A stretch of DNA of 64,000 nt from Aureococcus anophagefferens (lineage: Eukaryota; Sar; Pelagophyceae; Pelagomonadales; Pelagomonadaceae), in the NCBI RefSeq assembly GCF_000186865.1, contig NW_008705572.1, positions 1,101,249-1,165,248 on the forward strand, given 5' to 3'. Made by a program: the position numbers and the translations under genes. Below are positions 1 through 64,000 of the stretch, piece after piece. Each line of letters opens with the position of its first letter. Within the stretch, counting starts at the first letter, position 1. Below the pieces are notes generated by a model that had not been told where the DNA came from, did no database searches, and saw only the letters and a program-made list of their open reading frames with translations.

Positions 1-1072
1 GACGTCGCGGAGCGCGGCCTCGGCCTCGCGCTTCCGTTTCGCGAAGGGCGGGTACTTGGCGTCGAAGCCCGCCGCCGCGGACACGAGGAGAAAGGCCAGC
101 GGCCGCGCGGGCCGCGGCGGCGACCGCCGGAGGACGACCTCGAGCGCCGCGGCCGCGCTCTCGACGCCCTCGACGTCCGCGGAGCCCGCGGCGTCGTCGC
201 TCGCGCGCGCCTCCTTGACCTTGTCGAGGCGCGGCAGCCGGAGCTCGAACAGGCGGCCCGCCTCGCGGAGGAGCGCGTCCGCGCCGTCCGTGGCCACCGT
301 CTCCGACGTGCCCTCGTAGGACGACGCGCAGTAGACGACGCTGTCGGCGCCGGCGAGCGCCGCGGCGACCGCGCCGGGGTCCCGCAGGTCCGCGACGCGC
401 ATCTCGAGGCGCCGCAGGCGCCGCGCGGCCCGCGCGGCGACGACCTGGTTCTGGCCGAAGGGCGTCATCGCCGCGTAGTCCGCGTCGGACGTGTCCGCGA
501 GCGAGTCGTCCTCGGGCGCCGCGTACGTCGCGGGCGAGTCGAAGAGCGGGCCGCCCTGGGACGTGTCCCGCAGGATCCACCTAGAGCGCGGGACCTTTCG
601 ATGGGCGACGCGCGCGCGCGGCGAAGCGAAGTGAGGTGAAAATTGCACGCGACCCGGGCGCGTACGGCGCCTCGATGGTGCCCACCAAGCTCTCGGCGCC
701 GACCTCGTAGCTCAGGCGCCCGTAGGCCTCGGGCTCGGACGAACGGATGATGCAGCGCACCGACGCGCCTCGCTCGAGCAGCGCGCTCGCGACCGCGGAC
801 CCGAGCCGGCCGTTCGCGCCGGTGACCACGATCGTCGCGCCGTCGTAGCTCGGCGCCTCGTCGACGAACTCGGGCCGCCCGACGGGCTCGCGCTTCGGCA
901 GCGTCGCCTCGAGCACCGCCGCCTCGCGCCGCAGCCGCTCCGCCTCCGCCAGCAAGTCGTCGGCGTCCGACGCGTAGGTGCGCGTCGCGACGCGGCGCGC
1001 GACGCGGCGCGTCGGCGCGAGGGCGCGAGAGCTCGCTGCGAGCAGCAGCGCGAGTAAGAGTGCGCGATCCAT
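1..1072 (-). CDS. NAD(P)-binding Rossmann (NmrA/atypical SDR-like) protein, 3' partial
   Basis: The start is Met at 1072, giving a hydrophobic leader (MDRALLLALLLAASSRALAP) followed by an Arg-rich stretch, which fits a secretory or bipartite plastid leader. The mature part carries VVTGANGRLGSAV, the Gly-rich dinucleotide-binding loop of atypical SDR/NmrA-like proteins. Exon 1 (1072-654) joins exon 2 (580 to beyond the window edge) through a 73-nt GT-AG intron at 653-581. The join reads ...APG|WILRDTSQ and keeps the frame open to base 1. Exon 2 also contains DADYAAMTPFGQNQVVAARAA and a second ADLRDPGAV..AGADSVVYCASS segment, typical of the second half of such folds. Substrate unknown; the C-terminus lies outside the window. 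Confidence 0.72.
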
Positions 1073-1189
1073 GCTGCGCTGGTTGTGGATGCGCCAAAGG
1101 TGCAGCCACCGTGGCAGCGCTGCGATGTTGCAGCACGCCCCTGGGAGCAACGCAAACGTGCGGCCTCTAAGCCCCCCCCCCCCCCGCCG

Positions 1190-2332
1190 TCAGGGCGTCG
1201 ACGCCTCGCGCGGGCGCTCCTCCTTGGCCTCGGCGTCGCCGTCGTTGGCGTCTGCGAGCTGGTGGCCGAAGGCGGACGCGGACGCGGTCCGCAGGCTGAG
1301 CTTGGGCACCGTGGCGCGCATGTTCGGGAGCTGGGACGGGGGCACGGGGTCGCAGAAGAGCGCCGCGTAGTTGCGGCAGCAGCCCCGGTCGTGGGGCTTG
1401 TCCTTGCCGTCCCAGTAGCCCTTGACGCGCTCGTTCGTCGTCTCCGCGAGCGCGACGAGGCGCAGGTGGTAGGAGAGGAGGGCCGCGAGGCTCAGCAGGA
1501 GGAAGGTCAGGTAGGCGGCGAGGGCCGTGGCCACGGGCCGCGCGGACGCCCACTCGTAGGCGACCCGGAGCCCGTCGTCGGGCGCGCGCTCGCCCGCGAG
1601 CGCGAGCTCGTAGAGCACGGCGCCGTCGATGAAGGCCGCCGCCGCCGACGTCGCCAGCAGGAAGGCCACGAAGCCCCGGTAGTTGCGCAGGCCGATGCAC
1701 GTGCCGACCCAGGGGCAGTGGTGGTCGAAGCGCTCGACGCAGTTGTCGCACGTCGCGCAGTGCTTCGACCGCGGCGGCCGGGGCACGGCGCAGGTCGCGC
1801 ACCACTGGGGGATCTCCCAGGCCGTCTCGCCGTCGGCCTCGTTGAAGAAGTACGGCAGGCCCGTCTCGTCGTCGTGGAACTTGCGCCAGCCCGGCGGCAG
1901 CAGCGGCGCGTAGCCCGGCGCGGCGTCCTCGCGGTACCGCGCGGCCCAGGCCCGCCGCGGGATGATGCCCGGGTCCCGCAGCGCCACGCGCCAGAGCAAT
2001 ACCAGAGCCAGTATACCAAGAAACAGCGCGGCGCCCTTGGCCTCGACCGCGGCGCTCGACAGCAGGAAGCCGCCGCGCGCGCTCAGGAAGGGCCGCGCGC
2101 AGAAGACGGCGACGGGCGCCACGATCATGGCGTTCGACAGCAGGAACTGCTCGCAGTCCGCGCCGAACATGCACCGCCCGCCGCACGCGAACGCGTTCCG
2201 CCCGGGGAAGCTCCGCCAGAGCCGCTCGCCGTCCTCCGCGCCGCCGAGGCTGCTCCGGCCGTCGTCGTTGACGCTCAGCGCCAGCGAGTCGCTGATCGAG
2301 CTCGTGTGGAGCGCCGCGTTCGTCGCGGCCAT
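1190..2332 (-). CDS. DHHC palmitoyltransferase with an inserted WW domain
   Basis: A 380-residue protein S-acyltransferase, expected in endomembranes, where it attaches palmitate to cysteines of substrate proteins. The cysteine-rich domain covers about residues 178-228 and contains the catalytic DHHC at 203-206 within [20 protein letters not shown]. Hydrophobic segments near 65-95, 101-118, 220-245 and 260-285 give the usual four-membrane-segment plan. Unusually, residues 145-175 between the second membrane segment and the DHHC domain form a WW domain (LPPGW at 145-149, YFFN, then AWEIP with the second Trp at 172). The start at 2332 is the Met before the first conserved part; the open frame upstream is low-complexity GC-rich sequence. 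The neighbour is the RING-CH gene on the same strand. Confidence 0.9.
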
Positions 2333-2640
2333 CTCCGCCAGGGCGCCGGTCGCGCGAGGCGCCGCGGGGCGCGCCGGGGGCCGACCACGACGGCGGCGGC
2401 GAGGCGGGCGGTCGGGCGCCGGCGCTCTCGAGCGCGACCGAGCGCTATGGACGAGCGCTCTCGCACGTCGGCGCGGGCACCCCGCGCCGTGTGCGCCCGA
2501 AGGACGGCTATCGACGGGCACCAGAGCACCGCCTCTGGACGTCGTGCTGTGATCTGATTGGCCGATTTGCCACAGGCGAGCGCGCGCGCGGCGCCGCCAT
2601 GCGCGAGGCGTGAGTACGCAGACGCCTCGCACACGAAGTC

Positions 2641-3555
2641 TTACGACGGTGGCCCCTCCTCCCGCCGCGGGTCGCGGTCCACGACGCGCCACCGCTCCGC
2701 GATGCGCCGCCGGACGTCGCGGTTCGCGGACCTGACGTTGTCGACGGCGTGGGGCAGCCCCGTCCGCGCGAACTGGTAGAGGGCCGCGCCGAGGTGGTAG
2801 AGGAGGTAGCACGCGCCGACGACCGCGAGCAGCACGAGCGCGGTCTGGATGTTGTCGTCCTTCCTCGAGCTGAAGCGCCGCCGGAACGCGAAGTTGTGCG
2901 CGAGGTTCGCGGGTCCGACGATCGACGCGAAGGCGTAGACGCCGCTGGCGACGAGCGCCGAGAGGCTGCCGACGCTCAGGTGGTGCACCACCGCGCGCTC
3001 GCTGAGCCGCGGCAGCGCGCGCGCGGCCCGGCGCCCGAGGACGACGCGCGGCGCGAAGCCCAGCACGCCCGCCGCCGCCACGAAGGCGAGCAAACGGAGG
3101 CCGAGGTAGCGCGCCACGGTCAGCGCGAGCTCGCCGCGGGGGCCGAGCCGCGCGGACGGCGCGCGCGTCGCGTCCTCCAGGACGTAGTCCGCCTTGCAGA
3201 GGCCGCAGCGCGTCAGCGACGACGGGTCGAAGCCGCTCACGCGGCACGCGTCGAGGCACGACCGGTGCACGTACTTCATCGTGCCCGCGCAGCGGCACGG
3301 CGCGATGAGCGCGTCGTCCGCGTTCTCTCCGACGACGTCGAAGCAGACGCGGCAGACGTCGTCGTCGTCGCCGGGCGGCGGCGGCGCGGGTTCCGCGGGC
3401 GGCGGCAGCGCAGAGTCCGCGGGCGGCGGCGCCGGCGGTGCGTCGATCTCCGCGCCCGCCTTGCGCGCGTCGACGGACGATGCCAGGCTCATGCTCACAG
3501 GCTTGCGGCGCTGCTCCTCCTCGGCGGGCGGCGGAAAGAAAAAGTCCAGCATCAT
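2641..3555 (-). CDS. RING-CH (MARCH-type) E3 ubiquitin ligase, multi-pass membrane protein
   Basis: From Met at 3555 the protein has 304 residues. After a Pro/Ala-rich N-terminus comes a RING-CH (C4HC3) finger: C68, C71, C87, C89, H97, C100, C117, C120 ([28 protein letters not shown]). Several hydrophobic stretches follow ([50 protein letters not shown]). That is the MARCH plan: a membrane-anchored ligase that ubiquitinates membrane cargo. A Met at 3678 in the same frame would add 41 residues with no recognisable feature; I prefer 3555 or 3552. It is divergent from the gene at 3690, with only about 135 bp between them. Confidence 0.85.
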
Positions 3556-3689
3556 GGCACAGAAGGAGCAAGGACCATTGTGAGAGAGCTGAAACAACAA
3601 TTCAGCAACATCGATGCAACAACAACTTGAGTTGTCAAATGGTTGACGCGATGGGCTGCTTCTCTCGAAGCCATCCACGCTAAAGCGCG

Positions 3690-4829
3690 ATGTACGACGA
3701 CGATATCAGCGACACGATCAGCGTCGTGAGCCTGCTGAGCCGGGGCCGGGGCTGGCAGGAGGTGCTCGAGCTCCAGGCCCAGTTCGCGCTCGCCTCGGGC
3801 CTGTGCCTCGTCGCCTACGTCTTCGTCCTCGTGTCGCGGAGCCTGGTTCCCGACGCGCTGCCCGAGCTGCCCGAGTCGCGCGTCAGCGTCGTCGTGCGGG
3901 GCGGCGAGCGGGTCCTGCGGCTGCGCCACTGCAGCGGCGCGTCGTGCGACGTCTCGGAGGTCGGCGCGCGCGTCACGCGCTACGTCACGGCGCAGGGCGA
4001 CGACGCGCTCGCCGGCGGCGGGTGCGTCGCGCCGTTCTTCAGCGTGGACGCGTCCGACGACGCCGAGGGCGGCGCGCGGCGGCGCGCCTGGGACGTCGAC
4101 CGCGCGGCGACGACGGTGCTGTCCGACGGCGCGTGTAGTGCCGGCTTCGGGCTGCGCCTCGACGGCGGCCTCCGCGTCGCCGCGACGGTGCACCTCGACT
4201 GGCGCGCGCTGACCATGTCGCTGCGGGTCATCAACGCGGCGGCGCCGTCGACGGGCCTCGAGCACCGGCCCCAGGTCGGCGTCAACACGCGCGCGCCGGC
4301 CGCGCAGGGGCTGGAGCGCGTCTTCGTCCAAGGTCTAGAAACGGCGACCTACTACGACGCCCTCGCGCCGGAGGAGGACGCCGTGAAGCGCGGCGGCGAC
4401 GACGGCGTCTCGTTCGCATCGGCGCCCCTCGACCGCACGTACTACGGCTCCACGCGCCGCGACCGGCCCGTCGTCGTCCGCGGCGTCTCCTCCAAGGCCG
4501 CGCTCAAGCTCGCGTCGCTCGCGCACGTCGACGGCGGCCGCGCCGTCTACCCGGACGTGACCCTCGCCGCGGCGCCCGGCGACGCCGCCGTCCTCGTCCA
4601 GGCCGCGCTCCTCACGGACGACCGGCCGCCGCTCCGGCCCGGCGGCGCGCTCGTCTTCACGCACGTCGTGGAGTCCATCGGCCGCGTCCGCGAGCTCCCG
4701 CCGCCGCCGCGCCCGCGGCCGACGACGCCGCGCCGGACGAGGTCCCGTGCCTCGAGAGCGCGACGAGCCCCGCCGGGTCGACCTCGCGGCGGCCGCCGGC
4801 GCGCCACGACATGGAGTAGCCGGTGTTAA
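3690..4829 (+). CDS. membrane-anchored hexose-6-phosphate epimerase-like protein (tentative)
   Basis: About 379 residues. A short cytosolic N-terminus precedes one membrane segment (about 32-50, LASGLCLVAYVFVLVSRSLV) and a beta-rich domain. The stretch VFVQGLETATYYDALAPEED...VSFASAPLDRTYYG resembles the central part of glucose-6-phosphate 1-epimerase/galactose mutarotase folds. The His of the usual HTY motif is not evident (local sequence GVNTRAPA), so activity is doubtful. The last ~50 codons in this frame are Arg/Pro-rich nonsense. A +1 frame from about 4695 reads an acidic, more natural tail (AAAPAADDAAPDEVPCLES) to a stop at 4816-4818, so an indel or missed splice is likely there. The gene is convergent with the cyclophilin. 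Confidence 0.5.
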   Translation: MYDDDISDTISVVSLLSRGRGWQEVLELQAQFALASGLCLVAYVFVLVSRSLVPDALPELPESRVSVVVRGGERVLRLRHCSGASCDVSEVGARVTRYVTAQGDDALAGGGCVAPFFSVDASDDAEGGARRRAWDVDRAATTVLSDGACSAGFGLRLDGGLRVAATVHLDWRALTMSLRVINAAAPSTGLEHRPQVGVNTRAPAAQGLERVFVQGLETATYYDALAPEEDAVKRGGDDGVSFASAPLDRTYYGSTRRDRPVVVRGVSSKAALKLASLAHVDGGRAVYPDVTLAAAPGDAAVLVQAALLTDDRPPLRPGGALVFTHVVESIGRVRELPPPPRPRPTTPRRTRSRASRARRAPPGRPRGGRRRATTWSSRC

Positions 4830-4851
4830 ACAAAACGGGCGCGCCTCCCCC

Positions 4852-5691
4852 CTACTGGAGCTGGCCGCACTGGGCGATGGTGACGATGCCGCGCGTGCGG
4901 CCCTGGGCCGTGCCGCAGTCCTCGATCATGCGGACGACGTCCATGCCCGCGGACACGAAGCCGAAGACCGTGTGCTTGCCGTCGAGCCACTCGCAGGGCT
5001 GGAGCGCGATGAAGAACTGGGACGAGTTCGTGTTCTTGCCGCCGTTGGCCATGGCCAGCGCGCCCGCCTTGTCGAACTTGAGCTCGAAGTTCTCGTCCGC
5101 GAACTTCTTGCCGTAGATGCTGTGGCCGCCGGACCCGTTGTTGCGCGTGATGTCGCCGCCCTGGGCCATGAAGTCGGGGATGACGCGGTGGAAGCGGCAG
5201 CCCTTGTACCAGAGGTGCTGGCGCGAGCTGCCGCGCACCAGATCGCCGCGCTCGCCCGTGCAGAGGCACCGGAAGTTCTCGCACGTCTCGGGGCAGACGT
5301 CGTCGCGGAGCGTCATCTCGATGCGCCCGACGGGGTCGCCGGAGATGGCCATGTCGAAGAAGACGACGGGGTGGCACTCGCCGGGCACGTAGGGCGTGAT
5401 CTCGTACTTCCAGTCCGCCTCGCCGCCCTCGAGGAGGAGCGTCGTCACGGAGTTCTCCAACTGGAGCTTCGCCTCGAGGTCGGGCCGCATGGGGCTCTCG
5501 CCCTGGTCCACGCGCCGGTCGTCGTACTGCAGGCCCTTCTTCGTGTGCTTGCGCAGGCCCGTGTCGTCCTGGCCGCCGATGCCCTTGTTCCCGTAGAGCG
5601 GCGTCTGCCGGGCGCCCGTCGTGAGCGGTGTGAGCCGCTGCCGGTCCACGGCCCCGCCCTGCTTCGGCTTCGCGCGCATGCCGTAGGACAT
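4852..5691 (-). CDS. cyclophilin-type peptidyl-prolyl isomerase with N-terminal extension
   Basis: 279 residues. Residues about 107-278 form a cyclophilin domain catalysing cis-trans isomerisation of Xaa-Pro bonds. Active-site residues are present: R169, F174, M175, Q177 ([16 protein letters not shown]), the [18 protein letters not shown] strand, W235 (cyclosporin-site Trp) and H240. The first ~105 residues are polar and without signal peptide, suggesting a cytosolic or nuclear protein with an added N-terminal region, for example spliceosome- or cytoskeleton-associated; this is inference. The end is 22 bp from the convergent gene at 3690-4829. Confidence 0.93.
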
Positions 5692-6024
5692 GGTGGCGAC
5701 GCGCGGCGCTGCGCGCGACGCCGGTCGACGACGACGATGTGGCGCTGCGCGAGGCGGACGGTGGGTCGCGCTGCCTACGACGCTGCAAGACGACTTTTCG
5801 ACGGCGTGGAGAGCACCACTCGTCTCGCGTCAACCTCGCTGCTCCGTCGCGACACCTTGATCCCAAACGGAACGCCCGCCAAGCAAACACGATGTTGGGA
5901 ACTGAAAACACGCCGTTCTCAAAGTCGAACGGGCTCTCCGCGCGGCGCGCCGCCGAGCCGTAGAGCTCCGCCGCCCGGCGCGCGCGCTTCTGATCGAGCG
6001 CGTTGCCTCCTGCTTCTCCCGTGA

Positions 6025-8239
6025 ATGCTGCGCACGTTCACGGACGTGGCCAAGGTCGAGGAGCCGCGCCACCCGCACACGCTCGCGCGCGTCGCCGGTG
6101 AGGGCTTCAGCGACGACGAGAGCGACGCGGAGTCGCGGCGGTCGTCCATCGCCGAGGACATGGACCTGAGCGACTCCGACGACGACATGGACCTGTCGGA
6201 GAGCGACGGCGCGTCGCCCGAGCCGCGGCGGCGCGTGCGCTTCAGCGTCGAGCCCGCGGAGATCGAGGTCAAGTGCCTCGACACGGGCGAGACGCACCTC
6301 GCGGACGCCGTGACGCCCGGCGCCGAGAAGCCGTCGCGGCTCCGCCGGTCCCAGTTCCTCGCGAAGCAGCGCGCGAAGCGCGGCTCCGACGCGGCGCAGC
6401 GCCTCTCGCTCGGCGCCGTCGTCCGCGACGACGTCGAGGCCGAGCTCTCCAAGGCCGCCGCGGACCTGCCGCGGCGCCGCGCGGCGACGGCTTCCGACGA
6501 CGGGCCCGCGCCGCCGCCGGCCGCGCCGCCGCCGCGCGTCTCCGGGGGGCCGCCGCCCAAGGTGTCGGCGCGCGGCTCCCAGCCGCCGAAGAAGGGCGAC
6601 CCCTTCTCGTCGCGCCGCGCGCCGCCGCCGCCGCGCGCGGCCTACGTGCCCGCGCCCGCGCCGCCGCCGCCGCCGGGCGCGACGCCGCGCGCCGCGGACG
6701 TGCCCCGCGCGACGGAGTGGGACGACTGGGCCCGCGAGACGGGCGTCGCGCCGCCGCCCGCGCCGCCCAAGCCGCCGCCGCCCAAGGACACGCGGTCGCG
6801 CGCGATGACCGCGCCGCCGCCCGGGCCGCCGCCGCCGCGGCCCAGCCCCAAGCTCGAGCGCGAGCTCTCCTGGACGCCGCCGCCGCCGCCGCCGCGGCCC
6901 CCGCCGCCGCCGGCGTCGCCCGCGGGCAACGGCAGCGACATGGACCTCGCCGCCGACGACTCCGACGACGCCGCGCCGCCGCCGCCGGCCGCGACGACGC
7001 CCCTCCAGAAGCCGCCGTCGCCCGCGGGGTCGCTCTTCCGACGGGCCCCCGCGAAACCGCCGCCGCCGCCGGGCTCCGTGTCGTCGCCGAAACCGCCGCC
7101 GCCGCCGGGCTCCGTGTCGACGCCCAAGCCGCCGCCGCCGCCGGGCTCCGTGTCGTCGCCGAAACCGCCGCCGCCGCCGGGTGTCGCGCGCGCCGCCGCG
7201 GGGGCCGCCCGCGGGGCCGCCGCCGCGCGACTTCGCGGCGGACGTCGCCAGCGCCGCCGCGGCCCGGGGCGACTCCGCGCCGCCCGCGGCGCGCGAGCTG
7301 CCCGAGCCGGACGCGCCACCCGCGAGCGCCGAGCCCCCGGTCGCCGCCGCGGACGAGCCCGCCGTCGCCGTCGCCGCGACGCCCGCGCCGGAGCCGCCGC
7401 CGCCGCCGCCGGCACCGTCGCCGAAGCCGCCGCCGCCGCCCGTCGTCGCGAAGCCGCCCGCGCCGGCCGCGCCGCCGGTCCCGGCCGAGATGCCCGCGCC
7501 GCCGGCCCCGGCGAAGCCGCCGCCGCCGCCGCCGCGCGTGCGCGCGGCGTCGGCGCCCGACCGCCTCTTCGCGCCGCCGCGGCCGCCGCCGCCCATCGCG
7601 GCGACGCCCGACGCCGGCGCGGCCGACGAGGCGCCGCCCGCGCCGCCGCCGCCGCCGCCGCCGGCGCCGACGCCGCCCCGGCACCGGCACGAGGCGCCCG
7701 ACTTCGCCGCCTTCGCCGCGGAGGGCTTCGCCCACGACGCGGACGAGGCCGACGACCTCGCCGAGGCCGCGGAGGCGCACGCCGCGCGCGAGGCCGCCGC
7801 CGCGCGCGCCGCGGCGGCCGGTGACTTCGAGGACAGCGACGACGACGGCGAGGGCGAGGCCGCGACCGAGGCCGCGGCGCGCGAGGACGCCGAGGCCTTC
7901 GTCGCGCTCCTCGACGAGTACGAGGCCCTCGTCCACGAGCGTCAGGCCCTCGCCGCCCTCGTCGCGGCGTCGGCCAAGGCCGAGGTCGCCGCCGCGGAGC
8001 GCATCGCCGCGGAGCTCGAGGCCGTCGACGCGGAGGCCGGCGACCTCGAGCGCGAGCGGGCCCGCCTCGGCGCGCTCCTCCGCAGGCGGCAGCAGGCCAC
8101 GCCGACGCGTCGCCCCAAGTACCTCGCCGAGACCGTCTCGTCCCACTCCAAGGTCGCCGCGCCCGCGTCCGCGCGGCGGACGCGGCCCTGCATCAACAAC
8201 GTCCAGCCCTGCGTCACGACGCGGGCCGTCGCGCCTTAA
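6025..8239 (+). CDS. polyproline-rich protein with PP1-docking motif and C-terminal coiled coil (frameshift in repeats)
   Basis: The N-terminal ~100 residues are acidic, with two MDLS-D/E repeats, then RRVRFSV, a good match to the RVxF docking motif of protein phosphatase 1. A long FH1-like polyproline region (about residues 160-520) would bind profilin, SH3 or WW proteins. The C-terminus has a DEYEALVHERQALAALVA heptad-like coiled coil and ends at 8239. The frame opened at 6025 breaks at about 7180. There the fourth copy of a 36-bp KPPPPPGSVSSP repeat lacks 5 bases relative to the other units, and the downstream frame (from 7181) continues with the same composition and G/C third positions. 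No FH2 domain is seen, so it is not a formin as it stands. Stop codon overlaps that of the convergent methyltransferase gene (TTAA at 8236-8239). Confidence 0.75.
7063..7180. repeat. 36-bp coding tandem repeat, about 3.5 units
   Basis: Units begin AAACCGCCGCCG and encode KPPPPPGSVSSP or close variants. They start near 7063, 7098, 7128 and 7162. In the last unit GGCTCCGTGTCG is reduced to GGGTGTCG (5 bases missing), which shifts the reading frame. The segment lies inside the polyproline gene. Confidence 0.8.
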
Positions 8240-9477
8240 GAGGATGGGTGCGCGAGCTCCAGCTCCGGGAGCGCGGCAACCCGCTGCCGCGCGGCGTCGC
8301 TCCTCCGGTAGGAGAAGCCGCGCGGCGTCGCCCGGGCGCTGTCCAGCGCGCAGTAGACGAGCACGCAGGTCACGTGTTTCGTCAGTTCCATCTCGCACAC
8401 CTCGGCGGGAAAGAGGCGGCCGTCCGACAGCCGCTCGAACCAGGCCGCCGCGTCGTCCGGCACCGCGGCCCTCGGGAGCAGCAGAACCGCGCGGCCCGTG
8501 CCGGGCCGGAGCACCCGCGCCATCTCGCGGAACGCGCCGGCGTAGAGGGCCTCGAGGCCTTCGTCGCCGGCCGCGAACTGGCGGTCGAAGGGCGGGCACG
8601 AGAGCACGGCGTCGACGGACCCGTCCGCGAGCGGCAGGTCCAGCGCCGACGCCCGCTCGAAGCGCGCGTCGACGCCCGTGGCCGCGGCGTTCCGTCGCGC
8701 CGCCGCCAGCTGGGCCTCGTCGAGGTCGACGCCGACGTAGGACGCGTCGGGCCGGAAGACGCCCGCTTCGACGAGGAAGGAGCCCCGGCCGCAGAACGGG
8801 TCGACGACGACGTCGCCGGCTTGGATGTCCGCGCTCCGCGCCACGACGAAGGACTCGACGCGCTTCATGCCCGGATCCGGCAGGCTCCGGTCCGCGTACT
8901 GCCGCAGCGCGACGAGCTCGACGAGGACGCCGGCCGCGTGCACCGTGACCTGGACCTCGACGGCCGCCGCGGCGCGGTCGTGCTCCGGGAAGAGGCGCGC
9001 GGGCAGCCGCCGCGCGAGCGCGCGGCGGAGCGGCGGGGACGCGCCCGCGGGGCACCAGGTCGCCGACCGGAACCGCTGGCAGCGCACGTGCGCGCTCAAC
9101 GTCATGCCGTCCGCGTTGCCGAAGGCGGCCCAGGCGCCGAGCGCCGCGTCCCAGTCGACGGCGTCGTCGATGGCGTCGACGATGGCGTCCGCGGCGCCGC
9201 CGGCGTCCGCGTCCGGGCCGACGTCGACGACGGCGGCCTCGGCCGCGACGACGCGCACGCTCAGCGGCCCGCGCAGCAGCCGCCGCCAGTCGCGGCGGCT
9301 AGGCGCGTCCGCGGCGGCGTCGAAGACGAGCCGCGACGGGCCGACTTCCCGCTCGTCGATGGGCCTGACGCCGCGCTGCAGCGCGCGCACGGCGTCCTTG
9401 TGCAGCCGCTTCGACGACGGCAGCACGACGCTGTAGCGCAGGGCGTCGATGCTGGTGAGCAAGAGCAGGAGTCGCAT
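8236..9477 (-). CDS. THUMP/TrmN-RlmL-type RNA methyltransferase
   Basis: 413 residues from Met at 9477 (MRLLLLLTSIDALRYS, a possible targeting leader). The N-terminal ~200 residues look like a THUMP-type RNA-binding region. The C-terminal half is a class I SAM-dependent methyltransferase: VVDPFCGRGSFLVEAG (SAM loop), YVGVDLDEAQLAAARRNAAA (motif II acidic residue) and VLSCPPFDRQ in the place of the N/D-PP-Y/F catalytic motif of tRNA and rRNA guanine-N2 methyltransferases. It probably modifies organellar or cytosolic tRNA or rRNA. The gene is divergent from the aminotransferase gene with 133 bp between starts. An upstream in-frame extension to 9840 overlaps that gene and is not credible. Confidence 0.82.
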   Translation of the reverse strand: MRLLLLLTSIDALRYSVVLPSSKRLHKDAVRALQRGVRPIDEREVGPSRLVFDAAADAPSRRDWRRLLRGPLSVRVVAAEAAVVDVGPDADAGGAADAIVDAIDDAVDWDAALGAWAAFGNADGMTLSAHVRCQRFRSATWCPAGASPPLRRALARRLPARLFPEHDRAAAAVEVQVTVHAAGVLVELVALRQYADRSLPDPGMKRVESFVVARSADIQAGDVVVDPFCGRGSFLVEAGVFRPDASYVGVDLDEAQLAAARRNAAATGVDARFERASALDLPLADGSVDAVLSCPPFDRQFAAGDEGLEALYAGAFREMARVLRPGTGRAVLLLPRAAVPDDAAAWFERLSDGRLFPAEVCEMELTKHVTCVLVYCALDSARATPRGFSYRRSDAARQRVAALPELELAHPSS

Positions 9478-9610
9478 CGTGCGATTTATGCAGTGATGCG
9501 GGCTCAGGAGGCGCACGCGGAGGCTGCAAAGAGGCTCTTCATAGTGCTCTCCATTGCGGAGAGTGGTGCACCATCGCTTCATCGTCGACCGCTCGAGCTC
9601 GTGGGGCGCG

Positions 9611-10750
9611 ATGACGCTTGCACTCTTAGCGTTGACGGCGGTCGGCGTGGCCGACGCCCTGTCGACGATCTCCCCCGTGGCGAAGCCCCTGACCATCGGC
9701 GCGCAGAACCTCGACTGGGCGAACATCGGCTTCGAGTTCCGCGAGACGCGGTCCTTCGTGCGCTTCCAGTACCGCGACGGGTCCTGGGACGACGGCGCGG
9801 AGTACCCCGGCGGCCTGGAGGCGACCGTGCCCGTGTCCATCGGCGCGACGGCGTTACATTATGGCCAGTCGCTCTTCGAGGGGCTCAAGGCCTTTGCGTG
9901 CGCGGACGGGAGCGTGCGCCTCTTCCGGCCCGACGCGAACGCCGCGCGCATGGCCAACGGCGCGGACCGCACGCTCATGGCGGCGCCGCCGGCGGACCTC
10001 TTCATCGAGGCCTGCAGCCGCGCCGTGCGCGCGAACCTCGACTACGTGCCGCCCTACGGGTCCGGCGGCGCGCTCTACGTCCGGCCGCTGCTCTACGGCG
10101 CGGGGCCGCGCATCGGCCTCCAGCCGAGCGACGCCTACGACCTGCTCGTGCTCGTGACGCCCGTCGGCGACTACTACAAGGGCGGCCTGGGCAAGCCCGT
10201 GGCGGCCAAGGTCGTCGAGGGCTTCGACCGCGCGGCGCCGCTCGGCGTCGGGTCGGTCAAGCTCGCGGGCAACTACGCGCCGGACCTCAAGCCCAACATG
10301 GAGGCCAAGGAGCAGGGCTACCCCATCGGCCTCTACCTCGACGCCAAGGAGCGGGCCTACGTCGAGGAGTTCTCCACGTCCAACTTCGTCGGCATCCGGA
10401 AAGATTCCGGCGCGTACGTCACGCCCGAGTCCGCCGCGATCCTCCCGTCCATCACCAACGACTCGCTCATGAAGCTCGCGGAGAAACAGCTCGGGCTCAC
10501 CGTCGAGCGCCGGCCCATCGCCTTCCAGGAGATCGCCGACGGCGAGTTCGCCGAGGCCGCGGCGTGCGGCACGGCCGTCGTGCTCACGCCCGTGGGCACC
10601 TTCGCCAAGGGCGGCGAGGAGTTCGTCCTCGACGCCCACGTCGAGCCGGGGCCGACGTGCCTCGACCTCTACACGCGCCTCACGGACATCCAGAAGGGCG
10701 ACGCGCCCGACGAGTTCGGCTGGACCCACGTCGTCGTCCCGGGGCCATAG
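9611..10750 (+). CDS. branched-chain amino acid aminotransferase (class IV PLP)
   Basis: 379 residues. Transfers the amino group between Leu/Ile/Val and 2-oxoglutarate, using pyridoxal phosphate. PLP lysine is K217 in GVGSVKLAGNYAP, followed by the family segment YVEEFSTSNF. Also present are ALHYGQSLFEGLKAF and ALYVRPLLYGAGPRIGL, both characteristic of BCATs. The start at 9611 (MTLALLALTAVGVADA) gives a hydrophobic leader suggesting organelle targeting. The 19 codons open upstream run into the divergent promoter. No frame problems seen. Confidence 0.95.
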   Translation: MTLALLALTAVGVADALSTISPVAKPLTIGAQNLDWANIGFEFRETRSFVRFQYRDGSWDDGAEYPGGLEATVPVSIGATALHYGQSLFEGLKAFACADGSVRLFRPDANAARMANGADRTLMAAPPADLFIEACSRAVRANLDYVPPYGSGGALYVRPLLYGAGPRIGLQPSDAYDLLVLVTPVGDYYKGGLGKPVAAKVVEGFDRAAPLGVGSVKLAGNYAPDLKPNMEAKEQGYPIGLYLDAKERAYVEEFSTSNFVGIRKDSGAYVTPESAAILPSITNDSLMKLAEKQLGLTVERRPIAFQEIADGEFAEAAACGTAVVLTPVGTFAKGGEEFVLDAHVEPGPTCLDLYTRLTDIQKGDAPDEFGWTHVVVPGP

Positions 10751-11167
10751 TCCGGGGGGGGGCCGAGTAAAAAGTCGCGCGGTGTGGATACGATTCTGTG
10801 TGCCGCGCCGGCGGCTTGGGCGGGCGTTTCCGGTGCGAGTGGCGCCATAGACGCTATCGGATGCGGGCGCGAGCGCCGTTCGTTCGCCGCCGCGGTTGCT
10901 CTGCGACCGCCGCGTGTCATTTGACTTCGCTGCATTCTCCCTCGTCAACCACGACGACCGTGGGCGGCTTCACGATGGGGAGCGACATGACGAGTCACTG
11001 GATTGCGTCGTCGCGCGCGCGGCAACGCCTGCATGTTGCAGCACAGGTGCTGACGAGAATCGAGAAATCGTCGATCGCCACTTGAGGTCGTCACCCAGCG
11101 CCGTGTGCACTTGCGCCGCCGCAGCACCGCCAAGCACGGAAGCAGCACCGCCAGACACGCAGCAACA

Positions 11168-12100
11168 ATGCGCGTCCTCGCCTTCGTCGCCGCCTGCGTC
11201 GCGTCGACGGACGCCCTCGGCGCCGGGTCCGCCGGCGGCCTCGACTGGCGCTACTTCGCCGCGGGCGGCGTGTCCGCCGCCGTGTCCCACGGCTACACGA
11301 CGCCGCTCGACGTGATCAAGACGCGCATGCAGACGAACCCGGAGCTCTACAACGGGTCCGTGCCGCTGGCGCTGTCGGAGATCCTCCAGAACGAGGGCGC
11401 CGCGTTCCTGCTCCAGGGCCTCGGACCCACGTGCGTCGGCTACGGCCTCGAGGGCGCGCTCAAGTTCGGCTGCTACGAGCTCGCGAAGCCCATCTTCAAG
11501 TCCGTGACGCCGTCGGACTTCGCGAACGCCATCCTCGCGTCCTGCGTCGCCGGCGGCGTCGCCGCGCTCGTGCTCTGCCCGCCCGAGGACGTGCGCATCC
11601 GCATGGTCAGCGACCCGGCCTACGCGCGGAACTCCGTCGAGGGCTTCAAGCGCCGCGTCGCCGAGGACGGGCCGCTGGCGTCCTTCGCCGCCGTCCCGGC
11701 GATGATGGCGAAGCAGGTGCCCTACACCATGGGCAAGCAGGTGTCCTTCGACTACGCGTGCGAACTCGTCCACGCGCTCCTCGTCGCGGTCTGTTCCGCG
11801 GAGCTCCTCGAGACCGTCGACGGCTTCACGCCCGTCATCGCCGCGCTGCCCGCCGCCGTCCTCGCCTGCGTCCTCAGCCACCCGGGCGACGCGGTGCTCA
11901 CGCAGTTCTTCAAGCGCGGGCCGCAGCCCGGCGGCGTTGCCGGCTCCGTCGGTTTGCTGATGAAGGAGGGCGGCGGGCCCCTCGCGCTCTTCACGGGGCT
12001 CAAGGCCCGCCTCCTCCACGTCATCGGCATCATCTGGGTCCAGCTCATCATCTACGACAAGGTCAAGGTCGCCCTCGGCCTCCCTGCGACGGGCCACTAG
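11168..12100 (+). CDS. mitochondrial carrier family protein, phosphate-carrier-like, with N-terminal leader
   Basis: 310 residues with three carrier repeats. The first signature is GYTTPLDVIKTRMQT (P-x-D-x-x-K/R). The second is degenerate (LCPPEDVRIRMVSDP) and the third weaker (LSHPGDAVLTQFFK), the pattern of phosphate/SLC25A3-like carriers. KQVPYTMGKQVSFDYACE also matches that subfamily. MRVLAFVAACVASTDALGAG at the N-terminus resembles a signal peptide, unusual for a mitochondrial inner-membrane carrier; plastid-envelope or other secretory-route targeting is possible. Transported ion is inferred, not shown. No gene is seen in the 417 bp upstream. Confidence 0.85.
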   Translation: MRVLAFVAACVASTDALGAGSAGGLDWRYFAAGGVSAAVSHGYTTPLDVIKTRMQTNPELYNGSVPLALSEILQNEGAAFLLQGLGPTCVGYGLEGALKFGCYELAKPIFKSVTPSDFANAILASCVAGGVAALVLCPPEDVRIRMVSDPAYARNSVEGFKRRVAEDGPLASFAAVPAMMAKQVPYTMGKQVSFDYACELVHALLVAVCSAELLETVDGFTPVIAALPAAVLACVLSHPGDAVLTQFFKRGPQPGGVAGSVGLLMKEGGGPLALFTGLKARLLHVIGIIWVQLIIYDKVKVALGLPATGH

Positions 12101-12114
12101 GTTCCGATTAAGCA

Positions 12115-12225
12115 AAGCATCCGTTCGCCGACATTATCGTTCGACGGTCGCGCCCGCGAGGCCGAGGGGGAAAAAAGCATCCGCTCGCTTTTATCGTTCG
12201 ACGGTCGCGCCCGCGGCCTCGGCCT
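12115..12225. repeat. direct duplication of a gene 3' end
   Basis: A segment of about 50 bp including the stop codon of the YigZ-like gene is present twice, 57 bp apart. The cores, 25 bp each, are at 12134-12158 and 12191-12215; the flanks beginning AAAGCATCCG are also shared. Only the second copy is coding. Confidence 0.85.
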
Positions 12226-12874
12226 CGCGGGAGAGGTCGTCCCGGAGGCCCGCGTCGTCGAGGCGTAGCGAGAGCCGGGCCGCGCCGTCGTCGGCGAAGT
12301 CCTCGGCCGCGACGCGGACGCCGCGGTGCTCCCAGGCCGCGAGCAGACCCCGCACGGCTCCGTAGGCCGCGGGGCCCGCGGCCAGTTCCAACGCCACCGT
12401 CGGCGCCGCCGCCGGCGCGGCCGCGGCCGTCTTCAGGCAGTCGCGCGCGGCCTGGCCGTACGCGCGGATGAGGCCGCCCGCGCCGAGCTTCGGCGCCGTC
12501 GACGCCTTGTAGCGCGTCACGAGGACCGCGCAGTCCACGAAGTCCGCGCCCTCGATGGCCGCGCGGATCGGCTGCGCCGCGGTGCCCGTCGGCTCGCCGT
12601 CGTCCGACTGGCGCGCGCTCGCGGCCCCGAACCACGCCCAGCAGTTGTGCCGCGCCTTGTCGTCCGCGTGCCGCCCGATGAAGGCCTCGGCCTCCTCGAA
12701 GGTCGTCGCCGGCGCCGCGCGCGCGACGAAGCGGCTCTTCTTGACCTCGTACTCGACGGCCGCCGTCTCGCCGGCGATCGTCGTCGCTTGTCTTAGTGTG
12801 CGTGTTTGTATAGGTGGTGCGCTCCGCGTTCTGAAGGCCGTCGCGGAGGCGGTCCACAGCAGCGCGCGGCGCAT
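12191..12874 (-). CDS. YigZ/IMPACT (UPF0029) family protein
   Basis: 227 residues. The diagnostic segments are in order: EYEVKKSRFVARA, ARHNCWAWFG, QSDDGEPTGTAAQPI and DCAVLVTRYKASTAPKLGAGGLIRAYGQAA. They form the IMPACT N-terminal domain, whose bacterial homologues are YigZ and whose eukaryotic homologues modulate GCN2 through GCN1; only the domain call is firm. The C-terminus matches the small UPF0029 C-terminal domain. The first ~30 residues (MRRALLWTASATAFRTRSAPP) look like an organelle-targeting peptide. The 3' end, including the stop codon at 12191-12193, is partly duplicated just downstream. Confidence 0.87.
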   Translation of the reverse strand: MRRALLWTASATAFRTRSAPPIQTRTLRQATTIAGETAAVEYEVKKSRFVARAAPATTFEEAEAFIGRHADDKARHNCWAWFGAASARQSDDGEPTGTAAQPIRAAIEGADFVDCAVLVTRYKASTAPKLGAGGLIRAYGQAARDCLKTAAAAPAAAPTVALELAAGPAAYGAVRGLLAAWEHRGVRVAAEDFADDGAARLSLRLDDAGLRDDLSREAEAAGATVER

Positions 12875-13131
12875 GGTGCTGTGAGTAGCGATTGTCCTTC
12901 AGGCGCTCTCTTTTGATGTTTTTTCGGGTGTTGCGCGCGTCGAGCGGCTGCTGCGATTCTTCTCGACTCGAGCAGCGGTACGACGACTGCGAGGCGTTCC
13001 TGACTCGTTGCTGGCGCGCGTCGACGACGCGCACGGCGGCGCACGCGGTACGACTGCACCCTCACTGCTCGTTGCGGCAAACCAAATCATGATATCAGCT
13101 CGCTAGTCGAGAGCACACGAGCTCCTCTGCG

Positions 13132-13238
13132 CCACTCGCGTCGCGCTGCCACACGCTCCTCGACATCACCCAAGGTGCGTCGCCCACTCGCGTTGCACTG
13201 CCGCACGAGCTCCTCGACGCCACCCAAGGTGCGTCACA
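13132..13238. repeat. imperfect tandem repeat, about 54 bp x 2
   Basis: Copy 1 at about 13132-13184 and copy 2 at about 13186-13238 both start CACTCGCGT and end CACCCAAGGTGCGTC, with a handful of substitutions between. It lies in the 609-bp interval between the YigZ-like gene and the selenoprotein gene, where I see no gene. Confidence 0.75.
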
Positions 13239-13270
13239 CATGCGCCCACACACGCCCGCGTCGCCCGCCG

Positions 13271-13305
13271 CGACCTCTAGAGGTCGCCACAACCTCTAGA
13301 GATTG
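13271..13305. repeat. perfect 16-bp palindrome followed by a partial second copy
   Basis: CGACCTCTAGAGGTCG at 13271-13286 is its own reverse complement. AACCTCTAGAGATT follows at 13291. It lies about 200 bp upstream of the selenoprotein start. It could be a binding site or cruciform; nothing in the sequence decides. Confidence 0.6.
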
Positions 13306-13485
13306 CGGACAGCGACGCCCGCGCCCGACGAGAGTAGCTGAGGATGTGCAGTTTCTACATGAGATTTCGGAAACACAATGTCGAGACTCCGCGCGAGTAG
13401 CGCATGCGCCTGAAGCCACCCGCTCCGCCGCGCGCCCCGCCCCCTTTCCGCCCTCTTCGCCGTTCACCGCGGCCGCGCGTAGGAC

Positions 13486-13872
13486 ATGCTGCGACGACTC
13501 GTGCTCGCGTGCGCCGCGGCGCTCGCGGCCGCGGCCACGGGCAAGATCGAGACTTGTTCTGCGTGAAAGTTAAATAAGCTCCCTGAAGTGAAGCGATTCG
13601 TCAAGGAGAGCGGGCACGCCGACACCTACGAGGGGCTGGAGATCGACTACGTGCGCGGCAAGCCGCCGACGCTGATCATGATGGACGGCGACGCCGAGGT
13701 CGAGCGCGTCGACCTCGCGCCGTACTCGACGGACGAGCTCCACGCGCTCATGCAGGAGAAGGGCTTCGCGCGCAAGGAGGCCGAGCCGGCGGGGACGCGC
13801 GAGCAAGTGCTGCACCGCGCGCCCCGCAGCGCCCAGGCCGACGCCGTCGCCGACGCGGAGACGACGCTCTAG
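13486..13872 (+). CDS. SELENOM: selenoprotein M-like protein, UGA at 13564-13566 read as selenocysteine
   Basis: Read through the in-frame TGA, this is a 128-residue protein with a signal peptide (MLRRLVLACAAALAAAATG) and IETCSA-U-KLNKLPEVKRFV. That puts Sec27 three residues after Cys24 in a CxxU redox motif. Both sides of the UGA match the selenoprotein M/Sep15 family: the Cys-Sec site, LN-LPEVK-F directly after it, then a thioredoxin-like fold with DELHALMQEKGFARK near the C-terminus. The family is ER-luminal and thiol-redox active. A SECIS-like hairpin lies 17 bp after the stop. The C-terminus lacks an obvious ER-retention tetrapeptide. Codons around the UGA (TGT TCT GCG TGA AAG TTA AAT) are AT-richer than the rest. 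Conventional annotation would end the gene at the TGA or start it after. Confidence 0.88.
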
Positions 13873-13889
13873 GCGGGAGTCGCACGGGC

Positions 13890-13952
13890 GCGCGAATGAC
13901 GGAGCCGCGGGGGATCGCATCGCGTCCCCCGCGGTTCCCGACGAAGCCGCGC
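13890..13952 (+). promoter_or_regulatory. candidate SECIS element in the 3' UTR of the selenoprotein gene
   Basis: Lower helix GCGCG (13890-13894) pairs with CGCGC (13948-13952). The 5' ATGA core is at 13896-13899 and the 3' GA at 13943-13944. A helix of about 14 bp (13901-13914 with 13925-13938) supports a 10-nt apical loop at 13915-13924. The geometry fits a eukaryotic SECIS, but the loop TCGCATCGCG lacks the usual AA or CC. The last base pair falls in the stop codon of the convergent CIR1-like gene (13952-13954). Confidence 0.6.
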
Positions 13953-14554
13953 TAACGACTCTGCTTATCCTTCGCGAGGAGCGCGAGGCGCGCCTGCTCG
14001 AGGAAGGAGCCGTCGTTCATAAACGTCGGCTCCTTCGGCTCCTCCGGCTCCTCCGGCGCGGAGGCCGCCGGCGCCGTCGGCTCCGCGGCCGGCGCCGCGA
14101 CCGGCGCCGCGGCGGCCGCGGAGGCGGCCTGCTCCGCGAGCTTGCGCCGCTTGCGCTCCTTCTTCTTCTGCGCCTTCGCGTAGTTCTCCGCCTTGCGCTT
14201 CGCGTCCGCCGCCGACTCGCCCGACGCCGGCTTCGGCCCGGCCTTGGGCTTCGCCGCCGCGCCGCCGCCGTCGTCCTCGCGCGCGCGCCGGAGCAGGTCC
14301 GCGGACGACCGCTTCGCCGCGCCCGCCTTCTCGAAGACGCAGTCGCGCTCCTCCTCGGCCTTGACCCAGCCGCCGCGGCCGACGGTGCGCAGATCCTCGG
14401 CCTCCTTCTCGCGCCGGATCTCCTCCATGCGGATGCGCAGCTTCGTCGCCTCCTTCTCCGCGGCCTGCTCCGCGAGCCAGACCTTCTCCTGGTTCTGGAA
14501 GCTCGACGGGTGCCAGGGCTTCTTGTTGAGGAAGTTGTTGATGCGCTCGCCCAT
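13952..14554 (-). CDS. CIR1-like (Cir_N domain) splicing/co-repressor factor
   Basis: 200 residues from Met at 14554. The N-terminus, MGERINNFLNKKPWHPSSFQ then NQEKVWLAEQAAEKEATKLR, is the Cir_N domain shared by CBF1-interacting co-repressor CIR1 and splicing factors such as Cwc25. The middle has a basic KRKAENYAKAQKKKERKRRK nuclear-type segment, and the C-terminus is Ala/Pro/Glu-rich. It is probably a nuclear pre-mRNA processing factor. The frame stays open upstream to 14707 and would add ALPKAAVAAAQSSAPA, a segment duplicated in the gene at 16498-18237; I regard that as 5' flank. Convergent with the selenoprotein gene. Confidence 0.78.
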   Translation of the reverse strand: MGERINNFLNKKPWHPSSFQNQEKVWLAEQAAEKEATKLRIRMEEIRREKEAEDLRTVGRGGWVKAEEERDCVFEKAGAAKRSSADLLRRAREDDGGGAAAKPKAGPKPASGESAADAKRKAENYAKAQKKKERKRRKLAEQAASAAAAAPVAAPAAEPTAPAASAPEEPEEPKEPTFMNDGSFLEQARLALLAKDKQSR

Positions 14555-14602
14555 GATATATCGATCGACGCGGCGCGGATGCGCGACGCAGCGCGCGGGC
14601 GC

Positions 14603-14642
14603 GGAGCTCTGCGCCGCCGCGACGGCGGCCTTGGGCAGCGCG
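14603..14642. repeat. 40-bp dispersed repeat, copy A
   Basis: Matches 16696-16735 at 39 of 40 positions, same strand. A related shorter copy is at 16652-16681. Here it lies just upstream of the CIR1-like start; there it is coding sequence for ALPKAAVAAAQSS. Confidence 0.8.
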
Positions 14643-14737
14643 CAGGCGCGTCGCGCGCTCGACGCTCGACGCCGCTGAGTCCCTAAAGTGCAAGGAGTGT
14701 TCAACATAGATTCAACGTGCCAAAAAATGCAGTATAA

Positions 14738-16271
14738 TTAGGGCTCGTAGGCCGCGAGGTCGTCGAAGGACAGGTCCGCCGGCGACAGGCACCGCGAGAG
14801 GCGGAAGCCCGCGTCGGCGAGCCGGCGCCGCGCGCGCGCGAGGTCCGCCGCGTCCGCCGGGAGGTTGAGGAGCTCGAGGCGCGGCGGCCGCGGCTCGTCC
14901 GTTTCGCCCGGCGCCTCGAGGCGGGCGACGACGGCCCGGAGCGACACGCTGTGGCAGTGGCAGGCCGGCGGCCGCGCGCGGCCCACGGCGACGTGGACGT
15001 GCGCCGTCATGCTCCAGCTCCGCTCGGGCGCGGACCTGTGCCGAAACCAAATCTTCAACCCGACTTCAATGTGAGCGTATTCGAAAGTTTTGACACAAGC
15101 TCTTCAGTTGGGCTTCGAGAACTCGACGAGAGCGATCGATCCGTCCAAAAATCAGCCGAATCGACTTCGATTTGACCGAGCTAGAGAATCCTCAAGTTTG
15201 GTCAGGACCACCCAAACCAGTGGTTGGTTTCGGCACAGGCGCGGACCACATCGCGCGCTGGCGGTGGAAGTAGACGTCGTCGGGCCCCAGCGTCCGCGCC
15301 GCGGCGTGGCCGTAGACGGCGCGGACGTGGTCCGCGACGGCCGCCTCGAGCGCGCGGAGCCCGGGCGCGTGCGCGGCGCGGAGGTCGCTGTCGTCGTAGA
15401 GGTACGGCGCGGCGTCGCCGGCCGCGGCGAGGAGCGCGCCGACCGTGATCGCCGGCGCCTTGCTCGAGGACGCGTCGCGCGGCGGCGACGGCGGCGTCGG
15501 CGGCGACGCGCGCGACGGCGCGACGACCGTCGGCCGCGGCGACCGCGCGCCCGCGCGCGGCGGCGGCGGCGGCGCGCGCGGCGGCGGCGGCGCGGCGGCG
15601 GCGGCGGCGGCCGGCGCGCCGCGGCGCGCGAGGCGGCTCGCCAGGCGCAGGTCCGCGTGGCAGTGGAAGAAGCGGCTCCGCTTCCGGAGCTCCGGGTGGA
15701 TCCACCACGCGACCAAGCCGAAGCCCCTCCGCGACCGCTCCGCGGCGCGCGCGAAGTCGCGGGGTGCGAGGCCCGCCGCGAGCGCCGCGACGTCGACGTA
15801 GCCCGGGTTCGGCATGACCAGGAAGTCGCTGCAGAAGAGGAAGCACTCGGGCCGCGCGAGGAAGAGCTTCGTGAACGCGCAGTCGGCCAGATCGAGGAGC
15901 GCCGCGAGGAACTCGGGCACGGCGACGGCGGCGCCGCCCCGGCGCAGCGCCGCCTCGCGGCCGGGCGTCGCCGACGGCGGCAGCCGCCGCCGCCGCCCGG
16001 GCGGCGAGCCCCGCTCGGGCGACGGCGTCCCGCTCGGCCGCCGCAGCGGCGCGCGCAGCAGCACGTGCGGCGCGTCGAGCTCGCCGCGGATCTTCGCGTA
16101 GATCGCGCCGCGCGTGGGGCGCGACTTTAATGCGAGGCGCGCGCGGGCGACGGCGCGCACGACGTCGGCGTAGGGATTGCTGGTCGGCAGCGGCGCCGCG
16201 CCCGCGCGGTCCGCCGCGAGCAAAGCTTGCACGTCGTCGACGATCGAGGCATCGATAGTGTTTTCTGTCAT
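14738..16271 (-). CDS. unknown protein, two exons split by introner element 1
   Basis: Exon 1 (16271-15247) and exon 2 (15035-14738) join in phase 2 to give 440 residues. The junction reads HRQRAMW|SAPERSWSMTAHVH and is open to the stop at 14738. No family recognised. The N-terminal part includes PEFLAALLDLADCAFTKLFL, ECFLFCSDFLVMPNPGY and RRGFGLVAWWIHPELRKRSR, a globular-looking region. A Pro/Ala/Ser-rich linker (about residues 215-275) follows, then a second domain containing PACHCHSVSLRAVVARLEAP. The 211-nt intron (15246-15036) is the transposon-like element plus one target-site copy, with GT-AG ends. Without splicing the frame would run into PVPKPTTGLGGPDQT and stop at 15192. Confidence 0.7.
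15036..15238 (-). mobile_element. introner element 1 (203 bp, TIR 15 bp, TSD GCGCGGAC)
   Basis: Perfect 15-bp terminal inverted repeats (CTGTGCCGAAACCAA at 15036-15050, its complement at 15224-15238) are flanked by perfect 8-bp duplications at 15028-15035 and 15239-15246. On the minus (transcribed) strand the duplication is GTCCGCGC, so it supplies the GT donor, and the element end supplies CAG. It contains the family core CGTCCAAAAATCAGCCGAA at 15142-15160 on the plus strand, i.e. antisense to the host gene. No ORF of its own: non-autonomous. Confidence 0.92.
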
Positions 16272-16341
16272 AACCGCGTCGCCGCGTGAGCTGTGCTACG
16301 CGCGCTTTGGCAGCGTTCTCAGCGCCATGCTGGCCGGGTTT

Positions 16342-16499
16342 GATGACAATTTGATGACACGCATGGTTGCCAGTGCCTCTCAAGTTGACGTGACGTTGCC
16401 GTCGTGAAAGGGGAGTGGGCCTGATGACAATTTGATGACACCGCATTGGTTGCCTCTAAAGTTGACGCGATGTTGCCGTCGTGAACGGGGAGTGCGATT
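16342..16499. repeat. 81-bp tandem repeat, two copies
   Basis: Copies begin GATGACAATTTGATGACAC at 16342 and 16423. Both continue through a GTTGACG..TTGCCGTCGTGAA segment to GGGGAGTG, with scattered substitutions and small indels. They fill the space between the unknown introner-containing gene and the 3' end of the Ala-rich protein gene. Confidence 0.85.
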
Positions 16500-18237
16500 A
16501 CAAGGTACGCGGATCGCCGGACGCGCGGAAGCCGAGGGCCGCCTTGGCGCCGCGCCAGGCCCGGAGCGCGGCGCGCTCCGGGGCCGCCTTGGCGCCGCGC
16601 CAGGCGCGGAGCGCGGCGCGCTTCGGGATGAGCGACGCGCCGACGGTCTGGGCCGCGGCGACGGCGGCCTTCGGCAGCGCGCCCGCCGCGGCGTAGGAGC
16701 TCTGCGCCGCGGCGACGGCGGCCTTGGGCAGCGCGGCGGCGGCGGCGCCCGACGCCGCGACGCTGCTCCAGGCCGCGGCCGCCGGCGCCGCGAGGCCGGC
16801 CCACGCCGCGGCCGCGAGGCCCGCGGGGTCCGCGAGCGCCGCGAGCGCCGCCTTGGCGAGGGCCGGCGCGGCGGCCACGGCGCGGAAGAGGGCGTCGGGC
16901 AGCGCGAAGAGCTGGAAGAGGACCGTGAGCGCGCACATGGTCGCGAAGACCATCGTCGGCGCCGCGTTCTTCGAGTTGAGGATCCACGGCAGCCCGTCGC
17001 CGACGCGGAACGTCGTCCGGAGCGGCGCGAGGAGCTCGCCGAGGGCCGCCTCGTCGACGAGGGCCGGCAGGGACGCCGTGGGCTGGCGCCGCGGCGCCGC
17101 GCGCGGCCGCGGCGCCGCGGAGGACCGGCCGCGGCGGAAGAGGCGGCTCCGCGAGAACTTCTGCGGGCCCGACTCGACGGTGGCGACGAGGGCGCCCGGC
17201 GTCGCCGCCGAGGGCACGAGGGACGTGATGGAGAAGGACGCCGTCGGGTCCACGGTCACGCTCGACAGGAAGAGCGCCGCGCCGCCCTCCACGAGCGGCG
17301 TCGTCGTGTGCGCGAGCGCGAGCGCGTAGGTCGGCTGGGACGCCCAGAGCCACTGGGGCGGCGCCTCGAAGGACGGCCGGTCCGGGAGGGACACGACGGG
17401 GTCCCGGAAGAGGATCGCGCCCCGGTCCGCCTCCAAGACGAACGACACGGCGAACCGGAAGTTCGACTCGCGGTAGCCGCCGTCGCCCGACGCGTAGCGC
17501 TCCAGGGGCGTCGGCGCGCGGCGCACGCGCGCCGTGCCGTCGACGCGCGCGCGGCCGCCGGCGTCGATGGTCGTCGTGAAGTCGAGCGCGTCGTCGGCGA
17601 CGCAGACCTCCTTGCCCATCCACTTCACGAGGACCTTGCGCACGATGCCGTCGAGGCGCCGCCGGATCCAGAGGGACCCGTCGAGGTCCGCCCCCGTCAT
17701 CGTGAGCTCGGCGACGAGGGACCCGCGCCGCCCGCCCGTGAGCACGCGCCGGTGCAGGTTGACGAGCTCGGCTTCGAGACGGCTCGCGACCAACTTCGGG
17801 CCGCCGGGCCGCGCGCCGATCCAGACGACGCCGGAGCTCGTGAGGCGCACGACGTCCGGGCAGCGCCGGCTCAGGCCCTCGCTCACGTCGCACTCCTCGG
17901 GCTCGACGGCGTCCACGCGCTCGACGTGCTCCAGAGCCAGCCGGCCCCGCTTCTTCTGGTCGCGGATCCACCCGCGCGCGCACTGCTCCGTGATCCAGCT
18001 CCGCGCGGACCGCCGGGGAGCGTCATCGGTGTCGGCGAAGAAACGGAGCCACGCCCGGCGCTTGGGGGGCGCGGGGTCGACGGGGACGGCCGTTGATGCG
18101 GCGACGAGGATCGGGGCGACGGTTTGGGGTGGTTTCTTGTCCGGTTTGCGCGCGGTCACGCGGTGCGTCGGGGTGCGGAACGCGGCGGCGAGCGTCGACA
18201 AAGCGATGAGGGCGCGCATGGCGCGGGGCGGGCGCAT
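16498..18237 (-). CDS. leader-bearing protein with Ala-rich repeated C-terminus, function unknown
   Basis: 579 residues from 18237, or 573 from Met at 18219 (MRALIALSTLAAAFRTPTHR). The leader fits plastid or ER targeting; AAAFRTP resembles the heterokont signal/transit junction. The central part (about residues 75-330) looks like a beta-rich domain (ELVNLHRRVLTGGRRGSLVA, GADLDGSLWIRRRLDGIVRK), perhaps distantly like LmeA/DUF2993 lipid-binding proteins, but I cannot confirm this. A hydrophobic segment (TMVFATMCALTVLFQLFAL) is followed by an Ala-rich tail with internal repeats, ALPKAAVAAAQ twice and RAALRAWRGAKAA twice. Repeats at the DNA level are recent. Confidence 0.65.
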   Translation of the reverse strand: MRPPRAMRALIALSTLAAAFRTPTHRVTARKPDKKPPQTVAPILVAASTAVPVDPAPPKRRAWLRFFADTDDAPRRSARSWITEQCARGWIRDQKKRGRLALEHVERVDAVEPEECDVSEGLSRRCPDVVRLTSSGVVWIGARPGGPKLVASRLEAELVNLHRRVLTGGRRGSLVAELTMTGADLDGSLWIRRRLDGIVRKVLVKWMGKEVCVADDALDFTTTIDAGGRARVDGTARVRRAPTPLERYASGDGGYRESNFRFAVSFVLEADRGAILFRDPVVSLPDRPSFEAPPQWLWASQPTYALALAHTTTPLVEGGAALFLSSVTVDPTASFSITSLVPSAATPGALVATVESGPQKFSRSRLFRRGRSSAAPRPRAAPRRQPTASLPALVDEAALGELLAPLRTTFRVGDGLPWILNSKNAAPTMVFATMCALTVLFQLFALPDALFRAVAAAPALAKAALAALADPAGLAAAAWAGLAAPAAAAWSSVAASGAAAAALPKAAVAAAQSSYAAAGALPKAAVAAAQTVGASLIPKRAALRAWRGAKAAPERAALRAWRGAKAALGFRASGDPRTL

Positions 18238-18670
18238 CGCGCGTCGCGACGCGACTTGCGGCGCGGTTGATGCTTTTGCAGAAGGCCTGCCGGCTCAACA
18301 AGTTCTTCTGGCAAGGCCTCTGGCACTTCATCAACATACTTGAACTGGCGCCGTGGGCTGACCCCTGCCCGAGGTGCAGGCCGAGCGGGCAGCTTTGGAG
18401 ACGCGCGCCGCGGGGCAGGCGGTCGCCGAACGTGCGGCGGCCGAGGTCAAGTTCGTGGCCGAGGCCGCCGCGGCGGCCTTCGCGTGGCGGACGCGGTGAG
18501 AGGCGAGGTAGGAGCTCGGAACTAGCGGCGCCGCCGTCGCCGCAGCTTCACCGTCGCCGCCACCTCCAGGACTCGCCTGTGAGCTAGATTAGAGCTGAGG
18601 CGGCTTGACGACGGCTCGTTGGCGTCAATGTTGCAGCTCGCCGAAAGCGCAGCCACAAGTAGCCACACGT

Positions 18671-19342
18671 GGACAAGCGCGGCTGCTGAGTGCTTCACGA
18701 TGGTCCACGTGCACGTGCGCTTCATCCTGGCCGCCGCGCTCGCTGCAACCGCAGTAGCAGACGGCCAGACCGTCGCCTGCGTGACGGGCGCGACGGGCTT
18801 CCTCGGCCAGGAGCTCGTCGCCCAGCTCCTCGAGAAGGGCTACGCCGTGCGCGGCACCGTGCGCTCCGCCACCGGCAAGAACGCGAAGCGTCTGACGGAC
18901 ATGGCAGGACAAGCGCGGCTGCTGAGTGCTTCACGATGGTCCACGTGCACGTGCGCTTCATCCTGGCCGCCGCGCTCGCTGCAACCGCAGTAGCAGACGG
19001 CCAGACCGTCGCCTGCGTGACGGGCGCGACGGGCTTCCTCGGCCAGGAGCTCGTCGCCCAGCTCCTCGAGAAGGGCTACGCCGTGCGCGGCACCGTGCGC
19101 TCCGCCACCGGCAAGAACGCGAAGCGTGCTTCACGATGGTCCACGTGCACGTGCGCTTCATCCTGGCCGCCGCGCTCGCTGCAACCGCAGTAGCAGACGG
19201 CCAGACCGTCGCCTGCGTGACGGGCGCGACGGGCTTCCTCGGCCAGGAGCTCGTCGCCCAGCTCCTCGAGAAGGGCTACGCCGTGCGCGGCACCGTGCGC
19301 TCCGCCACCGGCAAGAACGCGAAGCGTCTGACGGACATGGCA
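18671..19342 (+). repeat. tandem triplication of the 5' end of the SDR gene
   Basis: Three near-identical units start at 18671, 18907 and about 19131. Each contains the start codon and about 64 codons of the reductase; the ATGs are at 18700, 18936 and 19136, spaced 236 and 200 bp. The second unit lacks the ~36-bp segment at the junction. Spacings are not multiples of three, so ORFs from the first two ATGs stop at 18993 and 19193. Confidence 0.95.
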
Positions 19343-20305
19343 GCAGACCTCTTCAAAGGCAAATTCTTGACGCTCGTCGAGGCGGACCTCCTCGGCGGCG
19401 AGGCGGGCTTCGCGCCCTGCGTCGCCGGCGCCGACGTGCTCTTCCATACGGCGTCGCCGTTCAAGAGCACGGGCATCGACGACCCGCAACGGCAGCTCAT
19501 CGCCCCCGCCGTCGAGGGCACGGAGGCGGCGACGAAGGCCGCCATCGCCTCCGGCTCCGTGAGTAAGATCGTGCTGACGTCGAGCATCGCCGCGACCATG
19601 GGCGGCTTCGGCGACAAGGACGGCTGCTTCGACGAGACCGACTGGAACTGGTCGTCCGAGGCGAAGATCCACGACGTGGCCATGGACGCCTACCGCTACT
19701 CGAAGCTCGCGGCGGAGCAGGCCTTCTGGCGCCTCGTCGCCGGCGCCGACGGCGTCGAGGGCGCCGCGGTGCTGCCCGCGTTCATCGTCGGCCCGCCTCG
19801 CACGGACCGCACGGACGGCGAGAGCCTGGGCAACATGGTCGCCGCGCTCTCCGGCGCCACCCCGCCGCGCGGCGACACGCCCATGGTCGACGTCCGCGAC
19901 GTCGCGGCCGCGCACGTCGCCGCCTACGAGACGCCCGGCGCCGCCGGCACGAGCCCGCCGGAGAAGTACCGCTACCTCGCGTCGACGCCGACGGCCTACC
20001 GCCGCGACGACCTGCTCTCGCTCCTCGCGGACGCGTACCCGAACGCGGCCATCGCGCCGCGCGCCGCGCCGCCGCCGTCGACGGCCGAGCGCGCGCGGGA
20101 CAAGGTCGTCTTCTGCTCGAAGAACCTCGGCACCCTCGCGGGCGTCTCCGTGCGCGCCGCGCCCGACGCGCTCCTCGACATGGCGCACGTCATGCTCGAG
20201 CTCGGGTCCGTGGCGGTGACGCCGCGCGCGAAGGCGCCGCCGGGCACGCGCTTCGTCAAGAAGCAGGCCCGCCGCCTCCGCAACCTCTTTAAGAAGGAGC
20301 TTTAA
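19136..20305 (+). CDS. extended SDR reductase, dihydroflavonol-reductase/cinnamoyl-CoA-reductase-like, secretory leader
   Basis: 389 residues from the third ATG, the only one giving a full protein. MVHVHVRFILAAALAATAVADG is a signal-peptide-like leader. The cofactor loop is TGATGFLG (G30, G33, G36), and the catalytic set is S150 with Y186-RYS-K190. VLFHTASPFKSTGIDDPQRQ and LPAFIVGPPRTDR are typical of the DFR/CCR-like group, which reduces carbonyls with NADPH. Substrate in an alga unknown. The C-terminus is basic (RFVKKQARRLRNLFKKEL). Two truncated extra copies of its 5' end precede it and could act as upstream ORFs. Confidence 0.88.
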   Translation: MVHVHVRFILAAALAATAVADGQTVACVTGATGFLGQELVAQLLEKGYAVRGTVRSATGKNAKRLTDMAADLFKGKFLTLVEADLLGGEAGFAPCVAGADVLFHTASPFKSTGIDDPQRQLIAPAVEGTEAATKAAIASGSVSKIVLTSSIAATMGGFGDKDGCFDETDWNWSSEAKIHDVAMDAYRYSKLAAEQAFWRLVAGADGVEGAAVLPAFIVGPPRTDRTDGESLGNMVAALSGATPPRGDTPMVDVRDVAAAHVAAYETPGAAGTSPPEKYRYLASTPTAYRRDDLLSLLADAYPNAAIAPRAAPPPSTAERARDKVVFCSKNLGTLAGVSVRAAPDALLDMAHVMLELGSVAVTPRAKAPPGTRFVKKQARRLRNLFKKEL

Positions 20306-20391
20306 GGCACTGCGGCGTGGCCGCCACGCGTTCCGCGCCGCTTTAAGAAGGCCCTGCCAATGTTCTTCCGTTAAAGCGGCGGCGCGCGCCT

Positions 20392-22332
20392 CTAGGCGTG
20401 GGACATGCCGAGGATCTTGGCGAGCTTGTCGGCCTGCTTCTTCTTCTTGACGTCGGCGTCCTTGGGCTTGCGGCCGTTCTCCTTCTTCGCCTCCTTGGCC
20501 TTGGCCTTGGCCTTCTTCGCGCTCTTGGCCGCGGCGGCGTCGCGCGCGCGGATTTCCATCGCGTCGTCGTCGTCGCTGTCCGCGTCCGCGTCGACGAGCG
20601 CCGCCGCCGGCTCGTCGTCGTCGCTCGTCGCCGGCGCCTCGCCGCCCTTGGACTCCTCCGTGCCGTCGAGGCCCGCCGAGAGCTCCGGCGCGTCGCGGTC
20701 GAGCTCGTCGGCGGCCGCCGCGCGCCGCTCCGCGGGCGTCCGGTCCTTTTCCTTGAACTGGGCCGCCTTGGCGTCGGTCCACTTGCCGAGCATCTCGTGC
20801 TGGGACGTGCCGTCGCGCGCCCGCACGAGGCTCTGCAGGATCTTCGACGTCTTCGACACCTTCTTCGCGGCCGCGGAGCCGCCGGCGCCCGCGGACGCCG
20901 CGGGGCGCTTGAGCAGGTCCAGCAGCAGCTTCTCGATGGCGTTGCGCTGGGGCGGCGGCGCGCCCCTGCCCAGGCCGGCCTTGGCGGCCCTGGCGGCGTC
21001 GATGGCGTCGAAGATGCGCGCCGGGCCGAGCTTCTCCAGCGCCTGCGCGCGCCGGTAGTGCGCCTTCACGTTCCTCGGGTCCGCCTCCAGCGCCGCGGCG
21101 CACTCGTCCGCGCAGGCCTCGAAGCACTCGCGGGCGCGGCTATCGAACGTCGCGTGCGCGAGGCTCGCCTCGCCGAGCTTGAAGAGGCACGTGGACCGGT
21201 TGCAGAGGAGCACCGCGACCGCGGGGCGGTTCACCGCGCCCGAGACGTCCGTCACGTCCGCGGCGACGTCGACCTTGAGCTCGAGGAGGGCCGCGGCGTA
21301 GTGGCGCAGGGCGCCGTCGAAGTCGCCGGCGGCGAAGGCCTCGTTGCCCGCCGCGCGGCGGCTCTTGGGCTTCGGCGGCGGCTTCGGCGGCGCGGCCGGC
21401 GGCGGCGGCGGCGCGCGCGCCGCGGCCGGCGGCGGCGGCGGCGCGTCGAGGTCGAAGCCGCCGGCGCTCAGCTCGACGACGACGGGCTCGTCGCCGCAGA
21501 CCTCGTCGTCGTCGTCGTCGCCGACGTCCCGCAGCGCGACGCCGCCGCACGCCTCGCCGTCCGCGCCGCTGTGCGGCGGGAACCGCGAGAAGTCGTCGAA
21601 GAGCTGCTTCGCCAGGGCCTCCTCCTCGGGGTCGCCCCGGGACTGGGCGCAGGGCACCCAGTCGCTCAGCGTCGCCAGCAGGTCCCGGCTCAGGCCCATG
21701 CGCATGCCCTCGCAGTGCGTCTGCCGCGCCCACCCGATCCAGAACGCCAGCAAATCCAAGCAGCTCCGCTCGCCGCCGGGGAAGGAGTCGCGCCGGTTCG
21801 CCGCCAGGCCCTCGAAGAAGGGCGACGCGCCGCCGTCCATGGCCAGCAGCGCCGCGTGGAGCGCCGCGTCCTCGGAGCCGCGCCGCGGCGCGTCGTACCA
21901 TCGGAGATCGGGGTCGCCCGTGATGCGCAGGAAGACCTCGACGGCGTGGGCGCGCACGTGCAGGTCGCCCTCCGTGAGCCGCGCCGCGAGGTGGTCCAGG
22001 CCGCCGGCGACGACGAAGCGCCGGAGGAAGCCCGACTCGCGGTGGAGCATGAACATGAGGCCGAGCGCGGGTCGCGCGGGCGACTTCTGGGCCGCGCCGG
22101 GCTTCTTCGGCGCGACGAGGCGCGCGTAGGCGCCGCCGTCGGACGCGCTCGGGAAGAAGAGCAGGCGCCGCGCCTCGTCGGCGCACTCGCAGCTCGGCAC
22201 GCGCGCGGCCATGGCGGCCACGGGCGGGTCGGCCCAGAGGTCCGTCAGCGACTTGCGCAGCCCGTCGCTGTCCGGGCAGTGCGCCATCAGCGCGTCGAAC
22301 TCCGCCTGCCGCGCGACCATCGTGCCCGACAC
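20392..22332 (-). CDS. TPR protein with helical (ARM-like) N-terminal region
   Basis: 646 residues from 22332, or 642 from the Met four codons later. The N-terminal ~250 residues are helical and Leu-rich (GLMFMLHRESGFLRRFVVAG, DLHVRAHAVEVFLRITGDP), suggesting ARM/HEAT-type repeats. A Pro-rich linker follows, then a TPR domain: SRRAAGNEAFAAGDFDGALR, AVLLCNRSTCLFKLGEASLA, CAAALEADPRNVKAHYRRAQ. The C-terminus is acidic then strongly Lys-rich. The TPR has the carboxylate-clamp look of Hsp90/Hsp70 co-chaperones (N in GNEAF, N in CNRS, K/R in KAHYRR), so a chaperone-linked role is a reasonable inference. Convergent with the SDR gene. Confidence 0.78.
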   Translation of the reverse strand: MSGTMVARQAEFDALMAHCPDSDGLRKSLTDLWADPPVAAMAARVPSCECADEARRLLFFPSASDGGAYARLVAPKKPGAAQKSPARPALGLMFMLHRESGFLRRFVVAGGLDHLAARLTEGDLHVRAHAVEVFLRITGDPDLRWYDAPRRGSEDAALHAALLAMDGGASPFFEGLAANRRDSFPGGERSCLDLLAFWIGWARQTHCEGMRMGLSRDLLATLSDWVPCAQSRGDPEEEALAKQLFDDFSRFPPHSGADGEACGGVALRDVGDDDDDEVCGDEPVVVELSAGGFDLDAPPPPPAAARAPPPPPAAPPKPPPKPKSRRAAGNEAFAAGDFDGALRHYAAALLELKVDVAADVTDVSGAVNRPAVAVLLCNRSTCLFKLGEASLAHATFDSRARECFEACADECAAALEADPRNVKAHYRRAQALEKLGPARIFDAIDAARAAKAGLGRGAPPPQRNAIEKLLLDLLKRPAASAGAGGSAAAKKVSKTSKILQSLVRARDGTSQHEMLGKWTDAKAAQFKEKDRTPAERRAAAADELDRDAPELSAGLDGTEESKGGEAPATSDDDEPAAALVDADADSDDDDAMEIRARDAAAAKSAKKAKAKAKEAKKENGRKPKDADVKKKKQADKLAKILGMSHA

Positions 22333-22441
22333 ACCCGCGCTGCCGAGGAACCCGCGCTGCGACGCGACGCAAACCGATGGGCAGCCAAAGCGCTGCGCCG
22401 CCTCGAGAGGGCAGCTTTAGCCCGGCTGCGTCACCGGGCCG

Positions 22442-24184
22442 TTAGCCAAATGCCGCGTCCGCGAGCACCTCAACGGCGCTCTCCCAGCTCCAGGCGCGCA
22501 TGCGCTTCGCGCCCCGGAGGGCCCGGCGGCGCGCGGCGGCGCGGTCGCGGTAGATGTCCGCGAGCGCGGCCGCGGCGTCGCCCGGGTCCGTCTCGTAGCC
22601 GGCGAACTGGTCCGGCGCCGCGCGCGCCGCGGGCGACTCGACCTGGTTCCCCAGGGGCCAGCAGCCGTCGTCGCCGCCGAGGAAGTCGACGAGGTCCGCC
22701 TGGCCCGTGTTGCGGGCCAGCGCCGTGGGCACGCCCATGGCGACGGCCTCCATGGCGACGAGGTTCGTTCCGCCCTCGGCGCGGTTCGGGAAGAGGGCCG
22801 CGTCGACCGCGCGGAGGATCTGGGGCACGTAGCGGTGGTGCACGGGGATGAGGGGGACGACGTCGCGGCGGTCGAGGCCGTTGGCCTCGAGCCAGTCGAG
22901 GAGCGCGGCGTTCTCGTCGACGTAGTCCGCGTCCGTCCGCGGGAGCGGCGCCGTCGCGTTCGCCTCCAGGACCTGCTGGCGCGTCGCCGCGGGCACGCCG
23001 GCCGTGTGCGTCGCGTTGGCCATCGTGAGCACCGTCTTCCGCCAGGGGTTCGCCCAGGCGACGACGAGCTCCGCGTCCGCGTCCGGGTGGCGCCGGCGGA
23101 ACTCGCGGAAGGCCGCCACGACGATGTCCTGGCCCTTGCGCCACTCGAGCTTGCCGCCGGAGAAGACGCGGAACCGCGCGCCGGGATTGCGGCGCACGCC
23201 CGTCGGCGGCTTGAAGAGCGACGCGTCGACGCCCTGCATGAAGGCCTTCACGGGCGGCAGCGGCGCGCCGTCGAGCGCGGCCGCCGCCGCTTTGAGGCCC
23301 GCGCCGCACCACGTCGACCCGACGAGGAGCGCGTCGAAGCGCCGCAGCGCCGCGAGGTCGCTCTGCGACCAGTCGAGCGTCTCCGCGAATAAGATGCCGA
23401 CGTTGCGCGTCGCGCTCCAGAGCGCCTCGTCCATGGAGCCCAGGGAGCCGTTGACGCCCCAGCGGCCCAGGGCGTGGACAACCGGAAAATCGAGGGCCGA
23501 CGCGTTTCGCCCGCGCGACGCCAGCCGCTCCGCGGCCGCCGCGAGCACGGACGGCTCGAGCGTCCGCCGCTGCGCGGGCGTGACCTCGTAGCCGTGGACC
23601 TGGCCCAGGGGCACGGGCAGCGCCGTGCTCCTGGGCCCGCCGAGGGCGAGGGCGATGTGGAGGCCCGCGACGCCCCAGCCGATGCCGCCGCCCCAGTCCC
23701 ACGCGAGCCCGAGCAGCCGACTCCGGTCCGCGGCCGGCGCCGCCGCGCCCGCGACGAAGACGGCGACGGCGAACTCGGAGATGGCCGGCGCGTCCGCGTC
23801 GCCCGCCGGGCCGCCGCGGAGCACGACGTCGACGCGGTACCAGCCGGGCGGCCGCAGGTCGAGCGCGACGCGCGCGACGAGCGGTTTCGCGTCGTCGTGA
23901 AAACTCGGCAGCGACACGTCGGAGCACTCGGCGCTCGGCCAGCGGTCGTCGCCGGGCAGCGGGTCGCCGTCGACGACGCGCGCCGCGGAGATGCACGCCG
24001 ACGTCGCGCCGGCCGTCGCGCTGCCCCGCCGCAGGCCGATCTCGACGTCGACGACCGGTCCCTCGACGACGCTCCCGGACTTGGGCTCCGTGATCCACGC
24101 CTCGCCGAGCTCATCGATGGCGGCGCCGCCGCGCAGCGCGGTGATGCAAAGTGCGATCGTGACGGCGCGCAAAAGGCTGCCCAT
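22442..24184 (-). CDS. secreted/luminal GT-B glycosyltransferase (group 1, GT4-like)
   Basis: 580 residues from Met at 24184 (MGSLLRAVTIALCITALRGG, signal peptide or anchor); Met at 24217 is an alternative. The N-terminal ~130 residues look like a beta-sandwich. The catalytic half contains FRVFSGGKLEWRKGQDIVVA and ALFPNRAEGGTNLVAMEAVA followed by MGVPTALARNTGQADLV, the E-x7-E-type donor-site region of GT4-like enzymes. It should transfer a sugar from a nucleotide donor in the secretory pathway; acceptor unknown. It is divergent from a GH3 glycosidase gene (112 bp between starts), which hints at shared regulation of glycan turnover. Confidence 0.83.
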   Translation of the reverse strand: MGSLLRAVTIALCITALRGGAAIDELGEAWITEPKSGSVVEGPVVDVEIGLRRGSATAGATSACISAARVVDGDPLPGDDRWPSAECSDVSLPSFHDDAKPLVARVALDLRPPGWYRVDVVLRGGPAGDADAPAISEFAVAVFVAGAAAPAADRSRLLGLAWDWGGGIGWGVAGLHIALALGGPRSTALPVPLGQVHGYEVTPAQRRTLEPSVLAAAAERLASRGRNASALDFPVVHALGRWGVNGSLGSMDEALWSATRNVGILFAETLDWSQSDLAALRRFDALLVGSTWCGAGLKAAAAALDGAPLPPVKAFMQGVDASLFKPPTGVRRNPGARFRVFSGGKLEWRKGQDIVVAAFREFRRRHPDADAELVVAWANPWRKTVLTMANATHTAGVPAATRQQVLEANATAPLPRTDADYVDENAALLDWLEANGLDRRDVVPLIPVHHRYVPQILRAVDAALFPNRAEGGTNLVAMEAVAMGVPTALARNTGQADLVDFLGGDDGCWPLGNQVESPAARAAPDQFAGYETDPGDAAAALADIYRDRAAARRRALRGAKRMRAWSWESAVEVLADAAFG

Positions 24185-24296
24185 CGCGCAGCGCGGGTAG
24201 GTTGCCAGTGCCTTCATGCTGAAACGAAGCAAATCCATTTTGCGATGGCAATGCGACCTCATTGCCGCGTGATGACACATCCGTGAGCAACACGAG

Positions 24297-26552
24297 ATGA
24301 AACGCGCCGTCGTCGCAATCGCGTGCTGCTGCGGCGCGGCCGGCGGCGACGTCGCCGCGCTCGTCGCCGCCATGACGCGCGAGGAGAAGCACGGCCTGCT
24401 CAACGGCCACGGCTGGCAGGGCTGGGACCTGCTCCCGGGCTACTACGTCGGCAACACGCGCGCCGTGCCGCGGCTCGGCATCCCGGCGCTCAAGATGCAG
24501 GACGCGGGCCAGGGTTTCCGCACGACGGACGCGGCGATGATCGGCACGGTGACGTCGTGGCCGTGCGCGCTCGCGCTCGCGTCGAGTTGGGACGAAGGCC
24601 TCGTCGGCCGCTTCGCGGCCGCGGCCGCGCGCGAGTTCAAAGCCAAGGGCGCGAACGTCGTGCTCGGTCCCGGCGTCAACGTGCACCGCGTCGCCGCCGG
24701 CGGCCGCAACGCCGAGTACCTCAGCGGCGAGGACCCGCACCTCGGCGCGCGGCTCGTGGGACCGTACGTCCGCGGCTTCCAGGACCGCGGCGTCCTCGCC
24801 GTCGCCAAGCACTTCGCCTTCAACCAGCAGGAGACGAACCGCTACACCGTGAGCGCGGCCGTCGACGCAACGACGCGCTTCGAGGGCTACTACCCGCCCT
24901 TCGAGGCCGCCGCGGCCGCGGGAGTAGCGGGGGTCATGTGCGCGTACAATCGCGTCGACGGCGTGGCGGCCTGCTCGTCGCCGGACCTGCTCGAGCGCGA
25001 CCTCCGCGGCGGGCTCGGCTTCCAAGGCTTCGTCGTCTCCGACTGGGCCGCGGCGCACGCGCCGCCCTACACCGGCTGCGACGTCGACATGCCCGGGAGC
25101 GGCGTCGAGGACGCGCCCAACGGGTCCTCCTGGTACGCGGACCTGGACGGCGTCGACGACGCCGTGATCGACGCCATGGTGTCCCGCGTCCTCGGGCCCG
25201 TGGACGCGCTCGGGCTCCTCGGCCGCGACGACTGCGCGCCGCCGGACTGCGACCTCTACGCGAACGCGACGACCGCGGATCACCGCGCGCTCGCGCGAGA
25301 GATCGCGACCGACGCCGTCGTGCTCCTGAAGAACGACGGCGCGCTGCCGCTCGATCGCGGCGCGACGGTCGCGGTCGTCGGCTCCGCGTGCGCCGCGCTC
25401 CAAAACACCACGGAGCTGCTCCGGCGCTGGGACCTCGGCGACTACTACGTCGTCGGCGGCAGCGGCCGCGTGCTCCCGGAATCCGTGACGACCGTGCTCG
25501 ACGGCCTCCGCGCGCGCGGCGTCGACGTGATCGCGTCGCCGACGGACGACGTCGCCGCGGCGCTCGCGGCGTCGGCCGCCGCGGACGTCACCGTCGCGTG
25601 CGGCGGCGCGTCGGCGACGGAGGCCGCGGACCGCGCGAGCCTCGCCCTCGACCAGGAGGCGTTCCTCGTCGCAATCGCCGCGGCGACGCCCACGATCCTC
25701 GTCGCGCTCGCGCCGGGGGCCGTGTTGCTCCCCGACGACGACGCGGTGGCGAGCCTGCTCGTCTTCCTCGCGGGCGAATTCACCGGCGACGCGCTCGCGG
25801 ACGTGCTTCTCGGCGCGGCGAGCCCGAGCGGCCATCTGCCTGTGACGTTGCCGCTTCACGAGGACGACGTCATCGCGCCCTGCGGCGACGGCGCCTGCCC
25901 CTACGACGAGGGCCTCCTCTTCGGCTACCGGGGATCGGAGGGCAAGGACGTGCGCTACCCGTTTGGGCATGGGCTTTCTTATACCGATTTCGACGTCGAC
26001 ATCGAGGAGGTACGCATCAACGCGACGGAGGTCGTCTTTCAAATATCTGTCGCCAACCGCGGGCGCGTCGCGGCGAAGGCCGTCGTGCAGCTGTACCTCG
26101 AATTCCCCGCCGCGGCGCACAAGGTCCTCAAGGGCTTCGCCAAGCCGGCGCTTTCCGCGGGCGAGTCGGCCCGCGTGACCTTGTCGCTCTCGCGGGAGCG
26201 CGACCTCCGCGCCTACGCCGCGGGGGGCTGGGCGCCCGTCCTCGGCGCCTACCGCGCGTACGTCGGCCTCTCGAGCCGCGACGTCCGCGCGACGACGGCC
26301 TTCGATCTGCCGTCGGACGCGCCGCCGGCCGCGGAGCGCCGCCACCACGGCATCGTCAGCGTCGCGGGGCCGACGGCGCTCCTCGCGCTGATCGGCCTCG
26401 CCGTGGGCTGGCGATATCGGCGACGGCGGTCCGAGGCCGACGACGAGGACGGGGACGGGGACGTCGACTCGCCGGCGATCCAGCTCGCGGCGTTCTCGCG
26501 CGTGCCCAACCACGCGCCGGGCGAGTCGACGCGCCATCCCGCGTTCGTGTAA
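24297..26552 (+). CDS. glycoside hydrolase family 3 (beta-glucosidase-like), C-terminal membrane anchor
   Basis: 751 residues with a short N-terminal signal. The GH3 N-domain has KHFAFNQQETNR (171-182) and the nucleophile D249 in GFQGFVVSDWAA. The second domain contains AVVLLKNDGALPLDRGATVA, and the fibronectin-III-like C-terminal domain YPFGHGLSYTDFDVDIEEV. It hydrolyses terminal beta-linked glucose or xylose. Unusually for GH3, it ends with a single membrane segment (about TALLALIGLAVGWRYRRRRS) and an acidic ~50-residue cytosolic tail, so the enzyme is probably displayed on the cell surface or in a vacuole. Stop is 4 bp from the convergent transporter gene. Confidence 0.93.
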   Translation: MKRAVVAIACCCGAAGGDVAALVAAMTREEKHGLLNGHGWQGWDLLPGYYVGNTRAVPRLGIPALKMQDAGQGFRTTDAAMIGTVTSWPCALALASSWDEGLVGRFAAAAAREFKAKGANVVLGPGVNVHRVAAGGRNAEYLSGEDPHLGARLVGPYVRGFQDRGVLAVAKHFAFNQQETNRYTVSAAVDATTRFEGYYPPFEAAAAAGVAGVMCAYNRVDGVAACSSPDLLERDLRGGLGFQGFVVSDWAAAHAPPYTGCDVDMPGSGVEDAPNGSSWYADLDGVDDAVIDAMVSRVLGPVDALGLLGRDDCAPPDCDLYANATTADHRALAREIATDAVVLLKNDGALPLDRGATVAVVGSACAALQNTTELLRRWDLGDYYVVGGSGRVLPESVTTVLDGLRARGVDVIASPTDDVAAALAASAAADVTVACGGASATEAADRASLALDQEAFLVAIAAATPTILVALAPGAVLLPDDDAVASLLVFLAGEFTGDALADVLLGAASPSGHLPVTLPLHEDDVIAPCGDGACPYDEGLLFGYRGSEGKDVRYPFGHGLSYTDFDVDIEEVRINATEVVFQISVANRGRVAAKAVVQLYLEFPAAAHKVLKGFAKPALSAGESARVTLSLSRERDLRAYAAGGWAPVLGAYRAYVGLSSRDVRATTAFDLPSDAPPAAERRHHGIVSVAGPTALLALIGLAVGWRYRRRRSEADDEDGDGDVDSPAIQLAAFSRVPNHAPGESTRHPAFV

Positions 26553-26556
26553 GGAG

Positions 26557-28260
26557 TTACGACGGCCGGACCTTCGGGCGGAAGAGGGACGAGCGTCGCC
26601 GCGTCGCGAGGACCTCCGACGCCTGCTGGAGGTCCGTGGCCATGGAGCGCCAGATGCCGACGAGGATGACGAACCACCTCTTCCCGAGGGCCGACGAGTT
26701 CAGCAGGCCGAGGAAGACGCGCTCGAACTTGCGGTTCCCGAACGTGTCGAGCAGGCCGACCATCTCGGCGACGTAGACGTCCAGCGGGTCGTCGACGGGC
26801 GCCCTCGCGACCCACCAGGGGTCCCGACGGAAGGTGACGTACCGGATGTAGACGAGGGAAAGGGAACATCGAGCGAAGTAGAACAGGAAATCGGCGAAGA
26901 AGACGGATTCGAGCGAGCGGAAATGCGAGTAGGCGGCGGCGAGCGCGGCGAAATAGACGGCGAAGCCGACGGAGTACAACTTCCCGAGGACCCGGAAGTC
27001 CTGCGTCGCGAGGAGCACGTTGTCGACGATCGTGCTCAAGAGGCGGAGCGGCAAGATGGCGACGGCGACGCCCCAGAGGAAGGGCGTGCACGCGTCGCGG
27101 TACTCGGCGCGTTCGTCGTCCCGCGCGGCGTCGACGACGACCCCGCGGCCGTTCGCCAAGAAAAGCAGCGCCGCGACGACGGACCAAAACACGAGAAAGG
27201 CCGAGAAGTCCTTCGCGAACCAGCGGAAGGCCTTGGCTTCGCCCGCGCCGATCATGCGCGCGCCGAAGAAGTTGATCGCTCCGGAGCCGAGCGCGAGCCC
27301 GATGGCCGGCGCCTGCAAAGCCAACAGGAGGTAGTAGACCGACCCTTCCACGACGCCGAGCTTGATCGCGGCCAGGGGCGACAGCAGCGCCCGCAGCGTC
27401 GAGAACGCGGACCGCACGCCGACGGCGCCGATGTTTGAAAGGAATCGCCGCGCGTCGTCCAGGGACACGGCCTGGACGTAGCCCTTGTCGAGGCCGTAGC
27501 GCGCCGCCTGCGCCGCGTCGCCGCGGAGCAGCACGTCGCAGACGCGGAAGTAGATCGGATAGCTAAAGACGACGGCGACGCCAAAGGCCGGTAGCCCCAG
27601 GTTCGTGTTGTGGTACAACACGAGGGCCGCGACGATCCAGAACGCGTAGGCGGCGACGCCGGCGACGACGAGCACGTAGAGCTGGAGGAGCGCGACGGCG
27701 ACGGAGGCCGCGCCCATGCTCAGGACCGTGAACGTGAAGCCCGTGCCCTGGATGAGCAGCATCGTCGGCGCGCCGGCGACGAGGGACTCGTCCTCGTCGC
27801 GCGGCTTGAAGAGCGACAGCAGCTCCGCGTGGAAGACGCTGAGCACGAGCGCGAGGACCGTGCCCACGGCCGCGGACAGCGTGATCGTCTGGCGCATGAC
27901 TTTCCCCGTGGCGACGTCGTCGCCCTCGCCGCTCGTCTTGCTCAGCATGGGCAGGCTGCCCAGGAGGACGAAGGAGCAGATCGACATCGCGAACTCGTAC
28001 GTCGAGTTCACCGCGAGGTAGCTCGCCAACAGCGACGCGCCCCGCTTCGCGAGCATGCGCTTCACGAGGACGTAGTCGAGCGCCCAGACCGTGAACAACA
28101 TACCGAAGAAGCCGACGACAGACTTGATCCACACGCCCAGGCCCGTGTTGCTGCCCGGCTTCGCCGGCGGCGCGGCGGACGGCGCGCCGTCGGCCTCGGC
28201 GGCCTTGGGCTCCTCCATGTCGGCCGCCGCGCCGTCCTTGGCCTCCTCGGCTGCGCACAT
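26557..28260 (-). CDS. MATE-like multi-pass transporter/flippase
   Basis: 567 residues from Met at 28260 (MCAAEEAKDGAAADMEEPKA, cytosolic acidic start). About 12 hydrophobic helices follow, for example VGFFGMLFTVWALDYVLVKR, LLQLYVLVVAGVAAYAFWIV and LQAPAIGLALGSGAINFFGA. Their arrangement resembles MATE/polysaccharide-flippase folds. A soluble C-terminal ~100 residues follows (DDPLDVYVAEMVGLLDTFGN). I recognise no substrate motif, so efflux versus lipid or glycan flipping is undecided. Convergent with the GH3 gene and only 4 bp from it. Confidence 0.68.
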   Translation of the reverse strand: MCAAEEAKDGAAADMEEPKAAEADGAPSAAPPAKPGSNTGLGVWIKSVVGFFGMLFTVWALDYVLVKRMLAKRGASLLASYLAVNSTYEFAMSICSFVLLGSLPMLSKTSGEGDDVATGKVMRQTITLSAAVGTVLALVLSVFHAELLSLFKPRDEDESLVAGAPTMLLIQGTGFTFTVLSMGAASVAVALLQLYVLVVAGVAAYAFWIVAALVLYHNTNLGLPAFGVAVVFSYPIYFRVCDVLLRGDAAQAARYGLDKGYVQAVSLDDARRFLSNIGAVGVRSAFSTLRALLSPLAAIKLGVVEGSVYYLLLALQAPAIGLALGSGAINFFGARMIGAGEAKAFRWFAKDFSAFLVFWSVVAALLFLANGRGVVVDAARDDERAEYRDACTPFLWGVAVAILPLRLLSTIVDNVLLATQDFRVLGKLYSVGFAVYFAALAAAYSHFRSLESVFFADFLFYFARCSLSLVYIRYVTFRRDPWWVARAPVDDPLDVYVAEMVGLLDTFGNRKFERVFLGLLNSSALGKRWFVILVGIWRSMATDLQQASEVLATRRRSSLFRPKVRPS

Positions 28261-28466
28261 GGAACGGATGCAACACGCAGCTACATCGTCAGGCCGCCGA
28301 ACAACGCGAGTACATGTAATGCCTCCATCGTCGGGCTGCAACCCCGGGTTCAAGCAGCGCTGGCGCGTTGGGCTAGCGTTGCCCTTCCTAGCCATCGTCT
28401 GGGGTGCGCCGCAGAGCATCGCAGCGCGAGCGCACCTGCACAAACCGGCGCACACACAACAGGTGC

Positions 28467-29003
28467 ATGCGCGCGAGCGTGTGCTGCCTCGCTGCCATCG
28501 GAGCGGCCATGGCAGCGCAGGCCTCGACGCCGCACCGCATGCGAGCCTCCTGCTACTGCGGCGCCGTGCACGTCGTCGTCGCCGACGCCGACGCCGCGAC
28601 GTCGTCGTCGATCTGCCACTGCTCCGTCTGCCGGAGGCTGTCCGGAGCGCCGTTCCTCGCGAACGTGCTCTTCAAACGCGGCAACGTCGCGCTCGAGACG
28701 GCCGACGGCGCCGCCGTCGACCCCGACGCGCTCACGGCGCAGGCGACGTCGAAGCACGTGACGCGCTACCGATGCAAAGCCTGCGCGTCGCCCGTGCTCG
28801 CGCACCTGGGCAAGGACGCGGCCGCCGCGCCGCTCGCGCTCTTTCCCGCGCCGCACCCGGCGTCCTGGGCGCCCGCGCACCACATGCACTACATGGACCG
28901 CGTCCTCGACGTGCACGACGGGAAGAAGAAGTTCAGCGGCCGCTTCGGCTACAGCGCCGAGGTCGACGACTGGGGCGAGCCGCTCCAGGGCCTCGCAGGC
29001 TAG
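28467..29003 (+). CDS. GFA/CENP-V domain protein (Gfa-like, zinc-binding)
   Basis: 178 residues. The Mss4-like GFA fold is marked by RASCYCGAVHV, SSICHCSVCRRLSGAPF, then YRCKACASPVLAHLGK, giving the Cys ligands for two zinc ions seen in glutathione-dependent formaldehyde-activating enzyme relatives. MRASVCCLAAIGAAMAAQAS precedes the domain and could be a leader; a second Met (MRASCYCG) is possible. The enzymatic role of most eukaryotic members is unknown. The transcript 3' region faces the GIGYF-like gene across 440 bp of short repeats. Confidence 0.85.
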   Translation: MRASVCCLAAIGAAMAAQASTPHRMRASCYCGAVHVVVADADAATSSSICHCSVCRRLSGAPFLANVLFKRGNVALETADGAAVDPDALTAQATSKHVTRYRCKACASPVLAHLGKDAAAAPLALFPAPHPASWAPAHHMHYMDRVLDVHDGKKKFSGRFGYSAEVDDWGEPLQGLAG

Positions 29004-29224
29004 TAAATTTTTGCGCGTCACGGTACGGCCTCCGGGTCCGCCACGGTGATCGGTGCGCTCGCGATCCCGCCCCGCCCGGCGCGCTTCCCGCCGCGGCTCG
29101 CGATGCTCGCGAGCTAAGCTGTACGCGTGGTTAGCGCCCCGGGCTCCGGTGAAGGGCGGGAGACCCGCTCCTGGAGCCGCGAGGGTCCGCGTGCGTCGTG
29201 GTTGGTGTGTTGTGTTGGGGGGAC

Positions 29225-29345
29225 GTTCTGGACTGGTGGGTCTCGACGTGTCGGGGGCGCGTTCTGGACTGGTGGGTCTCGACGCGCCCGGGTTGTGTGT
29301 GTGTGGTCGTGCGCCTCCGGGCGCCGTTCTGGGCTGGGGAGCCTC
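29225..29345. repeat. GT-rich region with 36-bp-spaced direct repeats
   Basis: A 24-bp segment starting GTTCTGGACTGG and ending TCTCGACG occurs at 29225 and 29261, with a diverged third copy near 29322. It sits in the 442-bp gap between two convergent genes; I see no gene in it. Confidence 0.8.
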
Positions 29346-29445
29346 GACGGCGGGCGTCCCGGCGGGGCGGTGTATGTGCGTGTCTTCGCGGCGCGGCGGC
29401 GCGCCTCCGCGACTCTTCGGGGCCTCGGGGCCCGGGGCGCGGCGC

Positions 29446-31743
29446 CTAGGCGCCGGCCTTGGCGCGGCGGCCGCGGCGGCGCGACTTCGACGACGCGCCC
29501 TGGGCCTGCGGCGCGTCGCTGTGGGCGGCCTGCTGCTTGGGCGCGGGCGCGGGCGCGGCGGCCGCGGCCGCGGGCACCTTGCCCTGCTTGCGTTTGATGA
29601 ACTCGTTCGCGAACGCCGCGACCTGCGGCGTGGACCCGAGGTACATGGAGAGGTACTGGCGGATCTCGCTGTTGTCCGTGAGGGTCATGCAGAACTGGAT
29701 GAGCGTGATGTCGTCGGAGCCGTTGATCTTCTTGAGCTGCGTCTTGCACCAGGTCTGGAGCGCGTCGGGGTTCGACGTCGCGACGGGCCCGCCGAAGGCC
29801 GACTTGGCCGCGGCCGGCGGCGCCGCGCGCGCCGCGGGCGCGGCCGCGGGCCGGTTCTGCTGCCGCAGCGGCGCCGACGACGGCGCGGGCGACGCCGCGG
29901 GCGCGGCCGCGGGCTTGGCCGCGGGCTGGAGGCCGTGCTGCTGCGCGAGGCGCGCGGCCATGGAGCTCGCGGCCGGCGGCTGCGGCGCGGCGGCCGCGCG
30001 CGTCGCGGCGGCGGCGCGCTGGGCCTGCTGGAGCCGCTGCTGCTCGGCGCGCGCCGCCTCCTCCTGCTGCTGGATCTCCTTGAGGCTGAGCGCCGCGTCG
30101 GGCCGCGCGGCGGCCGCCGCGGACCGCTTCGCGGCGCCGCGGCTCGCGGGCGCCTGCTGCCAGGGCGACTGGCGCGGCGCCGGCGGCGGCGCGGGCGCGG
30201 GCGCGGGCTTTGGCGCCGGCGCCGGCGCGCCGCCGCCGAGCATCATCTTGAGCGCGTCCGCGTCCGAGGGCGCGGGCGCCGGCTGCGCGGGCCGCGCGGC
30301 CTTGGGCTGGAGCGGCGCGCCGCCGAGGGCCTCGAGGCCGCCGAGGGGGATGGGCGCGCGCTGGCCGTAGCCGCCCAGGGCGTTCGCCTGGTCCTGCCAG
30401 TTCTCGAGGGACTCGTTCCGCGGCGGCTGGGGCGGCGCCGCGGGCTTGTCGCCGCCGCCCCACATCCACGAGAACGCGCCGCCGGCCTGGGCCGGCGGCG
30501 CCGCCGGCTGGGCCGCCGGCGGCGGCGCCGCGGGCTGGGCGAAGGCCGGCGGCGCCATGCCCGGGGGCTTGGGCGGCGCGGGCAGGAGCGGCTTCGTGAC
30601 GAACGCGTCCTGCGGCGAGGAGAAGAGGCGGCCGAGCGGCACGAAGTCGCCGGACTCGCCCTGGCGCAGGGGCAGGTCGTCGTCGAAGTAGCCCGCGTTG
30701 AACCACTGGCGCATCTGGGGCGCCTCGAAGGGGCCCTGGTGCTGGCCCTGGGGGTCCTTGTAGAACCAGGGCTTGACGCGCCAGCTGCCGTCGTCGTCGT
30801 CCTTGCGCGCGGGCGCGGCCAGGCCCGGCGCCGGCGGCGGCGCGGAAGCTGCCGCCTCGAGGGACTCGAGAGCCTTGGCGGCGCGGGCGCGCTCCTCGCG
30901 CGCGGCCTTGTCGATGTCCGCGCCGTCCGCGTCGCCGCTGAACGCCGCGCCGAACATGTCCGGCGTGCCGAGGTCGCCGCCCGGGAGCTGGCCGCCGCCC
31001 TTCTCGCGCATGGCCCGCATCTCCGCCTCGAAGGCTTGGGCCGCCTCGGCCCAGGACGACAGGGCCGACGCGCCCGCGCCGTCCCCAAAGGTCTCGTCGT
31101 CGAGGTCCGGCTCGTCCCAGAGCTTGTCGCCTCCGAGGTTCCGCTGCGGCACGGACATGCCGCGCTCCCAGGTCCGGTCCCGGTCCTTGCCGCCGGGCGG
31201 CGGGTCCCGCGGCGCCCGCGGGCCCTTGTCCTTGGGGGCGTCGGACCCCTCTTCCTTCCGGGGCCGCGCGGCCTGCCACGCGGCGCCGATCTGCTCCGTC
31301 GTCGGCCGTCGGCCGCTGCTGCAGGGCGCGAGGGGCTCGGCGCTCGTGATCTCCCGGGGCAGGGCCGCGCGCATGGACTCGAGGAGCACCGTGGGCTGGC
31401 GCAGGCCCAGGAGCTGCGATTTCGTGAACGTGACGCCCGGCGCCTTGCGCACCGGCGGCGCCTTCGGGCCGGACGCCTCGGAGCCCTGCGACTCCGCGTT
31501 GGACACGCCCCGCGGCCGCGCGGGGCCCCGGTGGTCCCGGGTCCCGTTCCAGGCGTGGCGCCCGCCGGGGGGCGGGCCGCCGGGGAGCGGCGCGCCGAAC
31601 GGCGCGCGCGGCGACCCCGGCGGCGCGCCGCCGTCCCCGTGGCCGTTCTCCACGGGGCTCGGCGCCTTCACCGGGGCCCCGAAGGTGCCGCCGTCCTTGC
31701 GCCACGCGGGGCCGAAGTTCCGCTTCGTCGAGGTCTCAGACAT
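29446..31743 (-). CDS. GYF-domain protein, GIGYF-like translational regulator
   Basis: 765 residues. The GYF domain at about 322-375 (KPWFYKDPQGQHQGPFEAPQ then WFNAGYFDDDLPLR) binds proline-rich PPGF/L ligands. The Ala/Pro/Gln-rich middle contains LSLKEIQQQEEAARAEQQRL, and the C-terminus has ITLIQFCMTLTDNSEIRQYL followed by SMYLGSTPQVAAFANEFIKR. Both are characteristic of GIGYF1/2, which repress translation with 4EHP. Near the N-terminus FTKSQLLGL (106-114) looks like an eIF4E/4EHP-binding YxxxxL-phi motif with Phe for Tyr. Cytoplasmic. Divergent from the LHC gene, with 812 bp between starts. Confidence 0.87.
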   Translation of the reverse strand: MSETSTKRNFGPAWRKDGGTFGAPVKAPSPVENGHGDGGAPPGSPRAPFGAPLPGGPPPGGRHAWNGTRDHRGPARPRGVSNAESQGSEASGPKAPPVRKAPGVTFTKSQLLGLRQPTVLLESMRAALPREITSAEPLAPCSSGRRPTTEQIGAAWQAARPRKEEGSDAPKDKGPRAPRDPPPGGKDRDRTWERGMSVPQRNLGGDKLWDEPDLDDETFGDGAGASALSSWAEAAQAFEAEMRAMREKGGGQLPGGDLGTPDMFGAAFSGDADGADIDKAAREERARAAKALESLEAAASAPPPAPGLAAPARKDDDDGSWRVKPWFYKDPQGQHQGPFEAPQMRQWFNAGYFDDDLPLRQGESGDFVPLGRLFSSPQDAFVTKPLLPAPPKPPGMAPPAFAQPAAPPPAAQPAAPPAQAGGAFSWMWGGGDKPAAPPQPPRNESLENWQDQANALGGYGQRAPIPLGGLEALGGAPLQPKAARPAQPAPAPSDADALKMMLGGGAPAPAPKPAPAPAPPPAPRQSPWQQAPASRGAAKRSAAAAARPDAALSLKEIQQQEEAARAEQQRLQQAQRAAAATRAAAAPQPPAASSMAARLAQQHGLQPAAKPAAAPAASPAPSSAPLRQQNRPAAAPAARAAPPAAAKSAFGGPVATSNPDALQTWCKTQLKKINGSDDITLIQFCMTLTDNSEIRQYLSMYLGSTPQVAAFANEFIKRKQGKVPAAAAAAPAPAPKQQAAHSDAPQAQGASSKSRRRGRRAKAGA

Positions 31744-32555
31744 GGTTTTGGCGCGGCGGACACGCGGCGCGCGCTGAAGATCCGCGCGCTCCGGTCGCGC
31801 CGCGGATTTTCGCGGCTTTTCGCTCGAGGCGACCCGGGGACACCAAGGCGAGGCTTTTGAGGGCGCTCGACCGGAAAAAGGGGCGGTCGCGTAGTTCGCG
31901 CGTCGAGGTGCTCAGCGAGGCGCTCCGAGGCGGCACAGCAGCTGATGATCTCGAGCTCGACTCGCGAGCGAAGCGAGAGGCGATCCTCGCCGGGGTGTCG
32001 ACGCCGCCGCGCGCCGGCGCGCCGGCGGCCGCTTCCGACGACGTCGGCGCGCCGCCGTGGCTCTGCGCGACCCGAGGACGCCTCCTCGCCCCTCGGGCTC
32101 GCGCGTGATCGGTCGACTCGCTTTCTCTTTCCTTCTCGGCGACGTATTTTGCTCTCGGAGCAGCCGTGGTAATGCTCCGAGCCGCCGCCGCACAAGCCTG
32201 AGCGTGGCTCGATGGCGCGTGAGACGCGACCGGAGGTCGGAAAACAAGGCTGACTCGGGTGTTGCTCCCTGTTGCTGGTCTTTGCTTCACAGTCACTTCA
32301 CCTCCCACCCGGAACTTGAGGACTTGTCAGCGTTCCGTCAGCCTCAAGTTTTATCGAGCCGCATCACGCCACATCGCATCCATCAATAACGTGAGTCGCG
32401 CGCCGCGACCACCCCGCAGCTGCACTCCCGCACGCTCCCCGCCTCCCCCAGCAACCCCGCAACCCATCGGAACCCGCTCGCGCGAACCTCCCAATGCGAG
32501 AGACCGCGCGCGCACGTCATCGCATCCAACGCACGAAAACCCATAGGCAACAGCC
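31744..32555. other. 812-bp divergent intergenic region upstream of LHC gene 1
   Basis: No gene supported. The 200 bp next to the LHC start are C-rich and G-poor on the plus strand. A 9-bp inverted repeat (AACTTGAGG at 32313-32321, CCTCAAGTT at 32342-32350) could form a hairpin or bind a dimeric factor. The region must hold the promoters of both the LHC and the GIGYF-like genes. Confidence 0.5.
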
Positions 32556-33344
32556 ATGCAGAAGCTCATCGTCGCCCTCGCCTGCTCCTCGGCCTCGGCC
32601 TTCGTGGCGCCGCACGCGTCCGTCAAGGCCGTGCTCAAGTCGGACCCCGTCGACGAGATCCCCGAGGTCGCGGAGAGCCGCTACGAGTTCGACAGCAATT
32701 TCGCTCTCGGCCTGCCCGGCAGCCTGCCGCCCATGGGCCAGTGGGACCCCGCGGGCTTCACCGTCGACGCCAGCGACAACGACATCCGCCGCTACCGCGA
32801 GGCCGAGACGCAGCACGGCCGCGTCGCCATGCTCGCGGTGCTCGGCTTCCTCGTCGCCGAGTCGTTCCACCCGCTCTTCGCGGACGTCAAGGGCCCGGCC
32901 ATCGACCACCTCACCCAGGTCCGCAAGGAGTACCCCGCCTTCTTCGAGATCGGCGCCCTCGCCATCGGCGGCCTCGAGGTGAACCGCGCGCTCCAGGGCT
33001 GGGCGTTCCCCGAGAACCGCGCGGCCGTCGGCCAGCTCAACGAAGACTACTACCCCGGCGACGTCGGCTTCGACCCCCTGGGCCTCAAGCCCACGGACCC
33101 CGCCGAGTTCAACGAGATGGCGACGAAGGAGCTCCAGAACGGCCGCCTCGCGATGCTCGCGGCGGCCGGCTTCATCGCGCAGGAGCTCGTCAACCACAAG
33201 CCCATCCTCGAGACCCTCCGCCTCCTCCTCCTCCTCAACGAGTCCGAGATGGACAAGGAGTTCGGCCTCAACCTCCCCTCCGGCGACATCGCCACCATCG
33301 AGCGCGAGCTCGAGACCGGCGCGGCGGACACGTTCTTCAAGTGA
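32556..33344 (+). CDS. fucoxanthin-chlorophyll a/c light-harvesting protein 1
   Basis: 262 residues. MQKLIVALACSSASAFVAPH contains the ASAFVAP heterokont plastid bipartite-targeting motif. Helix 1 of the LHC fold is EAETQHGRVAMLAVLGFLVA and helix 3 ATKELQNGRLAMLAAAGFIA; Glu-Arg pairs and His/Gln side chains ligate chlorophylls. The middle helix region is IGALAIGGLEVNRALQGW. The protein binds chlorophyll a/c and fucoxanthin in thylakoids and passes energy to the photosystems. C-terminal of helix 3 is an unusually long ~70-residue tail. Codon use is strongly C-ending, as expected of a highly expressed gene. Confidence 0.95.
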   Translation: MQKLIVALACSSASAFVAPHASVKAVLKSDPVDEIPEVAESRYEFDSNFALGLPGSLPPMGQWDPAGFTVDASDNDIRRYREAETQHGRVAMLAVLGFLVAESFHPLFADVKGPAIDHLTQVRKEYPAFFEIGALAIGGLEVNRALQGWAFPENRAAVGQLNEDYYPGDVGFDPLGLKPTDPAEFNEMATKELQNGRLAMLAAAGFIAQELVNHKPILETLRLLLLLNESEMDKEFGLNLPSGDIATIERELETGAADTFFK

Positions 33345-33399
33345 GCGCGCGCCCCCGGCGCCGCGCGACGTGCTGCTAACCATGCCCCCGATCGGAGCT

Positions 33400-35118
33400 T
33401 TACAGGTCGTAGAGCGCGGCGTACTTGGCCTCGAGGTAGGCGAGGAACGGCTTCGGGTCGATGCCCGACCCCGCCACGGACCGGAGGAGGTCGTCGGGCG
33501 ACGCGTCCAGCGAGCCCACGGCGTGGATCTTCGTCTGGAGCCAGGCGCGCAGCGGCGCGAAGTCGCCGCCGCGGATCTGGGCCGCGAGGTCCGGCAGCTC
33601 CGCCGTCGCCGCCTCGAAGATCTGCGCGGCCATGATCGCGCCGAGCGTGTAGCTCGGGAAGTAGCCGATGGCCCCGAAGGACCAGTGGATGTCCTGGAGC
33701 GCGCCGCTCGCGTCGTCGGGCACGTCGACGTCTAAAAACGTCTTCATCTCGCCGTTCCACCGCTCGGGGATGTCCGCGACGTCGAGCGAGCCCGCGAAGA
33801 GCTCGCGCTCGACGCCGTAGCGAAGGAAGACGTGAAACGGGCTGCGGGGGAGGAGGCGTCACGAACAAAGAAACAGAGAAAAAAAGAACGCGGGAAGAAC
33901 GCACTACGTTAACTCGTCGGCTTCGATCCTGATGCAGCCCGGCTGGACGCGGTTGATCGCGCGGTAGAAGTCGTCGGGCGTCGCGTCCCTCGTGTGGGGG
34001 AACGCCTCGTGGAACAGGGGCGCCGCGTAGTCCCAGAAGTCGCGGCTCTGGAGGACCATGCGCTCCCAGAGGAGCGACTGGCTCTCGTGCGTGCCCATGG
34101 ACAGCGCGACGGACGACGGCAGGCCGTCGCCGTCGTCGGACGTGTCGCGGCCCTGCTCGTAGAGCGCGTGGCCGACCTCGTGCACCGTGCCCGCGAAGCC
34201 CTCGAGCCAGTTGTCGTCGCTGTAGCGCGTCGTGATGCGCGTGTCCGCGGGGCACGCGCCGCCCGTGAACGGGTGCGTCGACACGTCGAAGCGGCCCTTG
34301 CCAAAGTCGAAGCCCATGTCCCTCGCGACGGCGGCCGAGAGCTTGGCCTGCGCGTCCGTCGAATCCTTCCAGCCCGGGTGGTCGAAGGCGAGGGCCGGGT
34401 GCACCGCGTCGTCGAAGCCGGCCCGCTTCTTCTCGAGGACCTTCGCGAGGAGCGGCGCCAAACCGGCCTTCGTCTCCGCGAAGATCGAGTCCAAGCGCGC
34501 CGACGTCATGCCGCGCTCGAACTGGTCCAGGGCGCCGTCGTAGGGCTCGACGCCGCTGAGCTCCGGCCGCGTCGCCGCCGCGACCTCGGCCTTGAGCGCG
34601 AACATCGTCGCGAGCGAGGACCCGAACGCGCCGAAGTCCGACGCCTCGCGCGAGCTTTTCCAGGCGACGAAGCACTCGCTTTCCAAGCGCGCCTCGCGCT
34701 CCGCGAGCTCCTTCGATTTGCGCGCCTCCTTGTCGAAGGCCGCGACGGCGTCGCGCACGTTCGCGGCGACTTGCCGGTCGTCGAAGTCGAGGCCGCGCAC
34801 CGCGTCGACGGCCGCGCGCATGGCCGCGCCCGTGCGCTTGTCGTGGATGACGCCCGCGAGCGTCTCCTTTTGAGCGGCGCGCGACGCCATGCTGCCCTCG
34901 GCGAGGAAGACCTGCTCGTCGTAGGACAGGATGCCCTCGATTTCCTGCAGCCGCGCCACCTCCTTGAGCTGCTGCTTGAGCTCGGCGTAGGCCTCCAAAG
35001 GCGCGGCGGTGCTCGAGAGCTGCGACTTCTGACGGCGCAGCACGCGGCCGACGCCGCCGAAGGCCGACGCGCACGCGCCGAGCAGAGCAGTCATCCTTGC
35101 AAGACGGGACACAACCAT
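33400..35118 (-). CDS. M32 family metallocarboxypeptidase
   Basis: Two exons, 35118-33905 and 33841-33400, join across a 63-nt GT-AG intron (33904-33842) with a long pyrimidine tract. The join restores IEADELT|YPFHVFLRYGVERELF, as expected for M32, where E-A-D-E-x-T-Y-x-x-H is conserved. 551 residues. The zinc site is HEVGH in EGFAGTVHEVGHALYEQGR, with the third ligand in MGTHESQSLLWE. Removes C-terminal residues from peptides. The N-terminus (MTALLGACASAFGGVGRVLR, Met at 35094 possible) looks like an organelle leader. Its start lies close to the divergent TXNDC9-like gene. Confidence 0.93.
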
Positions 35119-35231
35119 CGGGGCTCGGCCAGCACAGGTTTGGCGAGGCTCGTTGGGGCAAATCGCAGCGCGGCAAACGAGCGCCGCAAACCGGTGTACA
35201 GCGGCAGCCGTCGCGTCGCGCGCCGCCCAGG

Positions 35232-36221
35232 ATGCCCGCCTCCGGCCAGCACATATGCGGGAACAAGGCGTCGATCTTCACGCCCGTGATGCCCGGCGGC
35301 GGCGCCGCGGACGAGGAGCAGGCGTCGATCCAGGAGGCCATGAGCGCCGAGGTCGACAAGCGCATGAACAACGCCCTCAACGACCTCAAGGTCAAGTACG
35401 AGGGCGGGGGCTCCAACGAGGAGACGAGCGTCCACGGCCCCAACGGCGCGGCCTACCAGCAGAAGCAGCGCGCGATCGACGACGCGCAGAAGGCCGAGCG
35501 CGTCGCGGCCGCGCGCGCCGAGGCCGAGCGCGGCGAGGCGGTGCGGCGGCAGGACGCGCAGGCGCGGCTCGACGACGAGGGCTTCGACAGCGACGAGGAG
35601 TACATGGACGGCCTCCAGGACGCGGACACGGTGCTCCGCGAGCTCCGGGAGAAGCGCCTCGCGCAGATGAAGCAGGCGCAGGCGGAGAAGCTCGAGAACC
35701 TGGGCAAGGGCCACGGCCGCTACCACGAGATCTGCCAGGACGACTTCCTGAACGACGTCCTCAAGTCGCGGCACACGCTCGTCCACTTCTACCACCGCGA
35801 CTTCGAGAACTGCAAGGTCATGCACCACCACCTCGAGAAGCTCGCGCCGCGCCACGTCGAGTGCAAGATGATGAAGCTCGACGCGGACAAGGCGCCCTTC
35901 TTCGTCCAGAAGCTCCAGGTCCAGGTCATGCCCACGGTCGTCATCTTCAAGGACGGCGTCGCGACGGCGCGCCTCGTCGGCTTCGACGGGCTCACGGAGG
36001 GCCTCGCGCCGGGGAAGGAGAACGAGTTCCGCACGGACGCGCTCGAGTCGTGGCTCGCGCGCGCGGGCTGCATCGAGTACGAGGCCACGGCGACGGAGGC
36101 GGAGATCAAGAAGTTCACGCTCGCCGGCGCGCGCGCGGCCCAGATGCGCGGCTACGCGGACGGCGCGCTCGACATCGAGGCCGACGGCGAGCTCGACGAC
36201 ATCCTCCGCGACGACGAGTAG
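35232..36221 (+). CDS. TXNDC9/phosducin-like protein (PhLP3-type)
   Basis: 329 residues from Met at 35232. The coiled-coil N-terminus (LRELREKRLAQMKQAQAEKL) runs into GHGRYHEICQDDFLNDVLKS, TLVHFYHRDFENCKVMHHHL and VQVMPTVVIFKDGVATARLV, a thioredoxin-like fold with only one Cys at the CxxC position. That is typical of TXNDC9, a CCT chaperonin co-factor for actin and tubulin folding. Frame is open upstream to 35097 but would overlap the divergent carboxypeptidase start. The C-terminal acidic tail (ELDDILRDDE) is also family-like. Confidence 0.92.
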   Translation: MPASGQHICGNKASIFTPVMPGGGAADEEQASIQEAMSAEVDKRMNNALNDLKVKYEGGGSNEETSVHGPNGAAYQQKQRAIDDAQKAERVAAARAEAERGEAVRRQDAQARLDDEGFDSDEEYMDGLQDADTVLRELREKRLAQMKQAQAEKLENLGKGHGRYHEICQDDFLNDVLKSRHTLVHFYHRDFENCKVMHHHLEKLAPRHVECKMMKLDADKAPFFVQKLQVQVMPTVVIFKDGVATARLVGFDGLTEGLAPGKENEFRTDALESWLARAGCIEYEATATEAEIKKFTLAGARAAQMRGYADGALDIEADGELDDILRDDE

Positions 36222-36344
36222 AACGCGCGCGCGCCCTCGCGTGCCCTAGACGTTCTATGTAGCAGAGCGGGGGCGGATCGAGCAGGGTGTGCGGGGAGAG
36301 CTTCGGGGACTTGTGGGGGTTGGGACGGCGGCGGCGTGCACCCT

Positions 36345-37646
36345 CTAGGAGTACATGTCGTCGTCGTCGTCGCCGCCGCCCGGCGCGGGCGCGGGCGCGT
36401 CGCCGCCGCCGTCGGGCGCGGGCGCGTCGTCCGGGAAGGCGGCCTGGGCGCCGCCGCCCATGGCGACGGAGTCGAAGCCGTCGAAGAGGAGGTTCGCCGC
36501 GAGCGACTCGTTCTTGTCGCACGCGAGGTAGGCCTGGACCGCGTCATCGCGCGAGAAGCCGAGCTCCTGGAGGCGGCCGACGGCGTCGGCCTCCTCGCGC
36601 GTGAGGCGGACGACGTTGCCCGCGCCGCCGCCGCCGCCCGGCGGCCCGCGGCCGCCGCCGCCCATGCCGCCGCCGCCGGAGATGGCGCCGAGGAGCTGGC
36701 GGAGCTGGTCCCGGGGCATGTTCTGCATCTGCTCCGCGAAATGCTCGAACTGGTCCGGCGTGAGGCCGATGGTCGCGGCGAGCTGCGCGCGCTGGGCCGG
36801 CGTGATCGCCGCCATGGCGCGCGCGAACTGCGCCGCGTCGACGTCGGCCGCGTCGTCGCCCGCGGGCGCGGCCGGCGCGACGGGCTCGTTCATCATCTGG
36901 AGGAACTCGGCCTGGTTCGCGTGGATGAGCGCGAGCAGCTCCGGCGAGTCGCGGCCGATGCCCGCGAGGACCTGCTGGAGCGCGCCCGGGTTCGCCTGGA
37001 TCGTCCGGCGCAGGTCGTCGAACTGCGGGTGCGCGCGGAGCGTCGCGAGCGGCGACGCGCCCGCGTCGTCCATCGCCGCGTCGCCGTCGCCGTCGAGGTT
37101 CGCGCCCGTGAGCGCGGCCTCGTCGGGGATGCCGTTCATAAGGAACTCGACGGCGAGGTCCACGTTGCCCATGGCCGCCTCCAGCGCCGCGCGCGACTGG
37201 TCCGCGTGGCCAAAGCCCATGGCGTCGAGCTGCGCCAACGCCTCCGCGGTCACGTGCGGCGACGCCGCGGGGCTCTGGAGCCCCGCGGGCGTCTCCGCGG
37301 GCGCGGGCGCGGGCGTCGGCGCGGGCGCCGACGGCGCCGGCGTCGACGGCGGCGGCGCCGCGGGCGCCGCGGCCGGCGCCGGCGCGGGCGCCGCCGCGGG
37401 CTTGGGCGCCGCCGCGCGCTTGGGCTTCGTGACCATGCACACGAGGAACGACTGCTCCGTGACGCCCTTGTCCGCGAGCGTGTCCTCGTCCTTGAGCACC
37501 TTGCCGCTGTGGATGAGCTTCATCGCCGCGGCCTTGAGCTCCGGCTGCGACGCCTCGATGAGGCCCTTGACCGCGCCGATCGTCGACTCCGGCGCGGCCT
37601 CGACCTTGAAGAGGCGGCCCTCGAGCGTCTTCACCGCGACGAGCAT
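36345..37646 (-). CDS. RAD23: RAD23 ubiquitin receptor
   Basis: 433 residues with the complete RAD23 order. UBL at 1-75 (MLVAVKTLEGRLFKVEAAPE, LIHSGKVLKDEDTLADKGV); Ala/Pro linker; UBA1 (LAQLDAMGFGHADQSRAALE); XPC-binding domain (LRAHPQFDDLRRTIQANPGA, LLALIHANQAEFLQMMNEP); UBA2 (VGRLQELGFSRDDAVQAYLA). It shuttles ubiquitinated proteins to the proteasome and stabilises XPC in nucleotide excision repair. The C-terminus has an extra Gly/Ala/Asp tail. No frame problems seen. Confidence 0.97.
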   Translation of the reverse strand: MLVAVKTLEGRLFKVEAAPESTIGAVKGLIEASQPELKAAAMKLIHSGKVLKDEDTLADKGVTEQSFLVCMVTKPKRAAAPKPAAAPAPAPAAAPAAPPPSTPAPSAPAPTPAPAPAETPAGLQSPAASPHVTAEALAQLDAMGFGHADQSRAALEAAMGNVDLAVEFLMNGIPDEAALTGANLDGDGDAAMDDAGASPLATLRAHPQFDDLRRTIQANPGALQQVLAGIGRDSPELLALIHANQAEFLQMMNEPVAPAAPAGDDAADVDAAQFARAMAAITPAQRAQLAATIGLTPDQFEHFAEQMQNMPRDQLRQLLGAISGGGGMGGGGRGPPGGGGGAGNVVRLTREEADAVGRLQELGFSRDDAVQAYLACDKNESLAANLLFDGFDSVAMGGGAQAAFPDDAPAPDGGGDAPAPAPGGGDDDDDMYS

Positions 37647-38939
37647 CCTACGATGGGTCGCGTTCGTTTTCCTCGTTCCCGGCGGTCCCCGCGCGCCGCG
37701 CGCGCCGGTTCCGGCGCGAGGCTCGGTTCAAAACCCTCGGCCGCAAATTTCGGGCCTTCCGCTGCGGATTTTCGGGCCCCGGGGCTTTTGTGTGTTTCGT
37801 AGTGGTTCGAAGCGATGAGGTGGAGTTTACGCGGGTCGCGCACGTTGGTGTTGGCGTTCGGCCGCGCGTCGCCTCGCTGCGCTGTCCGCGACTCGGGCCT
37901 GGTCTTCGACCTCGACTAGAGCTAGTCTTTCCCATGCGGCGCGCTGCTGCTGCGCGGCGTGTTCGACGCGCGCGCGCGGGAGCCCTGCCCGCTGCTAGAT
38001 CTCGTGTTTAACCGCCACGCCGCTTCCTTTCGCCTGGGAGTTCCCGTCGTCCGCGCGGACCCGGCCGACTCGGGGGGGTGGCGCGGCTCGCGGAGCTCGG
38101 CAGCATCTTCGCCGCCGCCGCCGCGGAGCCGGGGTCGACGCTCATGTCGAGTATTCTCCCCTCGACGTTCGGCTGGGCGATCTTGCGGACCGCGCCGCGC
38201 ATCGCGTTCAGCACCGTGTTGGCGGGCTGGCCGGCGAAGGCGCAGAGGCCGGCGCCCGAGTACGCGTCACGATCACGAGCTTGGCGGGAGGGGCCTTGTG
38301 CTCCTCCGGGGCGCTCGAGCGCGCCGTGGACTTGTCGCCGCATCCCGGAGTTTCGAGCGACGATCCGCCGTATCGCGACCGCGACGCTCGAGGAGGCCGA
38401 CGACCTCATCAACGCGAACGTGGCGTCGGGCACCATCAACATGAGCCTCAACAACGCGCAGGCACAGTGGCAGGACCCGGGCGTGCGATGTGGCAGCGGT
38501 CGCCGAGGTTGACGAAGACCTTGGGTCGCCGCCGCCCGGGCCGGGCTTGCCGCCCGGGGCGGGCTGCCGCCCGGCCCGCGGCACGAGCGCGAGCTCGGCC
38601 CGGGCGCGCTTCGCGTCGTCCTCGAGGCGTAGCGCACGTCGCTGGGGGTCCCCACGACGGCGGCGACGACCGCGGCGACCGCGACGGCGCGTGGGCCGCC
38701 GCTGCTCGACGGCGGGTTCGACGACCTCCCGCTCGACGAGGTGGACGAAGGTCGCCGCCGGGTCGAGCTCCTACTTCCGCGAATGCACAAGACGAGCGCC
38801 AGAAATGCCGTAGCCTCCCCCGGGTTCGCCCCACAACGAACGCGGGGCCAGCTGCCGCCTCGAGGCAACGACCGCACCACGCACCCCCTCCCCCAAAAAA
38901 TACCAAACGCGCCCGGTTAAAAATCGCGCGCGGCCGCGC
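37647..38939. other. 1.3-kb region without an intact gene; coding-like fragments on both strands
   Basis: No complete ORF is convincing. On the minus strand 38330-38080 reads DAYSGAGLCAFAGQPANTVL and on to VEGRILDMSVDPGS with G/C third positions, preceded one frame away by EEHKAPPAKLVIV. On the plus strand 38375-38490 reads EEADDLINANVASGTINMSL and 38690-38790 LLDGGFDDLPLDEVDEGRRR, also with coding-like composition. These look like pieces of one or more decayed or rearranged genes. Confidence 0.4.
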
Positions 38940-39260
38940 CTACTTCTTCGCCGCGGCTTCCCTCGCTTCTCGCAGGATGTCCTGCCGGCTCTTGAAGGCC
39001 GGGATCTCCGCGGGCTTGGGCGTCGCCGTCATCTCCCGCTTGATGGTCTCGGAGATGGACTTGGCGAACGTCGACGCCGAGTTGACCGCGCCCGCGGCGT
39101 CCTTCACGTCGACCTTCTCGACGACGGCCTTCTTCATCTCCTGGACCTTGTGGTCCGTGCGCAGCGCGAAGCGCTGGAACGACTTGCTGTTGCTCAGGGT
39201 CTTGACGACGACCTCGTTCGCGAGCCAGTTCGCGACGCGCTGGACGAAGGGGTTCGACAT
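38940..39260 (-). CDS. small 106-residue protein, function unknown
   Basis: MSNPFVQRVANWLANEVVVK start, then TLSNSKSFQRFALRTDHKVQ and a Lys-rich amphipathic C-terminal half ending in AREAAAKK. Its pronounced third-position G/C bias and start 14 residues before a conserved-looking hydrophobic helix support it as real. No signal peptide. It could be a mitochondrial or membrane-associated small subunit; family not recognised. Ends 335 bp before the SulP gene begins its C-terminal codons on the same strand. Confidence 0.6.
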   Translation of the reverse strand: MSNPFVQRVANWLANEVVVKTLSNSKSFQRFALRTDHKVQEMKKAVVEKVDVKDAAGAVNSASTFAKSISETIKREMTATPKPAEIPAFKSRQDILREAREAAAKK

Positions 39261-39596
39261 GGTTCGAGGCGCGGCGCGGTTCGGCGCGCTGGGAGCGTTG
39301 ACCGCAGGTGCGCGCGCGACGGGCAGCGGCGGGCGCGAGTCGGGAGAGTCGGGGTGCGGTCGTCGCCCGATGGAACAGCTCCACGCCCAGCAGGACGACG
39401 TCGACGACGACGCTCTCCCGCAAGTTCGCCGGGGGTCGAGGCTGCAGACGCCGTCGGGCTGGACGACGTCCGCAGGCCTCGACGCACGTCCCGACATCAA
39501 CCATTACAGGGCAGGAGAAGAGAGGCCGCGGCGCGGGGCTCGTTTGAGAGGCCCGCGCGGCGGGCTCGGGGGGGGAGGAGGAGGAGACGAGGCCCT

Positions 39597-42380
39597 CTAC
39601 AGAGCCGCGAGGATCAGACCCTCGGCCTTCGCCGCGGCGGCGGCGACGCGGTCCGCGCCGCGCGCGGGCGCCTCGCAGCGCCAGAAGGTGATGGACCGGC
39701 GCCCCACGACGGCGGCCTCCGTGTAGCGGATCTGCATCGCGAGGCTCGACGCGAGGACGTCGGAGATGTCGCGCATGATGCCCGGCCGGTCGACGACGTC
39801 GCAGGCCACGAGCAGCAACCGATCCGGGCTCTCCGGGTCCGGCAGCGCGACGACCGTCGGCGGCGCGATGGCCTCCAAGCCGTCGGCGACGGGGTTCGCG
39901 CCGCCCATGCCGCCGTTCTGGCGGACGACGAGGCGGAGCGCCTGCACCGTGTCGCGCTTCGACGCGAGCGACGGCGTCGCCGGCGGCGGCGGCGGCGCCG
40001 CGCCCGACGCCGCGACCTCCCCCAACTCCGAGTCGTCGAGGGACGCCATGGCCGCGAGCGCGCGCTGCTCGGGCGTCAGCGAGCTCACGGGCCGCGCGGG
40101 CGGCCGGTCGACGACGCGGTGCTTCGACGCGAGGACGAGCACGGACTTGGTCGACGGGTCCTTGGCGGGCTTGCGGCGCCGCGCGCCGCCGTCGGCGTCG
40201 GCGACGACGACGCCGTCGTCGTCGTCGTCGTCGTCCGAGGGCGCGACGTCCTCGCGCTTCACGAGCGCCTTCGACGCCGCGCGGTGGCGCACGCACCACT
40301 CGACGGCGTGCTGCACGTTGTCGTGGAACCACTCGTAGCCGAGCTTGCGCTGGGCGCCCGCGCGCCGCAGCGTCTCCTCGACGCGGGACCCGCAGGACGC
40401 GAGGCAGACCTGCATGCCCCGGCGCCGCAGGTCGGCGAACAGATCCTCGAGCATGTGGATCGCCGTCGAGTCGAGGGACATGACCGGCGTCATCTCGACG
40501 ACGACGTACTGCGTGTCGCCCTCGCCGAACTCGCCGCAGAGCTTCAGGATCGTCTCCTTGATGTAGGCGACGTTCGCGAAGTACATCGACGCGCCCACCC
40601 GTAAGACGAGGACGCCCTTGACGAACTGGCCCGGCGACTCGCCCTGCTTCACGTTGCGGAAGATGGACGTGCCCGGCAGCTTCCAGAGCACGGCGATCTG
40701 GGGCCGCACGGACTCGCTCAGCACGATGGCGAGGGACACGCCCACGGCGATCGCGAGGCCGTAGATGACGCCGAGGAACAAGACCCCGAAGCACGCCAAA
40801 ACCCACAACACGAAGTCCTTCTTCTGCACGTGCCACAGGTGCTTCGCTTCGGAAATAGCGACCAGATTCACGACGGAGGAGATGACGATCGACGCCAGCA
40901 CGAACTTGGGCAGCTTCCGGATCCAGTCCGGCAGCGCGACGAGCGCGAGCAGCACGACCATGCCCGTGACGAAGCCCGCGAGGGGCGTCTTCGCGCCGAT
41001 GGAGTTGGACACGGCGCTCCGCGAGAAGGACCCGGCGACGGGGTAGCCCGACGCCAGCGACCCCACGATGTTCGCGAGGCCGATCGCGCACATCTCCTGC
41101 CCCGCGGGGAGCTCGTCGCCGTGCTTCGCCGCGAGCGACTTCCCGATGGCGATGGACTCCATGAAGCCGATGAGCGCCGCGGATAGCGCCGTCGGGAGCA
41201 CGAGGGACGCCTTGGACAGCGCGTCGCGCTTGACGACGCCGAAGGACGACGGCGGCAGGCCCGAGGGCACGAGCCCGATGACCTCGACGCCGTAGTCGTC
41301 CCTTAGCTGCGGGCAGAGCACCATGAGCACGAGCGACGTCGCGCAGACGACGAGGGGCCCCATGGGCTTGAGGAACCCGAAGCGCTTCGGCTGGTCCACG
41401 GAGAGCTTGCGCACGCCCCAGAGCATGCCGTACGAGGCCGCGCCTAATACCGCGCACATCCACTTGGCCTCGCCCCGCGCGATCTTGCCGCCGAGGAGGC
41501 CCAGGGTCACGTAGACGTACTGCGACTTCGGTAACGCGACGCCGAGCCAGTACTTGACCTGGCTCAGGCCGATGATGATCGCCGCGCCCGACGTGAAGCC
41601 CGACACGACCGGGTGGCCGAGGAAGTTGACGAGGAAGCCGAGCTTGCAGAGCGACCCGCCGAACTGGATGAGGCCGGCGAAGAACATGGTCACGAACACC
41701 AATTCCGCGTAGGCGTCCGGGCACGTGCCCGCCAGCGAGTCGTCGCCCGCGAGCGCGCGGTGGTGCGCGTCGTCCTCGAAATACGCGGGGCACTCGTCCT
41801 CGTCGAGCGCGTCGCGCAGGCCCGCCTCGACGAGGAGCGACACCATGGCCACGGGGCCGACGGCGAGCTGGCCGCTGCCGCCCGTGACGGCGTAGATCAG
41901 CGTCGGCGTCATCGACGCGTAGAGGCCGTAGACGTATTCCAGACCGGCGATCGACGCGTAGGACATGGACTGCGGGATGACCATGACGCCGACGGTGACG
42001 CCGGCGATGATGTCGCTCTTGAAGGAGTCGAGGGTCGTCTTCGGGAGCCAGCCGACGACGGGGAACGTGTTCCGGACGGCGGCCGTCGCCGCCTCGGCGC
42101 ACGCGGCGCGCTTGTCCTTTTCGCCGTCGGGCGGGCCGAGCAGGTAGGTCGACGCCTTCTCGCAGGCCGCGCCGATCTTGCCGCCGCCCGTGCTGCGCTC
42201 CGGGTCCGGCCGCAGCCGCAGGCGCACGGCGGCCTCGAGCGACGCCTCGACGGACAGCGTCGGCAGCTCGAGCATGTAGAGCGACTCCGCGTCGTCGGCC
42301 GACTCGACGCGCTGCGCGAGCGGCTCGGCGTCCTCCTCGGCGCCGTGGCGGCTCAGGGCGCCGCTCGCGAAATACTCCAT
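39597..42380 (-). CDS. SulP/SLC26 anion transporter with STAS and C-terminal ACT domain
   Basis: 927 residues. Residues about 105-560 form the SulP membrane domain (SDIIAGVTVGVMVIPQSMSY and ASIAGLEYVYGLYAS, then GYPVAGSFSRSAVSNSIGAK), carrying sulfate or other anions. A STAS domain follows at about 585-700 (VVVEMTPVMSLDSTAIHMLE, with the Asp-Ser typical of STAS). After a long charged linker the last ~75 residues look like an ACT domain (LLLVACDVVDRPGIMRDISD), a small-molecule sensor usually found on amino-acid enzymes. SulP-STAS-ACT is not a layout I know. Plasma-membrane or vacuolar location is likely. Confidence 0.9.
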   Translation of the reverse strand: MEYFASGALSRHGAEEDAEPLAQRVESADDAESLYMLELPTLSVEASLEAAVRLRLRPDPERSTGGGKIGAACEKASTYLLGPPDGEKDKRAACAEAATAAVRNTFPVVGWLPKTTLDSFKSDIIAGVTVGVMVIPQSMSYASIAGLEYVYGLYASMTPTLIYAVTGGSGQLAVGPVAMVSLLVEAGLRDALDEDECPAYFEDDAHHRALAGDDSLAGTCPDAYAELVFVTMFFAGLIQFGGSLCKLGFLVNFLGHPVVSGFTSGAAIIIGLSQVKYWLGVALPKSQYVYVTLGLLGGKIARGEAKWMCAVLGAASYGMLWGVRKLSVDQPKRFGFLKPMGPLVVCATSLVLMVLCPQLRDDYGVEVIGLVPSGLPPSSFGVVKRDALSKASLVLPTALSAALIGFMESIAIGKSLAAKHGDELPAGQEMCAIGLANIVGSLASGYPVAGSFSRSAVSNSIGAKTPLAGFVTGMVVLLALVALPDWIRKLPKFVLASIVISSVVNLVAISEAKHLWHVQKKDFVLWVLACFGVLFLGVIYGLAIAVGVSLAIVLSESVRPQIAVLWKLPGTSIFRNVKQGESPGQFVKGVLVLRVGASMYFANVAYIKETILKLCGEFGEGDTQYVVVEMTPVMSLDSTAIHMLEDLFADLRRRGMQVCLASCGSRVEETLRRAGAQRKLGYEWFHDNVQHAVEWCVRHRAASKALVKREDVAPSDDDDDDDGVVVADADGGARRRKPAKDPSTKSVLVLASKHRVVDRPPARPVSSLTPEQRALAAMASLDDSELGEVAASGAAPPPPPATPSLASKRDTVQALRLVVRQNGGMGGANPVADGLEAIAPPTVVALPDPESPDRLLLVACDVVDRPGIMRDISDVLASSLAMQIRYTEAAVVGRRSITFWRCEAPARGADRVAAAAAKAEGLILAAL

Positions 42381-42537
42381 GGTGTGTTTCGGGTCGCGAG
42401 CTTTTATGCGTCGCAGACGGCGCTCGCGGACGCGTCCTCGAGGTGCGTCGCGTCGAGGAGATTTTTCCGGCGAGTGAAGACCTCAACGAGGCCGTCAGCC
42501 CCTTCAATACCCGCGCCGCCCCACCCGTCGCAGCACG

Positions 42538-43545
42538 ATGCCGGTCGCATCTGCGCTCCGGGCCGTGATGCTGTTCGGATCGGTGTCGGCGAAGGATCCC
42601 GCAGTAGTAGGCGCGCCGGCGGAAACTGCTGCAGAGGCAGCGCCTGCCGACGAGACATCGGGGCAGCCCGGGGCAGCGTCGCAGCAGGAGCAAGACACCG
42701 GGGCAGCATCGCAGCAGGAGCGAGACACCGCGACAGAGGAGCATGAAAAAGCGCAAAAAGAAGACGCGCAACCAGAGAAGGAAAACGCGCCGCCGCCGCC
42801 GCCGCGCGTCAAGTACGTCTACGCGCCGCCGGCGCCGCCCGCCGAGGCGCGCGCGCGAACGCCCCGGGCGAACCCGCCGGACCCCGTCGTCCGCGTCGTC
42901 TGTTACCTCTGCGGCCGCGCCGCGGGCACGAAGTCCATCCGCTTCCACCACGCCAAGTGCGTCGCGCGCTGGACCGACGGGCCGCTGCCGTTCGCTCCGA
43001 GCCTCGACGCGATTCCGGACGCCGCGGGGCCCGAGCTCGACGCCTACAACGCGCGCGCGAAAGCGGCCTTCGACGCGCACTCGACCTGCGCGTGCAAGCT
43101 CTGCGGCAAGCGCATCCGGCGCGTCGACGCGACGCGGCACCTGCGCGACGACTGCGTGAACCGGCGGCCGACGGCGCGGAAGCCGCCGAAGCGCGGCTTC
43201 GGCGGCGGCGACTCGCGCAAGCCGGACATCCCCGAGTGCAACCTCGACAACGGCGGCGCGCCGCGCATCCCCCTGCCCGCGCATCCGATGCTGCGGGAGA
43301 CGCCGAGGAGCCTGCTGCCGGCGCCGGCGCCGCGGGTCCACGAGGCGCCGCCGTCGCCCTGCCGGCGCGCGGCGGCCAAGGACCCGCGCGTGCTCGAGCG
43401 GCGGCGCGCGGCGGCGCTCCTGCGGGGAGAGGGGAAGGAAAAGGCGGCGCGCGCGGAGCTCCGCCAGGCGGCGCAGGCCGAGGCGTCGCTGGTGTCTGCG
43501 TTTCGGCGGAAGCGGGAGGGGGACAAGAAAGGGATGGTGAGGTGA
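42538..43545 (+). CDS. ZC2HC-type zinc-finger protein (ZNF474/ZC2HC1-like)
   Basis: 335 residues. Two C2HC fingers: C122-x2-C125...H137/138-x2,3-C141 (VCYLCGRAAGTKSIRFHHAK) and C186-x2-C189...H201-x4-C206 (CKLCGKRIRRVDATRHLRDD). The acidic N-terminus contains a 33-bp tandem duplication (GAASQQEQDT/GAASQQERDT), and the C-terminus is basic with RVLERRRAAALL. Similar fingers occur in ciliary and cytoskeletal proteins of unclear function; nucleic-acid binding is also possible. Divergent from the SulP transporter. Confidence 0.75.
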   Translation: MPVASALRAVMLFGSVSAKDPAVVGAPAETAAEAAPADETSGQPGAASQQEQDTGAASQQERDTATEEHEKAQKEDAQPEKENAPPPPPRVKYVYAPPAPPAEARARTPRANPPDPVVRVVCYLCGRAAGTKSIRFHHAKCVARWTDGPLPFAPSLDAIPDAAGPELDAYNARAKAAFDAHSTCACKLCGKRIRRVDATRHLRDDCVNRRPTARKPPKRGFGGGDSRKPDIPECNLDNGGAPRIPLPAHPMLRETPRSLLPAPAPRVHEAPPSPCRRAAAKDPRVLERRRAAALLRGEGKEKAARAELRQAAQAEASLVSAFRRKREGDKKGMVR

Positions 43546-43559
43546 TTTTAGTTGGGAGT

Positions 43560-44121
43560 CGAGCTTCACCGAAGGCGCTGGGTCGACTTCGGGGCCGCTG
43601 AGGCGTCCTCGCGCCGGGCCGCGGCCGGGGGTCCAGGCTTGGGCCCGGCCCGGTCGAGCCGATCCTCTCGAACACCTCTTGATTTCAACATCCAGCATGG
43701 GCCCGTGTCCGTCACGTGACTCGCGTGTACTACTTTGTCTCGCAACTTCGCAACCCCCGTCAACCCTCCCCATCGCCTCTGCCACCTCCCACTACCTATT
43801 GCGCGCGCCCTCCCCGGACTTGATCGGCTCCGCGGAGGCTGCGGACGCCCCCCGGCCGAAGCGGCCGAATCTAATGCCAAAAATCACTCTCAAAAGCCCC
43901 CAGAACCCATCTCGGCCCCCTCCCCCGCCTCCCATCCGACCGCAACCCCAATACAACACCCACCAACCCACCGCGCACCTCCCGAAGCGGATATCCGGCC
44001 GAAACGGGACGATCGCCCGACCGCAAGATCCCGCCCGACCAACAGCAACTCGAAATTCCCGCGCGACCTTTCCGAACACCCCCACTCACCCCTCAACTCC
44101 CTCCGCAGACACTCAATCACA
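43560..44121 (+). promoter_or_regulatory. pyrimidine-rich 5' region of LHC gene 2
   Basis: From about 43740 the plus strand becomes markedly C- and A-rich and G-poor (runs of CCTCCC, CAACCC, ACCCACC) up to the ATG at 44122. A milder version precedes LHC gene 1. This probably represents promoter plus 5' UTR of a highly expressed gene. No TATA box or defined motif identified. Confidence 0.4.
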
Positions 44122-44754
44122 ATGAAGCTCGCCCTCGCCCTCGCTCTCGTCGCCCCCGCCGCCGCCTTCCAGGCGCCGGCCACCCAGAAGGCGTCCGTCG
44201 TCGTCAAGGACTCCATCGGCGTCGACCCCGGCCCGATCGAGCCCTCCGGCCTCTTCTGGGAGGACAAGGAGTCCCTCGCGCGCCGCCGCGCCGTCGAGAT
44301 CAAGCACGGCCGCATCTCCATGATGGCGTTCCTCGGCATGATGGTCCAGGAGCTCGGCATCACCTTCCCGGGCTCGATCAACCTCGACGGCTCGGTCCAG
44401 TTCTCGGACATCCTCAAGGACGGCATGGGCTTCGCCGCCCTCGCCAACGTGCCGACGCTCGGCCTCGTGCAGATCCTCGCCTTCGGCGGCATCGCCGAGA
44501 CGGTCGCCATGCCCGCCACGGAGTACACGGGCGGCCCCCAGAACCTCCCCGGCGGCTACGACGGCTCCGCGGGCACCATCCCCGGCGGCTACCCCTTCAC
44601 GACCCAGATCGAGGACCCCACGGCCCGCACGCGCGCGCTCACCTGCGAGCTCCAGAACGGCCGCGCCGCCATGATGGGCGTCACGGGCGCGATGATGCAC
44701 TCCCAGCTCGACTCGTGCGACCACCACTTCTTCTACCCCATCACGCACAACTAA
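44122..44754 (+). CDS. fucoxanthin-chlorophyll a/c light-harvesting protein 2
   Basis: 210 residues. MKLALALALVAPAAAFQAPA is the ER signal with an AAAFQAP-type plastid cleavage motif. LHC helix 1 is RRAVEIKHGRISMMAFLGMM and helix 3 LTCELQNGRAAMMGVTGAMM. FALANVPTLGLVQILAFGGI-like sequence between them is helix 2 (in window: AALANVPTLGLVQILAFGGI). Typical FCP length, shorter than LHC gene 1 and clearly a different subfamily. Thylakoid antenna protein. Highly biased C-ending codons. Confidence 0.95.
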   Translation: MKLALALALVAPAAAFQAPATQKASVVVKDSIGVDPGPIEPSGLFWEDKESLARRRAVEIKHGRISMMAFLGMMVQELGITFPGSINLDGSVQFSDILKDGMGFAALANVPTLGLVQILAFGGIAETVAMPATEYTGGPQNLPGGYDGSAGTIPGGYPFTTQIEDPTARTRALTCELQNGRAAMMGVTGAMMHSQLDSCDHHFFYPITHN

Positions 44755-44889
44755 GCGTCGCGTGACGACCGCGGCCGGCCCGCGCGAAGAACAAGAACCT
44801 CCAATGCTGTACGGTGCCCCGTCGACCCCCGGGTCGTTGCCGGAAAGTGTGTAAATACTGTCGCACCTCTACTTTTGTGTCGGCGCGGG

Positions 44890-44967
44890 AGGTAGGTTCA
44901 TTTCGACGGCTCCCATCGCACGTCCGACAGGTAGGTTCATTTCGACGGCTCCCATCGCACGTCCGAC
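44890..44967. repeat. perfect 39-bp tandem repeat, two copies
   Basis: Copies at 44890-44928 and 44929-44967 start AGGTAGGTTCATTTCGACGG and end CGCACGTCCGAC. They lie in the 425-bp spacer between LHC gene 2 and the exonuclease gene, where I see no gene. Confidence 0.9.
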
Positions 44968-45181
44968 TCCTGAAGGCTCGTCGATCGCCGCGACCGCCGC
45001 GCGCTTCGCGATGCCCGCGGCTGGAAGAGCTCGCGTGCTCCTCGACGAGGCACGTCGAGGCCGGGCGGCGGCGACGGCAGCGCGCAGCTGCAGGGGTCTT
45101 CTCACAGCTCCGGCCCCGTGCAAGTTGACGTGCAACTTGTCAAGTTGATGCTCTGCACGCGGGCGATTGCGAAAAACGCCA

Positions 45182-47013
45182 ATGGAGCAGCCTGCGCAGG
45201 CGCAAGCGTCGAAGAAGGGCGGCCGGCTGAAGAAGCTGCGCAAGTGGGTCGCGCGCGGCGACGTCTACAACAAGGCGCGCCTCGACGAGTGCGTCGCCGC
45301 CGGCCTCGCGCCGCAGCCCACGGCCAAGGTCGTCCCGCCGCAGAGCGGCGGCCGCGTCGCGCACATGAAGAAGGACGTCGGCGGCCTCGTCTGGCGCGTG
45401 CTGGCGCCGCGCCTCGCCGACGGCTGCTACGTCGAGCCCGAGTCGTCGCGCGACGCGGCCAAGGAGTGGCCGCCGTGGCTCGAGGTCGGCAACGCCGCGG
45501 CCGTCGCGCGGCTCGTGCTCCTGTCCGTCTCGGGCCTCGACGACGCGACCCTGCCGTCCCTGCAGGGCGGCGTCAAGGCCAAGTGCTACGAGACGCGCCA
45601 CGCGCCGGGCGAGCGCCGCGCGCTCGACGCGGTCGCGGCGGCGCCGCCCCCGTGGGAGGCGCCGCCGCCGCGGAAGAAGAAGCGCGGCCGGGGGATCCTC
45701 AGANNNNNNNNNNNNNNNNNNNNNNNNNNNNNNNNNNNNNNNNNNNNNNNNNNTGAGATCGACGCCTCGAGGCCGTCGGCGACTTCCTGCTCTCGCGCGA
45801 GCAGATGGAGGCGAACGAGTACCCGCTGCCGTCGCCGGCGCCGCGCGCCGTCGCCGCGGGCGTGTTCGCCGCGGACACGGCAGAAACCGGCGACGACGGC
45901 GAGGACCTCGGCGCGCCCGCGGACGCGGTCCCCGAAACCGACGCGTGGGCGCTCCCGGCGGCCGCCGCGGCCATCTCCGAGGCGTGCCGCCGCGGCGGCG
46001 AGGGCTGGGCCGAGACCGTCGCCGTCGAGGGCGCGGAAGTCAAGCCCCCGCGGGTCTTCGGCCTCGACTGCGAGATGGTGAAGACGACGCGGGGCTCCGA
46101 GTGCGCGCGGTGCACCGTCGTCGACGGAGCGACGGGCGCCACAGTCCTCGACGAGCTCGTCGCGCCCGGCGCGCCCGTCGTCGACTACTGCACGCAGTGG
46201 AGCGGCATCGACGCCAAGACATTAAAGCACGTCGCGACGACGCTCGACGACGTCCGCGGCGCTTTACTTCGCGAGGTCCGGCCCACGGACGTGCTCGTCG
46301 GCCACGGCCTCGACAACGACCTCCGGTGCCTGCGCCTCGCGCACGGCGCCTGCGCGGACACGGCGCTCCTCTTCGGCCACCCGCGGGGGCCGGGCTACAA
46401 GCGGTCCCTGAAGCACCTCTGCAAGGAGTTCCTGGGCCGCGACGTCCAGTCGGGCGCGCACGACTCCGCCGAGGACGCGACGGGCGCGCTGGACCTCTTC
46501 CGCCTCAAGCTCGACCGGGGCATCGACTTCGGCGCGCGCGGCGCGGGCCTCGCGAAGCGGTCGTCCCTCGAGCGCCTCGCGGCGGGCGGCTGCCGCGTCG
46601 CCGTCGCCGCGGCCGGCGGCGACGCGCTGCGCAAGCTCGCGCGCGGCGCCGTCGCCGCCGTCGCCCCGGGCAAGAAGGAGACGGTCCTCGCCTGCGTCGA
46701 GAAGCAGCTCGCCGCGGGCTGGCACCTCCTCGTGGGCCACGTCGACGTCGCGGGCCGCGCCGACGGCGCCGCGGTCGCGGACGCCGCCGCGAAGCGGCTC
46801 GCGGCGAAGCTGCCCGCGGACGCGCTCCTCGTCGTCGTGTCGCAGCCGGACCTCGCGGAGGTGGACCGCCTCGACCAGCGCCGCAAGGCGGCGACGGACC
46901 ACCGCGCCTCCGCGGTGTGGACCGACGCGCAGGAGGCGGAGCTCCAGGCCGCGCTCAACGCCGCGGCCTTTGGGACCGCGTGGGTCGTCGGGCCGCCGGG
47001 CGCGCCGCCTTAA
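45182..47013 (+). CDS. REX-type (DEDDh) RNA exonuclease, interrupted by an assembly gap
   Basis: From Met at 45182 a basic N-terminal region (KKGGRLKKLRKWVARGDVYN) runs to a block of 50 Ns at 45704-45753; the frame resumes in LLSREQMEANEYPLPSPAPR. The catalytic domain has all three exonuclease motifs: FGLDCEMVKT (Exo I), VGHGLDNDLRCLRL (Exo II) and HDSAEDATGALDLFRLK (Exo III, His of DEDDh). The order and the HDSAEDA form match REXO1/REX3/REX4-like 3'-5' RNA exonucleases acting on rRNA, tRNA or RNA ends. The ~160-residue C-terminal domain is not recognised. Because the gap length is a placeholder, whether the two sides are joined correctly cannot be judged. Confidence 0.85.
45704..45753. other. 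assembly gap, 50 N
   Basis: Fifty consecutive N inside the exonuclease gene. The true length and sequence are unknown. Confidence 1.
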
Positions 47014-47027
47014 TTACAGCCCCCGTT

Positions 47028-47084
47028 CCTGGCAAGTGTAGCCACGATCCCGTGCCGAGGGTAACATGGGCTAACCTTGCCAGG
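47028..47084. repeat. imperfect inverted repeat, 16-bp arms
   Basis: CCTGGCAAGTGTAGCC at 47028-47043 pairs with GGCTAACCTTGCCAGG at 47069-47084 with two mismatches, loop 25 nt. It starts 15 bp after the exonuclease stop and may be a 3'-UTR hairpin or a remnant of a small mobile element. Confidence 0.55.
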
Positions 47085-47249
47085 GTGCGTGGGAGGAAGG
47101 GCTGCGCTCGCGCTCTGCGAGGCAGTCCTCGAGGTCGACGACCTCGAGCGGACGTACGCGTCGCTGCTGCGGCGGCGATCGCTCAGGCAACACTCGATCG
47201 AGTCAGGTAAAAAGCAGAACCTCGACGACGTACGGCCAACCGACCAGAT

Positions 47250-48356
47250 ATGCTTCGACAGCAGCGGCTCGAACGCTTGGCTCGCGCCGCCGCAGAGGTA
47301 GGGGCATTGCTCTCGACGGACGACGACCCGAACGACCCGCTCCCCGACGAGAGCCGACGAATCCTCCAAGACGCGCTAGAAGCGCTCCAGGAGGCGCGCG
47401 ACCTCACCGAGGCCTCCGCCCCGAAGCGGTCCAAGAATTCGCCGCGCTGGTTCCGGGGCGATGTGCTGCGGCTCGTGTTGTCCTTTGCGGGCGCGTCGAG
47501 CCTCGCGCGCGTCGCCGCGGCGAGCCGGGCCGCCGCGGCCGCCGCGGCCGGCGCCTGGGCGGACCTCCTGCGGCGGGAGGCGCCGAGCGTCCACGCCGTG
47601 GTGGGATCGTCGAGCGCACCGATCATGCGACGCTTCTACCTCAAGATCGTGAGATCCGGCCCCGCGACGCCGCCGCGGCCCCCGCGCATCCACGGCTGCG
47701 TCGAGTTCCTCGTCGACGGCGTCGTCAAAGCGTCGAGCACGGCGCCATTCGGGGATGCGGGGTCGCGGGGCTGCTCCATGCACGTCTTCGACCCGCCTGT
47801 GGCATTCCGGACGAAGTCCGACCGCATCGGCGGCAACGTGGCCTACGGCGGCGACATGCGGGCCATCAACCAGGACTTCGAAGTGCGGGCCGTCGCGGTC
47901 GCGGACAAGTACGCCTGCTCCTGGACGGGGCATACAGACGAGCGCCTTCAGTGGCTGATGATCAACCCGGTCGCTCACCGCCACCAGCCCTACTTTCACT
48001 CCATACTCGCGGTGCTCGAGACGCACGTGCCCCTCGACGAGGACTGTAGCGTGTGCGCCATCGATCGGTCGCTCTGCGACGCGCCGAGCGGCGAGGGGCG
48101 CCGCAGCGATCTGACGACGGTGTTTATGATGCGCAAGGACCGGTCCAAGACCGACCAGCACGTCTTCGAGCTCCACGCGGTGCTCCTGGCGCGGACGTCC
48201 TGGGACTACAGCGACGACACGGGCGGCCTCTTCTCCTACGGAGACCCCGACCCGATGAACAATGAAGCGTGGGCGGACGCGTTCTGGCGGGAGTCGTGGC
48301 GGCCGAACGCGCGCGGCGACCCCGCGCTCCCCTGGAAGCGCATCGACGGCTGGTAA
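47250..48356 (+). CDS. F-box-like protein, function unknown
   Basis: 368 residues. After a Glu/Leu-rich helical start, residues about 65-115 (FRGDVLRLVLSFAGASSLAR, VAAASRAAAAAAAGAWADLL) have the look of an F-box. The rest is a globular domain with FLVDGVVKASSTAPFGDAGS, VAYGGDMRAINQDFEVRAVA and many aromatic residues, not recognised. If the F-box is real the protein would be an SCF ubiquitin-ligase adaptor. Codon use is less extreme than neighbours. The stop lies 45 bp from the convergent CCCH protein gene. Confidence 0.62.
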   Translation: MLRQQRLERLARAAAEVGALLSTDDDPNDPLPDESRRILQDALEALQEARDLTEASAPKRSKNSPRWFRGDVLRLVLSFAGASSLARVAAASRAAAAAAAGAWADLLRREAPSVHAVVGSSSAPIMRRFYLKIVRSGPATPPRPPRIHGCVEFLVDGVVKASSTAPFGDAGSRGCSMHVFDPPVAFRTKSDRIGGNVAYGGDMRAINQDFEVRAVAVADKYACSWTGHTDERLQWLMINPVAHRHQPYFHSILAVLETHVPLDEDCSVCAIDRSLCDAPSGEGRRSDLTTVFMMRKDRSKTDQHVFELHAVLLARTSWDYSDDTGGLFSYGDPDPMNNEAWADAFWRESWRPNARGDPALPWKRIDGW

Positions 48357-48401
48357 GATACCCTCGGTCTGTTTTAGGAGGAGGGCGACGGCGCGCGCGA
48401 C

Positions 48402-50474
48402 TCACTCCGCGACCTCGCCCGCGTCGGCCATGGCCGCGTCCTCCGCCGCGGGCGCGGCCGCCGCCGGGACCTCCGGCGCGGCGTTGGCCTCGTTCTCCTC
48501 GGCGAGCCAGGCGGCGGGCAGGTCCGTCTCGAGCTCCGCGCCCGCGTGGAGGTGGAGGTACTTGGAGAGCCGCTTCGAGAAGTCGGGGCCCGCGCGCGCG
48601 GCGCCCTCCGTCGCCGCCGCGAGGAGCCAGGGCGGCGAGTCGAGCGGCAGCTCCTCGCAGCCCCAGGTCGTCACCTTCGTGGAACCCTCGTCGACGGGCT
48701 CGAGGAGCCAGCAGTGGACGACGGCCGCGGACCGGCCGTACGCCGCGTGCTCGGGCACCAAGGCGGACGTCACCGTGAAGCGGAGCCGCAGCCAGGCGTC
48801 CTTGGCGGCGCCGAGGGCCGGCGGCGCGCGGCGCCAGGCGACGATGCAGGCGCGGTCGTGGGGCGGCAGGAAGGGCGCCGCGACCGCGCCGCGCTCGTGG
48901 ACGAGCGCCGTCCGCGCGTCGTAGCGGTAGACGACGTGCGCCGCGCACGTGAGCTTGTCGGCGTGGAGCGACGGGTGGGGCGGGTCCGCGAGGACGCGCG
49001 CGAGCACGCCTAAGCCCCGGGGCACGACGAGCTGGCTGAAGGCCAACGGCGCGTCGCCGTCCGCGTACGCGCGGGATCCGCCGGACCGCGGCATTGCGGC
49101 GAACTTGGCCGCGTCGGCGCCGTGCCACGTCGCGTCCTCGGTCACGGGCGTCTCGACGACGTTCTCCCAGGCGCGGAGCTCGCGCACGTTGGGCATGCAG
49201 CGCACGGCCTCCTTGATCTTCTTCTTGATGAACCGCTTCACGTGGAGCGCGTCCGACGGCAGCGGCGGGCTCTTGCGGAGCTTGGCCTCGTTGGCGACGC
49301 GCTCGCGCTCCTCGCGCTCCTGGGCCGCGGCGGCGGCCTTGGCCTGGGCGTCGTTCTCCGTGACCTGCTTCCAGGGGTCCGCGAAGGTCTCCGTGTCCAT
49401 CATCGACTTCTCGAGCTCGGACACGGCCGTGCCGTCGTAGGTGACGCCGCTCGCGGCCTCGCCGGGGAGGTACTTGCGGAGCACGCCCATCATGTAGCCG
49501 CCCTTGTTCCGGATGTTGGAGTTGGGGTCCTCCATGGCCTCGCGGAACTCGTGGAGCGCGGCCATCGCGTGCTTCGGGTTCAGCCGGAGGATCGTCTTGA
49601 TGTGGCGCGTGTCGATGTGGCCGTGGCAGCCGGGGATGGCGAGGATGGCCTGGCGGTAGGACTCGGGCAGCGGCTCGAGGATGGGCAGGATCTCGTCGAT
49701 CTCTTCTTGGGTGGCGGGCTTGGGCGCGACGCGCTGGCGCTCGTCGCGCGTCATCCCAAAGCCCAGGCTCTTCTGGCGCGCGTTGTACTCGGCGATGGTC
49801 GTCACGCCGGCCTCGCGGAAGAGCTGGGCCATGCGGTCGCCGTCCTGCGACGGCGCCATGATCTTCGCGCCCGCTGGCAAGGACGCGCCGGAGACCGCGA
49901 GCGCCGCGGGCACGGCTAAATCCTCGCCGATGGCCAGGCCACTCGACGGGTCGATGCCGCTGTGGCTGAAGCGGCACTGGTCGCCGCGCACGCAGCGGCC
50001 GTTCATGAAGTCGCGGCAGACGTCGCCGAGCGTGTTCCGCGTCGGCTGGCGCTGGATCATCGGCCGCGGCGGGCCCCGGTCGTCGCGCGGCGGGCCGCCG
50101 CGGTCGTCGTAGCGGGGCGGGCCCCGGTCGTCGCGGGGCGGCGGGCCCCGGTAGTCGTCGCGGTTCCCGCTGTAGGGGTCCGGCCGCCCGTAGTTGGGCC
50201 GGAAGCTCGGCTCGGGCGTCCGCGACCGCCGGCCGCCGCCGCGGCGGCCGCGGCTCCGCGACCGCGACCGCCGCCGCCCGCGGCTCCGCGACCGCCGCTC
50301 GCGCCGCCGGTCCCGGCTCCGCGACCGCGACCGCCGCTCCCGCCGCTTCCGGTCGCGGGACCGCGACCGCGACCGCTTCTTGTCGCGCTTGCGGTCGCCG
50401 CGCTCGTCGCCGCCGTTCGAGTGCTTGCGCTCGCGCTTCGGCGCCTCCGCGCCGTTCGGCGCCTCCTCGCCCAT
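48402..50474 (-). CDS. SR-like CCCH zinc-finger protein with START-like C-terminal domain
   Basis: 690 residues. Residues about 25-85 are an RS domain; RGG/RDDRGPP repeats follow, then one CCCH finger (CRDFMNGRCVRGDQCRFSH). The middle has SLGFGMTRDERQRV and a helical region (LPILEPLPESYRQAILAIPG, DPNSNIRNKGGYMMGVLRKY), resembling plant and algal RNA-processing proteins. The C-terminal ~220 residues (AWENVVETPVTEDATWHG, AVVHCWLLEPVDEGSTKVTT then GPDFSKRLSKYL) look like a START/SRPBCC lipid-binding domain. The RNA-binding half predicts a nuclear mRNA role. Joining it to a START-like domain is unusual. Confidence 0.75.
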   Translation of the reverse strand: MGEEAPNGAEAPKRERKHSNGGDERGDRKRDKKRSRSRSRDRKRRERRSRSRSRDRRRERRSRSRGRRRSRSRSRGRRGGGRRSRTPEPSFRPNYGRPDPYSGNRDDYRGPPPRDDRGPPRYDDRGGPPRDDRGPPRPMIQRQPTRNTLGDVCRDFMNGRCVRGDQCRFSHSGIDPSSGLAIGEDLAVPAALAVSGASLPAGAKIMAPSQDGDRMAQLFREAGVTTIAEYNARQKSLGFGMTRDERQRVAPKPATQEEIDEILPILEPLPESYRQAILAIPGCHGHIDTRHIKTILRLNPKHAMAALHEFREAMEDPNSNIRNKGGYMMGVLRKYLPGEAASGVTYDGTAVSELEKSMMDTETFADPWKQVTENDAQAKAAAAAQEREERERVANEAKLRKSPPLPSDALHVKRFIKKKIKEAVRCMPNVRELRAWENVVETPVTEDATWHGADAAKFAAMPRSGGSRAYADGDAPLAFSQLVVPRGLGVLARVLADPPHPSLHADKLTCAAHVVYRYDARTALVHERGAVAAPFLPPHDRACIVAWRRAPPALGAAKDAWLRLRFTVTSALVPEHAAYGRSAAVVHCWLLEPVDEGSTKVTTWGCEELPLDSPPWLLAAATEGAARAGPDFSKRLSKYLHLHAGAELETDLPAAWLAEENEANAAPEVPAAAAPAAEDAAMADAGEVAE

Positions 50475-50717
50475 CGTGGGTGCTGCGGCGCGCGGTTTTT
50501 GTGCCGCGGGGTGTGCCGCGCGCGCGATCCGCAGCGACGACGGCCTCGGCGACGCGCTCGATCGGCGCTCGACTCTAGAGCTCGCGACTTCAGGAGCTCG
50601 GCGCCGAGCGGCGCGCGGCTCGGCCCTTGCCACAGGCCGCGTCGTCCGGTGTCGGCGCCGACCAGCGCCGCCGGAGCGCCGCCAGAGAGCGCCGCAGAAG
50701 CACCACAGCTCTCCGAT

Positions 50718-52163
50718 ATGAGCCGCACCTACAGCGAGCTCGACGACAAGGGCGCGCTGCGGCGGCGCGCGGCGGAACTGGGCGCCCGCCAACACTCATC
50801 CTCGTCGCGCGTGGCGCTGGCCACGAGCGTCTCCGGCACGGACGCGCGGCGGCGCCTGAGCCGCTGCTACGCGGCGCTCGCCGGGCGGCCCAAGGCGCCG
50901 GACTGGGCGGCCATCAAGCGGCTCGCGCGCTTCGCGGAGACGGCCGCGAACGCCGCGCAGCCGTCGCCCGGCGGCGAGTCGCCGGACGCGCTCCGCCGCG
51001 AGTCGGCCTTCGTCAAGGCGCACGTCGTCCTCTGCGAGGCGCTCTACCGGTGCGACCTCGGCCGCACGGTGGCGGCGCTCTGCGCCTGCGCGGCCGCGCG
51101 GGGCGCGCTCGTCAACGGCGGCGAGGCCGGGCCGTCGTCGTCGTCCGCGCTCGGCCACGCGCGCGACTTCGCGCGGCGCGCCTACGAGGCGAACCTGAAC
51201 AAGATCCCCGTGCTCTTCGACGTCGACGCCTGCGGCGCGGCGCTCTCCGGCGGCGACGGCGACGGCGCGGGCGACGCGCTCGCGCGCGCGCTCGGCGATC
51301 TGGAGCGCGCGGCGGCGGCCGAGGTCGAGGAGCCCGCGGACGACCACGACGCCGCCGCCGGCGACAAGCCCGTGGGCGTGCGCACGCCGACGCCGCGGCG
51401 CGCCGCGCCCGCCGCGGCGCCCGCGGGGCCGCGCGCGGCGCTGAAGACGGCGGCGGATTTTTTGGAGTGGCTCGACGCGCGCCGCGAGTCCGGCGGCGTC
51501 CTGGTCGTGCTGCTGGGCCGCGCGCGGCCGGCGCTCCTCTTCGCGCGCGCGTCCCGCGAGTTCCGCGGCGCGCCGGCGCCGCGGCCCTGGAGCGCCAAGT
51601 CGCCGCACGACGCCTTCGGCGAGACGGGCGACGAGCCGGTCTTTCGCGCGCTCGCGGCGCGGCCCAAGCAGCCCGAGCGCCTGACGCTCGGCGACGTCCA
51701 CGCGGCCTTCGCCGTCCACGCGGCGGCCGTCGCGGCGAAGCTCGGGGCGTCGGAGCCCGGCGACGGCGCGGTGCGATGGACGACGGCGACGGGCGGACGC
51801 GAGGCGACGTACTTCGCGGCCAAGGGCTGCGCGTCCATCGCCGTGGCGTGCGTCGTACTGGAGGCGCCGGCGCCCGTCGCGCCGGGCCCCCGCGGCGCGC
51901 GCGCGCGCGACCGCGGCCAGGCGTCGCGCGACGCGGCGTGCGCGTCCTTCGCGACGCGATTCGCGCGGCCTTTCCGCGACGCGACCGCGGGCACGCACGT
52001 GCCGCCGTCCCTGTCCCAGTACGTCGGCGACGCGCCGGGGCCGCCGACCCGGAGCGGCTCCCGGGCGGCGTCGGCGCCCGCCGACGCGGGGCCGTCCGCG
52101 CGCGACGTCTCCCGCTGCGACGCGGGGCCGCGGCGCTGGCTCTGCTGCAGCTTTCCCACCTAA
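50718..52163 (+). CDS. unknown protein, 481 residues
   Basis: Starts MSRTYSELDDKGALRRRAAE. The N-terminal half is helical (LSRCYAALAGRPKAPDWAAI, FVKAHVVLCEALYRCDLGRT), then an Ala/Pro-rich linker and a second domain (LDARRESGGVLVVLLGRARP, YFAAKGCASIAVACVVLEAP). The tail is Ser/Arg-rich and ends CCSFPT. No family recognised; no signal peptide. Strong G/C third-position bias argues it is real. Divergent from the CCCH protein gene, with 243 bp between starts. Confidence 0.62.
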   Translation: MSRTYSELDDKGALRRRAAELGARQHSSSSRVALATSVSGTDARRRLSRCYAALAGRPKAPDWAAIKRLARFAETAANAAQPSPGGESPDALRRESAFVKAHVVLCEALYRCDLGRTVAALCACAAARGALVNGGEAGPSSSSALGHARDFARRAYEANLNKIPVLFDVDACGAALSGGDGDGAGDALARALGDLERAAAAEVEEPADDHDAAAGDKPVGVRTPTPRRAAPAAAPAGPRAALKTAADFLEWLDARRESGGVLVVLLGRARPALLFARASREFRGAPAPRPWSAKSPHDAFGETGDEPVFRALAARPKQPERLTLGDVHAAFAVHAAAVAAKLGASEPGDGAVRWTTATGGREATYFAAKGCASIAVACVVLEAPAPVAPGPRGARARDRGQASRDAACASFATRFARPFRDATAGTHVPPSLSQYVGDAPGPPTRSGSRAASAPADAGPSARDVSRCDAGPRRWLCCSFPT

Positions 52164-52170
52164 GTTGCTT

Positions 52171-52235
52171 GTCGTTTTACATCCGAAGTCGCTTTACATC
52201 CGAAGTAGTTTATTTCCGAAGTCGCTTTACAGCCG
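52171..52235. repeat. 16-17-bp tandem repeat x 4 across a stop codon
   Basis: Units start at 52171, 52188, 52205 and 52221 and read GTCGYTTTACATCCGAA or close variants. The last unit contains the stop codon of the CtpA-like gene (52227-52229), so this is another gene-end duplication. Confidence 0.8.
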
Positions 52236-53670
52236 CGTGCGCGGGTCGCTCGCGAGGCACGCGCGGGCGTCGCCGTCGCAGAGGACGTCGGCCTTCAAGC
52301 CGACGCCGTTGAGGTCGGCGCCGTCGGGCGTGAGGTAGGACGCGCGGCTGACGAGCACGGAGCCGCCGCCCGGGAGGTCGAGCGCGCGCTGGATGCGCGC
52401 TTTGCCGTAGGTCCGGGCGCCGCCGACGAGGACCGCCCGCTTCCGCGCTTGGAGCGCGCCCGCGAGGAGCTCCGCGGCCTGTGTGGAAATCAACCAGTGA
52501 GCTGGGACGTCGGGGCCAAACTTGAGAATTCTCTAGCTCGGTCAAATCGAAGTCGATTCGGCTGATTTTTGGACGAATCGATTGCTCTCGTCGAGTTCTC
52601 GAAGCATAGCAAAATAGTCTGGTCCAAACCGTTCGATTACGGGTTGAAGATTTGATTTCCACACAGTCCGCGGCGGACGCGGTCCCCCGGTCGACGAGCA
52701 CGGCGAGCGGCTCCGAGTAGCGCGGCGGCCCCCGCGGCGCGACGCGGGCCTCCGTCGCCGCGCGCGTCTTCACCGTCGCGACCAAGGCCGAGCCGCCCAG
52801 GAACAGCGCCGCGGCGTCGAGCGCGCCGTCGACGTTGCCGCCGCCGTCGCCCCGCAGGTCCAGCGCGAACCGCGCCGCGCCACGGCGCCGCGCGGCCTCC
52901 AGCGCGGCGTCGAGGCCGGTGGCTGTCGCGCCGGAGATGCCTCGGACGGCGACGATCGCGTAGCCCCCCTCGTCGACGGACAGGAGCTCGACCTCGGGCG
53001 CCGCGGCGACGAGCGCGCGCTCGAGCGTCGCCGTCGCGGCCTTGCCGTCGCGCAAAAAGGCGACGGAGACGCGCGTGCCCGGCGCGCCCCGGAGGGCCGC
53101 GGCGGCGGCCGCGGCGGTGGCGATCTTGACGTCGTCGACGGCGACGAGCGCGTCGCCCGCGCGGAGCGGCGACCGGCTCGCCGGCGACGCCGGCAGCACC
53201 TCCGCGACGACGGCGTCCTCGGCGGCGAGGCGCAGGCCGACGCCGCCCGTCGCCGCCGCGCCGGACGCCGCCGTGGACCGCAGCGCCGCCGCGAGCTGCG
53301 GCGGCAGGAACCGCGTGTAGGGATCGCCCGTGGCTTTGCACAACTCCGCGACGATCGCGGGACCCGCGGCGGCGCCGTCCGCGTCGAGCGCGCGCTCCCG
53401 CGCCGCGGCGACGGCCGCGCGCCAGGCCCCGGATTTCATGAGGGATGCGTCGTAGAACTCGCGCTCGATGGCCGCGGCGACGTCGTCGACGAGCTCCAGC
53501 GGCGACGACCCGTCGTAGATCTCGGCGCGCGCCGCGCGCGGGCGCAATAAAAGTGGTACCACGCAGCGCTGGCCGACGCTGCGGCGCGTGAGCGACGCTG
53601 CCGACGCTGCGGCTGCGAGTGCGAGCAGCAGCGCTGCGCGACCGTGCGGTCGATGTGCTGGCACCATCAT
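52227..53670 (-). CDS. CtpA-type carboxy-terminal processing protease, split by introner element 2
   Basis: Exon 1 (53670-52675) and exon 2 (52478-52227) join in phase 0 to give 415 residues. An Ala-rich leader (ALLLALAAAASAASLTRRSV) suggests plastid/thylakoid targeting. A PDZ domain covers about 120-210 (TGGVGLRLAAEDAVVAEVLP, RAGDALVAVDDVKI). The S41 domain has the nucleophile S332 in VLVDRGTAS|AAELLAGAL and the lysine general base K358 in TYGKARIQ. The intron falls exactly after the Ser codon. Photosynthetic homologues mature the D1 protein of photosystem II. Unspliced, the frame reads out of the catalytic site into unrelated sequence, so splicing is essential. Confidence 0.92.
52479..52666 (-). 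mobile_element. introner element 2 (188 bp, TIR 15 bp, TSD GCCGCGGA)
   Basis: Perfect TIRs (CTGTGTGGAAATCAA) are flanked by perfect 8-bp duplications at 52471-52478 and 52667-52674. On the transcribed strand the intron starts GCCGCGGA and ends CAG, so it is a GC-AG intron of 196 nt. The family core is at 52557-52575, sense with respect to the host gene. The interior is highly similar to element 1 over its 3' ~85 bp, but the TIRs differ at several positions. No ORF. Confidence 0.93.
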
Positions 53671-53822
53671 TGAGCACTCTGCAACACCATCATCGAGTCT
53701 CACCAGTCGAGCACTTCTGCAACACCATTGCAACTCGAGCTTCAAGCACCTGTATTTCCCCCGTATCACCACCGTATTCCCCAGCGCAAACGCCAGCGAG
53801 TCAGCTTAAGGAGCCTGGTCGA

Positions 53823-54599
53823 TCAAAACCCCGGCCCGCCCGTGCTCCCAAAGGGCACGAAGCCCTGGGTGTGCGCGAAGGGCGAGCCGCCGGTCGTGTC
53901 CGGGGGCTCGGCCATGGTCTTGATGAGCTGGGTCCGCCACAGGTTCTCGCCCGGCTTGATCTTGCCCGAGTCGTTGAGCGCGGCGATCCAGTCGTTGTTG
54001 ACGTTCGTCACCGCGAGGTCGCCGCCTTTCGGGAACCGCGCGGATATCTGCTGCGCCTCCGCGGGGCTCACCTTGGGCAGGTGCCAGTGCTTCTCCTGCA
54101 CGAGCGCCAGCTGGCCGCCGCCGGGCCGCGTCGCGTGCTGCTGGCGCTGCGTCAGCGAGAGCGCGTTCTTGCCCGCGAGCCGGAGCTTGAGCCGGCCGTC
54201 GGGGTGCCGGCCCTCGACGCGGTCCATGTAGGTGCCGTCGCGCGTGGAGCCGGGCCGCCCGCACTGGACGCGCGCGCCGTTGGAGCAGACGACGGCGTTG
54301 TCGTAGCGGCCCTCGAAGAGGAGGCTCAGCTGGCCGCAGAGCCGGAGCGAGAAGGGCCTCCGCGGGCCGTGCGGCGGCTTCCGCCAGAGCCACTCCTCGA
54401 CGATGTCGCGGTCGTCGTCGCAGATGCTCCCGCCGAGGTCCGTGAGCGTCAGCGCCACGTTGCCGCTGGGAAAGCTCGCGTAGCCGTTGCCCTTCTTGTC
54501 GAAGGTCGCGCAGATGCGCCCGTTCTCGTCGAAGAACATCTTGCCGTAGGGCGTGATGGTCACGCAGCTGGGAAGCTTCTCGTCCATGTTCGTGGTCAT
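53823..54599 (-). CDS. FAM194/ERICH6-like domain protein (tentative)
   Basis: 258 residues from Met at 54599. ITPYGKMFFDENGRICATFD and GYASFPSGNVALTLTDL recall the FAM194 domain (Y-x-x-G-x-x...YPSGxxAL). NAVVCSNGARVQCGRPGS and GRLKLRLAGKNALSLTQRQQ continue the beta-rich fold. The function of that family is unknown. The C-terminal part is polar (KPGENLWRTQLIKTM). No leader. The upstream open frame to 54806 lacks features. Confidence 0.5.
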   Translation of the reverse strand: MTTNMDEKLPSCVTITPYGKMFFDENGRICATFDKKGNGYASFPSGNVALTLTDLGGSICDDDRDIVEEWLWRKPPHGPRRPFSLRLCGQLSLLFEGRYDNAVVCSNGARVQCGRPGSTRDGTYMDRVEGRHPDGRLKLRLAGKNALSLTQRQQHATRPGGGQLALVQEKHWHLPKVSPAEAQQISARFPKGGDLAVTNVNNDWIAALNDSGKIKPGENLWRTQLIKTMAEPPDTTGGSPFAHTQGFVPFGSTGGPGF

Positions 54600-54844
54600 G
54601 CTGTCCGTTTTACAGGGGGCGCGCCCAAGCCAGGGCCGCCGCTCCCCGCCGCGCCGGACGACGCAACAGGCGAGGGCTGCTGCTGCCCAGTGTTGATTGG
54701 GTGGATTTGAGTGAATGGTTGTTTGAGGAGGCATTGCACTTCTCGAGCTGCGCCTCGCCGCGGCCCGCGGTCCTGCGCCCGGCGCGCCTTGGGCACGCTC
54801 GCACACCGATTTTAAAAAACAGCAGAGCGTATCGCCGCGCCGCT

Positions 54845-55762
54845 ATGGACGACGACGACGTCTGCGTCATCTGCGGCGTCGACCCGAGCAAGAAGGCGTC
54901 GAACCTGACGCGGCGCACGCTCCAGACGAACGTGTCGCGCGAGGTGCGCTGCGGCCACCGCTTCTGCAACGCCTGCGTCGAGCGCCACATCGCGAAGAAG
55001 AGCCAGTTCCCCTGCCCCGTCGCGGGCTGCGGCGCGGCCGTCCGGAAGGCGCAGCTCGACGCGCGGACGCTCGAGGACATCGAGGTCGAGCGCGACGCGA
55101 CGCACCGGAAGCGCGTGCTCGCCGTCTTCAACGCGACGCCCGAGAGCTTCGCGACGCCGCGGGCCTACGACGACTACCTGGAAGAGGTCGAGGACGCGAT
55201 CTACGCGCTCACGCGCGGCGGCGCGGCCGCCGAGGCGGCCGAGAAGAAGCTGAGCGCGCACGCGGCGGCGAACGCCGACGGCGTCGCCGCGCGGGCCGCG
55301 GCGAAGATCGAGCAGGACCGGCTCGCGGCGGCGGAGATCGACGACGATCGGGCCGCGGCGGACGCGGCCGCCGCGAAGCTCCGGAGCAAGCGGCGGCTCG
55401 ACAAGCAGGCGAAGAGCGACGAGGAGAAGCACGCGCTCGCCTACGCCCTCGGCGACCGCGCCGACGCGCCCGTGCGCCGGCCGCGGCGCCACGTCTCCGC
55501 CGCCGTGCTCCCCGCGCCGATCGGGCGGCCCGCGAACCCGCGCCACGTGACCGGAGACGCGCTCGCGAGGCGCCGCAAAGCCGGCGGCTGGACGGCCGAT
55601 TTGTTCAAGAAGCGCGCGCGCGACGAGCTTCTGGCCGGCTGCGACGCGTCGGGCCTGAAGCGCAAGCGGCCGCCCTACGCGCACCCGAGCGGCCTCCTCT
55701 TCGGCCAGCGGACGGCCCCGGCCGCGCACAAGCGGGCGAAGATCGTTAAGGCCGAGACTTAG
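54845..55762 (+). CDS. MNAT1: MAT1, CDK-activating kinase assembly factor
   Basis: 305 residues. The N-terminal C3HC4 RING is CVICGVDPSKKASNL...VRCGHRFCNACVERH...CPVAGC. The diagnostic MAT1 segment follows: RTLEDIEVERDATHRKRVLA then YDDYLEEVEDAIYALTRG. It stabilises the CDK7-cyclin H complex, part of TFIIH, in the nucleus. The middle is Ala/Lys/Asp-rich coiled coil, and the C-terminus contains basic HVTGDALARRRKAGGWTADL. Stop TAG (55760-55762) overlaps the stop of the convergent DUF4116 gene. Confidence 0.92.
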   Translation: MDDDDVCVICGVDPSKKASNLTRRTLQTNVSREVRCGHRFCNACVERHIAKKSQFPCPVAGCGAAVRKAQLDARTLEDIEVERDATHRKRVLAVFNATPESFATPRAYDDYLEEVEDAIYALTRGGAAAEAAEKKLSAHAAANADGVAARAAAKIEQDRLAAAEIDDDRAAADAAAAKLRSKRRLDKQAKSDEEKHALAYALGDRADAPVRRPRRHVSAAVLPAPIGRPANPRHVTGDALARRRKAGGWTADLFKKRARDELLAGCDASGLKRKRPPYAHPSGLLFGQRTAPAAHKRAKIVKAET

Positions 55763-57513
55763 TTTCTGAATACCGTGATGCGTCTTTGGATGGGGTCTCG
55801 GCAAGTAGGGCAACTCTCGAGCGGGGCCGCGCAGGCTTCGCAGGTAGAAAGATGGCGGCACGGTAGGAAGCAGACCGCGGCGTCGGCTTCCATGCACACG
55901 CAGCACTCGTTGCGCTCCGCAAGGTCGTCCGCGCGGCGGCGCTCTGCGTCGCGCTGGGTCGTGAGCTCGGTCTTGATCTCCTTGGCAGAGGTGGTCGCCT
56001 CGGCCGCGAGGGCGAGGCCGGAGCGCGGCGGCGGTTCGTCGGCGGCGCGCTCCGTCCGGGCGCGCTTCGGCGCGGGCTCGTAGGTGGTCTCGCCGCTATC
56101 GACGTCGATGACCTCGCGGTTGAGCTGCGACCGAGCAGTGGCGAGCGCCTCGGCGGTAGATTTGAGCAGATGCGGCAGGAGCGATGTGCCGTGCCGGTTG
56201 TGAAATCGGTGGATCTGAAGGAACTTCAGCAAAAACGACGGCTCGGCTTTTAGGCGTGGCGAGACACACGACATGATCTTGCTGGCATCGCACATTTCAT
56301 CGTTGTGTAAATGTTCCCAATTCGCCTGGAGTGAGTTCATCGCTGCGAGTGCAAAATTTTCATCATCCCGCAGGCGCTCCGAGGCGTATCTGAACTCGAC
56401 CACCGATCTCTCCATTGCCTCGCGGACAGTCTGTTCGTCATCCTTCAGGCGCTCTGAGGCGAGCTCCAAACTCAGTACACCTCGATCCCACTCTGGGTCC
56501 AGGTAATAAGCTTCCCGCAGGCGCTCCGAGGCGTACCAGAGAACGTCTTCGGGGTTGCAAGTATGGTCGTTTTCTTCTAGTGTAGTTTGTATGATAGTTT
56601 CGTCGTCGCGCAGCCTTTCCGAGGCGAACTCTAGGGTGCGCCACCCGCCTCTTTTCACGGCCTCGAGAATGAGTTCTTCGTCGTCCCGTAAACGCAGCGA
56701 GGCGTACTCAATAACGTGATAGCCACCAACTTCTAGTGCCATGCGGACGATCGATTTGACGTCTTGGAGACGCGCCGATGCGTACTTGAGAGCACTGCCG
56801 TTTCTGTCCACGGCCCCGCGCACTGTTTCTTCGTCGTCGCGCAAACGCTCCGAGGCGAACTCGAGAGCACGAGCGTCTCGGTCCACGACCCGACGCACGA
56901 AATCATCGTCGTCGCGCAGCCTTTCCGATGCGAATTTGAGAGCAATACCGCTGGGGAAAATTTCTTCGTCATCGCGCAAACGCTCCGAGGCGAACTCGAG
57001 AGCAGGAGCGTCTCGGTCATCGACCCGACGCACGAAACCATCGTCGTCGCGCAGCCTTTTCGGTGCGAGTTTGAGAGCAATACCGCTGGCGAAACCACGC
57101 CTTCCAGATGCCAAAGCTGCGCGAACTATTTCCTCGTCATCGCGCAGGCGCTCCGAGGCGAACTCGAGAGCACCAGCGTTTCGTTCCACGGCTTCGCGCA
57201 CGATTGACTCCTTATCGCGCAGACGCTGCGAGGCGTACTCGAGGATGGTATGCCTTTTTTTAAAAGCTGCCCTGTTTTTTAAAGCTGCGAGGACTATCGT
57301 TTCGTCATCTCGCAGGCGCTCCGACGCAAATCGCAGAGCATGTCCATCACTGGATTCCACAGCTGCGCGCACGATTTCGTCGCTGTCGCGCTGTACATCT
57401 GTGGCTTTGTAGAGGGCCACAAAGCCACCACCAGGGTCCTTAGCCAGAGCGAGGACCGACGCGTCCGAATTAGGCCTTTGAATTCGCCGCAGCTGGAGCC
57501 GGCTGGCCTCCAT
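55759..57513 (-). CDS. DUF4116-repeat protein with C-terminal RING finger (probable E3 ligase)
   Basis: 584 residues. Residues about 45-420 are a run of ~25-residue repeats of the form ALEFASERLRDDEEIVRAAV, the DUF4116 repeat. A 135-bp (45-residue) internal duplication is recent: units at about 56841 and 56976 are nearly identical. The C-terminus is a C3HC4 RING (NECCVCMEADAAVCFLPCRH, CEACAAPLESCPTCRDPI), as in IAP/LRSAM-type ligases. DUF4116 repeats probably bind protein; the RING would ubiquitinate the target. Less GC-rich than its neighbours and richer in T at third positions. Repeat instability would change target binding. Confidence 0.85.
   Translation of the reverse strand: MEASRLQLRRIQRPNSDASVLALAKDPGGGFVALYKATDVQRDSDEIVRAAVESSDGHALRFASERLRDDETIVLAALKNRAAFKKRHTILEYASQRLRDKESIVREAVERNAGALEFASERLRDDEEIVRAALASGRRGFASGIALKLAPKRLRDDDGFVRRVDDRDAPALEFASERLRDDEEIFPSGIALKFASERLRDDDDFVRRVVDRDARALEFASERLRDDEETVRGAVDRNGSALKYASARLQDVKSIVRMALEVGGYHVIEYASLRLRDDEELILEAVKRGGWRTLEFASERLRDDETIIQTTLEENDHTCNPEDVLWYASERLREAYYLDPEWDRGVLSLELASERLKDDEQTVREAMERSVVEFRYASERLRDDENFALAAMNSLQANWEHLHNDEMCDASKIMSCVSPRLKAEPSFLLKFLQIHRFHNRHGTSLLPHLLKSTAEALATARSQLNREVIDVDSGETTYEPAPKRARTERAADEPPPRSGLALAAEATTSAKEIKTELTTQRDAERRRADDLAERNECCVCMEADAAVCFLPCRHLSTCEACAAPLESCPTCRDPIQRRITVFRN
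56841..57105. repeat. 135-bp near-identical tandem duplication inside the DUF4116 gene
   Basis: GCAAACGCTCCGAGGCGAAC begins both copies, at 56841 and 56976. Copies match nearly base for base through the GAGAGCAATACCGCTGG segment. The older repeats around them are much more diverged. Confidence 0.85.
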
Positions 57514-57581
57514 AGGATGAGCGATGGCAGCCTTTTTACGCAAAAGCTGGCTTGCATTTTTCAACAAAGCCGCTCGACACG

Positions 57582-58709
57582 ATGAGGCAGCCCATAGCGC
57601 TCGCGCTGCTCTGCGCCGCCGTAGCCGACACCGCAACAAAACCGCACACGCTCGTGCTCTACGCGTACTCGCAGCACAGCGCCGAGGCCGTGGCGAACGT
57701 GCGCTATTTCCTGCGCTTCGGGCTGTCAAACGCGACCGACGCGACCTTCGTCTTCGTCGTCAACGGCTGCCACAGCGTGCAGTTCCCAGCGGACCGGCCC
57801 AACGTGCTGGTCGTCGAACGGCCGAACACGTGCTTCGACTTTGGCGCCTGGGGCGTCGGCTTGGAGGCCGCCGAGGCCGCCGGGATCGCCTACGACTTCG
57901 TAGTTTTACTCAACGGGTCCGTGCGCGGGCCCTTCCTGCCGGCCTACGAGCGGCGGCCCTGGTGGCGCGTCTTCACGGACGGCCTCAGCGTTGCCGACGC
58001 GCCGGGCCTGCTGGGCACGACGGCCAACTGCGCAGACCTCGACGCGTCGGACGCTCGCTCCGCGCACGTGCAGTCCATGGTGCTGGCCATGACGCGACCT
58101 ACGCTGGACCGCGTCGGCCGACGGTTCCTCCAGAGCTGCCCGGCGGACAAGGCCGGCGCCATCTACGACGGCGAGCTGCCCCTGAGCCGGGCCGTGCTCG
58201 ACGCCGGGTTAGAGCTTGGCGCGCTGCTCCTCGCGCACGGCCCTCGAGGCACGACGATCCCGCCGCACCCGCCGGCCGACCTCCTCGCCTCCTGCGCCGC
58301 CGTGCGGGAGAACAGCGAGCTCGGCCTCGGCGACGTCTACTTTCCCGCGCTCGGCGGCGACGCGCTCGACGTGCACCCGCTGGAGGTCGTCTTCTACAAG
58401 ACCGCGCGGTCCGGCGCGGGCCGGGCGACGCTCGACCGCCTCACGCACTGGGCCTACTTCCACGCGGCCGGCGGCGCCCTGCGGGACCCGGCCGCGCGGC
58501 GCCGCGACTTCTCCGCGGACGCGCTCGTCGGCGACGACTGCGACCAGACGCACTGGCCCGTCGCCGACGCCGACGGCGCGGCATCGCCGGCGGCGCGGGA
58601 CGCGGCGCACCTCGTCGCCCTCGAGGGCGCCCTGCGCGGCGCGAACGACGAGCTCGCGCGGCTCCGGGCGGAGAACGCGGCGCTCCGCGACCGCGCGGTC
58701 TACGTCTAA
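57582..58709 (+). CDS. secreted/luminal glycosyltransferase-like protein
   Basis: 375 residues, signal peptide MRQPIALALLCAAVADTATK. RPNVLVVERPNTCFDFGAWG and YDFVVLLNGSVRGPFLPAYE resemble rhamnan-synthesis-F-type and related eukaryotic glycosyltransferases of the secretory pathway. EVVFYKTARSGAGRATLDRL follows. A Leu/Ala/Arg coiled coil ends the protein. Family assignment is from motif resemblance only. Convergent with the coiled-coil gene, 8 bp from its end. Confidence 0.6.
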   Translation: MRQPIALALLCAAVADTATKPHTLVLYAYSQHSAEAVANVRYFLRFGLSNATDATFVFVVNGCHSVQFPADRPNVLVVERPNTCFDFGAWGVGLEAAEAAGIAYDFVVLLNGSVRGPFLPAYERRPWWRVFTDGLSVADAPGLLGTTANCADLDASDARSAHVQSMVLAMTRPTLDRVGRRFLQSCPADKAGAIYDGELPLSRAVLDAGLELGALLLAHGPRGTTIPPHPPADLLASCAAVRENSELGLGDVYFPALGGDALDVHPLEVVFYKTARSGAGRATLDRLTHWAYFHAAGGALRDPAARRRDFSADALVGDDCDQTHWPVADADGAASPAARDAAHLVALEGALRGANDELARLRAENAALRDRAVYV

Positions 58710-58717
58710 AAGGAGAC

Positions 58718-60398
58718 TTACTTCCCCTTCGCGTAGAGGAAGTTGGCGTCGATGATCTCGGCGAAGTAGTCGTCGAGCTCGTCGAACTCGCAGAACTCGA
58801 GGCCGTGGACGAGGTCGATGGGCTTGTAGGCCGCGACGGCCTTCCGCATGGGTGGGAAGTCGCGCATGGCCTTGAAGACCGCGTGGTCCGGGTGGGGCCC
58901 CGCGGCCGCGTCGTCGCAGTACTGGAGCACGCAGGCCACGGGGAGGTGGTCCTTGGAGTTGGTGCAGTGCATGGCGTAGCGCGCGGTCGCGTCGAAGCAG
59001 AGCTCGCGGAAGATCTGCCGCTTCGACTTCACCTTGGGCCGGTTGAGGTACGCGAGCGCGTCGGCCTCGGCGGGCTGGAACGTGGAGATGACGTAGCCCG
59101 CGCCGCCGCGGCTCGACTTGCGGCTCGTCGACGGGGGCACGTCGCCGCCGAGCGCGCGCGCGACCATGGCGTCGAGCCGCTCGGCCTCGGCCTCGACGGC
59201 CGGCGGCACCGCGGCCGCGGGCGCGGCCGCGCCGTCGGGCAGCGGCGGCGGCGCCGGCAGGGACTGGCCCGGCGGCGCCAGGGGCGCGAGCACGGGCTTG
59301 ACGGACGTCTGCTCCGCCGCGCGCGGCGCCTTCCGCGGCTTCGGGTCGCCGAGCGACGCGCCGCCGCCGAAGGCGCCCACGGACCGGCTCCGCACGTACT
59401 CGAGCTCCGACGCCTGGGAGCTCCACTGGCTCGAGATGACCGTCGGCGGCGCCGGCGTGCGCGGCGGGATGGCCGAGCGACGCGTCCAGACGGAACGGGC
59501 CGGGCCCGCCCGGCGCGGCCTCGAGGGGGCCCAGCGGGTCCTTGGGCCGCTTCGGCAGCCTGCCCGCGCCGGCCTGGTGCTTCCAGCTCCCGCAGCGGAA
59601 GGGCTTGCGGCCCTGGCGCTCCTCCTCCGTGCGCTTGTAGGCCGGCACGGCCCGCGCCTTCGCGGGCGACGGCGCCGGCGCGTCGGGCTCCGCGTCCTCC
59701 TCGAGCATGGGCGCGTCGAGGACCTCCGCGGGCATCTTGGGCCAGACGTAGGCCATGATCTCCTCCGACGACGTCGCCTTGGCGAAGGCGGCCATGTACT
59801 GCGCGCGCGCGCGCTCCTCGTGCCGCCGCCGCCGCTCCTTCGACGCCTTCTTCTCGAGCTCCATCCACTTCTCGACGAAGACGCGCCGCTCGTCGGCGCG
59901 GTCGTCCTCCTCGCGCGACGCGCTCAGCGCGTCCTCGGCGCCCATGGCCTCGCGGTTCGCCGCCTCGTCGTTCCGGAGGCCGTCGACGCCGAAGAACGTG
60001 TCGCCGAGGGACCGCTGCTCCGCCTCCTCGGCGCGCAGCTTCAGCGTCTCGAGCTCCGGCGTCAAGGTCACATAGACCGCCTCCTCCTTGCGCTTCGTGA
60101 TGTCGCTGAGCTCCCGGAGGTAGGCCGCGAGCCGCCGGAATTCGACGGTGTCGTACTCGGCGACGGGCGGCGCCGCGTGCTCCTCCTTGACCTCCTCCTT
60201 GACCTCGAGCTTCTTCTCCGTCTCCTGCGTGAAGAAGCGGTTCCGCCCGCTCGCCAGGTTGAAGCTGTCGCTCCGCTTGAAGTTCTTCAGCTTGTGGTTC
60301 GCCATGGCGCGCAGCGACTCGGGCAGCTCCGTCTGCCCGCCGGCGCGCGCCGTCTGCACGACGCTGCCCAGGCCCATGGAGTGGCCGGAGTGGGACAT
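58718..60398 (-). CDS. coiled-coil protein of unknown function, frameshifted near 59470
   Basis: The N-terminal part (MSHSGHSMGLGSVVQTARAG) leads into coiled coils (VEKWMELEKKASKERRRRHE) and KRTEEERQGRKPFRCGSWKH. The frame from 60398 loses coding character after GPFRLDASLG at about 59475. A second frame resumes with IPPRTPAPPTVISSQWSSQA and runs to a stop at 58718 through RQIFRELCFDATARYAMHCT and LVHGLEFCEFDELDDYFAEI. The total length is 3n+1, so one extra base (or two missing) near CTCGGCCATCCCG would restore a ~560-residue protein. No short intron fits. Assembly error or real lesion undecided; no family recognised. Confidence 0.65.
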
Positions 60399-60567
60399 CG
60401 GGGATGTCGGGACGGCGGGGTCCGTCGGGCGGCGCCGGCGCTTCGCGGCGCGCGCGGTGGCACGGCGGCCCCACCTCCAAACGCGCTACGACGGGGTTCA
60501 CTACTAAAATAAATCCTCAAGGTGCCGTCTCTAACTGAGAGAAATCGACGATGGCGCTGGTAAGACG

Positions 60568-63296
60568 ATGACGAGCGGGTCGCTCGGCGCGGCGATGCGA
60601 CGGCTGGCCGCCGCCGTCGTCCTCGGCGCCGCGGGCGGCACCTGCCCGGCGGGCTCCCGCCTCGCCGCCTGGCTGCCCGGCGTGCCCTGCGTGCCCTGCG
60701 TGGCGGGCAGCTACAGCAGCGCCAACGACAGCGCGCGCTGCACGGAGTGCGGCTACGGGTCCATCTCCGGCGACGGCGCGACCGCGTGTGCGAGCTGCGC
60801 GCCCGGGACGTTCGCGACCGTCGCGGGCCGGCCCTCGAACGTCTCCGGCGTCGCCTCCGGCGCGACGCGATGCCGGGACTGCCCCGCGGGCTACGCGAGC
60901 CAGGCGGGCGAGGCGCTCTGCGAGCCCTGCGCCGCGGGCACGACGAGCGCCGCCGGGGCCGCGGCCTGCGCCTTGTGCGAGCGCGGGTCCTTCCGCCGGG
61001 CCCCGGACGCCGCGTGCGAGCGCTGCGCGGATTTCGCGGGCTTCGACGCCGAGCGGTGCGCCGCGGGCACGACGCTCGCGACCGTACCGCTCCGACGGGG
61101 CTACTGGCGCGCGGCGCCGGACAGCGACGACGCCTACGAGTGCCGCGCGCGCGCCGCGTGCCCCGGCGGCGCGTCCAACGCGACCGCGACGGCGTGCGCG
61201 CCGGGCTACGCCGGCGTCGCGTGCGCGTCCTGCGCGCGGGGCGCCTACCGGTCCGGGGCGACGCGGACCTGCGAGGCCTGCGGCTCCGCGGGCGGGCGCC
61301 GGGCCGCACTCTGGGCCTACGGGCTCCTCGGCGTCGCGGCCGTCACGGGTTTGGGCTTCCTGAGCTGCTCGACGCGGAAGCAGACGGCCCAGAGCTTTTT
61401 CCTCGCGCCCGGGGGCCAGGTGGATGTCTTTTGGGGCATCCGCAACACCGTGGGCCTCGCGAAGCACGCCGTGGCGCCCCTCGCGAGCCGCTTCGAGACG
61501 GATCTGCTGTCGAACGGCGTCGCTCACCTCGCGGCGGACCTCGAGAGCCTGCCCGACGCGCGGTTCCTGCTCCGGTGGATCACCAAGGCCAAGGCCGTCT
61601 TCACGTTCTACCAGATCCTGGCGACGCTGCCCGTGGCCTTGGAGGCGTCCGCGTTCCCCTCCGTGAGCTCGCGGTTCTTCGTCATTGCGAACGCGTTCTC
61701 GCTGAGCTTGCTCGACCTGATCCCCGCGGCCTGCTTCCCCGCGGCGTCGCCGCGCGCCGTCTACGTGAGGAGCTTCGCGCAGGCCATCTTCCTGCCGCTC
61801 GTCTTAGCCGGGGCGCTCTACCTGTGCTACCGCGCGAACGGCGTCATCTATGCCGAGGACCGGCGGCGCGTGCCGGGCTTCTACGTGACCCTATTCTTGC
61901 TGCTCGTCCACTTCTCGCTGATCTACTGCAGCTTCCAGGCCTTCCGGCCCTTCGCGTGCGAGTCCTTCGAGCTGGGCGGCGGCGAGGCGCGGGCCTACAT
62001 GCGCGCGGAGCCGACGATCGCGTGCGACGGCGCGCTCTACCGGACCGCGCTGATCAGGGCAGGAAAAGGGTGATTCAACGTCGCTTCAACGTGAGTGTTC
62101 CGCGCGCGCGCGTTTCGGAAACAGCACCCACGCTTCGAGAGCGCTCCGAGCGATGATCGCTCGTCCAAAAATCAGCCGAAACGAGCGGAAAACGACCGAG
62201 ATAGGAGCCTTTGAAGTTGGGAATTTCGCACCCTTTTCCTGCCCAGGTGCTGATGCCCCTCGCGTGTGCGGCCCTCTTGCTCTACCCGCTGGGCATCCCC
62301 CTGCTCTACGGGTTCCTCCTCGTGAACGCGCGCGAGATCCTGCACCCGGGCGACATGGAGATCCACACGCGCGCGACGTTCGTCGTCGCGGAGGCCGTCG
62401 CCGAGGCCGCGCATCACGGCGCCGCGGAGACGCTCCACGACCACGCGTCGACGGACCACCCCGTGCTGCCCAAGCTCGAGGACATGCGGCGGCTCCTCCA
62501 CGCGGCGAGCCGCGAGGCGCTCGACGAGTTGAGGGCGGACCACAAGCGCGTCGTCATGCGGAGCTCGCTCCGGAGCGACATCAAGTCCACGGAGGCGTAC
62601 CAGGCGGCGCTCGCGCGCATCCGCGACGACCGGAGCGAGCACCGCGTGGACCAGGGCGCGACGGAGGACATCCGCAACTACATGTTCCTCTGGGGCTGCT
62701 ACCAGCCCCGGTGCTGGTGGTGGGAGCTCGTCGAGGCGTCGCGGAAGATCGTGCTCACGGGCGTCCTAGCCGTCGTCCGGCCGGGCTCCAAGTACCAGCT
62801 CTGCTTCGGCTACCTCGTCTCCCTGACCTACGCCGTGCTCTACGCCAAGTTCCGGCCCTTCAACGGCAAGGACGACGAGCTCATCGCGGAGAGCTGCCAG
62901 TGGTCGCTCGCGTGCGTGCTCTTCATCACGCTCGTCTGGGACGGCTTCCTCCCGCCGGCCGTCGCCGCGGGGCTGCTCGCGGGCTTCGGCCTCGTGCCCG
63001 TCGTCGTCACCGCCGTCGTCATGCGCCGCGAGGTGCAACGCGACCGCGCGCGGCGCAAGCTCCTCCGCGACAAGAGCGAGCGCCGCATCAAGCTCATGGC
63101 CGCCGTCCGCAAGACCGTCGAGGTCAACGCGCTCGCGCGGCCCCACCGCCGCGACAGCCCGGCGCGCGAGGGCCGGCGGCTCCGCGCGGACGACGGCGAC
63201 CACACGCCGGTCCGCGCCTTCGACGACGGCGCGAGCGCCAAGTACGAGGAGAAGCGGCCGCCGCCGGAGGAGGAGCTGGATGTGAGGGAGCTGTAA
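60568..63296 (+). CDS. GCC2/GCC3 Cys-rich multi-pass membrane protein, split by introner element 3
   Basis: Exon 1 (60568-62046) and exon 2 (62247-63296) join in phase 0 to 842 residues. A signal peptide is followed by ephrin-receptor-like Cys-rich repeats (CVPCVAGSYSSANDSARCTE, CASCAPGTFATVAG, CEPCAAGTTSAAGAAACALC) to about residue 240. At least six membrane segments follow, from LWAYGLLGVAAVTGLGFLSC onward. YMFLWGCYQPRCWWWELVEA and SRKIVLTGVLAVVR are typical of a large family of stramenopile surface proteins with this layout. The cytosolic C-terminus is charged. Ligand unknown. The splice join is LYRT|VLMPLACAALLLYPLG, inside a membrane segment; unspliced, translation stops at 62073. Confidence 0.85.
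62055..62246 (+). mobile_element. introner element 3 (192 bp, TIR 18 bp with one mismatch, TSD G[C/T]GCTGAT)
   Basis: Ends are CAGGGCAGGAAAAGGGTG at 62055-62072 and the complement of CTGGGCAGGAAAAGGGTG at 62229-62246. Target duplications are GCGCTGAT (62047-62054) and GTGCTGAT (62247-62254), differing only at base 2. The 200-nt intron starts GC and ends CAG. The family core CGTCCAAAAATCAGCCGAA is at 62162-62180; outside it the interior is diverged, so this is another subfamily. No ORF. Confidence 0.9.
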
Positions 63297-63498
63297 AAAC
63301 CGTCGATCGGGGGTTTCGGCACTGCAACTTGGACCAGGTGTGGCAACAACAACCCAATGTCGGAGATCGGCTTTTGTGTGAGAGGCTGCTGGTCGCGATC
63401 TCCAGGGGCTTCGCCGCCAAAATCGGGGCCCGCCCAAGCCCCGCGAGGACCTCGTCGGCGTCGCGTGACTCATAGTTCGTCGCGACCGGTGAACCACC

Positions 63499-64000
63499 AT
63501 GCGCGTGCGGAAGTGCTGCGTCGAGTGCAGCAAAAGAAGAAAGAAGCTGAGCGAGTGCCGGCCGCGCGGCGCGGGGAACAAGTGCTGGACGTGCAACAAG
63601 TGGAACCGGGAGTGCAGCTTCGTCCACGAGTACCCCGCGAGCCTCGAGGGCATGGTCTTCGAGCCGTCGCGCGAGGAGAAGCGCATCGCGCGCGAGGCCG
63701 AGGCGCGCGAGGCCGCGGCGCGCGACGCGGCCGCCGGCCTTTCCGCGGCGCCCGCCGCGAGCGGCCGGGGCCGGGGCCGGGGCCGGGACCGCGCGGCGAC
63801 GGGCGGCCGCGGCGACTTCAATGAGGAGTCGCGCAAGCGGCCGCGGCCCGAGGGCGGCGGCGGCGGCGGCGGCGCGCCGCCGGCGGCGCGGCCGCGCGAG
63901 GGCGGCCGCATGTTCGAGCTCGCGTTCGCGGCGGCCCAGGCCGCGTCGGCGACGCTGCGCCAGAGCTCGCCGGGCCCCGGCGCCGACGGCGGCGACTCGG
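63499..64000 (+). CDS. Cys-rich Zn-cluster-like protein, 3' partial
   Basis: Starts at ATG 63499 and is open to the window end (167 residues seen). Residues 6-39 (MRVRKCCVECSKRRKKLSEC, CWTCNKWNREC) hold C7-x2-C10-x9-C20-x8-C29-x2-C32-x6-C39, close to the fungal Zn(II)2Cys6 binuclear cluster with a longer first loop. Then come Arg/Ala/Glu helices, an RGRGRGRD stretch, SRKRPRP (nuclear-type basic) and a Gly run. A DNA-binding regulator is plausible. No stop is seen before the edge. Confidence 0.6.
   Translation, partial: MRVRKCCVECSKRRKKLSECRPRGAGNKCWTCNKWNRECSFVHEYPASLEGMVFEPSREEKRIAREAEAREAAARDAAAGLSAAPAASGRGRGRGRDRAATGGRGDFNEESRKRPRPEGGGGGGGAPPAARPREGGRMFELAFAAAQAASATLRQSSPGPGADGGDS

Follow-up and report, generated by a model that had tools for sequence, protein, structure and literature searches.

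Within a 64,000-nucleotide stretch of the Aureococcus anophagefferens genome (the window), three protein-coding genes are each interrupted by an element of about 200 bp with terminal inverted repeats and a target-site duplication, and the question raised by this locus is how the genes accommodate such insertions and whether the insertion sites were chosen or sorted afterwards. Mass gain of introns through introners is documented. Introner elements were reportedly described in A. anophagefferens by Huff et al. in 2016, with the element contributing one splice site and the duplication the other. That core mechanism is already published for this species, and our reading, to which we give a probability of about 0.93, is that the three elements are A. 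anophagefferens introner elements in which the duplication would supply the 5' splice site and the element the 3' splice site, and whose surviving insertions have been sorted by selection.

Element 1 (15036-15238, 203 bp) belongs to family A and carries the repeat CTGTGCCGAAACCAA at both ends, identical over 15 bp. Its target duplication, GCGCGGAC, is perfect, with the exon copy at 15028-15035 and the putative donor copy at 15239-15246, which reads GTCCGCGC on the minus strand. The predicted intron (15036..15246, minus strand, 211 nt) would run GTCCGCGC...CAG, with the core of the element antisense to the gene. Element 2 (52479-52666, 188 bp), also of family A, has the repeat CTGTGTGGAAATCAA at both ends, again identical over 15 bp, and a perfect duplication, TCCGCGGC, at 52471-52478 (exon copy) and 52667-52674 (donor copy). 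The latter would begin a predicted intron of 196 nt (52479..52674, minus strand) with the form GCCGCGGA...CAG. Element 3 (62055-62246, 192 bp) is of family B; its ends, read inward, are CAGGGCAGG... and CTGGGCAGG..., giving repeats of 18 bp with a single mismatch at position 2. Its duplication also has one mismatch, the donor copy GCGCTGAT lying at 62047-62054 and the exon copy GTGCTGAT at 62247-62254, and the candidate intron (62047..62246, plus strand, 200 nt) would read GCGCTGAT...CAG. At the mismatch GT is probably the older state, because the homolog P0047 has Val there.

The first-pass annotation had placed elements with terminal repeats and 8-bp duplications at these three positions, and this stands, with the qualification that element 3 is imperfect in both features. 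It had also stated that both ends of every element read CTG/CAG, so that CAG lies at the 3' end in either orientation. This applies to most of family A but fails for family B, in which T stands at position 2 of both ends in 0/43 sampled copies: the left end of element 3 is CAG and not CTG, and therefore its acceptor would be functional in one orientation only. A profile search of the window found exactly three copies of families A and B. A blind scan of the window for exact 8-bp duplications adjoining 14-bp repeats, with up to 2 mismatches allowed, gave four matches. Two are elements 1 and 2, both free of mismatches, and the others are GC-rich and have 2 mismatches; the scan misses element 3 because the duplication of that element is imperfect.

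Removal of the element and one duplication copy restores the host reading frame at all three sites, as had been claimed. This is a sign of insertion into coding DNA and by itself no proof of splicing, because clean excision always regenerates the old sequence. The host gene of element 1 (14738..16271, minus strand) encodes 440 aa after excision, with the predicted intron in phase 2; its product has no Pfam match at E 0.01 and matches P0048, also of 440 aa, at 98%. The gene of element 2 (52227..53667, minus strand; 414 aa after excision) encodes a PDZ domain and a peptidase S41 domain. The element lies inside the latter, and in the spliced product the S41 domain spans the junction, through which the match to P0001 (95%) is uninterrupted. 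The gene of element 3 (60568..63296, plus strand; 842 aa after excision) has an ephrin-receptor-like cysteine-rich part, and its spliced product aligns with P0047 without gaps over 842/842 residues, 832 of them identical (99%). Homologous proteins from other collections thus cross the junctions of all three genes without interruption. For genes 1 and 2 the nearest matches with a species name are A. anophagefferens proteins, which points to this alga as the host; gene 3 has one match. P0001, P0047 and P0048 may come from alleles with an empty site or from cDNA. At the junction of gene 2 the public A. anophagefferens gene models conflict; one of them, P0004, is missing residues upstream of the junction.

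The first-pass annotation had proposed a genome search with the core of the elements, a tabulation of the first two bases of each duplication and a comparison of orientation relative to the gene. With up to 2 mismatches allowed, the core CGTCCAAAAATCAGCCGAA matches the 49-Mb genome 3790 times, 1925 forward and 1865 reverse, whereas the reversed control pattern gave no match in either direction. From these a sample of 117 core matches was taken, and 93 copies with 8-bp duplications and inverted repeats were resolved automatically by a fixed filter that required at least one CTG end but set no condition on the first two bases of the duplication, GY or otherwise. The remaining 24 matches were inspected manually in the coding direction; of these, 20 rows, representing 19 elements, fit the pattern and 4 are cut or without resolution.

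A usable GY donor together with a CAG acceptor is present in all 93 automatically resolved copies. GY begins the duplication in at least one orientation in 93/93, compared with 37.2% of flank 8-mers. When the coding strand was assigned by codon usage, with an open frame across the empty site, it agreed with the orientation given by GY plus CAG in 78/78 comparable copies (82 copies have one usable orientation, and 4 of these are without a coding call). By coding strand alone the donors are GY in 86/86 copies, 49 GC and 37 GT, and no other dinucleotide occurs. Where CTG stands at one end alone, that end is the acceptor in 53/53 coding copies; the other 33 have CTG at both ends. These counts bear out the earlier statement that the duplication always starts with GY and, as far as the letters can tell, would act as the 5' splice site. 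GT is enriched among the GY donors (37/86 vs 21.3%, p 8e-6). A 90-copy version gives 40/90 (p 9e-7). In the dinucleotide table of 90 copies the orientations come partly from the GY rule and the zeros for other dinucleotides are partly built in; 86/86 is the non-circular count.

The proposed sequence of events begins with a non-autonomous DNA transposon of about 200 bp, inserted by a putative transposase that generates the 8-bp duplication and would hardly read GY. The GT or GC that opens the upstream duplication copy would become the 5' splice site and the element's downstream CAG the 3' splice site, and the element and one duplication copy would be removed from the transcript, leaving the protein unchanged. 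Insertions lacking GY on the sense strand would be lost, and GC would be retained about one third as often as GT.

The first-pass annotation had left it as selection for, or targeting to, 8-mers that start with GY. Of these two, selection after insertion is favoured as the better explanation, because any mirror bias at the far end of the duplication is weak at most, against 100% GY at the sense end. RC at the far end occurs in 26/86 coding copies; randomly drawn coding sites with GY have it in 22.9% of cases (p 0.12). The wider sets give 27/90 (p 0.13) and 30/93 (p 0.04), the last being the 90 plus three copies without an assigned strand; the test is given in three forms because these three extra copies all have GY at both sides. 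That the transposase itself prefers GY-starting 8-mers, with splicing benefiting by luck, is improbable. GY in 93/93 copies and the p value of 0.04 in the widest set would fit such a preference, as would the rather frequent C at -1 (57/90 vs 46.5 expected), but a transposase is expected to treat both ends alike, which the counts of 26/86 and 27/90 do not reflect. The favouring of GT over GC is a splicing preference, and beyond it the largest deviation at other positions is a chi2 of 10.8 with 3 degrees of freedom.

Selection on the donor does not account for where the copies lie. Coding copies make up 86/93 of the sample compared with 63% of random sites, an excess that GY filtering alone cannot explain. 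In a simple model the odds would exceed what survivorship allows by about 75-fold, which would mean that insertion is directed to coding chromatin or that copies outside coding DNA are purged. Enrichment of introners in genes was reported by Gozashti et al. (2022) for 161/175 genomes (PMC9860276).

A donor could instead be the GT inside the terminal repeat (CTGT|GTGG), in which case each insertion would add 12 nt, or 4 residues, to its protein. One gene 2 model, P0003, retains 4 extra residues (AADC) at exactly that place, as though the donor were the GT four bases inside element 2, and the Aureococcus sp. MAG example described by Gozashti et al. likewise lengthens the transcript by 12 bp, of which the element supplies 4 and the duplication 8 (PMC9860276), whereas the present copies are read as silent. 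Such a donor is nevertheless very improbable: it would not call for a duplication that opens with GY, yet GY is found in 93/93; the repeat GT is absent from family B and from the CCG type of family A; and no extra residues occur at the junctions in P0001, in P0002 or in the proteins that match genes 1 and 3. A reading of the elements as ordinary MITEs that stay unspliced in decayed genes is scarcely credible in spite of their MITE hallmarks, since retention in the transcript would give an in-frame stop (elements 1 and 3) or a frameshift (element 2) in host frames that are otherwise intact, and the lone CTG end is always at the acceptor.

The copies agree with Aureococcus introner elements in species, in 8-bp duplication and inverted repeats, in a length of about 200 bp (210 bp is given as characteristic in PMC9481584), in a copy number of thousands and in their mostly coding location, and we see nothing different in the core mechanism; the splice-site origin fits at the sequence level. 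The statement in the first-pass annotation that introner elements are described in Aureococcus agrees with the host as well as with length, duplications and repeats. Insertion between nucleosomes is reported as a further trait of the Aureococcus elements. The introners described in PMC9860276 also combine a duplication-derived 5' splice site with an element-borne 3' splice site, and GC donors there reach up to 50% of an introner family. Introners of Amoebophrya, as described in PMC7789003, similarly have direct repeats bordering the exons, together with inverted repeats capable of folding back, but their splice sites are mostly non-canonical and their direct repeats vary in length, whereas here the sites are GY-AG and the duplication is fixed at 8 bp.

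Searches for a source of the transposase gave 0 matches for the hAT and KDZ families, each with a silent control, 0 matches for MULE with a control positive in 3 genomes, and one sub-threshold match for IS1595/Merlin. In a de novo scan of 264 kb, which included a run of N, no longer element with the same repeats was among the matches listed. To see how such bare donors might be recognised, U1 snRNA was sought as well: the Rfam model found none, its control being silent, and two places in the genome that match the 5' end of U1 had no Rfam match. Viral carriage was considered and rejected: the one exact core match in viral_contigs is taken as chance because no introner repeats flank it and the contig, AT-rich and phage-like, has a long open frame at that place.

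The two terminal repeats of a copy vary together. Linkage was calculated from the unaligned positions of the ends, with position 2 and two family A copies that have a B-like end excluded; a linkage table from a MAFFT alignment was set aside because the family A ends looked misaligned in it. Mean V2 between mirrored positions is 0.57 in family A and 0.36 in family B, compared with 0.12 and 0.17 within the same repeat: mates about 170-200 bp apart covary, and there is hardly any linkage between neighbours in one repeat. The interior is a mosaic. The correlation of repeat distances across the element is 0.52 (0/2000 permutations), against 0.10 and 0.06 with the adjacent interior.

We lean towards an origin of this covariation at the DNA level, through copying between repeats (intra-element conversion or recombination) or a transposase that demands symmetric ends. 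The linkage and distance values point that way, and strand asymmetry is absent. In family B the core runs in both directions relative to the ends, on shared interiors, although two founders would account for this too. Conversion between repeats that leaves identical termini and an inverted interior is recorded for the insertion sequence ISWpi1 of Wolbachia (PMC3004938), which is bacterial and has its own transposase; in the present elements conversion is suggested by covariation in a small sample, and the repeats differ at one or more variable positions in 24/48 family A and 24/43 family B copies.

Mirrored positions would also covary if selection maintained an RNA stem drawing the two splice sites close, and a hairpin that links exon ends was proposed for Amoebophrya introners (PMC7789003), but such selection is unlikely to be the cause here. 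RNA pairing predicts G.U mismatches above A.C in transcript sense, and with position 2 left out the counts, which are small, are 14 vs 12 in family A and 7 vs 20 in family B, where 15 of the 20 A.C mismatches fall at one position. The family B pair that would hold the acceptor A is Watson-Crick in 0/43 copies. These counts give no support to pairing selection at the RNA level.

Taken with the coding excess, DNA-level mirrored evolution of the repeats would describe a self-homogenising, gene-directed transposon with symmetric ends, either of which could serve as acceptor in family A; we offer this joint reading tentatively, with the odds somewhat against it. In family A, symmetric ends are what would permit splicing in either orientation, and mirror covariation, if confirmed genome-wide, would give a testable handle on how such ends are kept up. 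To the known mechanism these copies add detail on the evolution of the ends and on the insertions that survive. They amount to a natural insertion experiment on donor survival, in which GT and then GC are retained, no other dinucleotide is seen in 86 coding copies and hardly any consensus exists beyond the donor dinucleotide, and introner copies of this kind help to tell target choice from selection.

The three introner elements of the window, at 15036-15238, 52479-52666 and 62055-62246, are borne out by the window sequence at these coordinates, together with their terminal inverted repeats and target duplications. An 8-bp duplication is present at all three, but its two copies are not identical at element 3 (62055-62246), where GCGCTGAT vs GTGCTGAT differ by 1 mismatch. 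The first-pass annotation had both ends of all three elements reading CTG/CAG; this fails at element 3, whose left end is CAG and not CTG, so that in the sense of its host, gene 3 (forward strand), CAG is obtainable from the right end only. The donor copy of this element, that is, the duplication copy removed with it as the predicted intron, probably changed from GT to GC after insertion, since the homologous protein P0047 has Val at the junction, as encoded by the GTG of the right duplication copy.

Homologues whose source is either insert-free DNA or RNA are available for all three hosts. The predicted spliced protein of gene 3 aligns with P0047 without gaps over 842/842 residues, of which 832 are identical; that of gene 1 (reverse strand, element 1 at 15036-15238) and P0048 are both 440 aa (98%), and that of gene 2 (reverse strand, element 2 at 52479-52666) matches P0001 at 95% over the full length. 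Two more distant homologues of the gene 1 product, P0050 and P0053 (56-58% identity), are also continuous across the element 1 junction. The gene 2 product matches three proteins annotated as 'serine-type peptidase [Aureococcus anophagefferens]', and element 2 lies within its S41 domain (residues 237-396, junction after residue 331); the gene 1 product matches two A. anophagefferens records, one 99% identical over 40% of length, and the gene 3 product has a single match in the part of the database searched. On these matches the window is assigned to A. anophagefferens or to a strain very near it. The public gene model P0003 of A. anophagefferens has aligned blocks close to the gene 2 product and differences mostly of the gene-model type; at the gene 2 junction (window 52471-52674) it retains AADC, as would follow from a donor lying 4 bases within the element, and in P0004 the residues before this junction are missing. 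Both deviations are taken for gene-prediction errors. The annotation of other introner genes may be wrong in the same way as P0003.

In the genome (49.05 Mb, 86 contigs) the core, the internal sequence common to introner copies, was matched 1925 and 1865 times on the two strands with up to 2 mismatches, and a control pattern 0 times. At least 100 exact core matches in the genome seeded the sample; among the matches listed, 93 were on contig C1 and 7 on C2, and because of how they were picked the sample is skewed to two contigs and to copies whose core is intact. Sequence was taken at 99 of the 100 listed places, as 20 stretches of 10 kb and 60 shorter stretches, plus the window; one stretch (L026, ~7300-7630) contains a run of N, either withheld or unsequenced. 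This sequence held 117 core hits with up to 3 mismatches, 110 with some candidate ends and 7 with none. Copies counted as resolved if they were 180-240 bp long, had CTG at one end or both, and showed no more than 1 mismatch in the duplication and no more than 4 over 12 bases of the repeat; 93 copies passed this filter and 17 of the 110 were dropped.

That the duplication begins with GY (GT or GC) holds in at least one orientation for 93/93 sampled copies, as against 37.2% of flank 8-mers, and GY was not among the filter criteria. An orientation with GY on one side and CAG on the other likewise exists in 93/93, a result to which, for CAG, the one CTG end required by the filter contributes. The coding strand was called across the empty site with a model of codon usage whose training set was the long frames at these loci, and an open coding frame was found at 86/93 copies. 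A single usable GY-CAG orientation exists for 82 copies, 78 of them with a coding call, and agrees with the coding strand in 78/78. By coding strand alone, 49/86 donors are GC and 37/86 GT; CTG is at both ends in 33/86 coding copies, and in the other 53 the lone CTG is the acceptor end (53/53). Intron phases 0, 1 and 2 number 35, 15 and 36 in coding copies, and GY phases in random coding sequence 542, 340 and 493. Where only one orientation is usable, the core is antisense to the gene in 54 copies vs sense in 28. When the 24 left-out core hits (17 + 7) were read by eye in the coding sense, with the rule known, 20 rows (19 elements, one with two cores) fit a GY donor and CAG acceptor, several with imperfect duplications and two (L009:8530, L051:493) with barely recognisable ones; four (L066, L068:785, L079:18, L085:67) are cut or not resolvable, and none of the 24 contradicted the rule.

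The copies fall into two families. In family A (50 copies, ~203 bp) both ends read CTG in most copies, and for most of the family the first-pass statement that CAG is at the 3' end whichever way the element lies is correct; it does not extend to family B (43 copies, ~192 bp), in which exactly one end has T at position 2 (43/43) and the usable orientation places that end at the acceptor. The family B core runs in either direction relative to the ends, and interior types are shared between the two directions (L011 and L048, for example, have one 17-site type in common); its direction is weakly associated with the interior overall (nearest-neighbour agreement 0.66 vs 0.56 shuffled, maximum 0.77). 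A-like and B-like ends are joined in some copies. One of these, L012:6036-6148 (113 bp, without core, one B-like and one A-like end, perfect duplication AGGTCCGC), reads as a hybrid or internally deleted introner. At L016:4896-5363 two cores share a single pair of ends, one donor-like and the other acceptor-like; this is probably a single long introner, either internally duplicated or with a copy nested in it. Elsewhere in the genome a sub-threshold IS1595/Merlin-type match (G000:C9:510964-511128, E 0.097) lies in a 700-codon open frame.

The repeats vary among copies yet tend to agree within a copy. Within-copy mismatches over 15 bp number 71 in family A vs a shuffled mean of 154 (minimum 129, 2000 shuffles), and 88 in family B vs 112 (minimum 95). 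This association holds largely between single bases: over 48 family A copies (5 positions) and 43 family B copies (4 positions), V2 of mirrored positions averages 0.57 and 0.36, respectively, vs 0.12 (A) and 0.17 (B) for positions inside a single repeat and 0.10 in both families for crossed positions; with one copy per repeat combination, mirrored values are 0.43 and 0.25 vs 0.12 and 0.10 within a repeat. Some mirrored values are low, such as those at position 11 in A (0.17) and position 15 in B (0.11); in A, position 6 is tightly linked to position 7 (0.78 and 0.89), the two forming a single block. Among 44 family A copies, repeat distances correlate across the element (0.52, 0/2000 permutations) and little with the adjacent interior (0.10, 55/2000; 0.06, 380/2000); left and right interiors are loosely linked (0.17), and the interior is thus a mosaic. 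Two explanations of the mirror covariation are left, DNA-level copying between the arms and a transposase demand for symmetric ends; RNA pairing as its cause was not supported by the test. For Wolbachia, PMC3004938 describes repeat-to-repeat conversion with inversion of the intervening part. In a search of openly licensed papers, no title dealing with mirror covariation between the repeats of introners was found.

The central finding for A. anophagefferens is already known, its introner elements having reportedly been described by Huff et al. in 2016. Other papers name these introners and their repeats (PMC9481584, PMC7789003), give a 210-bp length (PMC9481584) and, for other introners, derive donors from the duplication (PMC9860276).

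GY duplications had been attributed to insertions selected for, or targeted to, such sites. A DNA transposase is expected to treat both target ends alike, so a GY preference should appear as RC at the far end of the duplication, which 22.9% of random GY coding sites have. RC was found in 26/86 copies by coding strand alone (p 0.12), in 27/90 of all oriented copies (p 0.13) and in 30/93 when the three strand-unassigned copies, each of which has GY at either side, are included (p 0.04). A weak GY preference of insertion is possible and is insufficient to yield 100% GY at the sense end; selection is favoured over targeting. At the other positions within 12 bases on each side, the strongest deviations are at +5 (chi2 10.8) and -1 (chi2 9.3; both on 3 degrees of freedom), with T at -1 in 1 copy vs 8.5 expected. 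GT is over-represented among GY donors (37/86 vs 21.3%, p 8e-6; alternatively 40/90, p 9e-7), so that GC is retained at 0.34 times the rate of GT, a preference that looks like an effect of splicing efficiency.

Random sites are coding in 62.6% of cases. With every non-coding insertion retained and coding insertions surviving according to the donor table, 14% of survivors would be coding; the observed 86/93 requires ~75-fold higher odds, a figure that depends on the coding calls and assumes equal survival of a non-coding insertion and a genic GT insertion. PMC9860276 reports introner enrichment in genes in 161/175 genomes. Steering of insertions to genes would be enough to explain the coding excess of the sampled copies, as would loss of non-coding copies.
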